The notes below the pieces were generated by a model that ran no database searches, was not told the origin of the DNA, and saw only the letters and a program-made list of their open reading frames with translations. A stretch of 64,000 bases of DNA, from contig OZ020523.1 of assembly GCA_963971425.1 (NCBI GenBank), forward strand, positions 16,860,867 through 16,924,866, in the 5' to 3' direction. Both the position numbers and the translations under genes were made by a program. Source of the DNA: Bryoerythrophyllum caledonicum. Taxonomy: Eukaryota; Streptophyta; Bryopsida; Pottiales; Pottiaceae. Of this stretch, positions 1 to 64,000 are shown one piece after another. Every line of letters starts with the position of its first letter. Positions within the stretch are counted from its first letter, which is position 1.

Positions 1-1080
1 CAGCTCTCCAGCACCTTCTCTCCAGCTAGCACCGCGCGCGCCGGCTCTTGATCTCTCGCACAACAGCTCCAGCTCCCCAGACCTCGCGTGCAGCTCCACG
101 ACAACCGAGTGACGACCTCCAGCAATTCGCACCAGACTCACATTCACACGCCACCTCCTACTTCGCGCACGCAGGTGCGTACTCTCCGCGGCACTCCATC
201 ACCGAATTCCAGTTCACCAGCTCACCCTTCACAGATCGCGCGCACAGATGCGCACCACCAAAACAGAGTCTTCCAAGAGAAAACAGCTCCCCGCTCGCAG
301 GAGCTTCTTGCTCATCCACGCCGATCCACCTCCTCGCGCAGGTACACCCTCCAGCTCGCGCAGGAGCCTCTCACACCGGAGCGCTTCAGCTTCCAGAAAA
401 AAACGAAGAGCGAGACCTCGCGCGCACACACGCCCTCCGGCTCCAGGAGCGCTCGCACCCACCAACACGGAGACACCTCCTCGCGCGCAGCCGGTGCGCT
501 CACCACCAAAACCGGAAGAGCCTCTCCTCCAGCTCGCAGGAGCTTCCTCCAGCTCGCGTAGGAGCCTCTTCTCCAAAAAAAAAAAAAACGCAGAGAGGCC
601 AGCTCTCCCTCGCGCCCAGGGCGCACACCCACCAACCACAAAAAAAACAAAACCCAACCCAAAAAAAAACGAGAGCTCCAGCCCTCCCTCTTGCTCGCAG
701 GAACTCCTCCTCGCTCCCCAAAAAACGGCCCCCGGAAATCCAGAGAACTCCAGCTCTCTCGCCAGCGACTCAGCCTGGCTGGTTCTCCTTTCTCCCTTTT
801 TTTTTCTTTTTCTTTTGGTCTTTCTCGTTTCTCTTCCCCGACAAGACTGGCTTAGTTTAAATGAGGCAGCCCATGACCTCTCACAGAAGTGCAGGATTGG
901 CTACTTACAGCCGTTTTTGCATGTTTTTAGTTTATTACTAGCATTAACTCGCCGCTTTGCTCCTGACAAGCCTCCCTAAAATTAATTCCATGGTGGCAAG
1001 AATTGTCATGTGGCATGTGCATGGGGAAGCACGCCCAACCACCTTCTTTTCTTTTCTTCCTCCTTTTTTTTTTCTTTTCC
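1..1080. repeat. C-rich low-complexity region with degenerate repeats
   Basis: No gene is supported here. From about 230 to 730 the + strand repeats degenerate units around the string ccagctcgcgcaggagc, mixed with A-runs and CT-runs, and ends in poly-pyrimidine tracts at 790-830 and 1045-1085. Several long open frames cross it on both strands, but they are Ser/Pro/Arg-rich on one strand and Gly/Leu/Phe-rich on the other. That is what biased composition gives. It may be the end of a retroelement extending off the left edge. Confidence 0.5.
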
Positions 1081-4000
1081 TTTTGATCTTTTAAAGACTA
1101 TTACCCTAGATCTACTACTATCTACTGATGATTTGCAATTTACTTATAACTTAAAAAACTAACCACACAGCTGGACTCCCAGCACCCTAATTAGTCTACC
1201 TAAATTTCCCTAGCATTTTTGGAGTTCAATAAGTATTTTTCCCGAACGGTCAACCGCCGATCCACTAGTCAAACCCTAGAAATAAATAGCAATTCAACTC
1301 GGAAAATTCTAGAAATTTTACCACTACTTCTACCTGCTAGGAGACACTCTCTCAATTTTTTCCATAATTTTTGTCCCATTTCTCAATTTTTAGTCATTTT
1401 CCAAGGACCTTTCTTTCCCCTTTTTTATCTTTCTCTTCATTCCCACTCCACTTCCACTACACTTTCAAGCATATTAGTAGGGAGGAGGAAAAAATAGGGA
1501 ACTTAGTGTCCCATCATGGCACTAGGCCTATTAATCAGGACTTTGACTCTAATAGGTGGATTGACTACTACTTTAACTAAAATTGGGTCAATACTATCAA
1601 AATCTCGAAAAAACAAAGAAAAAAGAGTGAGGGCCCACTTTGGCCACTCACACACGCACACTCACGATGCTCACAGTGACACAAATCATGCAATAGCCTA
1701 AATCCAAAAATCAAAAACCTGAATTTACTTCTCCTCATAGTACCACGGATCCGAGGGACCTCTCTGGACCTCCAAGTTCAATACATGATGTCGTACTCTG
1801 ACCAATACTTGACTCCAAGAAATGCACGAGCAATCCAACTCTACAAACGATCTAAAATGGGCCCTAAGATTTTATCCACTTTACTAGGCATAGATTCCAG
1901 CCCTCACGACTTAGAGAAAACGTATGATCGCACACTCACCAAGATCGAAGTGATACGAATCATGTATTCCAAAAACCATTGTCATTCTTTCCTAGAACAT
2001 GCAATACAAGTTTCATGTCCGAGTTGAATTTGAACTCACCATTTGAGTGAGCTGGTTCTTCCCGGCTTCGACAGTGTCTGCTCCAAGGCGCTTACATCCA
2101 ACTTGGGCTTGACACTGGGAAGCACCAACCTGCATATGTCTCAACGCAATTAGGGTTTTTGGAAATAAAATGAACAATGCTCACCAAATCAGGGTTTTCA
2201 GGAATGGAAATCAAGAAATGGGTGTTGGGTAATGTGCGGCAGACTTGTGCTCAAACTAATAATTCCGGTACCGAACTTCGAAAGCTGACACTGGACTTTG
2301 CATTTTCAATTTCGAAGTGAAACAAGTGAGTTGAAAACGTTTCCAACTTACCTCTCTAGGTTGCGGCTACTGCTCCGCGTCGTCCTGCGTCTGTCCACTT
2401 CCCTCACCGTTCTCACAACCTCCGGACTGCAAGAGAAATGGATTCCTTCTTATGCATATCAAGGTTCAGCATGTCCACCTTTCATTTAACTGATGTTCAT
2501 GGACGACTCTAAAATGCAAAGCTATGGCAGAAACTGTAGGAGAAAATGTTTACCAAACCAAGAGTACACTTCAGCCGCCACTTGTAAGTTCACAAACTAA
2601 ATGGTATGGTAAGAAGAAGTTCAGTGAAGCTGTACTGTAGCAACAGCTCGTGTTTGAGTTGAATTCAAATTGATCCAGACAGCTTATAGCTCACACACTA
2701 AAAGGCAGATTCTAGCGACCAAATAGTCTAAGAAGCATAACACATAGTATAGTTGGTTACGCATTAAGCTATTTTGGAAACCAAACTTACGATGCATATT
2801 GTTAATCGATCTGATGATATTGTACCTTTGTCATTTGGACCCGCTCTGCACCCAATAGTATTGGCCCAGTTTCCCCCGCACTCCCTCGATCGTTCCGTGG
2901 TCGACCATTGGTTGCCCTTGTCGAGGACCTATTCCTATTCCTTGTGGATGGTGTTGAATTCACTCAGATCCTGGGGTCCATACTAGAGTCCATGCTTTGA
3001 CAGTCATTGTCGTCAACTACACTGTTTGCACCCTTACCCTCATGCATCGAGCTTACTGACGCATTAGGTCCCATGAAATCACTCGTCATAATATCTTGTA
3101 TAGACTCTTGTTCTCCCATTTCACTTTGCAGCTGTATCACATAGCTGTACGACTACACAATACGATTTAAAGTATGACCAATACATGATTGGAGTAATGA
3201 AAATTAACTAATCATATGAAAAATATGTCACTTACTTCGACAGTATTGTGTGGCGCCTCCTCTGCTTGAAGTATACTTGACAAATTCCTGAATCGCACGG
3301 GCCCCTCAGATGACAGGTTCTCACGCCTCTCCTCTGAAACCTTGGCCTTCTGCTGTTGTCGTTGCGTTCGAGACCGACTCGACTTTGAATTTGAGTCGTC
3401 TATTGTTCTTCTCTTCCTGCCACCCTTGCTTATCATCCTCTGCAAGTCCTCTTGGTTGCGTCACATTGAACATTTTCACCAGGGTAGTGCTGCTATGATA
3501 TGGCAAGACATCGTTGAACCATAATTACCCTTACTTAGTTCTATGTAACTATATCAATCGGGATCCAACGGGATGGCCCAAGTTATATTAATTGTTGTCA
3601 GCCTTAATTTGAATTTCAAAAACAAAGTTAGTTGTGGCTATAGCATTTCTATTCTTTGCTTCTGCAGTCACAAGCATTCCACTTTTCTCGATTTATCATT
3701 CATCTTAAGTGAATAACGACAACACCAGGGAGTAATTAACTTTAAGCAGACTTAGCAGATACAACTAGTGCATAACTATTTGTAAATTGCAGACTCAGAT
3801 CATGACCTCTAGATTTGAATCAGAACTTTGTCGTTATTACTAAAGATGTATCAGATTGTGTGCAAGTGGTACTCGTAAACTAAAAATACAATATAGCGTC
3901 GTAAAGATAAATTGCGTGCAATGCCATTCTTTCAGTAAACATATTATTTTACTCTCTTTCATACAGCATACAACATACAAACTGATTGGTAAACTCCGCC

Positions 4001-4245
4001 TTAGTAGGATCAACCTCTTAATTTCTCTCCTTAATTTGAAATCTTTCAAATAAAGATTTTGGCGCCCTTAGGGAGCATGCATGGGCATCTGACATAAGGC
4101 GATAAATATTTTCGCCGATGATGAGCACGATGCGTTTCCGTACTTGGACGTCTCCACTGAGATGTTTAGGCACGCTGTTGATTTCTTCAATATACAACCG
4201 TCATCATAGACAGCACGCATTCATATCCTCTGCTGTAGAGAGCTC
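1081..4245. other. Unassigned spacer
   Basis: About 3.2 kb in which I recognise no domain, RNA gene or clear repeat. A short Lys/Arg/Gln-rich frame on the minus strand (3212-3445) is the only stretch with protein-like character, but it has no recognisable motif. The segment just before 4246 may be the leader of the MULE that follows. Confidence 0.4.
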
Positions 4246-5568
4246 TTGACTATGGCGTCACTCACATCTCAGAATGGTGGTGTTCCGCTAGTTGTGTCCG
4301 TTGGTGAAAATGGCACTGTTAATGTCCCGGAGGCAGTCCTCAGTAGTCGCTTCGGGTTTAGACTTGGAACCGTCCATGTTGAACAAGAGGTGTTTGATAG
4401 CTCGGGAGTATTAGAACATTCTATATACCAAGTGAAAGATCGAGACAATTTAGGCTTTGTGTGGAACCTCTGTCGCGGTTCTTTTAAAGTGTATGGTGTT
4501 AGGGATATTCAAACGTCCGCAAATGCGTCGTGTGCCGTGATGATCCCTCCTACCGATTTCGGTGATACGATACTCGTGCCCGGTTTGGGCACACGGTCTA
4601 TCCCCAGTGTGCATCTTCTAAGTGACACAGACAAGGACATCTCCGATGTGAACTTGGGGGAATCATCGTACACCTTTAAGTCACAAGACTCTATCTGTCC
4701 TGATGCATCTATCCATACCCCAAGTAGGTCGCATATGTCTCCGTCTCTTTCCTTAAGAAAACCACCTGTCCATCCAAAATCAAAAAGTATCCGGAGTATC
4801 ATTCCTTATGTTCATAGGACCTGTTCTAGAAAGGGATCCCGTTCTGAGTTGACACACGTGGATTTCGATAGCATTCAGGTTTCACGTGTGAAGTATCTGC
4901 CTCCGTCTTACAACGGAGACGTGTTGTTTGAGTTGCCTCCACTTCCAGAAGGCATACCAACTCAGTTTGGAGGAGGATTGGATGGTATGAGCAAGCAACA
5001 CGATGGTCACACATGGTGTAGGACAATGACTACGAATATCATGAATGATTTTGGCCTGACATATCGGAAGTCATCTTGTACTCGCCATCTTCAATGTCCT
5101 AACCTTCATTGTGGCTATAAGTGTAGGAATGAAGGTCGCACTAATCAAACGGAGTGGAGTGGACTCGCCATTTCCCCCTGGCCTGTCAATGGCGCTCCGC
5201 ACCCAAAATCAACCTTGGCTTGTAAGGTTTGTCAAACCCCGCCTATTTGTCTAGCTCTCTGTGATGCACGTATTTATTATGTGACGTGTACCGATGCGGA
5301 GCGCACCCGACTTGCCATTCATCTTGGTAGTCACCAGCATCCCATCTCGAATGGAGTTGACCGAACCGCAATGGACGTGATGCATGAGTGCGTTGCGAAG
5401 GAAGTCGAGCGCACACCCAACGCCACTAATTCTGCAATCATTATGGCTGCCAGTAAGAATTATCTTTCCAATTACTTGATCCGTCCCGGATCGGGATCAT
5501 CAAACCTTGAAGGAGCATCCATGGATGCTGTCTTGGACAGTTCCAGACTCTATCATCTCCTAACATAA
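4246..5568 (+). CDS. MULE-like transposase, N-terminal zinc-binding part
   Basis: This 440-residue open frame is the N-terminal part of the transposase. The first 260 residues have no recognisable motif. From about residue 260 it has paired Cys and His residues in the order expected of a WRKY/FLYWCH-like DNA-binding region: CPNLHC, a second CKVC, and a final HLGSHQH. The frame ends at a TAA at 5566, and the transposase core continues directly in another frame from 5574. I read that as a small frameshift rather than a gene boundary. The start codon is uncertain because two ATGs lie close together. Confidence 0.6.
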   Translation: MTMASLTSQNGGVPLVVSVGENGTVNVPEAVLSSRFGFRLGTVHVEQEVFDSSGVLEHSIYQVKDRDNLGFVWNLCRGSFKVYGVRDIQTSANASCAVMIPPTDFGDTILVPGLGTRSIPSVHLLSDTDKDISDVNLGESSYTFKSQDSICPDASIHTPSRSHMSPSLSLRKPPVHPKSKSIRSIIPYVHRTCSRKGSRSELTHVDFDSIQVSRVKYLPPSYNGDVLFELPPLPEGIPTQFGGGLDGMSKQHDGHTWCRTMTTNIMNDFGLTYRKSSCTRHLQCPNLHCGYKCRNEGRTNQTEWSGLAISPWPVNGAPHPKSTLACKVCQTPPICLALCDARIYYVTCTDAERTRLAIHLGSHQHPISNGVDRTAMDVMHECVAKEVERTPNATNSAIIMAASKNYLSNYLIRPGSGSSNLEGASMDAVLDSSRLYHLLT

Positions 5569-5573
5569 GGAAT

Positions 5574-6649
5574 TTGGTGTCGACATGCAAGCGCTTCTAC
5601 AGTGGTGGGAAGGGTGTCATGGACAACATCATGGAACTAAAGGAGTCGTCAAAGTTTGTCTTCATCCATGAGAACAAGTTCCCGGGCCAATCTAAAGGTA
5701 AGGTATTTGTATTTAAAATGTCTGTTGATCGTCCTGGTAGCGGTGTTGATCTTGTTCGGCGCATGCAACCTGGTGGAGACCTCCAAGATTGTTGGTTGAT
5801 GTTTGATCACGTCAAGCGGGTTAAAGACTGGACCACCATGGCATGCCATGTATACGACAGTAAATATTGTAAAGTTATGACGATAGCTATGTGCGATATG
5901 CAATCGGAGGATGCTGAAGCACAACAATTGTTTTGGGAGAACCTGAATGATACGATGAGCCATCACAGAGTGGAGAATACAAACTTCAAAGGATTCATGG
6001 CTGATAGTGCCGGAGCGAATTGGTACGCAGTCCGGCGAGTGTATGGCAATGACGACAAGGACGTCTCGATCGAAAACAAAGAACGCACTTGTTTATTCCA
6101 TTGGACCAAGTGCCTTCAACAAGCCACCACGAAGAGCATTCTACCAGCATTCCAAGATCAACATATTGCACTATGCAGGATTTGGAAGAACGCGAGATCA
6201 CAAGAAGAGGCTGAAGCACAGTACAACGTCATTCGTGGATGGTGGATTTCATCTGGGGCCACTACCGAAAGTGGGCGTCGTGCGCTAGAAGATTGGATGG
6301 CTTTTTGGCATTTCCGATATAGGCAATGGGGTGGAGCAATGCAACTGGTAAGTTCTCGCATTTTTTGTTCATATATATTTAGATTGTTAAATAGTTATAT
6401 GTGAACAATGAACTGACCATTGCTGTATGATATCAGGACCTCACACTTGACGAGCGAGCTGACATGCCATCATGTAATCTTGCGGAGACAGTCCACAACC
6501 GCTGGCTTCAGCAGTCCGGGAATACCATGACATGTTTATATGCGGCTACCGTGGATGATCTAATTCGGGCTTTCATGCAAATCACTTTGTACCGGGTATG
6601 GATGAATGGAGGGACCTCCGGAAAAGGTCCAAACAAAGGTACACTTTGA
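5574..6649 (+). pseudogene. MULE-like transposase core with one intron
   Basis: This is the catalytic core. Candidate acidic residues sit in the segments around KDWTTMACHVYDS and FKGFMADSAGANW, followed by a conserved-looking CLFHWTKCL segment. Exon 1 ends at the donor ctg/gtaagt near 6350. The acceptor tatcag/gac is near 6436. Splicing out the roughly 87-bp AT-rich intron joins MQL to DLTLDERAD in frame. Exon 2 runs to a TGA at 6647, and a TAA follows at 6662 in the same frame before the SWIM part. The block has no ATG of its own because it is the continuation of the preceding frame. Confidence 0.6.
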
Positions 6650-6680
6650 TTAAGATCTGCCTAACGTTCTGGTGATCCAA

Positions 6681-7804
6681 GACTCATTGAAGAAGCGGTG
6701 CGGAGTTTTCCGCGGGTAGAGGATCTCTTGACAAAGACGGGCGGGCTTGTAGGAGCGGAGATTTTCGGTTCTACCAAATGGAAACTCGACATGCCACCAA
6801 GGTCGAGCAACGACTCCCACCGCTCCGATACGGTAAACTATTCGATTCCACGAGATGGCAGAAGGGTGACTCGGGCGCGAATCGAAGAGGCCCTAAATGA
6901 ACAAGGTTCCGGGGTCCGTCATACAACGGCAGTGTTGGAATCAGAGGTTGATCTGTCAAAGTGGCACATTGGTCGACTTCGGAAGACCTCCCACCGAAAG
7001 TGCCAGGCATTGCAAGCTCACACCGGTCAGAGATGTGACGCTAGAGTTGGGCGTGGGAGTCAGGGAACACCTGCCCCAACATATATTGGCAAGAAGAAGG
7101 AATTCAGGTCGCCCCGAAACACTACTGTCGAGTTCTGGTTTTGTGCTGATGATATTAGCCAACGCGAGATGGGTTCGAAGAAACCATTTGTAGTGGATTG
7201 GCCATCAGTCCCAATGACATGGCCAGTGAAGCATGGCACAAACCTAACAATGCAAGAAGTTTTATCGTTAGAAGAAGTAGGTTTTCAGTTAGAGCAACGT
7301 GGTGCTTTGTCGCCTCGTAGACAATTCCAAGTAACTTTGAACATGCCTCTTCCGCGATCAAACTTCCCGCTTCCAGAGAATCCGGACTCATACCATACTT
7401 TCCGCAACGGCTACCAGATTCGCCGAAGTTCAGATGTGCCTTCCGTTGAGCACCGAAACAAGTGGTCAAGCGTAGCTCTGATGAAGAATTGTTACGTTAC
7501 AAATGTCACCGCAATGCCGTATCCGGGATTTGGATGCGTTATCACTCTTCTCACGGAGAAGGAGAAGTCTTATTGCATAACTTTCACAGAATACCCTGCG
7601 TGTACATGTCCTGATTTCCTGAAGATGTCAGTGGAGGCGTTGGGGAAGAAAGGGCAATGGAAGTATTGCAAGCATGTGTACTACATCCTACGCTATTTAT
7701 GTAAGATGGACTACAAGGAGGATTTATTCATGCATGCCCCAAGCTACAGCTTTAATGAGGTCATGCGCATTCTAGAGCTTGCTAATATTGCCGAGCAAGC
7801 ATGA
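6681..7804 (+). CDS. MULE-like transposase, C-terminal SWIM zinc-finger part
   Basis: This frame of about 370 residues is the C-terminal part of the same transposase. Near its end the string CTCPDFLK, followed about 20 residues later by YCKHVYY, gives the CxC...CxH pattern of a SWIM finger, a domain typical of MULE transposases and thought to bind nucleic acid. It is in the same frame as the preceding exon; only the stops at 6647 and 6662 separate them. The region between core and SWIM (about 6700-7400) is rich in basic residues and not otherwise recognisable. Confidence 0.7.
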
Positions 7805-8530
7805 ATCTCGCAATGAAGTATCTTCTGAATAGTATTTGTATTTTGCAGTAGCTCGTATTTGAACATGTGCATTGATTTTGCTTGTCACGTGTATGGCTAG
7901 TAGTCAATGCATGAGTGAATTTATCACTCATACTTCTCTTCAATATACTAATTTATATTTCAATGTATCATTTTCTCTTATACATTATTTTAACCTACTT
8001 CAGAGATGCTATGTTAGCAACATGCAGGAGTTATGTTATGTATTGGCATCATATAACATATCCGATTTTGAACCATGCAAACTCCATGTCGAGAGATGGG
8101 GTATCTTAATCCATTGGACAATAGTCTATAATCAAATATTAGAACATTAGAATATTATTTGTCCCAAACGTTGTTATTTTAGCTATCACGATGAAAATTT
8201 ATGACTCCACATCCGTTACTATTGGACTTCACAATCATTGTAAGTTTTACGAGATTTCATTCTAACTCAGCCATTGATCGTGGACTCTGTAATTTTAACC
8301 TTTCAATAAATGGGAAAAAAACCGCGAGTTGATAGTCGTGGACATGAGCGACGAATGGGAGTCGCAAAAAAACGTCTATGGTTAAAGAATCCACGGCTAT
8401 AGGATACCTTCCAAGTTTAGAAAATTCCTCGAATTTTTCCAGAAAGTTTGAGAGACTTATTGTTACTTTCCGTGAAAATAAAAAAATTCTGGAATAAAAC
8501 AACTTTTCTTTTCCTGTTTTCAGACTATTT
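7805..8530. other. AT-rich spacer
   Basis: I see no coding region, RNA gene or clear repeat here. It may include the 3' non-coding end of the MULE. Confidence 0.4.
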
Positions 8531-8531
8531 T

Positions 8532-8573
8532 CTGCTCACCGCTCGCCGCTCACCGCTCACCGCTCACCGCTCA
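8532..8573. repeat. 7-bp tandem repeat
   Basis: Six near-perfect copies of a 7-bp unit (gctcacc and one gctcgcc variant) lie head to tail. It marks the edge of the GT-rich block to its right. Confidence 0.8.
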
Positions 8574-8579
8574 CAAGAT

Positions 8580-9800
8580 AGCGTCGCTGGTCCATTGAGT
8601 TATGTTTGGGCTTTGTTGATTTAACAGGAGGTTACATTCGTCTACATGTGGGTGGATTGTAGTTACTATGGCGTATAGGATATGTGGTGAGGGGTGTTCG
8701 TTTTGTTGTTGTATATATTGGGTAATGTGTGGATGTGTGTTGGCGTATGATAGGTGTAGTGTATGTGTGGATTTTAGTATAGGTGCAAATGATTGGGCAA
8801 TATGTCTATATTCCGGTTGTAATTTTATTGTGTTTGGTATGAAATATATTTTGGCATTCTTTTTGTGTTGTGTTGGATGTCTTTTTAGTACGTTTGGCAT
8901 AGGTCCTGGGTTGGTTTTTATGTCTCCTCCAAGTATTAGTAGTAGTTTATAATGTGGTGGTTTGTTATTATGTTTAGTGTTTATATGGTTTTTTGTTTTT
9001 CTAGTAGATTTTTTTGTTTTGTTTTGAATTTATCCTTGTATTGAAGGGTGTGAGTGTTATGTTTTCTTTCTTTTGGGTGGGTTTCCCTTGGATTGGTTTT
9101 CTTAGATTTGTTGTTTTGTTTTGGTTTATTGTTTTGTATGTTGTTTTTGTTAATTAGTTTGGTGTTAGTTTTTGTATCTTGGTTTGTGTTAGTCTTAATG
9201 TGTAGATTTTGACTTGTATTTTTGCATTTTTTTTCGTATGTGGTGGAGTATATGTGTGTGTGTGTATTGTAGGTAGTATTTTTATTTGTATATGTATATG
9301 TATATGTATTTATATGTATTTTTTGAGGGTTTGTATTTATATGTGTTTTGGTATTTGTATTAGTATATGTATTTGAGTATGTGTATATGTATTCTCCTTT
9401 GTATAGGGTAGTGTTTTTGTATTGAGTATAAAGTCTAATACAATATTTATATGCCCCATATACGGGTGTATGTTTGTACACTACTGCATAAACCTTGTTT
9501 GAGAAGGTGTGAGTGTTATATTTTCTTTCTTTTGGGGGGATTTCCCTTGAACTAATTTTCTTTGGTTTATGTTTTTGTTTTGGTGTGTTGGTTTGTATGT
9601 TGTTTTTGTTAATTGATTTGGCGTGTGTTTGTGTATCTTGGTTTGTGTTAGTCTTAATGTGTTGGTATTGGTTTGTATTTTTGCATCCTTTTACGTATGT
9701 AGCGTGTGATGTGTTTATGTTTGTGTGTGTATGTGTATTGTAGGTAGTGTTTTTATTTGTGTATGTATAAGTATTTGTATGAATGTTTTGAGAGTTTGTA
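8580..9800. repeat. GT-rich block with an internal duplication of about 290 bp
   Basis: The + strand is strongly G/T-rich with TATG and TGTG microsatellite stretches. Positions 9046-9339 and 9503-9799 are clear homologues: both start gtgtgagtgttat, share a segment containing tcttggtttgtgttagtctt, and end in a tattgtaggtagt microsatellite. A 275-residue minus-strand frame (8981-9808) crosses both copies, but it is almost entirely Asn, Thr, Lys and His and I do not treat it as a gene. The block sits directly downstream of the LINE ORF1 remnant on the minus strand. Confidence 0.7.
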
Positions 9801-11096
9801 AGATACAAGAACCCTCTTTACTTGCTCTTCGGAGGGGGGTTCCGTTCCTTCTAGACTCCTCCGGTGTGGTGCAAACTCTACAAGGTACCCTCCCATGGCA
9901 AAGGTTTTGTTTACAAATTGCTTGTAAACAATTGGGTTAGTACAATGTACGTTAGCACTACCATTGTGCCTAGTTCCACATTCTTTATGGAACCAAATAG
10001 ATCTAGCGTTAGTGTCACCAATGATTTTGCAAATGGCATCACTTGTATCACAAACACTCATAAGGATAGGTAGAGGAGAGAGGGTTAGAGTTAAGGCATC
10101 CTTTTTAGCCTTAGTTTCTTGTGAAATCTTCTCTCCGGTGATGTGTTTAGCTTGCATGACCTCGTGGTGTGTGGTGACTTGATGTAGTTGAATCTTCTTT
10201 GCTTGTTGAGGTGTGGTGGTCATGATGAGCGCATGGGTATCATCAATGCCCTTTTGGACTCCGGTAATCTCGAACTCTTGCCCCCTTCAAAAACTATTCA
10301 AGAGGGCGTCCTTGAAAAGATTGTTGGCCGAAATACCCTTCAAGTTGTCACTCTTCACCTTGACAGAGAGGTTAGAATGCCTAGCAATATTTTGGTAACT
10401 CTTACAAACCTTTCCAATGACGTTGTGACCATCTACCTTAAGAATGAAGAGTCTAAGCCCTTTAAGCATCATGATACCATCAATTTCGGGTTTTAGCAAG
10501 TACAACTTAATTGTCCCCGCCCATACACCTTTCTTTCCCGCATTTTGACACTCAAGCATTGAATTGAGATAGGGTCAATGGGGTCATTGCCAAGTTCTAT
10601 ACCCATTATTTCTAGTCTTTTTGTGACTATTACCTTAATTTCATCATGCATGATTTGGGAGGAAGGGGGTTCAAAGTGTATTGCGATGTGAAAATCGAGA
10701 GCTAAACTTGTGGAGATGTTGATGGTGATATCGAAGGGGAGTTGGGTGATGTTGTAGTGTTGCCCCTCCACTCCATTTCTTGTGCTTGGATATAGGAGTT
10801 GTGGGATGTGAGGGAAAGCCACCTTTGCCACGCTTGCCTCCTCCACCTCTTCCGCCTTCAATCCTCTTTTTATCATGTTTTCGGAGGTTTCCCCACTATA
10901 GAGCTCTTGAAGTCCTTCAATAGCAAGAGCCTCCATGGTCGGGTACCCCAACCAAAACTTAAAACTCGCATTTACCGGTTGAGTGATGTGCGGTGGGTTT
11001 TCTTCTATCATGACATTCTTTATCTTCTTGCTTGTGGTAGGGTTTCCACCAGTTTGTCTTGGTATCCATTCAATCAACGTTGTGTCTTTGTCCATC
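9753..11096 (-). pseudogene. LINE ORF1 protein remnant (RNase H-type LINE family)
   Basis: Read on the minus strand from an ATG near 11096, this encodes a protein of about 450 residues in three frames. The first runs to about 10493 and the second takes over at about 10550 (TIKLYLL...VDGHNVIGKV). The third starts near 10223 and ends with the segment FHKECGTRHNGSANVHC and a later PHRRSLEGT. From memory of the family these segments resemble the ORF1 protein of plant LINEs whose ORF2 carries RNase H, like the one at 13.4-16.7 kb here. Frameshifts near 10.5 and 10.25 kb make it non-functional. The C-terminus runs into the GT-rich block. Confidence 0.5.
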
Positions 11097-12620
11097 TTCT
11101 CATTGAAGTTGAGGAGTCTTTTTATGCTCCCCATATACCTTAATGCACTACTCTTGGCTTGAAAGTAGGTTACTATGTAGAGGAGGAAGGTCGCTATAGG
11201 AGGGGGGAAGGTCTCAGGACTTGTGAAGGGGGTCGTGGGGTTTGTGAGGGAGGTAGGAGTGGAAGAGAGGTAGCTGAGCGAGGTCGTAGGGGAAAGTGGG
11301 AGTCGCAGGGGGGTCGTGAGAAGGGAGGGGGGGTCGTAAGTGGGAAACTCGTGGGTTAGAGAAGGGCGACAGGGAGGTCGCAGGGGAAACCGTTGGGAGC
11401 CAGGTCGCAACTCTCTTGGATCGTTATGTCCTATGTCTTCAGGGAGCAAGGTCGCTACTTTGCCAGGCTGGGAGTAGGTCTCGGGGAGAGCTTTCGGGAC
11501 CGCGGGGGTCTGCTTCCTCTCAATTTGTGTCTATTTCCTCTCAGTTTGTGTTGGGTTCCTCTGATTGCTGGTCTCGGAGTTTTCTTGTTTGTGCGGCGTG
11601 GGGTTTTCTTGTATGTGGGATGTGGGGTTGTCATGTCTGCGAGGGGGGGTGTTTTCCTTATTGCGGGGCGGGGGCTTCTCTTGGCTGCGGTCGGGGGGTT
11701 TGCTTGGCTGCGAGGCGGGGGTTTAGTTTGTTTTTGGGGCGTGGGGTTCTCTTGGGTGTTGGGTAATGTCTGTTTACTATTGTTGATGGCAGGGGGTTCG
11801 TTTATATGTCTACAGAGGGTGAATGCCCGAAGGGGGGAGCTGCGGGGTTTATGGGGAGGGGGGTGTTCACTTGTTTTTGGACAATGGATTTTATTGGAAG
11901 GGGAGTGAGTGTGCTTTCTGAGGGAGTGGGGTGTGTGAGTGCGCCTTGGTGAGGGGGTGTGTGTAGAGCTACTTAATTTCTGGGGAGGAGAGTAGGAGTG
12001 GATCTCTGTGGAGGGGATAGAATCTGCATTTTTAGGGAGGGGGGTGTGAGAATTTTGTGAGGACGGGGATGGGGAGGAGTTGTAGATAACGTGGATTTGG
12101 TAGTGGGAGGGTCGGGAGAGGAAAGGGCTATTAGCTGTATTGAGGAGGGGCTGCGAGGGAGAAGATCTTTGTTTTGTGTGATATGTGAGTTGGGAGGGTC
12201 GGGAGGGAGATAGTGCTGGGGTGTGTTTGGGAGGTTCTGGAGATGAGAGAGATACGAGGTGGGATCTGGGGGGGCTGGGAAGAGGAAGATCTACGGGAGG
12301 GGGGGGGCGTGCTCGGTGATCAGTATGTTCCTGGCGATCATGGAGGGGGTTGACCTAGGATTATTGTAAGATGGGTTTGGGAGAGGTAGAGGGGGGAAGA
12401 TGTGTGGGTAAGTCTGGATGTATTCGGGGGGGAATGAGGAGGGATAGCTGTGGGTGTAGTGAATAGGGGGAGAGGGGGAGAATGAGAGGAGGGGGAGAGG
12501 GAGGAGGGAGGAGAGAGATAGAGTTGGGAGAGAATGGAGGGTGGGGGCGATGGGAGGGAGGAGGAACCTGTTGCGGGTGGAGGGGGGCTGAGGAGAGATG
12601 AAATGAAAGTAAGGGTTTAG
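11097..12620 (-). other. Pyrimidine-rich leader (minus strand), probable LINE 5' UTR
   Basis: The + strand is strongly purine-biased with many runs of five or more G, so the minus strand is C/T-rich. It lies immediately upstream of the minus-strand LINE ORF1 remnant, so a long pyrimidine-rich 5' UTR is the simplest reading. Open frames here (for example 11393-11908 +) are Gly/Leu/Val-rich composition artefacts. Confidence 0.45.
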
Positions 12621-13449
12621 GCGATCTAACTTACCTACTTTGTCTTCGTTACGACTGAGGTCAGCTCTGCTCTTTCCAACTCTACTGCTTCGGTGTCTGC
12701 TGTTTGTCTCTGTAAGGTTTGCTGTTGCTCGGAATGTACTCCTCGTCTTCGTAGGATTTGTTGCTTCTCTGATGCGACTAAGGGCAGCCCTACTGCATAA
12801 TATGCTCCTCATTATGAAGTTTGTTGTTGTACCGCAACCTCTGCAGGCAACGTTGCTGCTACTACACTTGTTACTTTTGATAAAACATACGAGTGTGTAT
12901 TCACGGCTGCATATTACATAAAAGGAATCTAATTCTACTAATGAAAATTTGCAATAAATGAAGGAGTAAGGTATAGCCTGTGATGGCGATTTGGAGCTGC
13001 GTTGCAGCAGTGTTGGATGGTGCCTTCTCTCTATCTTGAAACTTGAGATCATGGGTTGGGGAAGGGGAGACTTGTTGGAGAGGGTTCCAGATCTGATCCC
13101 TGTACTTCCAGATCTGGGACGAGTCGTTTTCTGTGTGCTCTAAGTGACTGCAGATCTGACCCCAACACTAAGTTCCCCGCTCTAGAGCATACTTTGCACA
13201 GATCTGCATCTACTTAGAACAACTTTCAACTCCTCTCCTTAGATCTGGTATTGAGCCATCCAACTCGTCTACTTTGCATCTCAAATCTCACCAAACTACC
13301 ACAGATCTGAACACTACGAGGGCTCACAATAGGTCCAGCCAACTCCTATCGCTCGCAGTTTGTAGCTCATAGGCTAAGTCCCCCACCTCCCCTCACCACG
13401 AAATACGGAGCTCACTCACTGGTCTCTTCCATCCTCTCACACTGTACCA
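12621..13449. other. Spacer with a cluster of AGATCTG motifs
   Basis: No gene is evident. Six copies of agatct followed by g lie between about 13086 and 13305. No other protein or RNA feature is visible. Confidence 0.4.
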
Positions 13450-13479
13450 AATCACCAATAACACGTACCTTCTTCTTAC

Positions 13480-14760
13480 TAAAACATGTAGCAAAAGTTC
13501 ACCTAAAAAGTATTATCCCCAACTTTCTTATAGAACCAACAACACTAGAAAAATCCTGGACTATTGAAACACAAAGCCATGATACACTCAACACACAATT
13601 ATCTCAAAAGTTATTACAAAAACTCCTATCAAAAAATATCTACCAACTAAAACAAATCTCCCTACCTAACGGAACACACATCATGAACAATGAAGAATTT
13701 AAAACCTACCGCTTCACCCCATCAAAACTAATTAAAAGTGCCCTCAAAATTGCACGACAACTCTTTTGCCACCCAATATACCCCCTTCCACCCAATACCC
13801 ATACCAATACACATATATACTCCCATACAATTAGAGACCCATTCATCACTATAAACAACGACATCACCCCAAGAAATACCCCCCCACAATCGATACACCC
13901 TCCCCACTCCCACCCACACCACCCCCACCCCCACCCCCCAAACCACATCCTTAAAAACCCCACCACATATCCCATTAACATCATACACCACGAATACAAG
14001 GAAAAAATAGATAAAAACCAAATCGAATACAATTACACTAGATATCTATGCCAATGGACTCACAATAAGCACACCTACAACAAATGGCTCCCCCAAAGAA
14101 ACCTCTTCCCAAGACACAACCAAAACACCATTACACATAATACAAATAAATTGACACAATATTATCAAAAAATCCAATACAAATTCTACACCGAAATTAT
14201 CCGAGCTCACCATCCACAAAATCAACCCCAAGACACAAGGTCCGTCATCCCATCCACAATAATTCCCCAACTAAACATCTACACAATATAACGTAACCCC
14301 GAAAACGACATTCTCACCTCATCTAACACAATTAAAATTGACAAAAACTAAACACACTTATACGAAGAAGATGGACGACACCTCTTCACCATCCCAATCA
14401 CTAGGCTCACATGGTTATGGAATCAATACAATACTAAACTACAAACCCCTACAAACATTGAACCAACAACCCAACCATTTGAAACCGAAGTCATATGGCT
14501 ATACCAAAGATACAAATATAGAATACCAAAAAAGAACCCCTTTAAACTTACAGAATATACACTACCCATACCTATACTAAACTCATTAATCTCCACATTC
14601 AACATCCAACACTCATACTTCTCCACATTCAACATCCAACACTCATACTTCTCCTCCCCCGTCACATGTTCCACCAAACTCAACAAATTTTACTCCCCCT
14701 TTGAAAGGGATAAAATATTCGGATCACTAGGTAAAGCCTTTGACCACAAATGGATAGGTA
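13480..14760 (+). pseudogene. LINE ORF2 remnant, region before RNase H
   Basis: Short plus-strand frames (13683-14291 and 14338-14580) are rich in Asn, Thr, His and Pro, with the same A/C-rich codon use as the intact ORF that follows. They are interrupted by stops and frame changes. Position in the element suggests the linker between reverse transcriptase and RNase H. Two direct copies of a 20-bp string (ctccacattcaacatccaac) lie at about 14591-14643. Confidence 0.4.
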
Positions 14761-14765
14761 ATGGT

Positions 14766-16733
14766 ATGGCCCACCTCCACAATGAAGAAGAAACACAACA
14801 AGCACTACATTGGGCCCGCCTCGCGACCAAACATGACCCAAACCACACCTCCACCCTAATCATAACCCCTGACAAAACCTGGTATCAAAATCCTAACCCA
14901 CACTCGGGCCCCTTTCCTGACACACACATCATTGCACTATTCAAAGTGGACTCAATAACATACGAAGAACCCACTATCCCACCAGATCTACAAAAGCCCA
15001 AAATTGAATCATCCACTCTACAAATAATATGCATCCACCACCAAAATCAAACTCTAGGCACACAAGAACAACTAGAAGAACTCTCCTCCATAACAAAGAC
15101 TCTAAACGTACACCGGATACTCACGAAATTGGCCCCACCAACGCCAATGCAAACACCCATCAATAGAAACAAAAAATGGTCAAAACTACACTACAATAAC
15201 AATACACTAAACTACACCCTAACACCCCCACCCCTCCCGGAGTATCAAACTAACACCCCACCTAAATTTAACTCCGCATATAGCTACTATACTGATGGCT
15301 CCTTCAAACCGCGAGAACAAATTAGCCCGGGATCTTGGCGTAGAGAAAAAGCCGGTTATGGAATATACAACGCTACGAAAGAAATCAAACTAGCCAAAAG
15401 ACTACACGGACTACAAAATATCCTTAGAGCAGAACTAATGGCCATCTATAAAACACTAGAAATCGTCTCAACAAAATACAACAATGAACCGGTGCACATA
15501 TTTACAGATTGCATTAACGCACTATATTTATTAAATACCCAAATAACACATCCTACCCTCCATAATAGTCATCCCGACCATATCATACTAGAATCAATGG
15601 TCCAAATGATACTAAAACGAGGACAAATCACAACCCTCCACAAAGTCCGAGCCCATGCTAATATTAATGGCAATGAACAAGCGGATAAACTTGCAAAAGA
15701 AGGAAGAGAAAAATCACATACAAATGCCAAAGACCCACATGAACACGCCCACGCCACCCTGTACTATTTCCAAAAAGAAGATTGGCCCTCCAAAGAAAAC
15801 ACCCCTGATAAAGGCCCGGTTAGATTCCTGAGTAAATACCTCAAAAAACAAGACCTACATAACAATCTTCACACAATCACAGACAACTTTCCTAACATGG
15901 AAAAGTGGACTAACAATAATGAACTCTCTACAAATTTTTGGAAAAATTTCATCATCACCGATTCACAAATAACATGCCTTATCAAATTCCGTACCGGTCA
16001 ATACATGGGAAACGCCCGTAAACAACTCTTCTTTGGAATAGAAAAATTTCCATCCATAACATGCCCCATATGCCCCTCAACGGACCCCGACACATGGCTT
16101 CATGTTCTACTCAAATGCCAAAACCACCACATACACTCTCTAATTGTTAAAAGACATAACAAAGCGGTATGGGAAATCCGAAAACTAATCACCTCCTACA
16201 ATAAATTGAGATGTTTTATATTAATGAACGCCGGCACTTTTAATAACAATCCACAAGAAAATACGGTCCCCTGGCTACTCCCATGCTCATGTATGATCCA
16301 AAGATGTCATTGCAACGCTAGGCTCAAACCGGACATCCTTTGTGTTAGAGGTTTACCATATAATGACCCACCACCCGATAACATCAACCAAGACTACACC
16401 ATCCAATTCATTGAATTCACATATTGCAACGATAGATTTTCCCCGGAAACAATCCAAAATAAAATAGATAAATACAAACCCCTTATTGATGACATCATCG
16501 CCCTCGGATGGAATGTGGACCCCCTTATTGTAATCACATCCGGCGCTCGTGCCACCACCTTTATCCCATCTATGAAAACTCTAGAAGATACCTTCAAGAT
16601 ACCCATTGAAACAATTAAAACCTCCTTTAAAAACATTAACACCATAGCTATTCAATATGCCATGTCCATTCTTCTAGACACACGCAAAATTGAAAACAAC
16701 CAAGCCCTCCCCAATACACACGACCCTCTTTAA
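14766..16733 (+). CDS. LINE ORF2 C-terminal part: RNase H plus Cys/His-rich domain
   Basis: This intact 655-residue frame is the best-preserved retroelement ORF in the window. Residues about 175-320 form a type I RNase H: YYTDGSF supplies the first Asp, LRAELMAI the Glu, HIFTDCINAL the second Asp, and NEQADKLAKEG the last Asp region. RNase H removes the RNA strand after reverse transcription. Further on, CPICPSTDPDTWLHVLLKC and PCSCMIQRCHCNARLKPDILC give two Cys/His-rich patches that could bind zinc. The first ATG at 14766 is arbitrary because the native protein would be a fusion with an upstream reverse transcriptase that is missing here. Confidence 0.7.
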   Translation: MAHLHNEEETQQALHWARLATKHDPNHTSTLIITPDKTWYQNPNPHSGPFPDTHIIALFKVDSITYEEPTIPPDLQKPKIESSTLQIICIHHQNQTLGTQEQLEELSSITKTLNVHRILTKLAPPTPMQTPINRNKKWSKLHYNNNTLNYTLTPPPLPEYQTNTPPKFNSAYSYYTDGSFKPREQISPGSWRREKAGYGIYNATKEIKLAKRLHGLQNILRAELMAIYKTLEIVSTKYNNEPVHIFTDCINALYLLNTQITHPTLHNSHPDHIILESMVQMILKRGQITTLHKVRAHANINGNEQADKLAKEGREKSHTNAKDPHEHAHATLYYFQKEDWPSKENTPDKGPVRFLSKYLKKQDLHNNLHTITDNFPNMEKWTNNNELSTNFWKNFIITDSQITCLIKFRTGQYMGNARKQLFFGIEKFPSITCPICPSTDPDTWLHVLLKCQNHHIHSLIVKRHNKAVWEIRKLITSYNKLRCFILMNAGTFNNNPQENTVPWLLPCSCMIQRCHCNARLKPDILCVRGLPYNDPPPDNINQDYTIQFIEFTYCNDRFSPETIQNKIDKYKPLIDDIIALGWNVDPLIVITSGARATTFIPSMKTLEDTFKIPIETIKTSFKNINTIAIQYAMSILLDTRKIENNQALPNTHDPL

Positions 16734-16978
16734 AAATTCCTCCCCCGCCTTGATTTATCATGACTAGTTGGTTTTGAGGTTTTGACTATCTGCTTGATTT
16801 GTGATGGGTCATTGGCTAGTTGCTTGGTTAGTGATTTGTTGGTTGGTTGGTTGGTTTGTGGTTCTTTGGCTACTAGTTACATAGTGTCTACCCTCGAGAG
16901 AGGGAAGTAGTTCCAGCTTACTAATTCCTTGTCCAGTGGGCATGGTCTTACTAGTGGAATGAACAAACACTTTATTCA

Positions 16979-17003
16979 CGCCGATCTCCTTCGGAGACCG
17001 GCG
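16979..17003 (+). other. 3'-end hairpin of the LINE
   Basis: Positions 16979-16989 and 16993-17003 pair as an 11-bp stem (cgccgatctcc with ggagaccggcg) with a single A/C mismatch and a 3-nt loop. It sits about 250 bp past the ORF stop, close to where the element should end. Many LINE reverse transcriptases recognise a 3' stem-loop in their RNA, so this is a candidate recognition element. Confidence 0.55.
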
Positions 17004-17010
17004 TTCTTCT

Positions 17011-17463
17011 TTCTTTCTTTGGCATATGAAAATTAAATTATAAGAACCTACCATGACAAGATTCGTAAACACATTGTATTTCAAATTTTTAAGGCTTTTA
17101 TTGCTACAATTCTTCAAGAACTTGAAACAATTTTTGTGGCTGTAGAGCTTGGTTTAGGGTATTTTGACACGTCTTAAATAATTATTTGGCCATGGAAACA
17201 TCAACTACTTTTTATGAAATATTATAGAGATTTATTGAAGGAAATACCCATGTGATACTTAAGTCATACTTTAGCTAATATAACTAATCCACATTTTATT
17301 TGAAAAAATTAAATCACTTGGGATGAAATTCTAATGCTCTATATTATCATTGGATTGATTTTCTTTATCACTATGCATCCTCTCTAAATATGCACATTGC
17401 TTGTTGTGGCGGTAATAGGCTGGGTTACCATAATGGCCACTTCTAGAGAAAAGAATAGTATTA
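17011..17463. other. AT-rich spacer
   Basis: No coding or repeat feature recognised between the LINE 3' end and the pogo-like element. Confidence 0.4.
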
Positions 17464-18304
17464 CAGTCTAACCTTGATAATATCACACTTGTTAATATAA
17501 CACCTTGATATTGTCACCCGAAACCTAGAAACAGATTTTCTTAGTGTAAAACTACCTTGTTAATATCACTATCATCCTTGATAATATCACATTTTTTTTT
17601 CAAAATATGTAGTATAAGCGTGACAATATAAAAAATGGATGGATAAATAAGTGTGGATGATGGCATATCTAGTCGGAATGTTTTACTGTATCTACGATTG
17701 GGGGCGATTCGTAAAGGAAAAATGTGTGCAAATCATAGATTTTGGTGAAGACAAGGGTTCTAGGAAGAGCGAGGGTTCTGAGCTCCAAAAGCATTGAGAC
17801 TTGGGAGAGGACAAGGGTTTGCTTGCGGTTGGTTTCTTTATAGATTTAGTATAGTACAGGTCGTTGGGGTGTAAGTTCATTGCTGGAATGGCGATTAATT
17901 GATGATACTATATGTATAATATGAACCAGTTACACCTTGTCACGTGTTATTTTTCAATGACCATTTGACATGAGGTGAGATAAATCATATGTTAGGTTTC
18001 AATGGATTTACTAATTTATTAAGTCTCAATATGAGATTTCACTGATTCATTTATTTGATTTTTGTGATTTATAACATCTGATGGTTATTGATTCAGGTTG
18101 GAAAATCAAGCGTATGTCAGTTTGTAATTTAATTTAATTTTCTGATTTATTTTTATTTATTTTGAAAAAAAATTGGCCTTCTTTTTTGATAATTTCACAT
18201 TTTTGCCTAAAATTGCCAAACGTGATAGTATCAAAATTGTCACACCATGATAATATCACATTTTTGGGTGAAACGGAGGGTGTGATATTATCAAGGTTAG
18301 ATTG
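17464..18304. mobile_element. Pogo/Tc1-mariner-like MITE
   Basis: The ends 17464-17488 and 18280-18304 are inverted repeats of 25 bp with a single difference (CAGTCTAACC... against CAATCTAACC...). Both are flanked by TA (17462-17463 and 18305-18306), the target duplication of Tc1/mariner and pogo elements, whose termini often begin CAGT. The 841-bp interior has no transposase, but several further copies of a gataatatcac motif occur in both orientations. It is therefore a non-autonomous element. The TIR is repeated in degenerate form near 17500, 17560 and 18190-18260. Confidence 0.8.
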
Positions 18305-18458
18305 TAATTCCTAAAGGACAATTTGTCCATACGGGGGACAAGTTGATTTTGGGCAGGTTTCTAAAAATCCATTTTTGAAGATAGATTCTTGAAACTTTTA
18401 GTGAAAAAAGAAATACGGTTGTCTTTGCAAGGATTCTTTTTTTGGGACTTATAGTGAA

Positions 18459-18493
18459 AACATTATGATGCCCAATTCAACTATTTCTGGACT
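18459..18493 (+). repeat. Left end of the giant element: direct repeat plus TIR
   Basis: The putative target duplication is 18459-18471, followed by 7 bp and the inverted repeat AACTATTTCTGGACT (18479-18493). A second ttctggacta lies 18 bp inward. Confidence 0.6.
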
Positions 18494-18678
18494 ATGAGGT
18501 GAATTCTGGACTAAGGACTAAAAGAAAGATCCGGAGATGTGCCTCATAAAAGATAGTGAAGCATAAAAGTCGGGGAGTTTAGAGTACTTTTCAAGCATTA
18601 AATGCATCACCAATGACACTTATGGAGGAAGAAATGGCTAGAGCGACCAAATTTGAATTTAGACAATACGTGAGTCCG

Positions 18679-18879
18679 GAACATGCAGCCGGATATCTCC
18701 GGATGAATATCAAAGTGGAAACCAGAAGAAGAACCGAGTCCTGAAAACAGAAATTGATGGACATACATTACATCACAAATGTGTGGTTGGGAAAAATGTG
18801 GTAGGGAAAAATGGGACAGAGATGCGGACAGAAATTACTCGCAATCGATAGAACATGCAACCGGATATCTCCGGATGAA
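18679..18879 (+). repeat. Two 29-bp direct repeats carrying the palindrome
   Basis: 18679-18707 and 18851-18879 share gaacatgca, one variable base, the variant palindrome CCGGATATCTCCGG and atgaa. They are the first palindrome copies inside the left end of the giant element and lie 172 bp apart. Confidence 0.75.
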
Positions 18880-19029
18880 ATCAGAGTAAGAGTCCAGTAC
18901 TAAACTGTTTCATTATAAAAAAGTGTCATACAATATTTAAAGGGTGGCCGTTGATAAGAGGCACGTGTAATCTATGGAGAATCGATTCAACTATTCTAAT
19001 TTTAGTGCTTTATAGATGCCCTCTACCTG

Positions 19030-19293
19030 TCATGTATGGTGTCTCCCATCTGTTATATAATGGACTATAGCCTTTCTAGGATTCTTGAATGGATCTAGAT
19101 CTACAACAACAACAAATTTAGGCCACAAATAATGCCTTGTTCTAGGATTAAATGAGGCCTTCTTAAAGATGTGGAGAAACCTAATATAGCCAGGCCTTCG
19201 AGTCTGTTTGCTGGCATAGCAAAAAAGAATCTCTGATAAGATGTCTAGGGGCAATAACACTTGGGCCGCCTCCAAGAGCCTATCTGGACGCAT
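19030..19293 (-). CDS. Small hypothetical ORF
   Basis: This 87-residue minus-strand frame contains a run of hydrophobic residues around ILSEILFCYAS. I do not recognise it. It lies downstream of the FCP1-like gene on the same strand and could be another remnant exon. Nothing else supports expression. Confidence 0.2.
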   Translation of the reverse strand: MRPDRLLEAAQVLLPLDILSEILFCYASKQTRRPGYIRFLHIFKKASFNPRTRHYLWPKFVVVVDLDPFKNPRKAIVHYITDGRHHT

Positions 19294-19958
19294 AGGAGAC
19301 CAAATCCTGACATTGAAATACCGCAGTAGTATTCGAATAACATCTGCCGTGTCATCAAAAGAAGGGAGCTACGCGGATCGGGACTTGGCCGAGTCAAGGA
19401 CCTCGTTCGAGCAGAGAGGACCGCGGAGAGATATGATTATGACCTGCGAAAAATATGGCACGACCATAGAATTAGAAATTGAACATTGAAAAGAAGAGAA
19501 AATATGGTAGGAGGAATTCAAGAGACATCCTCGACCGGAGATCTCCGGGTGCCCCTCCCAGACCAACGTTCCGCAGTCGAAATGGTCAGGAGAATACTCA
19601 ATAGTGTTCACAGATATTGGAGGGTGAAGTTTGGGGGCGAGACACCAACAATAACAAATAAAAAGAAGGACCTCAACAAATAACGTTAGTGACAACAACA
19701 TTTGTCTTCAAAATTGAAAGGTCAAAATCCGACAGACATTCTTGACGTAACATTTACAAAGCATAGAGTTTATACTATCCAGTATATTTCATTGATCTAA
19801 GGCGCCAAAATTATGCCCTCTAGCATGGAGCGGACCTCAGGGGAATTTTTGTCTACTGGATCACTAGCAAACCTCAATGGATTCCGTCTAACAAAGTCGG
19901 GAACATCCTCATTTGACGCTAGCAGTCCGGAGAGCCATGGAAGAAACATGGTGGTCAA

Positions 19959-22900
19959 CTAGGTTTCATTCGAAAACCCAGTCCATGATGGCGGATGAAC
20001 TGCACTGAAGGGATCGTTAAGGATGTTCTTTAGTGGTGTATCGTCCACAAGCAAGACATCCTTGGGAGATGTGGGCGACGCCTTGCTATTAAAAACTGTC
20101 AGGTCCTGAAGAAAAATAGGCTTCTTTGGATGGGATGTGAGCATATATGATGTTTTTGTGCAATCAGCCTACGTCAGGACTCTGACGCCTTCCGGAATGA
20201 CAGCACCTGTCTTGCGCGACTCCTTGATGATATCCACAATATTTTTTTCCATCACACTACTCCCGAATGAGACAATAGCCTTCTCTCCCACGAAGTTCAG
20301 GAGTTCAGTCGAACCAAGCCTTACTTTGATGTCTCTCGGTTGTCCCTGTTTAAATTCCCCCCTTTGCACAAGAATTCCATTTAAGTCAAACACGACATGA
20401 TAAACCCGTTGTTTTGTTACCTGATCCTCGATTGGAGGCTCTCGGGCGATTGTAGTAAACTTCTTCGGACCTGAACCCAAAATACAAGTACGTAGGCTGA
20501 GATGAAGAACTTGTACAGCTTAGAGAAATTGCAAATATACAATGTATAAAAGTGTTCCGCACTCACAATCCTGAAATGCTCGATGGAAGAATGAGCACTA
20601 TATAGATGATGGCACGTAAGTATGAATGCACATATTAGGCACCTGGGACAGTAGGTGGAGTATCCCTAGAAGTCTGAGCTACACCAGTGACTTGAGCAGT
20701 CTGTGCGAGGTTTCTGTCACCGACATCCTTTGATTGTATTGATCCTGCCGACACCTGAATACCAGTATTGAAGTGATAAGAATACGGTCTGCATAGAGTG
20801 AACTATCCTGAGAACAATCAAGAAGGTTTGATGGACAAGTAACTGTTCACCTTATCTTTCTAGGCCCTTGTCCGAACTATAGGCGGAGGAGGAGGAACTT
20901 TCGGCACATGATTCTTCCCGATTGCCTTCTTCTTCTCTTTTTGAGCCAGCTGCCCATGGCTCCGCGGAGGGCTGTGCGGAGGGCTCATAACATGTAATTC
21001 ACGCAATGTTTGTTGCGCCGATGCCTTATCCATCATGTGATCGGTGTCACACAAAGTCAGGTCCTCGGCACTCTTGGACACAACCTCCACTTCAGGACGC
21101 GTCGTCAAAGGGTTGTCCAGTGGGAGATCTCCAGGTGCTCTGTGGGTGGCGTCGAACTCCAGGCGATCGGACATTGCCGTGTCATTGTCCAGATTTGGCG
21201 GAGGAGAATGTTGCCTTTTGGAATGCGGACTGGTTTCCATTTGAGAGGTACGCCGCCTAGCGTCCGGAGTAGAGTCGCTTGTCGAACTAGGCGAGGCACG
21301 CTTGACAGGAAGAGGTGGTTCATCATCATTTACCTGCATGGGGTCGATTGGGGTGTCCGCACCGATGATTCATGCGGCTGTGGCCAAGGACTGGAGTCTA
21401 AAATTGGGAACCGCTAATGAACTCGGTTCATTCTGCACATCAACATCAAGCATCGTGGCATCAGTCGTCTGCGTCACATTGACGAAGTCAGTGTGGAAAA
21501 CATTAAGACGCAATACAAAAGAAAACGGTATCATACACCCGGAGATCTCCGGTTCAAAGTTGTCCTTCTCTACCGGGCGAACTAAAATTGAACATGGCAA
21601 TGATAAAGAAGACTCCTGAAGAATGGAGGGCATCTGAATTGAATGAACAGCCGGAGATCTCCAGGTAAGGTAGTTTCCGTAGGCGTTATACCTCACCGAT
21701 GTAGTTCATCCTTGACATAGCCTGTGTTTGAACCCCAGCGCCCGGGGTCGACCTAGTGATGTCAGTCTCCTCTGCCTCCTCGGGAACGGCGTCGGTAACG
21801 TCGGCTAAGATATTCAAGTGGAATTTGAATATTTGTTCTGCGCTGGATTCGGCCTTGACTTTGGCATCTTCGCTGTTCACAATCTCGAGGACCCGCGCGT
21901 CGTGAGTCTGCAAATAAAAAAAAACCTGAGTAAGGCGTCATCTAATACATATAAGTGTATCTGGACTGGAAATCTGTGACGTTGGATTGCTTGGGAAGGG
22001 ATGTCCTGCTTACCAAGCCGAGGAATGTTAAATGTGGTCCTCCATGAACATTAACGACCACCATACCCTCTCTGATGCATCTCGTGAACAACGAATCAAG
22101 GACCGAGATCCTCAACTGTGGGACATCGGTTTGCTTCCAGCGCTGGATGATATCTTTATGTCGAGCGGCTGAAAAGAAGGCCGGCATTTTTTCGGGGTGG
22201 CCTTTGAAGAGCCTTTTGAATGGCTGAGCAGGCGTCTCGCTCGAATCGTATTCATACAGGAATACGCAGTATACTGTCTCCTTGACCCCAATTATTGGAA
22301 TCGGAAATCCATCACCAGGGTGGGGGAAGTAGTAGACCACATGAGTTGCCCACAATTTTACCTTGCCTCTGGACTCTCTCTACCGAAGAGTGATGTACCT
22401 CATCAAAGTTCAATTCAACGAATCCCGCGGCGTCAGTGATAAGAACCGACGGTGATCTGACCCTCGTCCGCCCGTCCTTCGTGTCCACTTCGAGATGGTC
22501 GAAAATGGTTCTGAAGTCAAGCGCATCCAGGACCTGTGCACGACATATGTCGTCTTTCACGCGATAGAGGAAAAAGAAGTAAAAGTGAGGGTCAGTTACG
22601 TTACGCCACTGCTGAATGTCTGGCATGATAAGTACTTTGGCGATCTCGCTCCCTCTGTCAGGCATAACCCTGCAGGTGTATTTGGAGTCGAACAGAGACG
22701 TGTCATCCGTGGGTGTGACCTCGGCAGCATCTTCTATGATGTGTTGACTCCAAATGGACACGAGGAAGTCTAGGGTGTGGTCGGTATCCTTGTTAATTGC
22801 CTTCAGTCGACCCTCAAGCCAAGCTTTACCCTTGGCAGAGTGATTCGCAGCGTCCACCCAGGACTCGAGCTGGACCCGTCCAATATTCCTCTCTTCGGCA

Positions 22901-23232
22901 AATGCGTCGCACTGCTCCTTCGTGTATGGGACGAAGTCTGCAGACTTCGAGGGAAGGGGGTGCGACTTGTATTTTAGCATCAGCTCATTCTTCATTGCCC
23001 GGATTCTCTTCTCCCTGATTGCCGCATTTTCAAGAGTCTCCGCCTGCCCTTTCATAGTACCTTGGTTTGCCGCTTTGGACGACTTTATACAGACCTTCTT
23101 TGCGAGCACTAAGTCCGCGAGGTAGTCTAGGTCTTGAGCGCGCATTTTGTAAAGAGGCTTGAAGTCGTTCTGCACCAGAGGTTTCCGCTTCAGTTTAGCT
23201 GGGTCCCCCGTCTTCCCGCTCGGGGAGGGCAC
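19959..23232 (-). pseudogene. Multi-exon gene ending in an FCP1/NIF-like HAD phosphatase domain
   Basis: Five minus-strand exons can be read: 23232-22014, 21907-21692, 21468-20851, 20755-20643 and 20470-19959. All four introns have GT-AG ends and the frame is kept at every junction. The last exon has YHVVFDLNGILVQ (motif I; DLNG in place of DLDG, a variant I recall in plant NIF-like proteins), a following FVGEKAIVSFGSS segment, and LLVDDTPLKNILND (the DD motif). FCP1/SCP enzymes dephosphorylate Ser/Thr, classically on RNA polymerase II. The middle is Pro/Ser/Lys-rich and looks disordered. The first exon has no recognised domain. Breaks are a frameshift near 22370, a TGA at 21370 (best read as CGA to TGA), a TAG at 20860, and a TAG at 20169 where family members have Trp. 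Confidence 0.6.
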
Positions 23233-23868
23233 CTAGTATGGAACAAAGGAACACGTGCGAACAAGCCATATTTTATTGTAGGCTATTTACCATATTTTTT
23301 AATTTTTATAGCACAATATAAGTACAAAAAATTCTAAATTCCTTTATTTTCGGCTATCCTTCAATATTTATATTTACAAATTCAATGGAATAAACTATAC
23401 TCTAATTTCATTATGAAATTTTCATTTACCACCAATAAATGGCATCAAATTTGATTATGCAGTATATGCTTTACTGTCATAACAAATAACTAGCGCAAAG
23501 AGTGGACTAATGAAAACATTCAAGAATTGGCTAACCTATTCACAAAGACAGTACATTGAAGATAATTTCCATTCAAGACAAGACAAGGCTAATCAGAACA
23601 AGACAAGGCAAACATTGATAACGAAAAATCAGAAAACACACACACCAAAGTACTAGAAATGGCCGAGGTTATGTCCTCATTGGCTCCTACGATCAACCAC
23701 CAAAGTGTTTCCCAAACACTGTTGTGATACAATTTCAACTTCTCCAAAAACCACCCTCAAGTCTCTAGTTCCTTGAGCCGAACGAAGCAGCACACATGCC
23801 TGTCACAGTGTGCCTTAAGATATAAGATATCCTTCAGGTTTACACACTAAACACTAGTAAAACAGGAA
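23233..23868. other. AT-rich spacer or intron
   Basis: A splice acceptor (ctag/gtgccc) marks the start of the phosphatase gene's first visible exon at 23232. No coding feature is recognised in this stretch. Confidence 0.35.
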
Positions 23869-24465
23869 CTAGAATATGGAAGAACCAAAAAAACCATGAA
23901 TAGGGACAAAAACATGGAGGAGATGGGGAGGACTACCTAGAACGTGTGTACTTTGCATGCGTAGGGCGGGAGTCACCCACACCTTGTTTGCACGCAACGA
24001 CAAAAGATCTCCCCGAACAACCTTAATCTCCCTATTGCAGTCGTCCTGCAATGCGTCACGAAGTCGCCCAAGCTCCAAGACGGTGAGTTGTTGTAGTGGC
24101 AGGGTGCGGAGGCGGGCATCCTCCATTAGCGCGTGGCACTGCCAGGACTTTGAGTAGAGACGACATGCTTCTACAAAGTGGGCCTGAATGAACTCCTGAT
24201 CGTTGATCCAACGACCTACCGGCTCATGCGCTCGGTCCTGCAACAAGTTCCAATGGGCCAGGCAGAGTGCTTGAGCCTCTATAGAGCTGTCAATCGCCTC
24301 CCGCCATGACTTGCAAGTGCTCCTCGCTGCTGTGACGTCTACAAAATTTGGTGTCGGGTGGATGAATCGTGGATCGAACTCCCATGGATCCGTAGCTACG
24401 TCGAGGTGGCGCAACAAACTTGGGATCACGACGTCCCTAACAACCAACTCCAGGCGATGATCCAT
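23869..24465 (-). CDS. F-box-like hypothetical protein
   Basis: This intact 198-residue frame starts MDHRLELVV. Residues about 45-70 (VTAARSTCKSWREAIDSS) resemble the C-terminal half of an F-box, where a Leu-x-Cys-x-x-Trp segment contacts Skp1. The rest is helical and Leu-rich with no known motif. It sits just downstream of the DDE-like transposase gene on the same strand and could be its partner or a captured fragment. The F-box assignment rests on one short motif. Confidence 0.35.
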   Translation of the reverse strand: MDHRLELVVRDVVIPSLLRHLDVATDPWEFDPRFIHPTPNFVDVTAARSTCKSWREAIDSSIEAQALCLAHWNLLQDRAHEPVGRWINDQEFIQAHFVEACRLYSKSWQCHALMEDARLRTLPLQQLTVLELGRLRDALQDDCNREIKVVRGDLLSLRANKVWVTPALRMQSTHVLGSPPHLLHVFVPIHGFFGSSIF

Positions 24466-24619
24466 GGCTTGATGAAGGAATGAAAACGAAAGAAACGTAA
24501 AACACTAGATAATGCGGCGTCGGCCTAAACCCTAAAACCCAGGAATCAACTAAAACTGAATAGGAAGGGAGAAAGACATACCAAGAAGAGGATGTTCAGC
24601 AGACGGGTTGGGGGGGAAT

Positions 24620-27274
24620 TCACTTCTTACTGGCCACGAATTCATTTATTGAATTTGCATCTACAGGGTCTAGGGAGAAAATGCTAGTACTAGGATTGAA
24701 CTCAAGGGTAACCATGGAGATAATTGAATCAACATCTACCCACTTGCAAGAGGTATGATTGTAATGAAATTTCAAATGACCAGGGGCCTCTGTAAAATAC
24801 TGTAAATACACCATGCAGGTGGGAGTAGACAGGCCTTTCTTTCCGGGCTCGGCTACTCGTTTTTGCAGGGCGTAAGGACCCGAAGCACAATTGACCACCA
24901 ACACAAGCCGAGGCAAACTTTGATGAAGGGGGTTAACCATTACAACCCTGGCAAATCCCCCGATTTTGTCAGATCTAAAAGAATCAACAATTTTATTGTA
25001 ACCATTGTCGCCTGAACCAACCACTGGTTTATACTTTGACACACAAACATGATCAACCTTAGACCCGCAAAAACCAGACAATGTATCCCATTTTGCTTCG
25101 TAAGCTATCCTACCCTTTACTTTTGTTTCATCTTCGGCCAACAGTACCGGGACTGGACCAACAATCATGTGCTTCGCTTTAGCATCTCTATAGATTTGTG
25201 CAACTGATGCAAAGATCTCTGAATGCTCTCCTGCAATAAACTGAAGTCCTTTCTTACACTCTCGCTTTGTAGTAGAATATGAAGGACCATCATAATTTAA
25301 TTGGAACAAATCACACATTCTACGCCCACCGAAGACCTTCATAGCTTGACTGAAGGCCTTGGTGTTATCGCTGAATCTGAATCCACGCTTGCTACGATTA
25401 AGATTCTTAGCCACGTCCTTCAAATAATCCCACAAGGCTGGTCTGCCGCCAAAGGCACCGGTTCTGTGAGCAAGCAAAATGTTATTACAAAATTTAACAA
25501 TATTGCCTTGCTCCTGGGATCCCTTTGCGGCCTCTTTGAAAGTAGGGCGCTTTACTTTTAGTTGCACTATTCTTGCTTTACAAGCCCAATGTGACATTCT
25601 TTCATGACGATATTTTTAACTCAAGTTTCGGCCATGTGCAGCTAATTCCGCCATAGACATGTACCCTATTCTTCTACCTCCTTCCGTTCCCCTACAACCC
25701 CGCTTCTCTATAGCTTGTTCTTCACGAAGAACCCGACCCCTGAAATCAGCCTCGTCAGGAATCCTTGCACATTTTGGACATGTCAAGTCTAGGAACGGAT
25801 CGTCACCTAACGCGAACCTCAAGCACTCTTTATGGCGGAATACACCATTGACCTTTACGATATTATCATCGACTCTCACATCTGCTTTCACGTGTGGTTA
25901 TTATCATCGACTTCCAAACCAGTTGTTACGAGGGTGGGGATCTTAGAGCAATGCACTTACGTCATAAATCTTCCCGCCATAGGAACATTTGGGCCCTCTT
26001 AAACCCCAACACATGAAAGAAAACAAAGCAGCCCTTTTGGAGGATAGAAACTCACCCGGCTCACCGTTCTCCTGCAAATGCCTGAAGAATTTGTGCATTT
26101 GACTCTGGTTGGAATTCCTACTATTTCCAAAGGATCTACTCGGCCTCCCCCTTTTCCCCGAATTCAAGGCTGATCTTTGGGATCCTTCGCTCCGACATTT
26201 TTCCACAACAGTTGCATGATTGGATCCTTGGACATGATTGACCAAGTTTGCCTCCAAATTCTTTTTTGGAGGACACAACTGCAAGAAGCTGCCACTGCAG
26301 AAAGTGCATTTGACCTTCACAAAGAAACATCTTACGTTGTCTAATTCTGTGTCACCAACTACCTCAAACGTTGGTCGGCCTCCACCAATGTTGTCGTTCA
26401 CCCCTTGTGAAATCTCGAGCTCCTCTTGGACTAGTCCTTTGTGATCACTTACAGTACGGACAACGGGCTTTCCCTTCTTTGCTGTTGATTGAGGGTGATT
26501 AGCAAAGTCAAGGCCCTTTCGACAACACCAATTCCTTATGTGCTTTGAACTCATTGTGTGGCTCTTCTTGAAATTGGAAAAAAGGTTTCTAACAGAATCC
26601 TTTGAATGCTCACCGGTGTCTTCTCCGAAGTCAACCACGCACTCGGCGCAATGCAACTTCACCACTGCAGCTTTATGTTGATCCCATGTTTTTAAGTGCC
26701 AAATTTGATCTTCGAGGGAAATATTTGCCAGATCCTTTCTAAGCTTCTCTTCGCCACTTTGATACCAACCCAATACCTCCTTCGAGATCAATACTGATTG
26801 CAACATGGGCTCAGATCCGGTGTCGTCTCCCTCAATCCTAGCTGAAACACTAACCCTTGATGAGGCCGTCGGATTAGTGTCCGTAGTAGACAAGGGCTCG
26901 GTGCTGGCTCGGCCGCCAACGTGACCATTATCAGTCCCCGAATTCCAGTCGATATTGAAGTTAGCGTCCTCCACACGACGTCGCTTTGCTCCCTCCTCAG
27001 CCCCCTCAGCTTGTCGCACGACCAACACTTCAGATGGGAGCTTGTTCAAACGCTCAAGTTTTTGCCGGATCCGACAACCCTCTTCAACGTCCCAAAAATC
27101 ATATAGCCAGTCAAGAGCAGGGGGGTCGTCAAGAACTACCCTAAATGCTGCATACGAGTCGCCGTCATTCACATCAATAGTACCCACCCAATCTTTGCCT
27201 CCATCTTCGATATCGAAGGAATAAATCTTCACCTTTTTTCCTGCCATACTATCCAATACAAAAAGAACCCACAC
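24620..27274 (-). pseudogene. DDE-like transposase with N-terminal zinc fingers
   Basis: Minus-strand frames at 27274-25943, 25891-25616 and 25597-24620 follow one another in the same frame, broken by stops near 25945-25900 and by a TAA at 25616. The natural start is probably the internal Met in DSMAGKKVKIYSFD. Candidate zinc-binding sites are CAEC with downstream His, CTFC followed by a His pair, and CPKCARIPDEADF. The last part contains LLAEDETKVKGRIAYEAKWDTLSGFCG-like residues, an acidic motif, beta strand and G-F string recalling the start of the RNase H fold in several eukaryotic transposases. The family is not one I can name. It lies in the gap between the ParB-like gene and the phosphatase gene and lacks the CCGGAGATCTCCGG palindromes, so it is probably a separate insertion. 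Confidence 0.45.
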
Positions 27275-27817
27275 ATAATATCGTTAAATCCTAATAGTAT
27301 GCACCCTACAACGATTTCTATTTCTATGAATCTGAAAACTGAAGTGCACCACAATGTCGCCTCACCTAACCGAGAACTCGTGTGCAACTCGCAGCGCTTC
27401 AATCCAGTAGCAAACAAATACCAATAGAAAATACAGATGTTGAAAATCATGAAACCCTAACCCCGTGCACCACAATGCCAATGAAGCAAACACTTCAACG
27501 GACATAACCAAACCCTCACATTTGGAAGGCAAAGACGACATCGGCGGAGTTCCCTTGTAAAGGCCACCCAAAACCCTAAAATCACATGGGATACCCTCTC
27601 GGCTCCGGCCTCTTCCTACTTCATCACAGTGAATGAAAATAGAACGGGTTTTCATCTCAGTTATCATCCAAATCCTCCTTTACCCCATTTTCTCCATGAT
27701 AAAATATATTTACTTGAAACGTAAATACTGATATTATATCCTCCCCTTCATTGTTTCTACTTGGATACCCTACAATATACCATAGCTATAGTAGTTAAAA
27801 AAAAATATAAAGTTTAC
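27275..27817. other. Spacer upstream of the DDE-like gene
   Basis: No gene recognised. A splice donor (agag/gtaaac on the minus strand) at 27817 closes the last visible exon of the ParB-like gene. Confidence 0.35.
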
Positions 27818-29548
27818 CTCTTATAAATAAAGAGCACCCTAGTTTTGTTCTCACGTGGTTTCTACATTTTACGCAGTGGCTACCCCGAGTCTTCCCGTTG
27901 GAGTCTGGTAAGAGTCCAGCGACAAACATCCTATCGATTTGGATCCACTTCTGGACCACCGCATCATCCATCTCAAATAGAAGAGGAACCTTCGCGTCTT
28001 TGGGGTCCATTTTACCGAGGTGTGAAAACCGTTGGCACCACTTGCCGTTGGAACGTCTGCAATTTGAAAATTACAGGGTGTAAGCAGCCGGAGATCTCCG
28101 GTTGATTGGTTTGGTTGCTGTGAAGAAAGAGCGCATCCACGGAATTCAAATCTATTAAGGTTGAGAATGTATGCTTACCGAGAATGCGTCAGATTGAGGA
28201 CGACTATATAGTTGGGGGGCTGGTTTTCCAAATTCAAACCACTTCACTCTGCACGTCTGCAGCTGCTCAGTGAAACTCTGCTCCTTCCGTAGACCCGTCA
28301 AATCTTGGTTGAGAGCGTGAGAGAGTTGTAGCAGGGTCATGTCTTTGGGGTCCGGTTTTGTCCAAACCGGGATGATGGAAAAGTGGGAGATCTCTTCAAG
28401 CGTCCACGTTGATGGCAATTCGTGTGACAATACCTTGTGCGTCGCCACAGTATGCTGACCTCCTATAATGTAAAAGTGTGTTGAGTCCCTCAGGCAGTCC
28501 TCCTTCGTCGGCTTGGTCGCAAAAAACTCCACCTTACTTCCTTCAGGATTCTTCTTCAGTGGCAGGACTCGAATGTGAATCTCAGGTGCCGTGGCCTTCG
28601 AAGACGCGCGAACTGCGTTGATAATTCCTTCAAGCCGTTCTTTCTGGATGCCTCTGTATACTAATCCTCCAGGGGGGGCCCGGTGCAGCTTATCAAAATG
28701 AACGAGCTTTACGACATCCTTCTTCGTGACAGGGTCCTCTACTGTCAAAGGTTTATTATTGTGTATGTAAATGTTTTTGAACGCGTCGTCGAGAACCTTG
28801 CCAATTGCTTCCACTTCAGTCCGCTTCATTTTGGTGAGGTTAGCCTGTGTGAAGTTCAGGCACTGTTCGATCGCGAGGCCAGGCTCATCGGCCTTTGCTT
28901 TCTTCCCCTTCTCCGCCCGCGATGAGGAACCTGGGGTCGAAGTCTTCAAGGAGGTCTTGCGTTCTCTTGCCAAGGTTGATGCTGGTGTCAGAGACAGATT
29001 GGGAGTTGCGTCAGGAACGGGCATTCGGGACTTTCTTGTGCTTCAGCCATCCACTTCCACTGCTCATTGATGTACTCCCGCATCCACGTATCACCCGTTG
29101 GAGGGGCATATAAAAAGTTCTCAATCTGGCAAGTCTGCACCATCGCATCCGAAATCTTAGATGATTCTAGGATCAAGCCATATATGTGAGGCTCGGTGGA
29201 TGAGTCCACGTTCTCTTGGACGACAACAAGACTGACCTCGTCATCAAGACCCTGCATCTCCAGAACCTGGAGACCAATTTCGGGGTGTCCCCGTTTGCCA
29301 ATCCGAAGCTGAGGGACGAATTCCCAAGCACCTTCAGGGGTTATAATGAGCTTGATGCCCCACTCGGTTATGCTTCTTCGGCATATGTATACGTAGCCAA
29401 CATTGTGTATCCCTCTATAGACAAACTCAGGGAGCCAATACTCTACAAACGCCCCAAGTTTCCCGAGTCGACATTTAGTCGGAAGTGTGGATGTCCACGA
29501 ATCCCTGCAAGATGATTTCGAAAGAACACACAGGCACTTAGAAATCAC
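27818..29548 (-). pseudogene. Protein with a ParB-like GGQHTV motif
   Basis: Three minus-strand blocks belong together. The first (29548-28988) has no recognised domain. The second (29024-28179) overlaps it in another frame. The third (28056-27818) follows an intron at 28057-28178 with GT-AG ends. The second block contains HFYIIGGQHTVATHKVL, close to the DGQHR/GGxHR motif of ParB-like and sulfiredoxin-like folds, preceded by a Lys/Ser-rich linker and a PPGGLVYRGIQKERLEGI segment. ParB-fold proteins bind nucleotides and some cut or nick DNA; the activity here is unknown. The frame across the intron is not resolved and the first two blocks need a frameshift. A CCGGAGATCTCCGG copy lies within the intron (28088). 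Confidence 0.5.
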
Positions 29549-29736
29549 TGCAATTGTCTGGTCATTAATGGGAAGCCGAAACTATATCACCAGATATATT
29601 CCTAGAAATTGAATCCATGAATCGTGCTTCCAAATCTGTATCACAGTGCCAGGAGGGGAAGGTCTTCGCACTATTATCGAATCTTCAGATAGTCGAATGA
29701 TCTCGATTCGCTAGAAGTATCTTGCATGCGCGACAG

Positions 29737-30199
29737 CCGGAGATCACCGGTTCGGCAGCCAAGTTCATTTGTCCTCGTGAGGCGGTATCGGAACTTACTT
29801 GAAACGTCACAAGATCTCCTGCTCTAGGTCGGATGAAGAGCAACATGGGAGTTCCATTTTGTTGGAGTTCATCGCGAAAGTATCCGGAGATCTCCGGCTG
29901 ATTTGGGAAAGTCGAGTGGATCCGTCCAGGAACGAATCCTGGCTGCTCTGACGGATTCATTTCTGTCCTGAACTGGAGATCTCCGGTTGATGACCCCTAT
30001 GTAGAGGTTCCCGATATTCAAATGTCCATCAACGCGAACCTCCACTTCTTTGATACGTCCGGAGATCTCCGGCTATTTTCGAGAATTACTAACGCCTGTA
30101 TAGGGTTTTTAGATTCATCTGACCGCGACATCATCCGGAGATCTCCGGCTGATTACTGGAACTCCGTATTCAATTTGGGATACAGCCGAAGATCTCCGG
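29737..30199. promoter_or_regulatory. Cluster of six palindromes upstream of the minus-strand genes
   Basis: Copies of the CCGGAGATCTCCGG family start at 29737, 29884, 29973, 30059, 30135 and 30186, spaced 51-147 bp apart, just upstream of the first minus-strand coding block (29548). The mirror cluster lies upstream of the plus-strand block. The position suggests a control region or subterminal-type binding sites; this is inference. Confidence 0.5.
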
Positions 30200-30299
30200 C
30201 TGCAGCAAGTACGGCTTTACAGAGCACTAATCGCATCATATCATCACGCGATTATTCACATTCATTCACAGAGAGGTTTGATATATAACTCTTGAAGTT

Positions 30300-31860
30300 T
30301 GACATACTCACAAAACAAGTTACATAATAGAGAACATATAGAAATGTATCAAAAGCTCACACAATTCTTTTAAAACTCGACCTTACACACAAGAAGAATA
30401 ATCCGCAAATGTTACGATGGAACGCCAAATTTGACGACTCTACATGGATTACACTATATACATTGAATCAAACCGGACTCGACAGACTTAGTGAGGACAA
30501 ACACATTCAAACATTCATAGAATACAAAAATCATACGCATATACATAAATAGATATAAAATTATGTTCACGGGACAACAAAAAACCAATCGACTATAGCC
30601 AAACAGACATCTGAATTCTAGTACGCAATTTCTGAGGTTTCTCTTAATCATTCAAGTGTTCGCCGGCTCGGTAAAAATAGAACTAATTCGGAACTCACTC
30701 AAAAAAAGGAACCCCACCCGCTCGCTCAGACTGAGCATAAACAGTTCAATAATGTGGACTTACCGGTTTCCATGCCACGAAGTCTCACTCGACGTCCCTG
30801 CTGTAGTCGCCATTTCCCAACCTCCTCTAGGAACTGCTCTGGATTAAAGCGTATACACAGCTCTACAGTACATCAACATTCAACAGCTCAGAACGACTAA
30901 CTCTACAATTACTCAATGCCCTAGAATGTAAGGTCCAGTTCTGATTGACAAGAATTCGGCGGAATAAATTTCAACACTGCATAAATTGCTCATTTACGGC
31001 CCTTCGAAACTGAATGCACAAAACACCATAATCCTAAATCCTAAACCCTAAACCCTACAATTACAATCAAACGATTAACAACATTAGTACTATTCGAGTC
31101 TCTCAAACCCTAATGAAGCTTACCAAACCCTACACCTGCTCCAGTGACGATTCTAAGCAGTCCTGAGCAAATTCGACTGCAATAACACTGAAAGCCATTT
31201 TTGAGACTTCACATACCTCTTCACTTGCCGAATCGGCGCACCTGTACGTCGTGGTCGTTCGTGTCGACGCCACCCTCAACCGCAGCGTCGTTCACTCTTG
31301 GCCGCTGAACCTAGGCGCTCTTCAAATTTCTTCCTAATTCATTCGCTCTCTTTCAGTCCTGCTCTCTGACCTTCAGTCTATATCCAGAAAACAACCTTTC
31401 CACGGTACGCTCAATGTCCCTCACTTAAATCAACATTCACCTCGCACACCAACGGCCTCTCACAACGCATACGAACCTAACCTAATGCGTCGGCGCCGAC
31501 TCCGCAAACCAAGAAAGAAAACCCTTCCCGCCACTTCCGCTCACTACCTTCGACATTACGAAGACAAAACCCATAAAAAACAAGAAATGGTTGATGCTTG
31601 GAGTTCCCAAAACCCAAAGAGGACAAGCTGGACAGCTCAAGGGTGTGACGGCTCATGATGACAGTGGGTGAAGTAAAAAATCAGCTGAAATCACGTACAT
31701 ATATAACGTGTACATTTCACAATCATGAAATTGTCAATGTCGTGAGCATGCGTGACAAGACGTATTGATACCCGGTTTCATGGGTATTAGATATGACTAT
31801 AATAGATACTCGGGTTCACCGGGTATTAGAGTAATCATTATACTTGAATTTAAAACGACA
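30300..31860. other. Central spacer, unassigned
   Basis: No ORF with recognisable features. Short telomere-like strings (ctaaaccctaaaccctac) occur at about 31040-31058. Confidence 0.4.
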
Positions 31861-32560
31861 TAAGTGGAAAAGCTTAATCTCCCTTTCCGTTACTCTCCCT
31901 CCCTTCTTTCCCTCACTTGTTTTTCTTATTTTTGTTTTACTCTCCCCTCCTTCTCCATCTCCATATCTTTTTTAATCTTGATTCTAATTTTTTTAGACTC
32001 CCTGTGATTTCAATAATTACACTTTCTTAAATTAACTTACTACTCTAAAAAAAATCCCTTACTCTCCCTCTCTTACTCTTCCTCTCCCTTACTCTCCCTC
32101 CCCATCTTTTTTTTACATTTGATTTTCTTTTTAGATTCCCCTTATTACATATTCTAAAAATATAAACTACTCTAAAAATAAATCCCTCAAGTCTCTCCCT
32201 CTCTTACTCTCCCTCCCTTCCTTCATGTCCCTCCTTTACTCTCCCTCCTACTTGTTGTTTACTTATTTTAGTTTTACTCTCTCCTCCTTCTCCATCTCCA
32301 TCTCCATCTCTATTTTACTTTTTAATTTTAATTTTTTGGATTTCCCCTTATTTAAGTAAATTCACATTCTCAAAATAATTAACTACTCTAAAAAGCAATC
32401 CCGCACTCTCCCTATCCCTTACTCTCCCTCTCTTCCTTACTCTCCCTCCCCATCTCTTTTTTACATTTGATTTTCTTTTTAGATTCCCCTTATTACATAT
32501 TCTAAAAATATAAACTTCTCTAAAAATAAACCCCTCAAGTCTCTCCCTTACTTATTTTAG
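31861..32560. repeat. Pyrimidine-rich tandem block, period about 350 bp
   Basis: Segments rich in ttactctccctcc alternate with AT-rich segments. A stretch with cccatct, a T-run and acatttgattttc at 32088-32200 recurs almost unchanged at 32437-32545. The preceding segment (31880-32040) recurs in degenerate form at 32225-32400. It is a two-copy tandem duplication of noncoding DNA. Confidence 0.65.
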
Positions 32561-32754
32561 TTCTACTATCCCCTCATTCTCAATCTCCATCCTTAGTTAA
32601 TAATATTGAACTATTTTAATAGTATTTTTTTTCTATTCTATTCTATTACATTATTAAAATTAATGCATAGGTTTCAAAGATATATTTATATTTTATGTAG
32701 ATTGTTGTTACCTTTTTTCTTAAATATTTTGTGATATAAAAACTACATTAAAAT

Positions 32755-33006
32755 GGTTGAACTAATGCGTTGCAAACCAAGCGTCAACTCCTAGTCATAC
32801 TACTAAAATCATAATTTGCGCTAGTAAACCACAGAGTGAACTATCGCGTAGTCAACCATGCAGTGAACTACAAAAACGCTACAGTCAACCGCGTTGTCAA
32901 CAATATAGTGAACCATTCCACCTTTCATTTTTTAATACTTTTAAATCTTAAAAATACATAAAAATGGTTGGACTAATGCATTGCAAAGCGAGCGCCAACA
33001 GCTAGT
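32755..33006 (+). repeat. Two Helitron-end-like hairpins before CTAGT
   Basis: 32755-32795 and 32966-33006 are homologous. Each has a short stem that closes a loop starting actaatgc.ttgcaaa, then CTAGT. The stem is GTTGA/TCAAC in the first and GTTGG/CCAAC in the second, so pairing is kept by a compensatory change. Helitrons end in a hairpin followed by CTRR inserted before T, so these may be Helitron 3' ends. No Rep/helicase gene is present. Confidence 0.4.
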
Positions 33007-33239
33007 CTACTCTAAAATTAAATCCATTACCCTCCCTCTCTTCCTTATTCTCCCTCTAACTAAATTATAATGTATCAAAATAAATAGTTATTGTTCAATT
33101 CTCGCGAAATTTCCTTACACTCTATTGTATCCAATTTTTTTTTAAAGTTATAGTTATCGATGAATTTAAGGTAATAGTTCATAGTTATAAAATAATTTTA
33201 ATTTATAGATTTTTAGGTGATATAAGCCCTCGACCTTCA

Positions 33240-33405
33240 TGAACCTAGAACCTTCCACGGTGAACCGTGAACCGTGAACCCTTAACCTTCAACCCCAAAC
33301 CGTGAACTAGGAACTCTAAACCCTAAACCCTAAACCGTCAACCGTGAACCGTAAACCCTAAACCCTAACCCTAACCCTAACCCTAGAATCCTAAACCCTA
33401 AACAC
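33240..33405. repeat. Interstitial telomere-like repeats
   Basis: Short arrays of CCCTAAA (plant type, about 33316-33336 and 33354-33364) and CCCTAA (about 33363-33386) lie beside repeats of gaaccgt (about 33260-33350). They occur in the central spacer of the giant element. Confidence 0.8.
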
Positions 33406-34467
33406 TGATGCACAATCCAGCCTGAATACGGAAGCTGTACCCAAATTCATAGGACCGGGTTGTTGTACTTCTAAGAGCATCTGCTCAGTTATTTGTGCAC
33501 GTATCTTCTCAAGCATCCATATAACTTCTGTCGAACTAGGAAATATTGGAGATTATTCGAATTGGTAACGAATGCCGACGTTCTATTTGAGTCTTGTAAT
33601 GCCAGATGAACAATACTAGTAGTCAGTAGAGGGCCGACTCCTTTCCTTGGGTAGGGTATAATTTAATTCACAAAGGTGAGTACGAGAAGTCCAATACGAT
33701 TACATTATACTGTGATTTAGTCTAAGACGTGATACGGCCCTAGTATATTCAAAGATACATCATGGGGCATACTTCATCTTCTGTTTTTTAATTTGCAGCA
33801 CTCTGGGAACTAGATGGTATCCTTACAATACGGTCATCCCAAGAGTACGAGCCTTTCATTATCATGAATAGAATGTGGCCTCGGTCGTGGGCACGTCAAA
33901 AAATGCGCACTATCATGATGGTGTACAGCAGTTAGTTTGAAGGAGCATGCATGCCCAAGATTCGTTTCAAATTTGAGCGCCTGAATTTTCCCTCCAGGAG
34001 GTGATGGAAAGGTTGATAAGAGTATCCTTCAACTCAACTCTCATCATTTTTTGCTCTGGAGGTTTGGGATACTATGGGAGCTGAGCGAGTCAGTGAGAGT
34101 GTTCGCGTGTGCGACATCGTGCTAGATAACTGTAGGGAAACGATTCGACATTATTCCAGGAATGTTAAGTATGTTTCCTCAAAAAATTCCGTATCCGCTG
34201 TATATTTGTGAAGATTGGTGAAGATAGTGTTACATTCTGCCCTTTGAGTCGATCGAGAGCTGTCGTATAGTGATTCTATAACTAATTCGTCTCCTAAGAT
34301 ATAGTCATAGCCCGAAAGCCGTAACTAAATTCATCTCGAGAATTTATATGGCGTAATTTCTTGGCGTGTGAATCCGTATTGTTAACCGGGCTTTGCAACT
34401 GTATCTCTCAGCCATATCCGCGAATATTCCGTACGGCTGGTGATTTGATTAAGGCAACAAAAGCCAA
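33406..34467. other. Spacer, unassigned
   Basis: No feature recognised before the palindrome cluster that precedes the plus-strand transposase block. Confidence 0.35.
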
Positions 34468-34763
34468 CCGGAGATCTCCGGCTGTTCATGCCGTGCTAGT
34501 CTGGATTCTGCCTTGCTCACTTGCAAACCAGGATTGCTACCCATGAATTTAGTGGCCGTCATATTCTTCAAACGCAGGACTCCCGGAGATCTCTGGTTAC
34601 TCTAGTGTGAAATGTTCATAGAGAGTTTCCTTGCCAGCTTGGTTTTGATTAACCGGAGATCTCCGATTAGATACGAATGAAACTTTTAGTTCGACCCTTC
34701 TCTTCCTTACTTAACAAGAAGTCGTCGTTGTTGATCATTCTCCACTCAGCCAGAGATCTCCGG
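34468..34763. promoter_or_regulatory. Cluster of four palindromes upstream of the transposase gene
   Basis: Family members start at 34468, 34583, 34653 and 34750, spaced 70-115 bp apart, and end about 100 bp before the first ATG (34862) of the plus-strand transposase block. Together with the cluster at 29737-30199 they flank the divergent spacer. Confidence 0.5.
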
Positions 34764-34861
34764 CTAGCCCAGCCAACGATATTGACGGTGGTCATCCAGT
34801 TCGTTTCTACATGCACTCATTTTCTCATTGAGGGCATGAGCCACCAGCCGATCATCCACCG

Positions 34862-37830
34862 ATGCAGCACGGGAGTATGTCTGACTCAGATTGGTGGGAG
34901 AGTGACTCGGAAGACCTTGCCATGGTCGCAGCACAGTGCCCTGATTTTGGACATGTGGATTACACGGGAGAAGATGATCTATCCCAAGAGTCTACTAGAA
35001 GGTCGGAGGTTTTGTGGTCAGGAATGTTTGTGAACCTCATGAGGCCAGGTTCAGGCGAAATAGGAGAAGCGTCCATTGTTGAGGTTCACCCCGTGGGACA
35101 ATGGCTTGGAGTTGACATACCAGTCGGTTCTAGTGAGTTCGTATTACTTAGGCCAATGGCCATAACGTCCACGGCGGAAGAATTACCACTCATTCCTTGC
35201 AACGCGGATACGAATCACTTGTTCACACACTTCGGCGGATTGTCCTGTGGAGAAGGGCAGATGTCATGATTCCAACCGGAGATCTCCGGTCCGACGAGTC
35301 CCCATTCGTACCACGAGAGCGATGGGTTGGACTTAAAGTGCAGAGGTTGGACGGAAATGGGTTGGTGCACTGCTCTGGGAGAATCATGGCCGCGTTACCA
35401 TCGGATCATTTCCAAAGTGGATGCTTGAGAGAAGATAATATTGGTGTAACTGCCCTCGACGTTTTTGTTGGGGACACGGAAAGAATAATGAGTAATGAAT
35501 CGTGGCCCATTCTTGAATGTCGTTTTCCTTCCGGGCGGTCTTTGAAAAGCACAATTGATCATTTCGCATCCCTCCCTTTACAACCTGATTCTGGTGCTCA
35601 TTTGGGGGGTCGTGCGAAGGAGCCTTACCGCTTCATTTCCCAACAGTAAGACCTTAACAAAAAGGAATCCTTATACAACAAGAGGACCACGGATGACGAA
35701 ATTTGCAAAGTCAGCTCAGAAAGGTGTTGTCCCAAACGATGCTGCCAATATTTTCAACAATCCCAAACTCTTTCTGTTAGACAGGAAATTCTATGACAAA
35801 TCCTTTGAAGATAGAAAGGAGTATGCAATCTCGGTAGGCGGGCAGTTCCACTCCATTGATGGGGACGGGAAGAGAAAGTACGTCACGCTCTTGGGAGAGG
35901 AGGTCTGCTCTGTTGCATGGTATACGATCCATGGAATTCGGAAGTCCACATTTCATACGTACATCAGACATTTTAGTAGAGGAATCATCAATGCAACTCA
36001 CGGTAACAAGGGCATCAAGCGCCCACGGCTTGCCACTACACAAGCGATGGGGTCAATGACGTCCACTATTAATGACAACGCGGATCAAATGCCTCACCAA
36101 ATGCGGAGCGTCAAGAATGGTCGGATTGACACTCTCAAGTATCTTCCTGCTGGAAACAACTGGAAGCAAATTCGAGCCAACTTCAATGATGTACGTTATC
36201 AATCCCTGCATATTGCTATGGATTCGTACACTCCTTCCTCAGTCGACCGAAGTCCTAGTTTCTGAACCAGAGATCTTCGGTTGGGTCATCGTTGACATGC
36301 ATTGACCTTCAATTGATTAACTCTATACTTCGCTCAGTCTGTTGGATTGTTCTTCAGAATTTCTCCTCTCACTGGGATATTATTTCATTTTGCAGACAAA
36401 CGACTCCTACGGTCTCCCTCCTGTAAGTCAGTCCACAGTTAGTAGGGTAAGGAAGGAATTCTTCGGGAATGTTGCTATTAAGCCATCTGGAAGCACCTTT
36501 GCAAAATGCAGTACTTGTAATGAATTCAATCAATTCTTACTGACGACTCCAAAGGGAACGCCCGCATACGAGCTATTCTATAGCAACAGGCAGGCACACT
36601 TGAATCACCAACAATCATGCAGGAAACTTTACGCGACATGGAGAGAGGAGTCGAAGGCGAAGCCGGTGACCTTTCTTTGTGTCATTCACGACAAGATGGA
36701 CACTACGAAGACGGGCCTTCCACGCATGTGAAGGACCACTAAGGCGACATCTGGTCTCGGACAGCTTCCCATGAATGTGACCGGAATGGTGGCACACGGT
36801 CATGTCGACGGAGCGTATGCTCACTATGCTCCTGCTTTATGGCTTGGAGATTCGAACGCCACCATATCCTCCCTGACAAAAACTTTTTAGGCGGCTTGAG
36901 GGAGCACCTCTACATGAGAGGCGCGCGTTCTTCGAGCACCCGCCTCCAAACTCGATGTTCGCGGCGCTCATGAGGGAAAAAAGCAGGTGCGTTGACGCTT
37001 TAGAGCCCATTGAGCCGAGTGCTTTTAAGGGACCGAAACCGTTGCCACCGAAATTGTTTCCATAGCTCGACAACTGAGCGAAGGACAATAAGAACCAATA
37101 CTTGATGGCATTCTTATCACTGCTAACAGCTCGATGTATTTTCAAGGAGATACAGGTTGGCTTCTTGGTGGTCGGACATACGCATGAAGATATTGATGCT
37201 TACTTTAGTCATCTATCGAAATAACTGAAGAAAAGCAGTACATATATTGTAGCGGATTTGATGAAGGCATTCATGAAGTCACAGAAACTAGCCTTCATGC
37301 CGGAAGTTATCCAAGAGGTGGCCGACTTTAAATCGTACGTCGATGGCTACCTATGCAGCAGGGCGACACGTCTGGTGGGACTAAGTGATATGCATCTTTT
37401 CAAGTTCTACGTTGACGATGAAGTTCAAGAAATCTGCCGTTGATGCAGAGTGGTTACCCATGAACAGAGAGCCGATAAAACTCTGGAAGATAGATGACAG
37501 CGGACGTCCCAGGCTTCCAACAAGTTTTACCAAGCCCGTCCCTTTCAAGCCCATATGGGGTAATGAGGAGCAAAACCCGGTCGGAAACCAAGATGTTGCC
37601 AGAGGCAAGGCCAAAAAAGCGACAGAGAACAAAAACTTCATAGAGACGGAACTTCGGAAGTACGTGGACTACTGGGCATCCGGAATGTCAAAGTGCGCAG
37701 GGTACGCAGACTCCATCCGCCCATACCTGCAGTACTGGAAGAACGTCATCGACGAGCTTGACAGGCCACTTCCACAGACACCCTCCGAGCTCGAAGAGGG
37801 ATTCTGGCCTACCCATGATTGGAGAGGCCC
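34862..37830 (+). pseudogene. DUF7869-like transposase, 5' part (interrupted by gypsy)
   Basis: Successive plus-strand frames at 34862-35269, 35197-35649, 35647-36189 and 36397-36729, followed by shorter frames to 37830, encode a long protein. An intron from 36190 (gat/gtacgt) to 36396 (ttgcag/aca) removes a palindrome variant and joins the exons in frame. Recognisable segments are CSTCNEF, then IHDKMDTTKTGLPRM, then LDN-stop-AKDNKN at about 37060, and VGFLVVGHTHEDIDAYFS at about 37160. This order of Asp-rich motifs is what I recall for DUF7869-type proteins of eukaryotic transposons, which look like DDE integrases. Breaks include stops at about 36729, 37062 and 37222 and frame changes near 36890 and 37430. 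The reading frame continues on the far side of the gypsy insertion at 44021. Confidence 0.55.
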
Positions 37831-38266
37831 TGTCAGGGACCAAATTCAGAACAAGGATTGAAGGCAAGAGAGAGAGCTAACTTGATATTAGAACAAGAAC
37901 TAGAACAAGAACAAGGTACAAGAAGGCCTTGGCTAGACCACAAGAGTGAGTTGTCGAGACAGAAGACACCATCAGCCTCGACTTCTATTTATACTGTTGG
38001 CGTAAGGCCCTTATGGAAGCTTCTCGAGCGACTTCCACACAAACTAAGAAGCTTCTCCAATAATTTCCTAAGAACTACGAAACTTCTCTAACAACTTCTT
38101 ATAAGAAGCTTCTCTAACAACTTCCTAGAGTCTCCTAGAATCTTCTAAGGTTTTCTAGAACCTTCTATAATCTTCTAGAATCTTCTAGAGTCTTCCTAGA
38201 GTCTTCTAGAAACTTCTAGAGTCTTCTAAGACTTTCTAACGTGTCTTCTAAGGTATGTCCGTGACA
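37831..38266 (-). repeat. Gypsy 3' LTR (left)
   Basis: Begins tgtcagggac next to the GGCCC duplication and ends gtccgtgaca, so on the minus strand it starts TGTCAC and ends TGACA. The part from about 37960 to 38266 matches the right LTR closely. The outer 130 bp does not align well with the right LTR and may have been replaced. Many TTCTAGAA-type heat-shock-element motifs lie at 38120-38235. Confidence 0.75.
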
Positions 38267-38280
38267 TTACCCCCTCCTTT
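38267..38280 (-). other. Gypsy polypurine tract
   Basis: On the minus strand AAAGGAGGGGGTAA lies directly before the TGTCAC start of the 3' LTR, where plus-strand DNA synthesis is primed. Confidence 0.7.
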
Positions 38281-38477
38281 AGCTTCGAGGTCTCCGAGAA
38301 GTCTAGGTTGTTGCAAGCCTACCATCGTAAAAAGTTGAAAATTTGTCGCATACAATCTGCGATAAACTCCAGTTGTCGTTCTTGAGGTAGGTGGTTCATC
38401 GGTCCTTGCAGCCATCGGTAGTGTCCAACGCCTTCGACTTCCGACCAGGCATGAACTTCAGTGTCTTCATTGTGGAA

Positions 38478-38705
38478 CTATCCTGCAAAAACTCCCTCGG
38501 CAATACCGTCGTAGGCAGGCTCTACTTCAAACACAATCACTAGGGACATGTTACTCGGTATCCTTCGTCTTCTTCGTGGTGCAGGTAATTCTTCATCTCG
38601 AGGTTGCCTTCGCGGTGTAGGTGGCTCTTCGTCTCGAGGTCGTCTTCGTGAGCTACTAGACTGAGATGACATGACTGGCATAGTATCTATCTCCTGGCTC
38701 TCCAT
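38478..38705 (-). CDS. Small Arg/Pro-rich ORF between chromodomain and 3' LTR
   Basis: A 75-residue frame begins MESQEIDTMPV and contains two near copies of RRPRDEEPPTP-like repeats encoded by short DNA repeats, followed by an acidic tail. Such extra ORFs occur in some chromoviruses at this place. No domain is recognised. It could also be accidental. Confidence 0.3.
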   Translation of the reverse strand: MESQEIDTMPVMSSQSSSSRRRPRDEEPPTPRRQPRDEELPAPRRRRRIPSNMSLVIVFEVEPAYDGIAEGVFAG

Positions 38706-38860
38706 AACGTAGGAAACTAAACTAGGCAACAATAGAGAAAACAAACTATAGGCATAAAACAATGAACTTAAGCCGCAATTTATACTTTCTAACCACCGGT
38801 TCACGGGTTCCTTCCTCCCCTTCTTCGTAAGGTCAGAGGTCAAGAATCGTCAAGTAGAAG

Positions 38861-39355
38861 TTATTGCTGGAAAGGCTTTGGCTTATCAGAATAGCACTGA
38901 TAAAATTCCTGGACTTTCTGCGGCGCATTATCCAGATTTTCCGTTGGTTCCCACGTTCGCTCGTTGATATCATAGCCGTGCCAATGAATAAAATACTCCA
39001 ATTTGCCATGTTTATGGCGAGAATCAAGAACTTTTTCCACCTCATATTCCACATGATTATCGATTTCAATGGAAGGTGGTACCGATTGTCGTCTTCCAAA
39101 AATGGATGATTCTTTATAAGGCTCTAGAAGGGAAACATGAAAAACTGGATGTACCTTCATTGTAGATGGTAACTCCAGACGGAATGCCACTGGATTGATT
39201 TGCTTCTCGATGACAAATGGGCCCAATCGCCGGTAGTCCAACTTATCACAAGGCCGCTTGGTCTTGATATTCCGTCGAAGAAGCCATACTTTATCTCCAA
39301 CGTGGAAAGGCGGTGCTTGAGTCCGAAATTTATCTGCAGCTGCCTTGTAAGAATC
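38861..39355 (-). pseudogene. pol: Gypsy integrase C-terminus with chromodomain
   Basis: The segment [20 protein letters not shown] is the usual bridge in chromoviral integrases. The chromodomain follows, from [12 protein letters not shown] through [17 protein letters not shown] to [10 protein letters not shown]. It keeps the aromatic residues that bind methylated histone H3 in functional copies (Tyr, Trp and Tyr/Trp positions look conserved). Chromodomains guide integration to heterochromatin. Confidence 0.85.
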
Positions 39356-40615
39356 TTAGGCCGTTTGTAGTTGAAGCTTCAAAGTATTTTGAAGCTGTAA
39401 TAGTTGATTCGCAAAGTCCTCAGCCGCTGGATTGTTAGTGGTTGGCGAAGTCAACAAATCAAGTTTCGGATGATAGCCATAATTTGAATAAAATGGCATT
39501 TGTTGAATTGAAGCATGGAGAGTATTGTTATATGCAAACTCTGCGAGCGATAGATATGTCGTCCTGTTGTCTTGCTGATAGTTGATGCTGCATCGTAAAT
39601 ATTGCTCCAAGACTTGATTAACCCGTTCCGTTTGGCCGTCGGTTTGAGGATGGAAAGCCGAAGAAAGCTTGATTTCTACCTTCAATGTAGCAAAAAGACA
39701 TCTCCAGAACTTTGATACAAACTGGGTACCTCGATCGGATACGATGTCGTCTGGTAGGCCATGATATCGGTAAACGTTATCAAGAAAAAATCTTGCCGTG
39801 TCTTCGCTTGATGATGTCTTCTTACAAGGAATAAAGTGTGTCATCTTTGTAAGTCGATCGACCACAACAAAGATGCTATCAAAAGAATTTCATAGCGGCA
39901 AATCCGTAATGAAGTCCATAGAAACTGAAGACCATGGTCGACGCGGAATAGGCAAAGGTTGTAGAAGACCATAAGGGCGATGCCGAGGATTCTTTGAGCT
40001 TGAACAAATGTCACAAGAGGTGACAAAATCCTTCACATCCTTCCACATCTTGGGCCACCAGAAATCTCCGGAAATAAGTTCTAATGTCTTGTTGATTCCA
40101 AAATGTCCCGCGGCTGGAAAGTCGTGACGAGATTGAAGAACTCGGAGTCCTACATACCCTTTTGGGATATATAGTCGCTCTTCGAAGTATAAAAGATCGC
40201 CTTCTACCTTGAAATTGCCATTATTGATACGTTGTTTGATATCAAGAGCTATAGAATCTTCAATGGTCGCTGAACGTACCTGATTGAGGAAGTCAGCATC
40301 AATTGACACAATCGCAGCGGAAAGCTGAAAGTGCTCGGGCTTCAATAATGTCGTACATTGTAGATCAAATGCTGCTTCTCCGGCCCGTGGCGTAAGATAC
40401 GATCTCCTCAATAGTGCATCTGATAGACCTTGTTGCTTACCACGTCGATAAGTGATAACAAAGTCAAATCGAGATAGCGACATACTCCATCGAGCTTGAC
40501 GACGATTCAAAACCCGGGCGGACATGAAATACTCCAAGTTCTTATAATCTGTATATACAGTCACCGGATGCGCCGCTCCCTCAAGAAAGTGGCGCCACTC
40601 TTGAAAGATATCCAC
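39356..40615 (-). pseudogene. pol: Gypsy integrase
   Basis: After the end of RNase H comes the HHCC zinc finger (H..H in HDFPAAGHFG and C..C in CDICSSS). The catalytic core follows with D at SMDFITDLP, D at SDRGTQF, and the expected Glu about 35 residues later in the TERVNQVLEQ region. The ORF is split by TGA at about 39890 between DLPL and NSFDSIFVVVDRL in the same frame, and ends at a TAA at 39356 that is probably CAA to TAA. Confidence 0.8.
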
Positions 40616-40857
40616 AATAGCAAGAAGTTTCTTGTCGTGGATCTCATAGTTAATCTCAGCAGGAGATAGTTACGAGAATAGGAAACAACTAGGTGGAGCT
40701 TCTCGCCTTTGTCCATTTGTGAAAGTACAACTCCTAAGGCAAAATCTGAAGCATCAGTTTCCAAATAGAAAGCCTTTGTAAAGTCCGGATGTACCAAGAT
40801 TGGAGCCGTGGTAAATGCTATTTTAAGATCTTGAAATGCTTTCTCTGCTGGAAGCCC
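40561..40857 (-). pseudogene. pol: Gypsy RNase H
   Basis: [18 protein letters not shown] is the start of a Ty3-type RNase H. A frame change near 40660 separates it from the rest of the domain, which continues in the following frame ([30 protein letters not shown]). Confidence 0.75.
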
Positions 40858-41757
40858 CTATTCAAGCTTATCTTTACAAGTCAAGCGAGTGAGCGGAGCA
40901 GCTATTCGGGAGTAATTCTTGATAAAGACCCGATAAAAATGAGCAAATCCAAGAAAACATTGTACATCTCTAACTGTCTTTGGAACTTCCCAGCACATGA
41001 TTGCTTCCACCTTCTTGGGATCCATCTTCAAGCCCTCCGTAGTTGCAATGTATCCTAGAAATTCCGTCTCAGGTTGGTGAAACATACACTTCTCAAGTTT
41101 GGCATACAATCCCCGCTTGCGTAATTTTTCGAGGACCAAACGAACGTGTTTCTCGTGCTCGTCTTGGTTCTTAGAAAATATCAAAATATCATTCAAATAG
41201 ATGACAAAAAAATCGTCTAGGTGTTCTCGAAAAATGTCATTCATCATGTGTTGAAAAACTGCCGGAGCGTTGGTAAGACCAAAAGGCATGACATTATATT
41301 CAAAATGGCCATACCTCGTACGAAAAATTGTCTTCCATTCGTCTCTTTCCTTGATTTGCACAAGGTTGTAAGCTCCCCTTAGATCAATCTTTGTAAAGAT
41401 CTTGGCGCTCCTAAGTTGTTCAAGAAGACTGGAGATCAAAGGTAGCGGATAGCGATTCTTCTTTGTTACCTTGTTGAGATCTCGATAGTCCACGCACATC
41501 CGTAGAGAACTATCTTTCTTCTTTACAAATAAGATGGGTGCCCCCGCCGGTGACTTTGAGTGCCAAATGAAATTCTTGGCTACATTCTCGTCAATGTATT
41601 AACGTAATTCCGTCAACTCTATTTGCGATAGATTATAAATTGGGCCAAAAGGTGGTTGCGCACCTTCTTGTAGGTCTATGGCACAATCATATGGTCGGTG
41701 CTCCGGTAGCATGTCGGCGTTCTTCTTCTGAAACACATCTTCAAAATCCTTGTACTA
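40858..41757 (-). pseudogene. pol: Gypsy reverse transcriptase, catalytic Asp changed
   Basis: The order of reverse transcriptase motifs is complete: [43 protein letters not shown], then [15 protein letters not shown] and the [11 protein letters not shown] and [12 protein letters not shown] segments. In the catalytic box the expected YLDD reads YLND (AAT for GAT at about 41195). Loss of one of the metal-binding aspartates should abolish activity. A stop near 41600 precedes the conserved part, and a TAG at 40858 ([15 protein letters not shown]) separates it from RNase H. Confidence 0.85.
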
Positions 41758-42210
41758 CTCTGGTATACTTGTTGCAAGAGTCTTTTTTTCGCAAATTGGA
41801 GTTGCATAGATAACAAATGGAGTACCCTCCTTCGACGATCTTACGAATGCTCTTGTTCCAATAAATAAGGGCTTCTTGATTGGTGATTTTTTAACAGGTT
41901 TTTTCTTGGAACGTTCTGTAGAGAATATCATCTTCTGCAACTTCCAATCTATAGATGGGTTATGCTTTTCTAACCATGAAACGCCAAGAATGACAGGATT
42001 TGACGGGGTTCTACTGATATTGAAAATAATACGGCTATTATGGCCTACAAATGTCACTTCTATAGGTATTGATTCATGAGTAACACTTTCAGAGGACAAA
42101 GGTTGTCCACCTATTACTTCTACATGAACAGGTTTGGATTTCTGTATAAGAAGAATATTATGATCTTTGGCAAAGTCTTCATCTAAAAAACAAGCTGAGG
42201 CTCCTGAATC
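41755..42210 (-). pseudogene. Gypsy aspartic protease
   Basis: The minus strand near 42205 reads LDSGASACFLDEDF, where DSGA is the active site of retropepsins. The conserved PVILGVSWLEKHNP segment follows. The frame ends at a TAG at 41755 just before the polymerase connection (YKDFEDVF). Confidence 0.75.
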
Positions 42211-42242
42211 TAATTAAGCTAAGGTTTTGAGGTTTTGAGGGC

Positions 42243-43376
42243 CTAAAGACAAGGGGACTGTAAAACAACGGGCAGGTTGAGTGGAAAGGTAGGAACCTGA
42301 TTGTTGTTGTGTAACCGAATTGTCCAGCCGCACGGTTCGTATTGTGGCTGGGCATCTTTGTTTTTGAGAATAATTGCGCCGCTGGTCTTGATGATGTGTC
42401 GATTCTGTTTCTTCGGACAATTTCCAGCCTTGTGACCTTCGTCACCGCAATACAAACATAATTTTTTCTCCATACGACGCTTCTTTTCTTCTGGAGTAAG
42501 GGGTTTAAATCGTACTGCATCAATTTGCATGTCTTCTACATCTGAATGTGAATTCAGACTGCTTGCCGACATGGTTGGAGCGTAACGGGTCGTATCTTGT
42601 CTGGATGAAGTCCAGGAACGTTGATCTTGGCGCCGTTGAAACAATCTATTATCGCACTTGACGGCTTGACTAATGGCTTCATTCAATGTTCTTGGGTCAG
42701 GAAGAATCAATAGTAAATCCTTCACATCGTCCCGTAAACCCTAATAGAACTGACTAATCAAGGCTTCTTCGTCCCAGTTGATGTCGCATGCTAATTGCCT
42801 GAAATCTGATGCATAGATTGATGTCAAACGTGCTCCTTGTCGGAGTGATCGAATCTTTGTTGTAGCCCATCGTGCTTTGTCATTCTCTCCAAATGCTTCC
42901 GCAAATGCCTCCAAAAAGGTTTCAAAGTTGTTCAAAATTGATGAGCCTTTCTCGAACAATGGAGCAAACCATGATAAAGCTTGCCCTGTAAGTAAGGTTC
43001 CAACCAATCCAACACGCGATTCTTCCGTTGGATAGCGTTCAGGCTGTAAAACTGTTATTAATCGAATTTGATTGATGAATCCTCGAAACTTAGAGTGTGT
43101 ACCATGAAACTTATCTGGAAGGCTGATTCGAGGCTCTTTTTGTTGTTGAACAAGTGGGCCTTGTCGAACTATATGCGAACTTGCTTATTCCGGTGTAGAA
43201 GTATGAAGTTGGTGAACTCCAACTTGAGCTGTCCCAGATGCACCATCATTATGAGTTCTTGCAATAACTCCTTCAATCTCCGCAGTTCTAGTTGATAAAG
43301 CCGTGAGAGCGTTCATGATTGCGTCTAACTTGGACTCAGAAGTTTCGGTCATACTGATATCTTGACCTCCAGTCAT
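42243..43376 (-). pseudogene. gag: Gypsy gag
   Basis: Starts MTGGQDISM at 43376. The central part has a retrotransposon gag segment (LLTGQALSWFAPL ... FRQLACDINWDEEALISQFY). Near the end is a CCHC zinc knuckle, CLYCGDEGHKAGNC, preceded by a Lys/Arg-rich stretch; it packages element RNA. In-frame stops at 43185 (GAA-TAA-GCA, probably CAA to TAA) and 42741 (QFY-stop-GLRDDVKD, probably TGG to TAG) break it. Confidence 0.8.
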
Positions 43377-43606
43377 TCTGAAGAAAAAAATGAATCTAAA
43401 GAAACACAATATTAATCTAGAGGAGGGTAATCCACAACCTCTAAAACGCCTTAATACTTTTAAAGAGAGGGGTGATCCACTCTCTCACAAAAAAATAAAG
43501 CTCCAATATTGTGAAGAAAGAAATATCAGTTTAGATGAGGATAATCCGCAACTTCTAATGCGTTAGTGCACCTTGCAAGAAGAGGGGTGATCCACACTTT
43601 CCAAGA

Positions 43607-43624
43607 AGAGTCTAACTCTGATAT
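43607..43624 (-). other. Gypsy primer-binding site
   Basis: On the minus strand the string ATATCAGAGTTAGACT directly follows the 5' LTR. It resembles the TGGTATCAGAGC-type site complementary to initiator tRNA-Met used by many plant LTR elements, with changes in the first bases. Confidence 0.5.
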
Positions 43625-44015
43625 TGAGAATGAAGTCAGTCTCGACAAATTTTTTATACTGTTATTCGAGACTGAAGACACCTTTAGCCTCGACTCCTAT
43701 TTATCTTGTTGGCGTAAGGCCCTTATGGAAGCTTCTCGAGCGACTTCCACACAAACTAAGAAGCTTCTCCAGTAATTTCCTAAGAACTACGAAGCTTCTC
43801 TAACTTCTTATAAGAAGCTTCTCTAACAACTTCCTAGAGTCTCCTAGAATCTTCTAAGGTTTTCTAGAACCTTCTATAGTCTTCTAGAATCTTCTAGAGT
43901 TTTCCAGAGTCTTCTAGAATCTTCCAGAACCTTCTAGAGTCTTCCTAGAGTCTTCTAGAAACTTCTAGAGTCTTCTAAGATTTTCTAACGTGTCTTCTAA
44001 GGTATGTCCGTGACA
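43625..44015 (-). repeat. Gypsy 5' LTR (right)
   Basis: Shares the core of about 300 bp with the left LTR, including the TTCTAGAATCTTCTAGAG-type arrays at about 43840-43985, and ends gtccgtgaca next to the second GGCCC. The inner edge is set at tgagaatg because a primer-binding-site-like string adjoins it. Confidence 0.75.
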
Positions 44016-44507
44016 GGCCCTCATGAGGGAGGTGCAAATCCGCTAGGATTGCTTCCACAACCATTGGATGTCACTCCCGAAGATGAGGTTCTTGAATCTA
44101 ACTGCGGACCTGCTAATGAAGCCCCGAAGTCCACATTTAATCCTTGGCAAGACATCCGTCATGGGTCTTCGGTTCTAGTAAGACCTAGTGATCCAGACAT
44201 CTATCATGTCTGGCAGGGAAGAGCAGTTTTAGACGTCGTCAGGGATGAGGGTAATGCCAACCACGGAAAATTCATCATTAAATATTGGGAGCCTGATAAC
44301 AAGCAAAAGAATCTGAAGAAGAAGTACCAGGACTGCTGGGAAGCCACATGGGTTCCCGACCAAGAGAAGCATGTATGGTGTCATGTGAGTTCTGTGGTGT
44401 TTGCGACTTGGTCTAACAAAGTAAATCAACTGACGAGGTCCATTCCGCGTAAAATGAAAGAAGCAGCGCTTGTGAACTTAGAGAAAGCGAATGCCGCTAA
44501 TCCCTGA
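44016..44507 (+). pseudogene. DUF7869-like transposase, 3' part
   Basis: When the gypsy element and one copy of its GGCCC duplication are ignored, the frame ending DWRGP at 37830 continues here as HEGGANPLG and runs 160 more residues to a stop at 44505. The segment is rich in Trp, Lys and Glu, with CWEATWVPDQEKHVWCH. I see no known domain. It is the C-terminus of the transposase gene. The continuity is the best proof that the gypsy element landed in a coding exon. Confidence 0.6.
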
Positions 44508-45342
44508 GGGCTGACTAGTCTATCTTGTTTCTCACGCTCATCTTGAAATATCATTGTGAGAAGCAAATCTTCCAGTTTGTGAGTTAGGTTTTAGGTGATC
44601 GGTGCCAATAAATACAATTCCGCAGTGTAGTACAGTAATCTCCCTGAGTCACCACATCCTTACGGATTTGAACCGGAGATCTCCGGCTGTAGAGACGATT
44701 TTCATCCGGCTTTGATTTTCGACATCCAACCTAGCAACGCCCTCATGTCATCTTGAAGATTACCGGATCCGTGCTCTTCTAGTCACCGTAATTCGGATTC
44801 TTATAGTTCTCACAGTATTACGATTTTTTGGTTAATTCCACTGGAATATTATAAGGCGTGTACTTCCCTCGGAAAGCTCACCAGAGATCTTCGGCTGTTT
44901 ATTCGGAAGAGGAACCGCTTCTTCTCGACTTCCACAGCTGACAACGGTTGTTGTTTGGCCAGATATTATCTTCAAAAACCGTGGATGGAAGGATGTTCAT
45001 GTATTGCCATGTTTATCAGTTGAAGACCTAGCCGGAGCTCTCCGGATAGGCGATTCACATTAACCATTCTCAACAATGGGGTCCATAAATCGAATTTTGA
45101 GCGGACCTTGGTGTTCTTAGGAGTATTGTAAAATATCCGGAGATCTTCTCTGACTACGATACTGTAATTCATTTGACGATGGAACTTCTCCAAAAAAAAC
45201 AGAGTCGTCTTGGGCTCTCTTTTGACTGAATGGGTGGATACGAAGGCTAGTATATAAGAGGGTTCAACAGTGCAACATTTCATATGTTTTGTGGTTCAAC
45301 GTTAAGTCTTTTTTGTCCATAGCCAGAGTGGAGATAGAGGTG
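44508..45342. other. Spacer with palindromes and TATA-type promoter
   Basis: Between the transposase 3' end and the acidic-protein gene lie palindrome copies at 44673, 44881, 45032 and 45137. A TATA box (tatataag at 45251-45258) lies 85 bp before the next ATG. Confidence 0.5.
45251..45258 (+). promoter_or_regulatory. TATA box of the acidic-protein gene
   Basis: TATATAAG lies 85 bp before the ATG at 45343, at a spacing that fits a short 5' leader. Confidence 0.5.
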
Positions 45343-45669
45343 ATGGCTTCTGCAAGTAGGAAGAGGGAGAGGGAAGATATGGATTCGTTAAAGAGGAGAG
45401 TTACACGAAAGATGGAGGGAGAGTACGTTCAACAGGAGGACGACGACATCAACTACGACGCGAAGGACGAGAAGGAGATCGACTCCGAAGTTGATGAGAC
45501 CCTCGATGGAGATGCTTCGGTTGAAGATGAGGAAGAGGACGACCCGTGGTATGAAGACGAGGAGGAATCTGACTCAGAGGGCGGCTGCAGCCCATTTCAA
45601 ACAGGGTGTGACACAGGGTCTGATGTCGATTCAGACATGTACGCACCGGCACACTGGAAGGATCGTTAG
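45343..45669 (+). CDS. Small acidic Asp/Glu-rich protein
   Basis: This intact 108-residue frame starts MASASRKRERED and ends KDR. The first 30 residues are basic. The rest is acidic, with long Glu/Asp runs (EEDDPWYEDEEESDSEGG), so it is probably disordered and nuclear. The ATG at 45343 is used because it is the first after the TATA box. It is the only undisrupted gene with a promoter-like element in the giant unit. Its role is unknown; a histone-chaperone-like or transposition-accessory role would be speculation. Confidence 0.5.
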   Translation: MASASRKREREDMDSLKRRVTRKMEGEYVQQEDDDINYDAKDEKEIDSEVDETLDGDASVEDEEEDDPWYEDEEESDSEGGCSPFQTGCDTGSDVDSDMYAPAHWKDR

Positions 45670-46189
45670 GGCTCTTCAGAGAGGTAGTGCAAGGATAGAA
45701 ATTGTCGTTAGATCCAAGAGTTTTGCTAAGACCAGGCACAGCTTTTTCGTACATTTTCTCTTGTATCAGACGCTTTTGTAATTAGACTCCCTTTCGAAGT
45801 TGCATTGTCGTTTTTGAATAGCCGATACATTTTTTCATCAGTAGTTTCCTGTCGACCGGGTATCTCTGGATGGCTGAACGACATTTTTACATGTCAGTGC
45901 TTAAAGCTCTATACTGCACTGTACTCTTCTTCTATACTATATTCCTTCATAAATGTACAGTTGACCATATGACATAGTAATATGTTTTATAAACGTTTTA
46001 GCTTGAAAGTTGTTATCAATTTTCGATCGTGACTATCACAATTCCAGGCTTGTTCTATCACTGTAATCGATTTATATCATATCACTGAAATCATCCGGAG
46101 ATATCCGGCTGAATGATCAAAGTATGTTAACTTGGTATCCCTTTCAATTTCATTCCTGCCAGTATTTTACTAGACTAGAATCCTTCTTC

Positions 46190-46243
46190 TTTATTTCTGG
46201 ACTTTGCGAAGTCCAGAAATAGTTAAATACAACATTATGGTGC
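46190..46243 (-). repeat. Right end of the giant element: TIR, hairpin and direct repeat
   Basis: The inverted repeat copy is 46210-46224 and the direct repeat copy 46231-46243. The inverted repeat is half of a perfect hairpin: atttctggactt at about 46193-46204 pairs with aagtccagaaat at 46209-46220 across a 4-nt loop. Confidence 0.6.
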
Positions 46244-48426
46244 TTCAAACATAAAAAGCTCGACTCTTTTGGCAATTGGACAGGGTACTATAGAGATGAA
46301 TAGTGCTACTGCAGAGTGGACAATTGCACTTTTTAAAGGCGGGTAGTAGTGAAGGAAAGTTCTTGGCAATCTTCATTGTTTTCACTTAAAAACGTACAGA
46401 AATTAAGGATTTTACTTTTTTTGAAATTTTTTTATTGTTAGAATAACTCATGATAATTCTATTCACCGTTTGGATTTTAGATCCAACAATTATTTCTCTA
46501 TTTATAAATTTAAATTGTTTTCCCAAGTAAAAGGGCCACTTTCTATACTTGTAGTTGTTGCAGGTCCATTTTTCTTATCGTAGACAGCTCCAACACATGA
46601 TTTTTGGCATGTGATGGCCTCACACAAGTTAGTACATAGATCCATTGAGTTTATGCAATGTGTAGTGCAAAAATTTGCAATTATCTTGAGTCAAAGTATG
46701 TTGGACCCGTCCGAGCACAGTAGAAAAAAACAATTTTGCTTTCTTCAAATGCATATATCTTTCAATCCGTACAGTTAAAGTTTACAAAAAATTTAGAGTG
46801 TCTATTTCCAGTAGATAGCTTGAAGATCCTACGATTGGAAACAATAAATGATTATTTTAATCAGTCTAATAATATCTCATTTCAAAAGTGGTAGTTTTGG
46901 GGTGGTTTTGGTGAAGTACAAGGCCCGGTCCTTTTGGGGTTAAGATTACAAGGGGTACCTTATTAATGAAAGTTTAGGATGACATACAGAATCAACAGCT
47001 GTCTGGTATGAATCGTGAAGATTGGTGGTGTTTGGATTTGCCTAAAAACCCCGGTCGAGCATTGCACCAAGCCTCAAGCTTGTAAAAGTGGGGGAGGTTA
47101 GGGACAAAACCGGCCCCTATTTTTATGTTGGAGGGGGGCCCTATATGATAGACACGGGGGTCTCCAAGGGTAATTAGGAGCCACAAGCCCTAAATTTGGA
47201 AGAAAAAAAATCCAAAAAAACCTCTAGAATCCTAAAATGGGCAAGGCTAGAGAAATGGACCCACCCGAGGCTGAGGTTTGGTGCAACACTTGACCAGGGT
47301 CAACAAGGAGATCCTTTGTGTTCCTTCGTCCCTAGATGCTTTTCACCTCCGGTGGAACAACATGTGAGATCTATTACACGCAAGGAAGAAGGCAGGACAA
47401 ATTAAATGACACAATGTTGTTGCAGAGAACAAAAGTAAGGCCAAATCTCCTACACCATCCACAATACTTGCCCAGATCGTGACTGCCATTTGGAAGAAAG
47501 TTTGCTTCTCAAGTTTTGGTCGTGCACTCAAGCCCAACAACCATGGAACTCTGCGAGTCCTTAATCGTCCTAGCAACCATGGGAGAGACCCAATTTAAAC
47601 AAACAATTTTGCCCAGAGACTTCCTCGGGTATTCAATAGATCAAATGACTATGGAACCTTCTTTGCGACATTACTTTTTGGGCTATCTGGGTTGTTAGGG
47701 ACGATGTAGGTTTCAACCACAAGGTTTGGGCTGAAGAAAAGATGAAATTATATCATCTGGAATTCCATTGTCGAGTATGGTTGCATGACATGGAGTGAGG
47801 TGGTTGACCAATTTGGCATATCTCTGAGTTTTCACGACACTAAGGATACGCACATGAGCACTGTATGGTGCTCTGAGGTACCAAATCCGGCTCTTATGGG
47901 GTTGGGTTTGGTGTCTCATACCCATATCGGGTTGAGGTGGAAAACTGGTTTGGTTATGAATTAAACCATTTGTTTATCCTTTTTTGACTTTATAGTTTTT
48001 ACCATATTTGTAACTTATCGGTTCCCAATGTGTTCCAACATCGTTCTCATGTGTTCCCCAATCTTCCCATGTGCGTTCCCATGTGGGCACGGTCGTTCTC
48101 TAGTGCTCCCAATGTGTAACTTTAAAATGTTAGAAAACAAAATTTCACTTCAAGTGGGGCCCACCATCTGATGTTGGGATTTGGATGTGAGCTCCGTCTG
48201 GTGGCATGTGCGTTTGCTTACTATCTTGTGCAAGTTTGACCCCAGTAGGGGTTGCTATGAGAACATATGCAAGTGTGATGGTATGAAGATGTCATGGCTT
48301 AGAGAGGGTCCAAGTAAATATTAGTCTTATAAATATATTATAATAAATATTAATATATTTATCACATATGAATGTATTTTATTTTTGCAAAAAATAATTA
48401 TATTGCCTATCCTCGAGAGGGGGAAG
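46244..48426. other. Unassigned spacer
   Basis: No gene or repeat recognised. Short frames at 46992-47925 have no conserved motif. Confidence 0.4.
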
Positions 48427-48647
48427 TACACTAAACATCGCATTTAGTGTAGCGCCCAGTAAATGACTTGTAAATGCGATAAGTTTTTACTTTAAGTGAA
48501 TATTTTTACCAACTATGTTTATAATGATCCTCTTATATGAATACTATAGAGAGTTGTGCTCTTGGTATAAATTCGCATCAAAAGTAAAAACTTATCGCAT
48601 TTACAAGTCATTTACTGAGCATTACACTAAATGTGATCTTTAGTGTA
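48427..48647. mobile_element. Foldback MITE with nested hairpins
   Basis: The two arms (48427-48498 and 48576-48647) are inverted copies of about 70 bp; about 39 of the 40 inner bases match. Each arm's outer end is itself a small hairpin (tacactaaa with tttagtgta). TA bounds both ends. It has no coding capacity. This is the classic architecture of a TA-targeted Tc1/mariner-type MITE that can extrude as a cruciform. Confidence 0.85.
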
Positions 48648-48869
48648 GTGACCAGAGTTCTTCGTCTTCTTCTTTCTTTAGTCTTTTGCCCTTGCAAGTT
48701 TAAGTTTTTTTCTTTTCTTTCTTGCAATTGAATATCTTGATTTGATTTGTGTAAACCAAAAAACAGCATGATTTTTGCATAAGTAAAGCGTCTCATTTAT
48801 GCAAATGAACCCAATCACCTTACTTCATCCTCTGCCATTGGATTACATTAGATTGCAAAGGGCCTTTTG

Positions 48870-48885
48870 ATATTTTCAGATAACT
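48870..48885 (+). repeat. LINE target site duplication (left)
   Basis: ATATTTTCAGATAACT occurs here and again at 63111-63126, directly after the A/T-rich tail of the LINE. The perfect 16-bp match defines the LINE ends. Confidence 0.85.
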
Positions 48886-49849
48886 CAGTTGTAGTGATTC
48901 ATATGAAAAATCTGGAGGTGGGATCGAGGATGATCCGGAAGGAGGGGCGATGGCTCCGCCTTTTATGGAATGGAATAGTGGATCACTCTCGAGGGCGAAA
49001 TGGACACAGATCAATGCATCAAAGACATTACGCTGATAGATCCACTTAGCACAAACACAGATCTGATTCTTTTGAGAGTAGGATGAAGCAACATTGTCTT
49101 GTTCTGGCTAGATCTAGGTACAGCAGGAACTTTCAAGATTGGATCCAACACGGTGCTCTGCTCACTCTAATCTGCAAAGGCATCACAGGAAGATTCGAGG
49201 AGATAGGAGTCTGGGGGGAAAGAGCGCCCCATATGCGTGATTTTAGGTTGTAAAAGCGTAAGTTTTTTTGGAGAGGAGGAACCAGGACGGACCACGGCTA
49301 CAACTCGGTGGGGCCAGACGTGGGGGCTCTGCATTTAGAACTTCGCAGCAGTCTTGGGAGCTGGGTCGCTAGAGACAGGCTCGGGAGAAGCGAAACTGGC
49401 GTCATAGGATCTGCGGCCATCAAACCGGTGATTAGCCTGGGCGCTGCCTCCGATACTGGGACGCTGGAGACCCGTTTCGGGAGACGCGGTTTTGACGTCG
49501 AAGGAGTTGGAGCTGCGACTATCAGGCCTGCGATCATCCTGTAAGTTAAGGTACCAAGGTACATTCAGACTCTACGAGGTCTTTTCTGGTATGGATCTCT
49601 GGCCCACTCATCCAACATCCGCGCGTATTCTTGTTTCTGCAACGCATCTGGCACAAAGGTTGGGATACTGTTAGTGCTCCCGATCTGCCCTCAGCAGCAG
49701 AGGGAACCTATTAGAGAGGAGCCAAAACAGAAACTATGAGCAGGTGATACAGACAAGGGCTCTGGCGATTCAGTTCTTTAGGTCTTACACGATTATCCCT
49801 ATTCAAAGTGGAGTAACATCAAACCAGCATTATAAGCTATCCTGGAGAG
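48886..49849 (+). other. LINE 5' UTR
   Basis: This GC-rich leader contains no long reading frame. Two imperfect copies of a segment around gagac...cgggagac lie at 49370-49500. The LINE promoter should be internal and near the 5' end. Confidence 0.6.
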
Positions 49850-51533
49850 ATGGCTTCCTACGTAGAAGTTCTAAGGAAAGTTGCCGCTATGATCGAGGAG
49901 GCAGAGGCAGGCTGCCAACCACAACAAACAGCAGCTCCTTTTGATATGCAACAGGTACTCAATGAACAAACTACTAACACTAGCGGACTTCACCTCACCA
50001 AGGCTAAACCTGGGGAGGAACTCTCACCTGGATACAAAAGGAGTTACGCGGCCTACCTCCTGAAAGACACAAAAAGAGAAATTAAAGTTAATCAAGAAGT
50101 CATAAAAAATGAGATCCAGTTCCTGCAGCAGTACAGTACCATAGCGTTTTTCCTGGGAGGGCGACTGCCGGAGTTCCGGCTGAAACTATGGTGTGAGGCT
50201 TTGAGGAAAAAAGTAGGAGGTAATCTCCACCTTGGCCGGCACCTGGGTAAGGGTTTCTTCCTAATCAAAGCAAACTCCATAGAACTCATTAGCAAGCTCC
50301 TACTACTCACCCCGTACAGGACCACAGAAGGAATCTGCAGTTTCCAATGTTGGATCCCAGGTTTTGACCCATACAACGAGGAGTTCAACCTTGTAGGAAA
50401 TGCAGGCGGTATCTCCAGCAAGATGAAACTACCCACCTAGATTACCTTGAAGCACAAACCTCAAGATTGCATGGGGGTCTCCACAGAGATTGCTGAAGGA
50501 CTTGGAGAAGTATTAGGGGAGGACAAAGGTGGCTCCGATCACCGCTACTGCGTCCCGATGGACTCTGGAGAAGCGTGGGAACCCTCCATTATCGTCACCA
50601 ACGAGGAAACAGGTACCCGCCACACGATCCTGGTAGATTATAATTTTCTATCTATCAGATGTAGGTACTGCATGGAAACAGATCACAGTCTTAAGGACTG
50701 CCCGCAAAAACCAGGAAACAAACCAAGAACGAGAAACATCATGGACAAGCAACAGGTAACAACGGAACGTAAAGAAAAACAAGCGATATACACAGATACG
50801 GAGCCACAAACGAGAGAAAAAGGGAAGGATCATGATAAAGACGAAGAGGGGTTTCAATTACAGAAAGGTCGAAGCAAGAGGAAGCATAGAGGGTTACCTG
50901 CGTATGGAGGAAACTCCGAACCCCAACAAGGCCGCTTCGACGCCCTGATGATTGAAGACGAGGAAGAAGAGGTGGAGGTAGAGTTGGCCATGGTTCTAGA
51001 ACAAGGGAAATGAACTAGCCCAGCGACACACCGGACAGCCGCCGAGAAGGGGTTGGCGAGCAATAGTAAGGTCGCAGTCAGAGGTGTCACGTTCGCATTC
51101 GGAGCAGACACGGAGCAGGCAGCCGCCGAGATAGAGTCGGCAAACACCGAAGAGGGCGGAACAAGAGTTGATGAGGCCCCAGTCGGAGCGGTCATGGGAC
51201 AGGAAGGGGAAAACGATGCACTCAAGAACCAAAGCGGCGACAACGGAGACAGGATAATGTTCGAGGTGGAGAGAGTGAGGGAAACTGAGCCCGTGCTAAC
51301 GGATGAAACTGCCAACGACGGGCGACGGGAGCGGACGGGATCTGTGCGGAGTGAGTCGAGGCAGGAACAGAGAGAAATGTCTAGCGACGGGCGACGAGAG
51401 CAAACGGAGTCTAAGCGGGGCGAGACGGGGCGGGAACAGGCAGCGACTGGGCTGGAGCCGGCGGAGACTAAGAGGGAGTGGACAGAGACGGTGCAAGCGG
51501 AGTTCAGGGAAGAATAGTCGGAGGCTGGGCGGG
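49850..51533 (+). pseudogene. LINE ORF1 protein, N-terminal and central part
   Basis: The frame from the ATG at 49850 stays in register to the insertion point of the LTR-like element at 51533. Residues about 75-200 are a DUF4283-like RNA-binding region (FFLGGRLPEFRLKLWCEAL..., GKGFFLIKANS). A CCHC-like zinc knuckle (CRYCMETDHSLKDC) follows near 50660. An acidic Glu/Arg-rich tail comes last. Three in-frame stops interrupt it: TAG at 50438 (LPT-stop-ITL), TGA at 51011 and TAG at 51515. Each fits a TGG to TAG/TGA transition. Confidence 0.75.
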
Positions 51534-51929
51534 TGTCGTACCCCAAATTATAAAAAATTTGTAATTAGTTACTTAAGAAGGGTATCAACGTACCACCTTC
51601 TAAAATTTAGAGGTAAGTAGCCTCCTAGTAGTGGCTCTTAGGAAGAATTAGAATAGGAAAGAAATAGGACCCTAGGGAAATACTAAAGTAGGCAAGTAGT
51701 GGTTTAACACCTGGTACTAACACCCTAGCCTAGAGGGAATTAAAAGGCTTGGAGGAGGAGGCTCGGCCGTGTAAAGCTTGCAAGGCCACGGGGGGTTGGG
51801 AAACCTCATCCTTAGGAGGCCCTACCGGCACCGGCAAGGAAGGTCCACCGGCACCGCCAAGGAAGCTCACCTAGGCCCTAGTATAAGGAGCCGGGCAATA
51901 GAGAACTCCACATCACACAACAAGGTGGC

Positions 51930-52800
51930 CACGAGTAGCTCCGAGCAGGATAGGTCCGAGCTCGATAGGTCCGAGCAGGGAGGGAGCTACCGAGCCCGAG
52001 TACACAACACTGTTTCCCCACGCTGGGCAGCCGACAGAGGAGCAAGGAATTGTATCGTAACCAAAAGCCAAGCTGTACACGAGCTGTTGCAGGTCCGAGC
52101 ACGAGCGGTGGCAAGGACAAGAGAACGAGCTGTTGCAGGGCCGAGCACGAGCTGTTGTAGGACCGAGAACGAGCTGTGCAGGTCCGAGCAAGGCTGGTGT
52201 AGCTCCGAGCACGAGCTGTTGCAGGTCCGAGCACGAGCTGTTGCACGACCGAGAACGAGCTGTGCAGGTCCGAGCAAGGCTGGTGTAGCTCCGAGCATGA
52301 GCAGTGCAGGTCCGAGCACGAAGGTGGCGGCTCCGAGCACGAGCTGTGCACGTCCGAGCAAGGCTGGTGGTAAGTCCGAGCAGGATAGGTCCGAGCTAGA
52401 GAAGAGCCTGGGAGATCAGAGCTGGGAAGAGGCGACCGAGCCGAGTACACCGCACTGCCCTCGCACTGGGCAACCAACAGTCAAACGGGAGAACGTATCA
52501 TCACCAACAGTAGGTCCGAGCATGAGTGTACAGGTTCGAGCAAGAAAGGAAGCGACACCAAACCCGAGCTGTGCAGGTCCGAGCACGAGTGTGTAGGTTC
52601 GAGCAAGGAAGGAAGGGACACCGAGCCCGAGCTGTGCAGGTCCGACCACAAGCTGCGTAGGTCCGAGCACAAGCTGCGTAGGTCCGAGCACGAGTGTGTA
52701 GGATCGAGCAAGGCTGGTGGCGACCCCAAGCACGAAGGTCCGAGCACAAGCTGTGCAGATCCCGAGCACGAAGGAGGTGACCCCGAGATCACAAAGCGGG
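51930..52800 (+). repeat. Degenerate tandem repeat around GGTCCGAGCACGAGCTGT
   Basis: Around 40 copies of tccgagc with varying spacers follow each other, and longer units (about 100 bp, containing gagaacgagctgtgcaggtccgagcaaggctgg) are repeated. A plus-strand frame through it is a Ser/Glu/Gly-rich artefact of the repeat. Confidence 0.8.
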
Positions 52801-53032
52801 TGGCAGGCTCGGGCTCGGAACGTATCTCCCACGACAGCCAAGCACGAGCACGAACTTTGTCCTAAGTCCGAGCCTAGTGCATAACCAAGCCAGGGGTCGT
52901 ATCACAACCGACGACAAGAATGGTGCGGGGAATCCAAAGGTAAGTGAGGTCCGAGCTGAGGGTACCTCTCTCTACCGAGGAGTACGACCTAGAGCAGGAG
53001 AGAAGAAGACCGAGAGAGGAAGTCTTGACAAA

Positions 53033-56000
53033 ATGACCTCCATTACCAAGGACGTCTCTCCCACGATCCCAAGAGACTTGCTCGAGCTCACTAAATTGAA
53101 GGAAGACCTCCTTCGAATGGATTGTCTCTCGCTCCTAGACTTCTGCTGGAATTTTTGTGTAGACTCCACGGTGCAAAAGCTACGACAAGATCCGCTACCA
53201 GAGCCCGAGGAGTATAGCATCCGAGCTTGCCTAGATCGTTGAACCATGGGAAGATGGCAGGAGGTGTACGGATTCCCGCGACAGGGGGCGGGCTTCACGA
53301 GTTTGAAGAAAGAGGAGTACGCCAAGGGGCTCTTTGGTACCAAGGATGCCAAGAATGGCTATGCATTGCAAGATTGCCAAGATCCTCGGGCGAAGAGGGT
53401 TTTCGCTTTCCTCGTGCCAATCTTGCACCCGGAGAAATCTACCCAAGTCACGATCACTCTAGCTAACACTCTTTATGGTGCCTATCTAGGGGAGCGGATA
53501 GTGAATTAGGCGCTTATCATGAAGGAGATAGTGATGAGATTGATGAAGAGTGTCAATAGCACGAGGCGCTGTCCTGATGGAAATTCTTCCATCATGTACA
53601 TACAAGTATTAGTCTTTATATGTATGGATTTTTATAAGTAAGGAGTTGGGATAAAAGGGTTGGTCGTGGTAAGAACCACGGTTTGAGGATTCGGGCAAGT
53701 GTTAGCATATAGGTGCTGCACCGCTCTTGTCACTGCTCAGGGGGGTAGGTAGCAAGTTGACTGGTATTTTTCCTGCCTCACTTGCGAGTCAAGCCGTGGG
53801 CCGCCGAATCACTCGACGGGCTCAATCGGGTTCGAACCCGGACCGGCGGCAGCCACTGACCACGACATTTCCAGCCAACCAAGTCCACGACTTGGCGATC
53901 AGGTTGTGCGAATCAACATCTTTATACGTCCGTACCATCAGCTATCTTACGATAAGTTTTATTTTTATTTTTATTTAGTTATTTTTTTATTTTACTTATC
54001 TTGTTGGTTGGAAGGTCTAAATTTTTAGTCTTCCAATAAATAAAAGACTAGGGGATTTTATGTGGTTGAAAGTGGAAAGGATAAGAAAGTAATGAAGTAC
54101 CTTGTGGGGTACTTTGGGTAGGGTGACATGGGCTGGAGTGCCCACGTCCACTTGAGGTGGAAAAGTTGGAAAAGAGATTCCTTAGGGAGTGTGTGTGTGT
54201 ATGTGCGGGTGAGAGAGAGAGGGTTTTGGAGCAGAACTATGACTGTATGTAGCTCAGCGAATTTTGTTCGCATGGAATTGAAAATTTGAGGGTTTGTTCT
54301 TTGTCTTTAGAGATTTCTATACTCATTCCAAAAATTGAATTCGGAGTTATGTAACAAAAGTTATGAAGGTTTGTTTTTCTCTGAAAACCCGACGCCATCC
54401 ATTGAGAGGCAGAGGTTTGACAAGCGATAACTTTTGCTGTAGTTCTTAGTTTTCTTTAAAACTTAGAGGGTGTATGCGTCTCTATTTTAGCTTTCTAGAA
54501 AGATATCACAATTGAAATTCGGAGTTTTGAACAAGAAGTTATGGAGATCTGAATGAATATGTAGGGGTAGAACTTTGAACTCGTATAACTTTTGGACAGT
54601 AGTTTAGATTAACTTGAAATTTAAAGGAGTGTTAGTTGTCTGAATTAACTTTCTAGAGAGCTATTACACTTAGTATTTGAAGTTTTGAGTCATCTGTGTC
54701 ACTTGTTTGAAGGTTACAGCCTTGGCGAAACTTTTCCATTGTGTTTTTGAACACTTCTTTTGAGTTTCTTAGTGTTTTTGAACACTTGAAGACTTTGGAG
54801 TTGAAGGATGGAAGAATTGAAGATTTGAGGCTTGAAGAGAAGAGAAGATGGACACAAGTGTGTTGTAGCTTGTGGTCCGATTTCTTTTTTTGTGATTCCA
54901 AGCCAACTTTGGAGGCTAGTTGTATTTCAATTCTGTTCTTGTAAACTCTGTTGCGGCGAAGTGGAGTTAATTGCCCACACGGTTGTGTTTATGTTGTTCC
55001 CACCGGTGAGGCACGTTTGCTGGTCACCGTGGGTTTGAATTTTAGGAGCCAATCTTTCGGACGGTTTCAGCTTGTGGTCTGGCCGTCCCGTTTTACCCGT
55101 CCGAGGCCGTGGTTTCTTATCACCCACCTTTACCCTTAACCCTTTAGAGCCACCACAGGATAGGCCAACGGGTAGGAGTTTGAAGACTGAAGACTGAAGA
55201 CCGAAGACCACAAGATTTGACAGAACTCCGTAGCAGACTATACGAAGTCGCAGCCAGATATCTCGCGTATTCTCAAAGCGCACTCCTCTCTACACGACAG
55301 CGCTCCCCCATTTGCCCATACCTCATTCACCTCTATCACCACTTCAAGGAAACTACTCCGGAGGAGGCCATGGCGTACGGCACGCAACTGATGATGAAGA
55401 AGTCCGAGGGAACGGAGTCGAAGTCCGAACCCGGATCCGAAGGAAGGAGTAGCTCATCGCAGTCAGAGGGAGAAGCACCCCCACCTCCCAAGCGCCAACG
55501 ACCGAGCCATGGAGGAGCACCTTCCACCCGAACTCGAGCTGCTGCCCGGGCAGCCGCTACGGGATTGGCTCAATTCGAAGGGAAGTCTTACCGTGCCTCC
55601 AAGTTGGTAGAAGCTCTTAGAGTGTATGTGGAGGATGTGGACAAGACCTTGGGTTAGTTGGGCAGTCTGCTCGGCAATACCTCTTACCAAGGATTGGTCG
55701 CGGCGGCCAAGGAGAAGATGGGAGGAGTTGGTGACCTCCGCCTTATAGAACAGAAAGTGAACCGACTCACTTTGGAGGTGACCAAGATGAAGAGCCGGGC
55801 GTTGGAGGCAGAAAGGAGTTGCAAGGAGGCTCTCCTCCAAGCCAATGCCTTGACTGCGGCATTGCAACAAGTAGAGGAGGCCTTACACGTCCCGGCGGAT
55901 GCAGTGATGAAGGCGAAGATGTTTGACGCGAGGTTGGAGAGAGATGGCCACATTTCCAGCAAGAAGGTGATCGCTTTCATGATGGATCAAACCGTGAAGA

Positions 56001-56308
56001 TCGAGGAGGCATATGCCAACATGAGGTTGTTGGTAAGCAACCTCACCCATATCCTACCCAAGTTTGTGGAGGATTTGGACAAGGATGGTGACTCGGGTTC
56101 GGATGCGGATTCGGAGAAGGGTGACCAAGGACTTCCGCCGGGCAAGGGAGTGATTGACCTCGATAGTCATGTCCTTCCTTCTCGAATTTCCCTTGTGGGC
56201 ATTACCATTTGTCTTTCTCCTTCAGATCTCACCACGCAAGTACAAAGTGGAAGGAAAGATAGTTTGGGTGCTCCGATGGAGCCTCCGCGCGCGACTCTCC
56301 TTCGATAG
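53033..56308 (+). pseudogene. Large ORF of the LTR-like element (gag-like?)
   Basis: One reading frame runs from the ATG at 53033 to 56308 once the nested element (53570-55299) and one GCGC copy are ignored, giving about 514 codons. It has GRWQEVYGFPRQGAGFTSLKKEEYAKGLFGTKDAKNGYALQDCQDPRAKRVFAFLVP, which I recall only as an unclassified retroelement protein. A Pro/Ser-rich disordered part follows, then a coiled-coil-like Leu/Glu/Lys region (about 55740-55900). In-frame stops at 53240 (TGA), 53507 (TAG) and 55655 (TAG) all fit Trp codons. A further Lys/Arg-rich C-terminal piece may continue in another frame to 56720. Confidence 0.5.
53570..55299 (+). mobile_element. 1.7 kb element inserted in the LTR-like element
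   Basis: Starts TGTCCTGATGG and ends CACGACA, flanked by GCGC (53566-53569 and 55300-55303). Without it the ORF STRR/SPICPYL is continuous. It contains no transposase. Inside lie two degenerate repeats of about 115 bp (54426-54545 and 54586-54700) and a perfect pol III B-box-like string (gggttcgaaccc at 53830-53841). It may be a TRIM or solo-type LTR element; no LTR pair is visible. Confidence 0.6.
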
Positions 56309-56720
56309 TTTTCCTTTGGTGACCCCGTCCGCGCAACACCGACGGTTACTCCTTTGCCGGGTATGTCTCCTTTCGGGAAGACCACGAGTGAGAGTTCGGC
56401 CTACTTTACACCTTCCAGTACGGCCGGAGGTCTTCACTGGGACTCCGAGTCTCACACCGGCCCTTCCGCCCCAAACCGAGCCCCACCGAAGCACAACTTC
56501 CGTGCTACTCACTCCGGGTGGTCCGGATGCCTCCGTGACTTCGATGGAGGCCTTACCTCGGTCATCCATGGCCGGATCGGCACCCTCTTCATCTACGGAT
56601 CTGTTATCACCACTTGTGACACTCGCGAAGGCTGCGGCGCACCCGACTTCCAGCAAGAGTTCGAAGAAGCGGAAGAGGAGGGAAGAGAAGAGAAGACTTG
56701 AGGAGTTGGCCCAGAAGTAG

Positions 56721-57753
56721 GGTCCGAATCTTAGTGATAGGTCACTGTTCATTCGCGAACTAGGCCCCGCGTTGACTTTGGGATTTGACTTGGTTTTGCC
56801 TTGGGTTTTGTGTAATAAGTGATCTCTGACGATGCACGTCGTGTGGAGTGGCAGCCACCGCCGCCAAGAGTAGTTAATGTCACCGTTAGAAGGTATCTTT
56901 GAGTTTGGACTCTTGTGTGAGTCCTTCGCGGTATAAGAGAGGAGTCCCGTGGCCTCTCTCTTCACTGCTTGATGTGTGTATTTGCTTTCAATTTAATTCT
57001 AAACCTACGTTCTGAGAAGACCTTCGATGGTTGGAGAGCTCGGATTGCATACATGACTGTGAGTGCCATTTCAAGTAGTCCACTTCTCAAGTCTATACTA
57101 ACTATCTAATCATTGTTTCCTTGTTCCATCAAGTAGATTAGTCGGGGTGGGTGGAAATAATAGGTGAGGTGAGAAGATAGTTAGTAGGGACGTGACTCCA
57201 ACTCTAACCGTATAGTTGTTTCCTTGTTCCATCAAGTAGATTAGTCGGGGTGGATGGGAATAACAGGTGAGATTGTATGTGTCTAGAAGAGGACGAGGGG
57301 GGAGTGACGGATGTGAAAAGGGTCCTAACGAGTCTTGAGTGACCTTCCGGCGTACCGATTGGTATCGGTTGTGAAGGCTCGTACCAATCCCTGAAATATC
57401 CTACCTCCAGCCGCATCGGAAAAGGAGGGAGACTGAGAGGAGGACGGATAGTGGGCGGGTAGGCCCCTTACTCACTTACATTACGCCGCTCGCAGCCTCC
57501 GAAACACGGGTCTAACACCCCATCGGAGGGATCTCAGTGACACCATAACCATCCAAGTGAGTGAGTAGAGTTAGGAGAGAATGGGAGGTAGAATAGCTGT
57601 TACTTGTGTCCAACGCTAAAATCTCTATGAGTCCACGGACTACGTCCGGGGTGATATAATCTTTATCCGGGTACTCGGGTACTCCGAGTGTCTATAGTGT
57701 GCATAGTTGTAAAGATAACCCCCTCCCCCATTAACCGGGACTAAGTCGAAATA
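56721..57753. other. 3' part of the LTR-like element, noncoding
   Basis: No coding region. A segment of about 52 bp (tttccttgttccatcaagta through gtcgggg) at 57114-57170 is duplicated at 57220-57271. Confidence 0.5.
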
Positions 57754-57992
57754 GGCTCCTACTCGAAGGTCCCTACCTCTGAGCGAAGAAGGCTCCTACT
57801 CGACGGTCCCTACCTCCGAGCGAAGTAGGCTCCTACTCGAAGGTCCCTACCTCCGAGCGAAGTAGGCTCCTACTCGAAGGTCCCTACCTCCGAGCGAAGT
57901 AGGCTCCTACTCGAAGGTCCCTACCTCCGAGCGAAGTAGGCTCCTACTCGAAGGTCTCTACCTTCCGAGCAAAGTAGGCTCCTACCCGAGGG
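57754..57992 (+). repeat. 37-bp minisatellite, about 6.4 copies
   Basis: Units beginning ggctcctactcg start at 57754, 57791, 57828, 57865, 57902 and 57939, with a partial one at 57977. Four are nearly identical. Each contains gtccctacctccgagcg. Confidence 0.9.
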
Positions 57993-58225
57993 AAAACACT
58001 CGTACGGAGAGCGGAGTGGTGGATGTAGATAACGCTTAGGCGTTGTAATCTAACATTTTTTCCTTCTTTCCTTTGATGTAACTATTGTGATATAGGTAAC
58101 ATGGTGTAAATATAAACTGGTTGTTAGTCGTTGTAGTTCACGGTGATTCTCTGTGGGAACGATTACCTTAAGGGTATCTTTGTGTTAAGATGTGAATAGT
58201 TGCCAACACGTACTACGACAGCGGG

Positions 58226-58746
58226 AGCGGGCAGGGATTGGAGGAGAGGCCCTGGAGCCATTGCCTGGGGCACAGGATAGGGGCTAGGATGATATGACAG
58301 TTGAAGCTCAAATTGATCCCGGGCTGCTAGGAAGTCCTATAGATGAGAACAGGGTGGGAAGACTCAGACAAGCCCCGGATCTCAACGCCCCTCCCTCAGA
58401 GACAAGTGATGATGGGGGAGTACAGGAGTCACACACACAAATGAATGAAGAGGAAAGGGCAACTCACATCATGACTCTCAACTGGACGCCGGACAGAGTA
58501 AGTGCAACACCAAACCAGGCTGAGAGGGTCCAGAGAAGGGAAGAAGTCCTTCCAGTGGAGCCTATGAGCTTGGCGCAGAGGACGAGGAGGCAAAAATATA
58601 TTGATGGACGAGGTAAAAAGGAGGCACTTAAGGCACAAACTGGAGTTTCCAAAAACATGAGTCTTAACAAAAGTAGCGCCAGGAAACTCCAAATCTGTAA
58701 GTCTCTCAATAACCCTAGCTCCCAATCTTCCTTGCCTCAGATATGA
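58226..58746 (+). pseudogene. LINE ORF1 protein, C-terminal part
   Basis: After removal of the insertion, ORF1 continues here in the same frame. A TAG at 58285 (RG-stop-DDMTVEAQ) is again consistent with Trp. The frame ends at TGA 58744-58746, which overlaps the ATG of ORF2 in the string ATGA. The sequence is polar and Lys/Arg/Asp-rich with no further domain. Confidence 0.7.
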
Positions 58747-59434
58747 ATATACAACTCCTATCTCATAATGTACAGGGTCTAAACAATCCTGGAAATATAG
58801 CTAGAATTAGGAATTATCTAATGCCCCTCTTGAACTCACTAGATATTCTGTGTATTCAAGATCACAAGCTTAGAGGACAAGGACTTGATTCTATAAGTAA
58901 TATTGCATGGAGACAAGCTTATACTTTTCACTGTGAGGCACTAGAGGCAAATCAAATCAATGCAGGGTGTGGGGGACTAAGTATGCTAGTCTCCCCCAAG
59001 ATTAAACATTTTATTATTGCCCAAGGACATTCAAGGGGACACTCAGCCCAATGGATTATACTTAAAGGCAACCCTGGAAGAGACGTAGGAATTTTGAACA
59101 TCTATGCCCCGCATTCCCCCTTTCAGAGAGGACTTTTATGGATAGAGCTTATGGAAGCTTTAAACCCAAATTGTAACTGGATTTTAGGGGGTGACTAGAA
59201 CTTTGTGGAAAACACTAGGGATAAGTGTTCCACATCTGATAGGACTATTTCGGCAAGAGAAAGACAAGACTTCAATCTGCTTAAGGACTTCTTTAATGTG
59301 CAAGACTTCTCTGATTTCAATCAACAACTGCTATTCTCATGGGACAATCACCGTGTGGGCTCAGAAAGGGTACTAGAGCGACTCGATAGATTCTATGTTT
59401 TTCCATCCCCCTCAGGTACTCCTAGGCACACATA
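58743..59434 (+). pseudogene. LINE ORF2 endonuclease domain
   Basis: Starts MNIQLLSHNVQGLN, the N-terminal strand of AP-endonuclease-like domains, and has QDHKLRG where Glu is usual. It continues with IYAPHSPFQRG and GGD-stop-NFVEN, where Trp or Tyr is expected at the TAG (59196-59198). The catalytic SDHLPV motif appears at about 59470 in another frame, so a frameshift lies near 59435. The domain nicks the target DNA. Confidence 0.75.
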
Positions 59435-59435
59435 A

Positions 59436-61345
59436 AGTCTTATAAGATTTTAGGGAATGGCAGTCACTCAGATCACCTTCCAGTTTATTGTTCAGTGGAA
59501 TTTGAGGAGGTAAGACCAAAAGGGGCAAAGTACAAGATGAACACTTTCTATCTGAACGATGAAGGAGTGATCCAAGAGATTAAAGAGAAGTGGCTAAACT
59601 ATCCCCCTACTCTAAAGTTTTTTGGAAAACTCAAGAAGATCATTAAGTGGTACAAATTTTTTTGTAAAGGGAAGGTTAAAGAGAGAAGGCTTAAGGAAGA
59701 GGAGGCAAGAAGAAACTTAGAAAAGGAAAGAATTTTCCTTCAAACAAATCCAAATGACGTGGAAGCGCAGAATAGGGAGATTAGAGCGAGAGACATCTTA
59801 ACCAACTGCGAGGACTGGAAGTTAGCTGGTCAACACATCAGGGGGAGGACAAAATGGAAGAAAGTAGGAGATAAACCCACAAAAGAGTTCTTCCAAGCTT
59901 ACAAACAGAGGGAAACTCAAAGTAGCATCACGGAGCTAGTGGATGATCAGGGAGTTATCCATACCAGCCAACCAGCCCTAGAATCTATTAGTTTCAACTT
60001 CTACTCTAACCTCTATTCTAGTAGAACAAGGTCAGTAAATTGTGAAGGAGCCCAACAAGCCTCGCTAACAGGACCAATATCTAAAATCTCAAGCCAAATG
60101 CAAGAGATACTAAAGGTAATATTAACTCTAAGAGAACTTTCTTCAGCAGTGGACCAATTGGCTTCAGCCAAATCACCAGGGCCAGATGGTACAGCAGCAG
60201 AGTTCTACAAAAAACTCTGGGGGACAATTGGGATTGATTACCTGGAGATGGTGAACGAAGCCTTGGAGAGTGGTAGTTTTCACAAAGGTGTTACAGAAGG
60301 GCTAATTGTACTATTACACAAAGGTGGCAGCCGAGGTAGCCTAAATAACTGGAGACCCATTACCTTACTCAATGTGGCTTACAAAATTTACGCTAAGGCA
60401 CTTCAAATTAGACTACAACCAATTTTAATGGACCTTATAAGCCCAGATCAATCAGTCTTTCTCCCTATGAGATATGTCTTGGATAATATTTTTCTGACGC
60501 ATGAGACAATCCACCATGCCAAACTCTCTAACCAACCTCTATTTTTTCTAAAGCTAGACTTCTCTAAAGCCTATGATCGTGTAGACCAAGGTTTCCTCTT
60601 TCGTGCCCTGGAGACTATGGACTTTCCAAAAGAATTCCTCAATATGGCTGCTTTGCTCTTCAAGGATGCCAAAGCTAGAGTTAGTATAAATGGGAGAGTA
60701 ACTGAAGCCTTCACAATCGAACAAGGAGTTCGACAGGGGTGTCTTTTGGCACCATACTTATTCCTTATCATAGGAGAAATTCTTAACAGCTGTATTAAAA
60801 GAGAGGTCAATAGTGGAAGAATCAAAGGTATAGATCTCCCAGGAGCAAATGAGCCACAAGTCCTCCTGCAATACGCTGATGATACCTCTCTAACGGTCCT
60901 TGCAGAGGAAGCTGTCGTGGTCAATGTGATTGAGACTCTTGAGGAATTTGGTGAAGCCTCAGGTTTACTGCTGAACAAAGACAAATCAACAGCTTTTTTT
61001 GGGGGTCAGTATGGGCAACCTCGACCCCAGTGGACACAAAGGATAGTATTTAAATGGGCAGAGGAGGGGGAAATCACTAAGTTGTTAGGAACGGCCTTTG
61101 GACTTGACCTCACAACGGAGAATGTAGATCTCTTCCTTCAAGACAAAATCGACAAGAAGCTAGAGTATTGGTCAAAAGTTAGAGCAAATAGTACAGCCAG
61201 AATCATTATTGGCAATAGCATTCTAGTTTCTACTACCCTGTTCTACCTGGCAATTTGGGGAGGAAGTGACATAGGGGTTAAAAAGTCACGGCAAAAATTC
61301 GTAATTATATATGGGCTGGCACTCCCCAACCTTCTAGAGCTAGAG
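59436..61345 (+). pseudogene. LINE ORF2 reverse transcriptase
   Basis: Continues the endonuclease from SDHLPVYCSVEF. After a Lys-rich linker come reverse transcriptase motifs: SAKSPGPDGTAAEFYK, NNWRPITLLNVAYKIYAKAL, FLKLDFSKAYDRVD, VRQGCLLAPYLF and QYADDTSL. The catalytic YADD is intact. A frameshift near 61290 moves the end of the domain to another frame. Confidence 0.85.
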
Positions 61346-63015
61346 TGGCGTGGAGCTCAATTTGTCAAAGAAAAGCATTGGGAGGTCTTGGAGTAGTAGA
61401 CCCCATGGAAGCTATGATCGCCCTGATGTGTAAATGGATAATTGCCGCCTGCATGCCTAGTCATTCAAATTTCACATCCTTAATTCGGTATAGGTTGGAG
61501 AACAGCCAACCAGCTCCAGGACCGAGGTGGCCACCCAACTTGTGGTGGTTCACAGGCAAAGGTTTCCAAAGTCCAAGTGGCTCTAAGTTGTGGAACAAGG
61601 TTAAAAGATCATGGCGTAGTCTAGTTAACGAAGTGCATATCAACCCACCAGACTCACTAGAGGAATGGCTCTGCTCACCTCTGTGGAGTGCTAGAGGTTT
61701 ACTTATGGAAGGTATCCACCTTCCAACACAACGGAAGGCGAATCTGGCCAGGAACGGGATGGTTTATATTAGAGATATATGGTTACAAGAGGAGAACCGG
61801 TTTATGGCTACACAGGAAGCTGCTGAAAAGTTTGGGTTGAGAGTGGAGGAATTTGAGGTTTGGGAGGGTTTTCTTCAAAGGTTCAACCCAGTTAGCAGAT
61901 ACTGGCTTCAAATTAGGCACCATCCCCCCAAACAGAATGAATGGCTTGGAATTTTTGAACTTAATGATGACATTTTGCCTACCTGGGTTTTTCTAGGGCA
62001 AGCCTTACAAGGGAGAGGAGAACTTGGTAAAAATGGAGCATGGCAAGTCAACGCTAGTGAAGGCCTTTACTCTATTGCTGAAAAGGCTAGTATCCTCCTG
62101 AAGAGGCCCGCGGTTCTGGGCAACAATATTCTTACTACATGGGGGAAACTGGAAAGGGTGAGAGTGGTTAACTTCAAAAGGGAAAACAAGGAGAATGGGA
62201 TTTTTCTTTACTATGGTAAAACCAGCTCTCTCGCGTGGGATCCAGGCCGCATTATTTGGCCTGACAAGAAGAAGTCCATTTCTTTCATGAACTATTCCAC
62301 CAAACATGGAAGGATGATTCTTCAAGCTCGCCGTCCACCACCGAATGTGGTCCAGAAGAAATGGAGTCAAGTTCTCCCCAACAACTTCAAACTTAGGTGG
62401 CGCAATGTTTGGGACAAAGAGCGAAGTGGGAAAGAAGCGGGACTGATCTGGCAATTGTGGCACAAAGCTATTGCTGTGAATAAATGGAGGAATCGGGCTT
62501 CTCCTAACATTGATGATAGTTGCACCGTTTGTAGTCTGGGAGAACATGAGAGCATTTTGCATAGGTTCTGGAGCTGTAGTCAAGCTAGAGACGCGTGGGA
62601 CTATGTTAACGAGATACTTCGCCGCCTCAGTAACTCCCCGCACTCCCAATGGGGTAGTGTTAATTTCAAACAGGCCCTTTTTGGAAGTACACCTCCCCGG
62701 AGGCTTGCGAACCTCAGTAGAATCTGGCTCCTCTTAAGAGGGATTACTCTTCGGACTATCTGGCTTGCCAGGAACGATTGGGTGTTCAATCAGTTGAGGT
62801 GGAATCAATATAAGGTTGAGAACGTCATTTGGCAGGGTCTCACTGATTATGGGAGGATTGTCTGGGGCAGAGTTCTCACTGCCAACACCGAGGCTAGCAG
62901 AAACAAGGCGGCCAACCATTTCGACTCCACTTGGGGTTGCCATGAGTTGCTATGTAGCGTTCAAGGCGACCACATTGTCTGGGTCAAAGTTTTTCATGTT
63001 AGTTTGGAGTCGTGA
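61285..63015 (+). pseudogene. LINE ORF2 C-terminal part with Cys/His domain
   Basis: In this frame the typical segment RNYIWAG...RARVAWSSICQRKALGGLGVVD joins to the reverse transcriptase. A zf-RVT-like Cys/His region follows near 62500 (CTVCSLGEHESILHRFWSC). The ORF ends VFHVSLES at 63015. Confidence 0.75.
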
Positions 63016-63110
63016 GTCCTTTGGTGTTGCCGGAACTTGCACTCCGGTCTGTACTGGTGACTTTTTGCAATCAAACCTGGTTTTTGTTTTGCTTCAAAAA
63101 ATATATATAT
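63016..63110 (+). other. LINE 3' UTR and A/T tail
   Basis: About 95 bp downstream of ORF2 ends in cttcaaaaaatatatatatat immediately before the second target duplication. The tail replaces a plain poly(A). Confidence 0.7.
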
Positions 63111-63126
63111 ATATTTTCAGATAACT

Positions 63127-64000
63127 TACATGGAAAAAACATGGGAAGGCATCGCCAATTTATGAGAAATGCATGAGAAAACCATGGTAGTGTCAGATTC
63201 AGTATGCAGCCAAAGTGGGTCACCCATTTCAGACCATCGTCCAATTGAGGACGATGCATTTTCCATGCATTGATCACAGTACAGTAGTGACACAATTAAA
63301 AAAATTCCAAGATGATCAGATCCACATTGAATTGTTCTTATCTATCCTCAGTATCCATGGATCAGTTGACAAATTACTGAATTTGACGACTGTGCTGTGT
63401 GTATATTCATATGTCCAGGAGTAGCCGAATAAAGTTATCAGACTCATGACACAACACTACAATAATTCATGGATTCCTTAATTTATCCCTGACAAAAAAG
63501 TGGAGGAAGATTTCCTTTTCTACCCGAGAATTGGATCTCAGATGCTTTGAACCTACTCCAGACTAGACACTCCCAACCCTCCCTATCACCCCTATCAACC
63601 AGAGAGCCAGAACACAAACAATAAATAACCAAAATGCCCACATAACAACTTGGAATGCGGCATTCTGAACCCTTAACCCTTTAGCGTCCAGGAAGCCTGA
63701 AATGGGACTCCGGAGGTGCTCAAACTCAATTTGCATGAAATCCATGAGGAACTAGGCTTCAAGATACAAGGTTCAGATTTGCGCACTCATTACACGAACA
63801 CTCTCCAACAATCAGATCATGATTTGGATTCATCGAACTCTTGGAAAAGCTAGGAATACAACATAAAATACACCAAATACACTAAGATACAGTGAATACA
63901 GTGAATACAGTGAATCCTATGTCACATACTATATTGTATTTCACACACATGCACATTGATTTTGGTCTTAAATTTTGATTGAACTTCGTCTTTAAAACAT
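63127..64000. other. Unassigned flank with a short 9-bp repeat
   Basis: No gene. A 9-bp unit (gaatacagt) repeats three times at about 63892-63916. Confidence 0.4.

Follow-up and report, generated by a model that had tools for sequence, protein, structure and literature searches.

We found that the window (the whole 64,000-nucleotide stretch of moss DNA analysed here) holds one copy of a family of giant cut-and-paste DNA transposons with a core of ~17 kb, and of this we are virtually certain. The reading as a whole, a decayed transposon copy whose palindromes are putative sites of a protein of the element, most likely the ParB-like one, seems to us probable rather than assured. The features of the copy are collected in Table 1.

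Table 1. Features of the transposon copy, by position in the window
Feature	Position	Strand	Basis
Left target-site duplication TATG	18464-18467		end-pair comparison
Whole element (core 16.9 kb + two nested insertions)	18468-46235		31 end pairs compared
Left terminal inverted repeat ATGCCCAATTC-AACTATTTCTGGACT	18468-18493	+	copy alignment, end pairs
Palindrome, subterminal variant CCGGATATCTCCGG	18689-18702		site scan
Palindrome, subterminal variant CCGGATATCTCCGG	18861-18874		site scan
Region matching 226-aa ORF of less damaged copy (L017:1016-1693), no family	18994-19671 (approximate)	-	copy comparison
Palindrome CCGGAGATCTCCGG, exact	19535-19548		site scan
NIF/FCP1-type phosphatase-like exon, 2 stops, motif DLNGILV	19799-20519 (start approximate)	-	PF03031 in L017
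Weakly constrained low-complexity ORF region (dN/dS 0.72)	20863-21705	-	ORF list, dN/dS
Palindrome, exact	21539-21552		site scan
Palindrome, 1 mismatch	21651-21664		site scan
C-terminal half exon of two-part gene, broken by nested insertion	21945-23218	-	copy comparison
Nested DNA transposon with 9-bp duplication GTCTTCCCG and termini CTCGGGG/CCCCGA	23219-27888		foreign to element
C-terminal half exon, 5' remainder past nested insertion	27889-28070	-	ORF list, copy comparison
Palindrome, exact, between ParB-like and C-terminal exons (intron placed in L017)	28088-28101		site scan
ParB-like exon, 2 stops, spread over two ORFs	28158-29581	-	ORF list, copy comparison
Palindrome, 1 mismatch	29737-29750		site scan
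Palindrome, exact	29884-29897		site scan
Palindrome, 1 mismatch	29973-29986		site scan
Palindrome, exact	30059-30072		site scan
Palindrome, exact	30135-30148		site scan
Palindrome, 1 mismatch	30186-30199		site scan
Palindrome, exact	34468-34481		site scan
Palindrome, 1 mismatch	34583-34596		site scan
Palindrome, 1 mismatch	34653-34666		site scan
Palindrome, 1 mismatch	34750-34763		site scan
First exon region (T1) of transposase gene, with 3 stops	34832-36262	+	copy comparison
Palindrome, exact, within exon region T1	35276-35289		site scan
Transposase gene, DUF7869 exon T2, 4 stops	36321-37830	+	PF25273 match in L018
Nested LTR (Gypsy-type) retrotransposon, duplication GGCCC	37831-44015		foreign to element; ORFs support
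Transposase gene, last part T3, cut off by LTR element	44016-44504	+	copy comparison
Palindrome, exact	44673-44686		site scan
Palindrome, 1 mismatch	45032-45045		site scan
Acidic protein ORF, dN/dS 0.46	45226-45666	+	ORF list, dN/dS
Palindrome, subterminal variant CCGGAGATATCCGG	46095-46108		site scan
Right-end hairpin-forming inverted repeat TATTTCTGGACT..AGTCCAGAAATA	46192-46221		sequence, copy comparison
Right terminal inverted repeat, ATGTTGTATTT-AACTATTTCTGGACT on minus strand	46210-46235	-	copy alignment, end pairs
Right target-site duplication TATG	46236-46239		end-pair comparison

An earlier note on this DNA had described a 27.8-kb transposon whose inverted repeats of 15 bp lie at 18479-18493 and 46210-46224. 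These repeats do match exactly. If the window is taken alone they are weak evidence, because 5 of 100 shuffled windows also gave two matches at two mismatches or fewer. This weakness lends something to a reading in which nothing here is mobile and chance inverted repeats flank unrelated genes. The multicopy comparison refutes that reading, to which we give almost no credence. The search for further copies bounded by the 15-mer, which the note had proposed, found 375 exact ends genome-wide (191 + 184) compared with 0 + 0 for the reversed control, ten full copies that were aligned end to end have common ends, and 4-bp duplications flank the copies. The family of the ~17-kb element has well over a hundred copies in the genome, dispersed at different sites according to an exact-end search and copy comparison, and the window copy is a decayed member of it. 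Copies with different ends were looked for and none was seen; the ten full copies agree, and the left repeat of a divergent lineage (lineage B, with 34-54% protein identity to lineage A, which includes the window copy) is nearly identical. Terminal inverted repeats, a target-site duplication of fixed length and dispersed copies are the marks of a cut-and-paste element, and the family has all three. The identification of a giant DNA transposon thus holds: it rests on the many copies and their defined ends, on the target-site duplications, and on genes for a DUF7869 transposase and a NIF-type phosphatase-like protein.

Comparison of the end pairs changed the picture of the boundaries. The 13-bp direct repeat of the note shrinks to a target-site duplication of 4 bp (TATG); an exact 4-bp duplication was found in 27 of the 31 end pairs examined, compared with 12 of 930 mismatched pairs that served as control. 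Beyond the TATG, the longer repeat is a chance resemblance of the flank to the element end, and a 13-bp target duplication was rejected on the same 31 pairs. The terminal inverted repeats are ~26 bp long, consisting of the 15-mer and 11 outward bases starting ATG. At the left end, a direct second copy of TTCTGGACT stands in place of the hairpin-forming repeat of the right end. Members of the Sola1 superfamily duplicate 4 bp at the target site, as the moss element does. The Sola2 group, which is related to Sola1, is also described with a 4-bp duplication (PMC3627910).

The edges given in the note are corrected to 18468-46235, and its 27.8 kb overstate the size of the element, as nested insertions had been counted in: 10.85 kb belong to two later insertions, and the remaining core is 16.9 kb. 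Neither inserted stretch (23219-27888 and 37831-44015) occurs in any of the ten further copies that were read over their full length. The gene set of the element therefore includes neither the Gypsy ORFs nor those at 24623-27283.

In the less damaged copies, the DUF7869 transposase gene is accompanied on the opposite strand by a phosphatase-like gene of NIF/FCP1 type and by a two-part gene (a ParB-like half and a second, unassigned half). The element genes were shown to be under purifying selection: median dN/dS was 0.23 for the DUF7869 exon, 0.27 for the C-terminal half and 0.31 for the ParB-like half, compared with 0.83 for an identically treated non-coding stretch. Less damaged copies bear out the transposase that the note had named and, as a phosphatase-like gene, its phosphatase. 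PF25273 (DUF7869) matches copy L018 (4458-5867) at E 9.1e-46 and 156 bits, against a curated cut-off of 26; a Pfam search of the window copy's own ORF (36321-36728) gave no match. PF25273 proteins from Riccia sorocarpa and from other contigs, compared as protein sequences, have this domain too, with LDN..KDNKN and GHTHED nearly invariant; the eight aligned from Riccia are 30-36% identical. When viral contigs were searched with the transposase, no relatives were confirmed. PF03031 matches copy L017 (1821-2540) at E 2.3e-13 and 50.6 bits, against a cut-off of 21.8, and the Pfam search found no match in the window's ORF 20172-20519. NIF/FCP1-like phosphatases have the catalytic motif DxDx(T/V). 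In its place, a pattern search found DLN(G/R)(V/I/L)L in nine of 11 lineage A copies, counting that of the window, these nine being the copies in which the search located the region; one lineage B contig has DLNGVL. The phosphatase-like protein had no matches in the PDB by sequence, and none of the element ORFs given to Pfam matched a nuclease family.

The halves of the two-part gene are apparently joined by splicing, and the product of both together is estimated at roughly 900-1000 aa. The ParB identity of the ParB-like protein named in the note is weakly supported. No ParB family in Pfam or NCBIfam was matched by six members of this half, phrog_1033 of PHROGs was matched weakly (E 0.011) in only one of seven proteins, and the ParB profile-profile scores of 14.2 and 14.8 fell within the shuffled range. 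Box II GxxR is absent, with GGQH in all six aligned sequences and likewise in lineage B. No relatives were confirmed in viral contigs, the PDB gave no matches by sequence, and the sole match of three profiles searched against the PDB, a carbonic anhydrase at E 0.82, was taken as chance. For the C-terminal half, an N4C/N6A profile search found no methyltransferase families in seven proteins; comparison with a methyltransferase profile scored 17.6, below the shuffled maximum of 23.4 (60 shuffles; positive control 410), and no DPPY motif was seen by eye in the sequences inspected. Degenerate methyltransferase motifs in this half were also considered and were dropped as unsupported.

As the note had stated, the palindrome family is confined to the element within the window: there are 20 sites with at most one mismatch in the 16.9-kb core, whereas the 36.2 kb outside and the 10.85 kb that the nested insertions occupy have none. 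Genome-wide, CCGGAGATCTCCGG occurs 2718 times and its reversed control three times; among the matches listed, 50 of 50 distinct places lie inside four element-sized stretches, each with at least one exact end. Judging from the aligned copies, AGATCT is the constrained centre of the palindrome, since 31 of 3754 aligned bases differ there, compared with 508 of 5008 in the arms and 9193 of 68286 in the flanks. Control hexamers outside the sites ranged from 0.014 to 0.203, and one nearly matches the conservation of the core; within lineage A, the variability of the arms is close to that of the flanks. Every copy that was read completely has palindromes, and they are spread mostly over the less conserved parts of the element. 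The five strongly conserved exons examined in one copy contained none of its 23 sites, where 7.5 were expected; two of the 23 were in the first transposase exon. Regulatory motifs may likewise avoid strongly conserved exons and, as one site does here, lie in an intron; the palindromes might thus bind a host factor (for transcription, insulation, splicing or replication) recruited by the element. We consider this distinctly unlikely, as all 50 of the listed places among the 2718 copies are within elements, and the preference of the factor must shift between lineages, unless lineage B is from another organism.

Lineage B has the same gene order as lineage A, TCGTGAGATCTCACGA as its palindrome, and a phase-0 intron, the counterpart of the palindrome-bearing intron of lineage A, with its own palindrome inside. 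There are 181 A-type and no B-type sites in 176.6 kb of lineage A copies, and 50 B-type and no A-type sites in 62.3 kb of three lineage B contigs. Across its 26 bases, the left terminal repeat of lineage B has one mismatch to copy L019 and four to L017. The lineages thus differ in the palindrome and hardly at all in the left end. This comparison is between two lineages, with lineage B read at the left end, and the exact lineage B palindrome is found only on small unplaced contigs that may stem from another organism.

These results bear on a further possibility, that the palindromes are internal sites for the transposase complex (the DUF7869 protein or its T1 part). CACTA and MULE elements have subterminal repeats, that is, repeated element-specific motifs, and transposases often bind repeated motifs. 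Additionally, the variant sites with a GATATC centre are subterminal at both ends of the moss element. However, its motifs are palindromic and run across the whole element, intron included; the left terminal repeat is nearly constant between lineages while the palindrome is different; and the lineages resemble each other more in the T1 exon (54%) than in the ParB-like half (34-36%). We therefore regard transposase sites as unlikely.

We propose instead that the palindromes are recognised by a DNA-binding protein that the element itself encodes, and the ParB-like/C-terminal protein is the likeliest candidate. This protein may load onto the DNA of its element or mark it, by coating, a chromatin state or base modification around AGATCT, and the transposase would act on the element ends. 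More specifically, and tentatively enough that we would not wager on it, the ParB-like protein would recognise ~15-20 dispersed palindromes per copy and spread on or mark the element without the transposase; palindrome and protein would diverge together, each lineage labelling only its own copies. The co-change of the palindrome does not single out the ParB-like half because all element genes travel together. A restriction-like form of self-marking, in which the two-part protein methylates palindromic AGATCT and another product of the element spares marked DNA, would agree with the constrained centre and with a similar Ectocarpus element gene reported as ParB-like plus N4C/N6A methyltransferase (PMC12477816). 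We think it very unlikely, as the moss protein has no methyltransferase profile match and no DPPY by eye, and no nuclease family was found among the ORFs given to Pfam.

A giant element of this kind is already known from Ectocarpus. Sola1-1_Ec32 is a Sola1 transposon of 21.5 kb with a ParB-like gene on the opposite strand, whose product of 1104 aa has a second domain reported as a DNA methyltransferase (PMC12477816). By description, the two elements share giant size, an opposite-strand accessory gene with a ParB-like part and a large product; they differ in the methyltransferase domain, which was not detected in the C-terminal half of the moss protein, and neither 'palindrom-' nor 'phosphatase' occurs in the main text of that paper. 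The note's statement that no such plant element had been described thus overstated the novelty of the gene set, although the published element of similar plan is algal and no phosphatase is named for it in the main text. The likeness to bacterial ParB-parS lies in a possible fold relation in one half and in several palindromic sites near the gene; the moss element differs in having GGQH for GxxR and sites that are element-wide, its profile matches are not significant, and a scan of its ORFs found no partition partner.

The ParB-like protein of giant transposons has been suggested to bind and modify its own element, with no target sequence given in the parts of the source consulted (PMC12477816). 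Candidate target sequences can now be given, one for each of two lineages; that of lineage A occurs 2718 times in one genome. They make this suggestion directly testable. If our proposal is true, a giant transposon of a eukaryote carries the genes for a site-specific loading system of its own, and the family may be an instance, among eukaryotes, of mobile DNA labelled as self or non-self.

The 15-bp inverted repeats at the two ends of the element match each other perfectly. In the genome searched (437 Mb, 894 contigs, the window included), AACTATTTCTGGACT has 191 exact matches in forward and 184 in reverse orientation, and its letters in backward order have no match. These results uphold the earlier note, which took the repeats as the bounds of the element. 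The search it suggested, for other intervals between inverted copies of the repeat, was also run. Every one of the 100 places listed, out of 375, lies on contig C1, and by hand count 58 of them form 29 pairs in which a forward match is directly followed by a reverse match, 14.9 to 22.9 kb apart; the remaining listed matches are single, or form wider or closer pairs. We compared 31 end pairs (ten read fully as two halves, 19 read at the ends only, a 37.5-kb pair and the window). An exact 4-bp target duplication flanks 27 of the 31, compared with 12 of 930 deliberately mismatched pairs; it is lacking in the 37.5-kb pair and in three of the 29. The terminal inverted repeat reaches further outward, up to ATG, and ATGCCATATTTAACTATTTCTGGACT stands at both ends in some copies. 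The 13-bp direct repeat described previously is really the 4-bp duplication TATG plus chance agreement.

In ten copies and the window the ends are asymmetric, with a hairpin of about 30 bp (the repeat facing itself) at one end and a direct second repeat unit at the other. Two copies, L126 (C1:31108870) and L150 (C1:30501000), have the identical 10-bp left flank ttttccacaa and unlike right flanks, which suggests, from the flanking bases, duplication or recombination between copies.

The ten full copies range in length from about 15.0 to 17.8 kb, with pairwise identities of 85.7 to 98.2% across the parts that could be aligned. Aligned to them, the window element contains two stretches without a match, and its core without these insertions is 16.9 kb. 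Thus the element proposed in the earlier note stands, but not as one unit of 27.8 kb. Telomere-like AACCCTA-type repeats lie in the core between gene blocks, in a region of which portions can be aligned with several other copies.

Features of the element, its surroundings and its relatives (window positions unless a contig is named)
Feature	Position	Detail	Source
Target duplication	window copy	TATG	end comparison
Hairpin of terminal repeat	46192-46221 and matching ends of the ten full copies (L009-L028)		sequence reading
Unmatched stretch	23219-27888	9-bp flanking repeat GTCTTCCCG	alignment to ten copies
LTR element, unmatched	37831-44015	flanked by GGCCC	alignment to ten copies
Telomere-like repeats	33240-33403	in core	
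GATATC-type subterminal palindromes	18689, 18861, 46095 and equivalents in L017/L018		site search
LINE-like element (RVT_1, zf-RVT) and ORF with RNase H and weak PCIF1 WW match	59426-63015 and 14352-16730	flanking element	
Tandem arrays, 21/22/86-bp and 37-bp units	52078-52382 and 57747-57989	outside element	
Palindrome-free stretch, about 6 kb	C259 14732-20479; C836 83400-89189	lineage B contigs	contig comparison

Decay of the window element explains why none of its open reading frames reached the cut-offs for a transposase or phosphatase family: the DUF7869 exon has 4 stops, and the ParB-like and phosphatase-like exons have 2 each. The less damaged copy L017/L018 contains both a DUF7869 domain (E 9.1e-46) and a NIF phosphatase domain (E 2.3e-13), so the transposase and FCP1-like phosphatase previously assigned to the element are borne out there, though not in the window's own reading frames. 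The phosphatase-like protein of both lineages (A, the window's family; B, its divergent relatives on small contigs) reads DLN- at the expected DxD position, and its catalytic activity is therefore doubtful. The two-part gene consists of two long minus-strand exons, one for the ParB-like half and one for the other; a putative phase-0 GT-AG intron, placed by eye in one copy per lineage, can join them. Homologues numbered 5 for the ParB-like half (8000 candidates scored), 6 for the second half (4590 scored) and 169 for the DUF7869 protein (4841 scored); the liverwort Riccia sorocarpa is the only organism named among the 120 DUF7869 matches listed. Median dN/dS among copies, from pairs that are not independent and with stop codons of a copy skipped, was lowest in DUF7869 (0.23), followed by the second half (0.27), the ParB-like half (0.31), the first transposase exon (0.33) and the phosphatase-like exon (0.59), with 0.83 in a non-coding stretch for comparison.

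The palindrome CCGGAGATCTCCGG occurs 2718 times genome-wide, and its letters backwards, likewise a palindrome, three times. The 50 distinct places listed all belong to four stretches of C1 that have the size of an element; a by-eye comparison with the listed AACTATTTCTGGACT ends gives one stretch both exact ends and three a single exact end. At up to one mismatch the window has 20 sites in the core, none in the 36.2 kb outside and none in the 10.85 kb of nested insertions, in agreement with the confinement reported before. The ten copies carry 5 to 17 exact palindromes each. None of the 23 sites in L017/L018 (up to two mismatches) lies in five strongly conserved exons chosen by us (7.5 expected, P about 1e-4); the first transposase exon holds two. 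Across copies, 31 of 3754 aligned bases differ in the centre AGATCT, 508 of 5008 in the arms and 9193 of 68286 in the flanks, where picking sites by reference match biases the difference downward, by an estimated half or so at most, not sixteen-fold. AGATCT outside palindromes differs at 0.061 and six control hexamers outside sites, not restricted to non-coding DNA, at 0.014 to 0.203; an initial version of the count gave 0.040 for sites and 0.093 for flanks. Subterminal palindromes at both element ends have a GATATC-type centre (CCGGATATCTCCGG), not GAGATCTC.

A genome search with the ParB-like half gave 107 scored matches, a subset of which, on small contigs, is closer to a foreign homologue. 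On three such lineage B contigs, read partly or wholly, the phosphatase-like exon is 39-43% identical to lineage A, and both halves of the two-part gene are present in unchanged order at 34-36%. One contig has the first transposase exon (54%) and stops within it; no DUF7869 exon was seen on the three. Comparing left ends, ATGCCATATTTAACTACTTCTGGACT on two contigs differs by one mismatch from copy L019 and by four from L017. The 62.3 kb of lineage B lack A-type sites but have 50 that agree with TCGKGRGATCYCMCGA at 15 or more of its 16 positions, a form absent from 176.6 kb of lineage A. A-type and B-type sites have the common centre GAGATCTC, often with CA..TG flanks, and the intron between the two halves holds a palindrome in both lineages. 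All 41 genomic occurrences of TCGTGAGATCTCACGA (reversed control, none) are on small contigs numbered C200 to C836; lineage B may therefore reside in unassembled regions, or in another (associated) organism. Between the ParB-like and transposase parts lies the palindrome-free stretch, which lineage B contigs share at about 98%; it resembles an insertion that several copies have inherited together.

The ParB-like half contains GGQHT, invariant in the alignment, and an LNQ stretch, which we take to be reminiscent of ParB Boxes II and III; tests of the ParB relation were weak. Six ParB-like members matched no ParB family in Pfam or NCBIfam, and in PHROGs one of seven proteins matched the ParB-like partition protein family phrog_1033 (E 0.011). 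Profile comparison gave 14.2 against 79 Spo0J relatives and 14.8 against 14 Spo0J relatives with 8 phage ParBs, both within the range of column-shuffled controls, whose top scores were 25.0 among 30 and 24.9 among 200. The earlier note's term 'ParB-like' is retained for the first half as a label. Passages of a ParB survey describe divergent ParB folds in eukaryotes and phages, with Box III frequently missing and Box II as GxxR, whereas the moss protein has GGQH (PMC12704722).

The earlier note knew of no described plant element with this gene set. A similar element is on record in Ectocarpus: in the relevant passages, Sola1-1_Ec32 (21.5 kb) carries on the opposite strand a gene whose 1104-aa product combines a ParB-like part with a DNA methyltransferase, a type of protein perhaps able to bind and modify its own element (PMC12477816). 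In contrast, family searches and profile comparison found no methyltransferase homology in the second half of the moss protein. Open-licence literature yielded no papers on DUF7869, and among the papers listed for ParB and for giant, Academ, KDZ and Sola elements we recognised none on the moss palindromes. Thus, a giant transposon with an opposite-strand ParB-like gene is of a kind already known, going by those passages.

Between lineages, the left end, which the transposase would have to recognise, is barely altered, whereas the arms of the palindrome differ, as does the product of the two-part gene. This favours a separate element-encoded protein as binder of the palindromes, for which the ParB-like/C-terminal protein is, by inference, the leading candidate.
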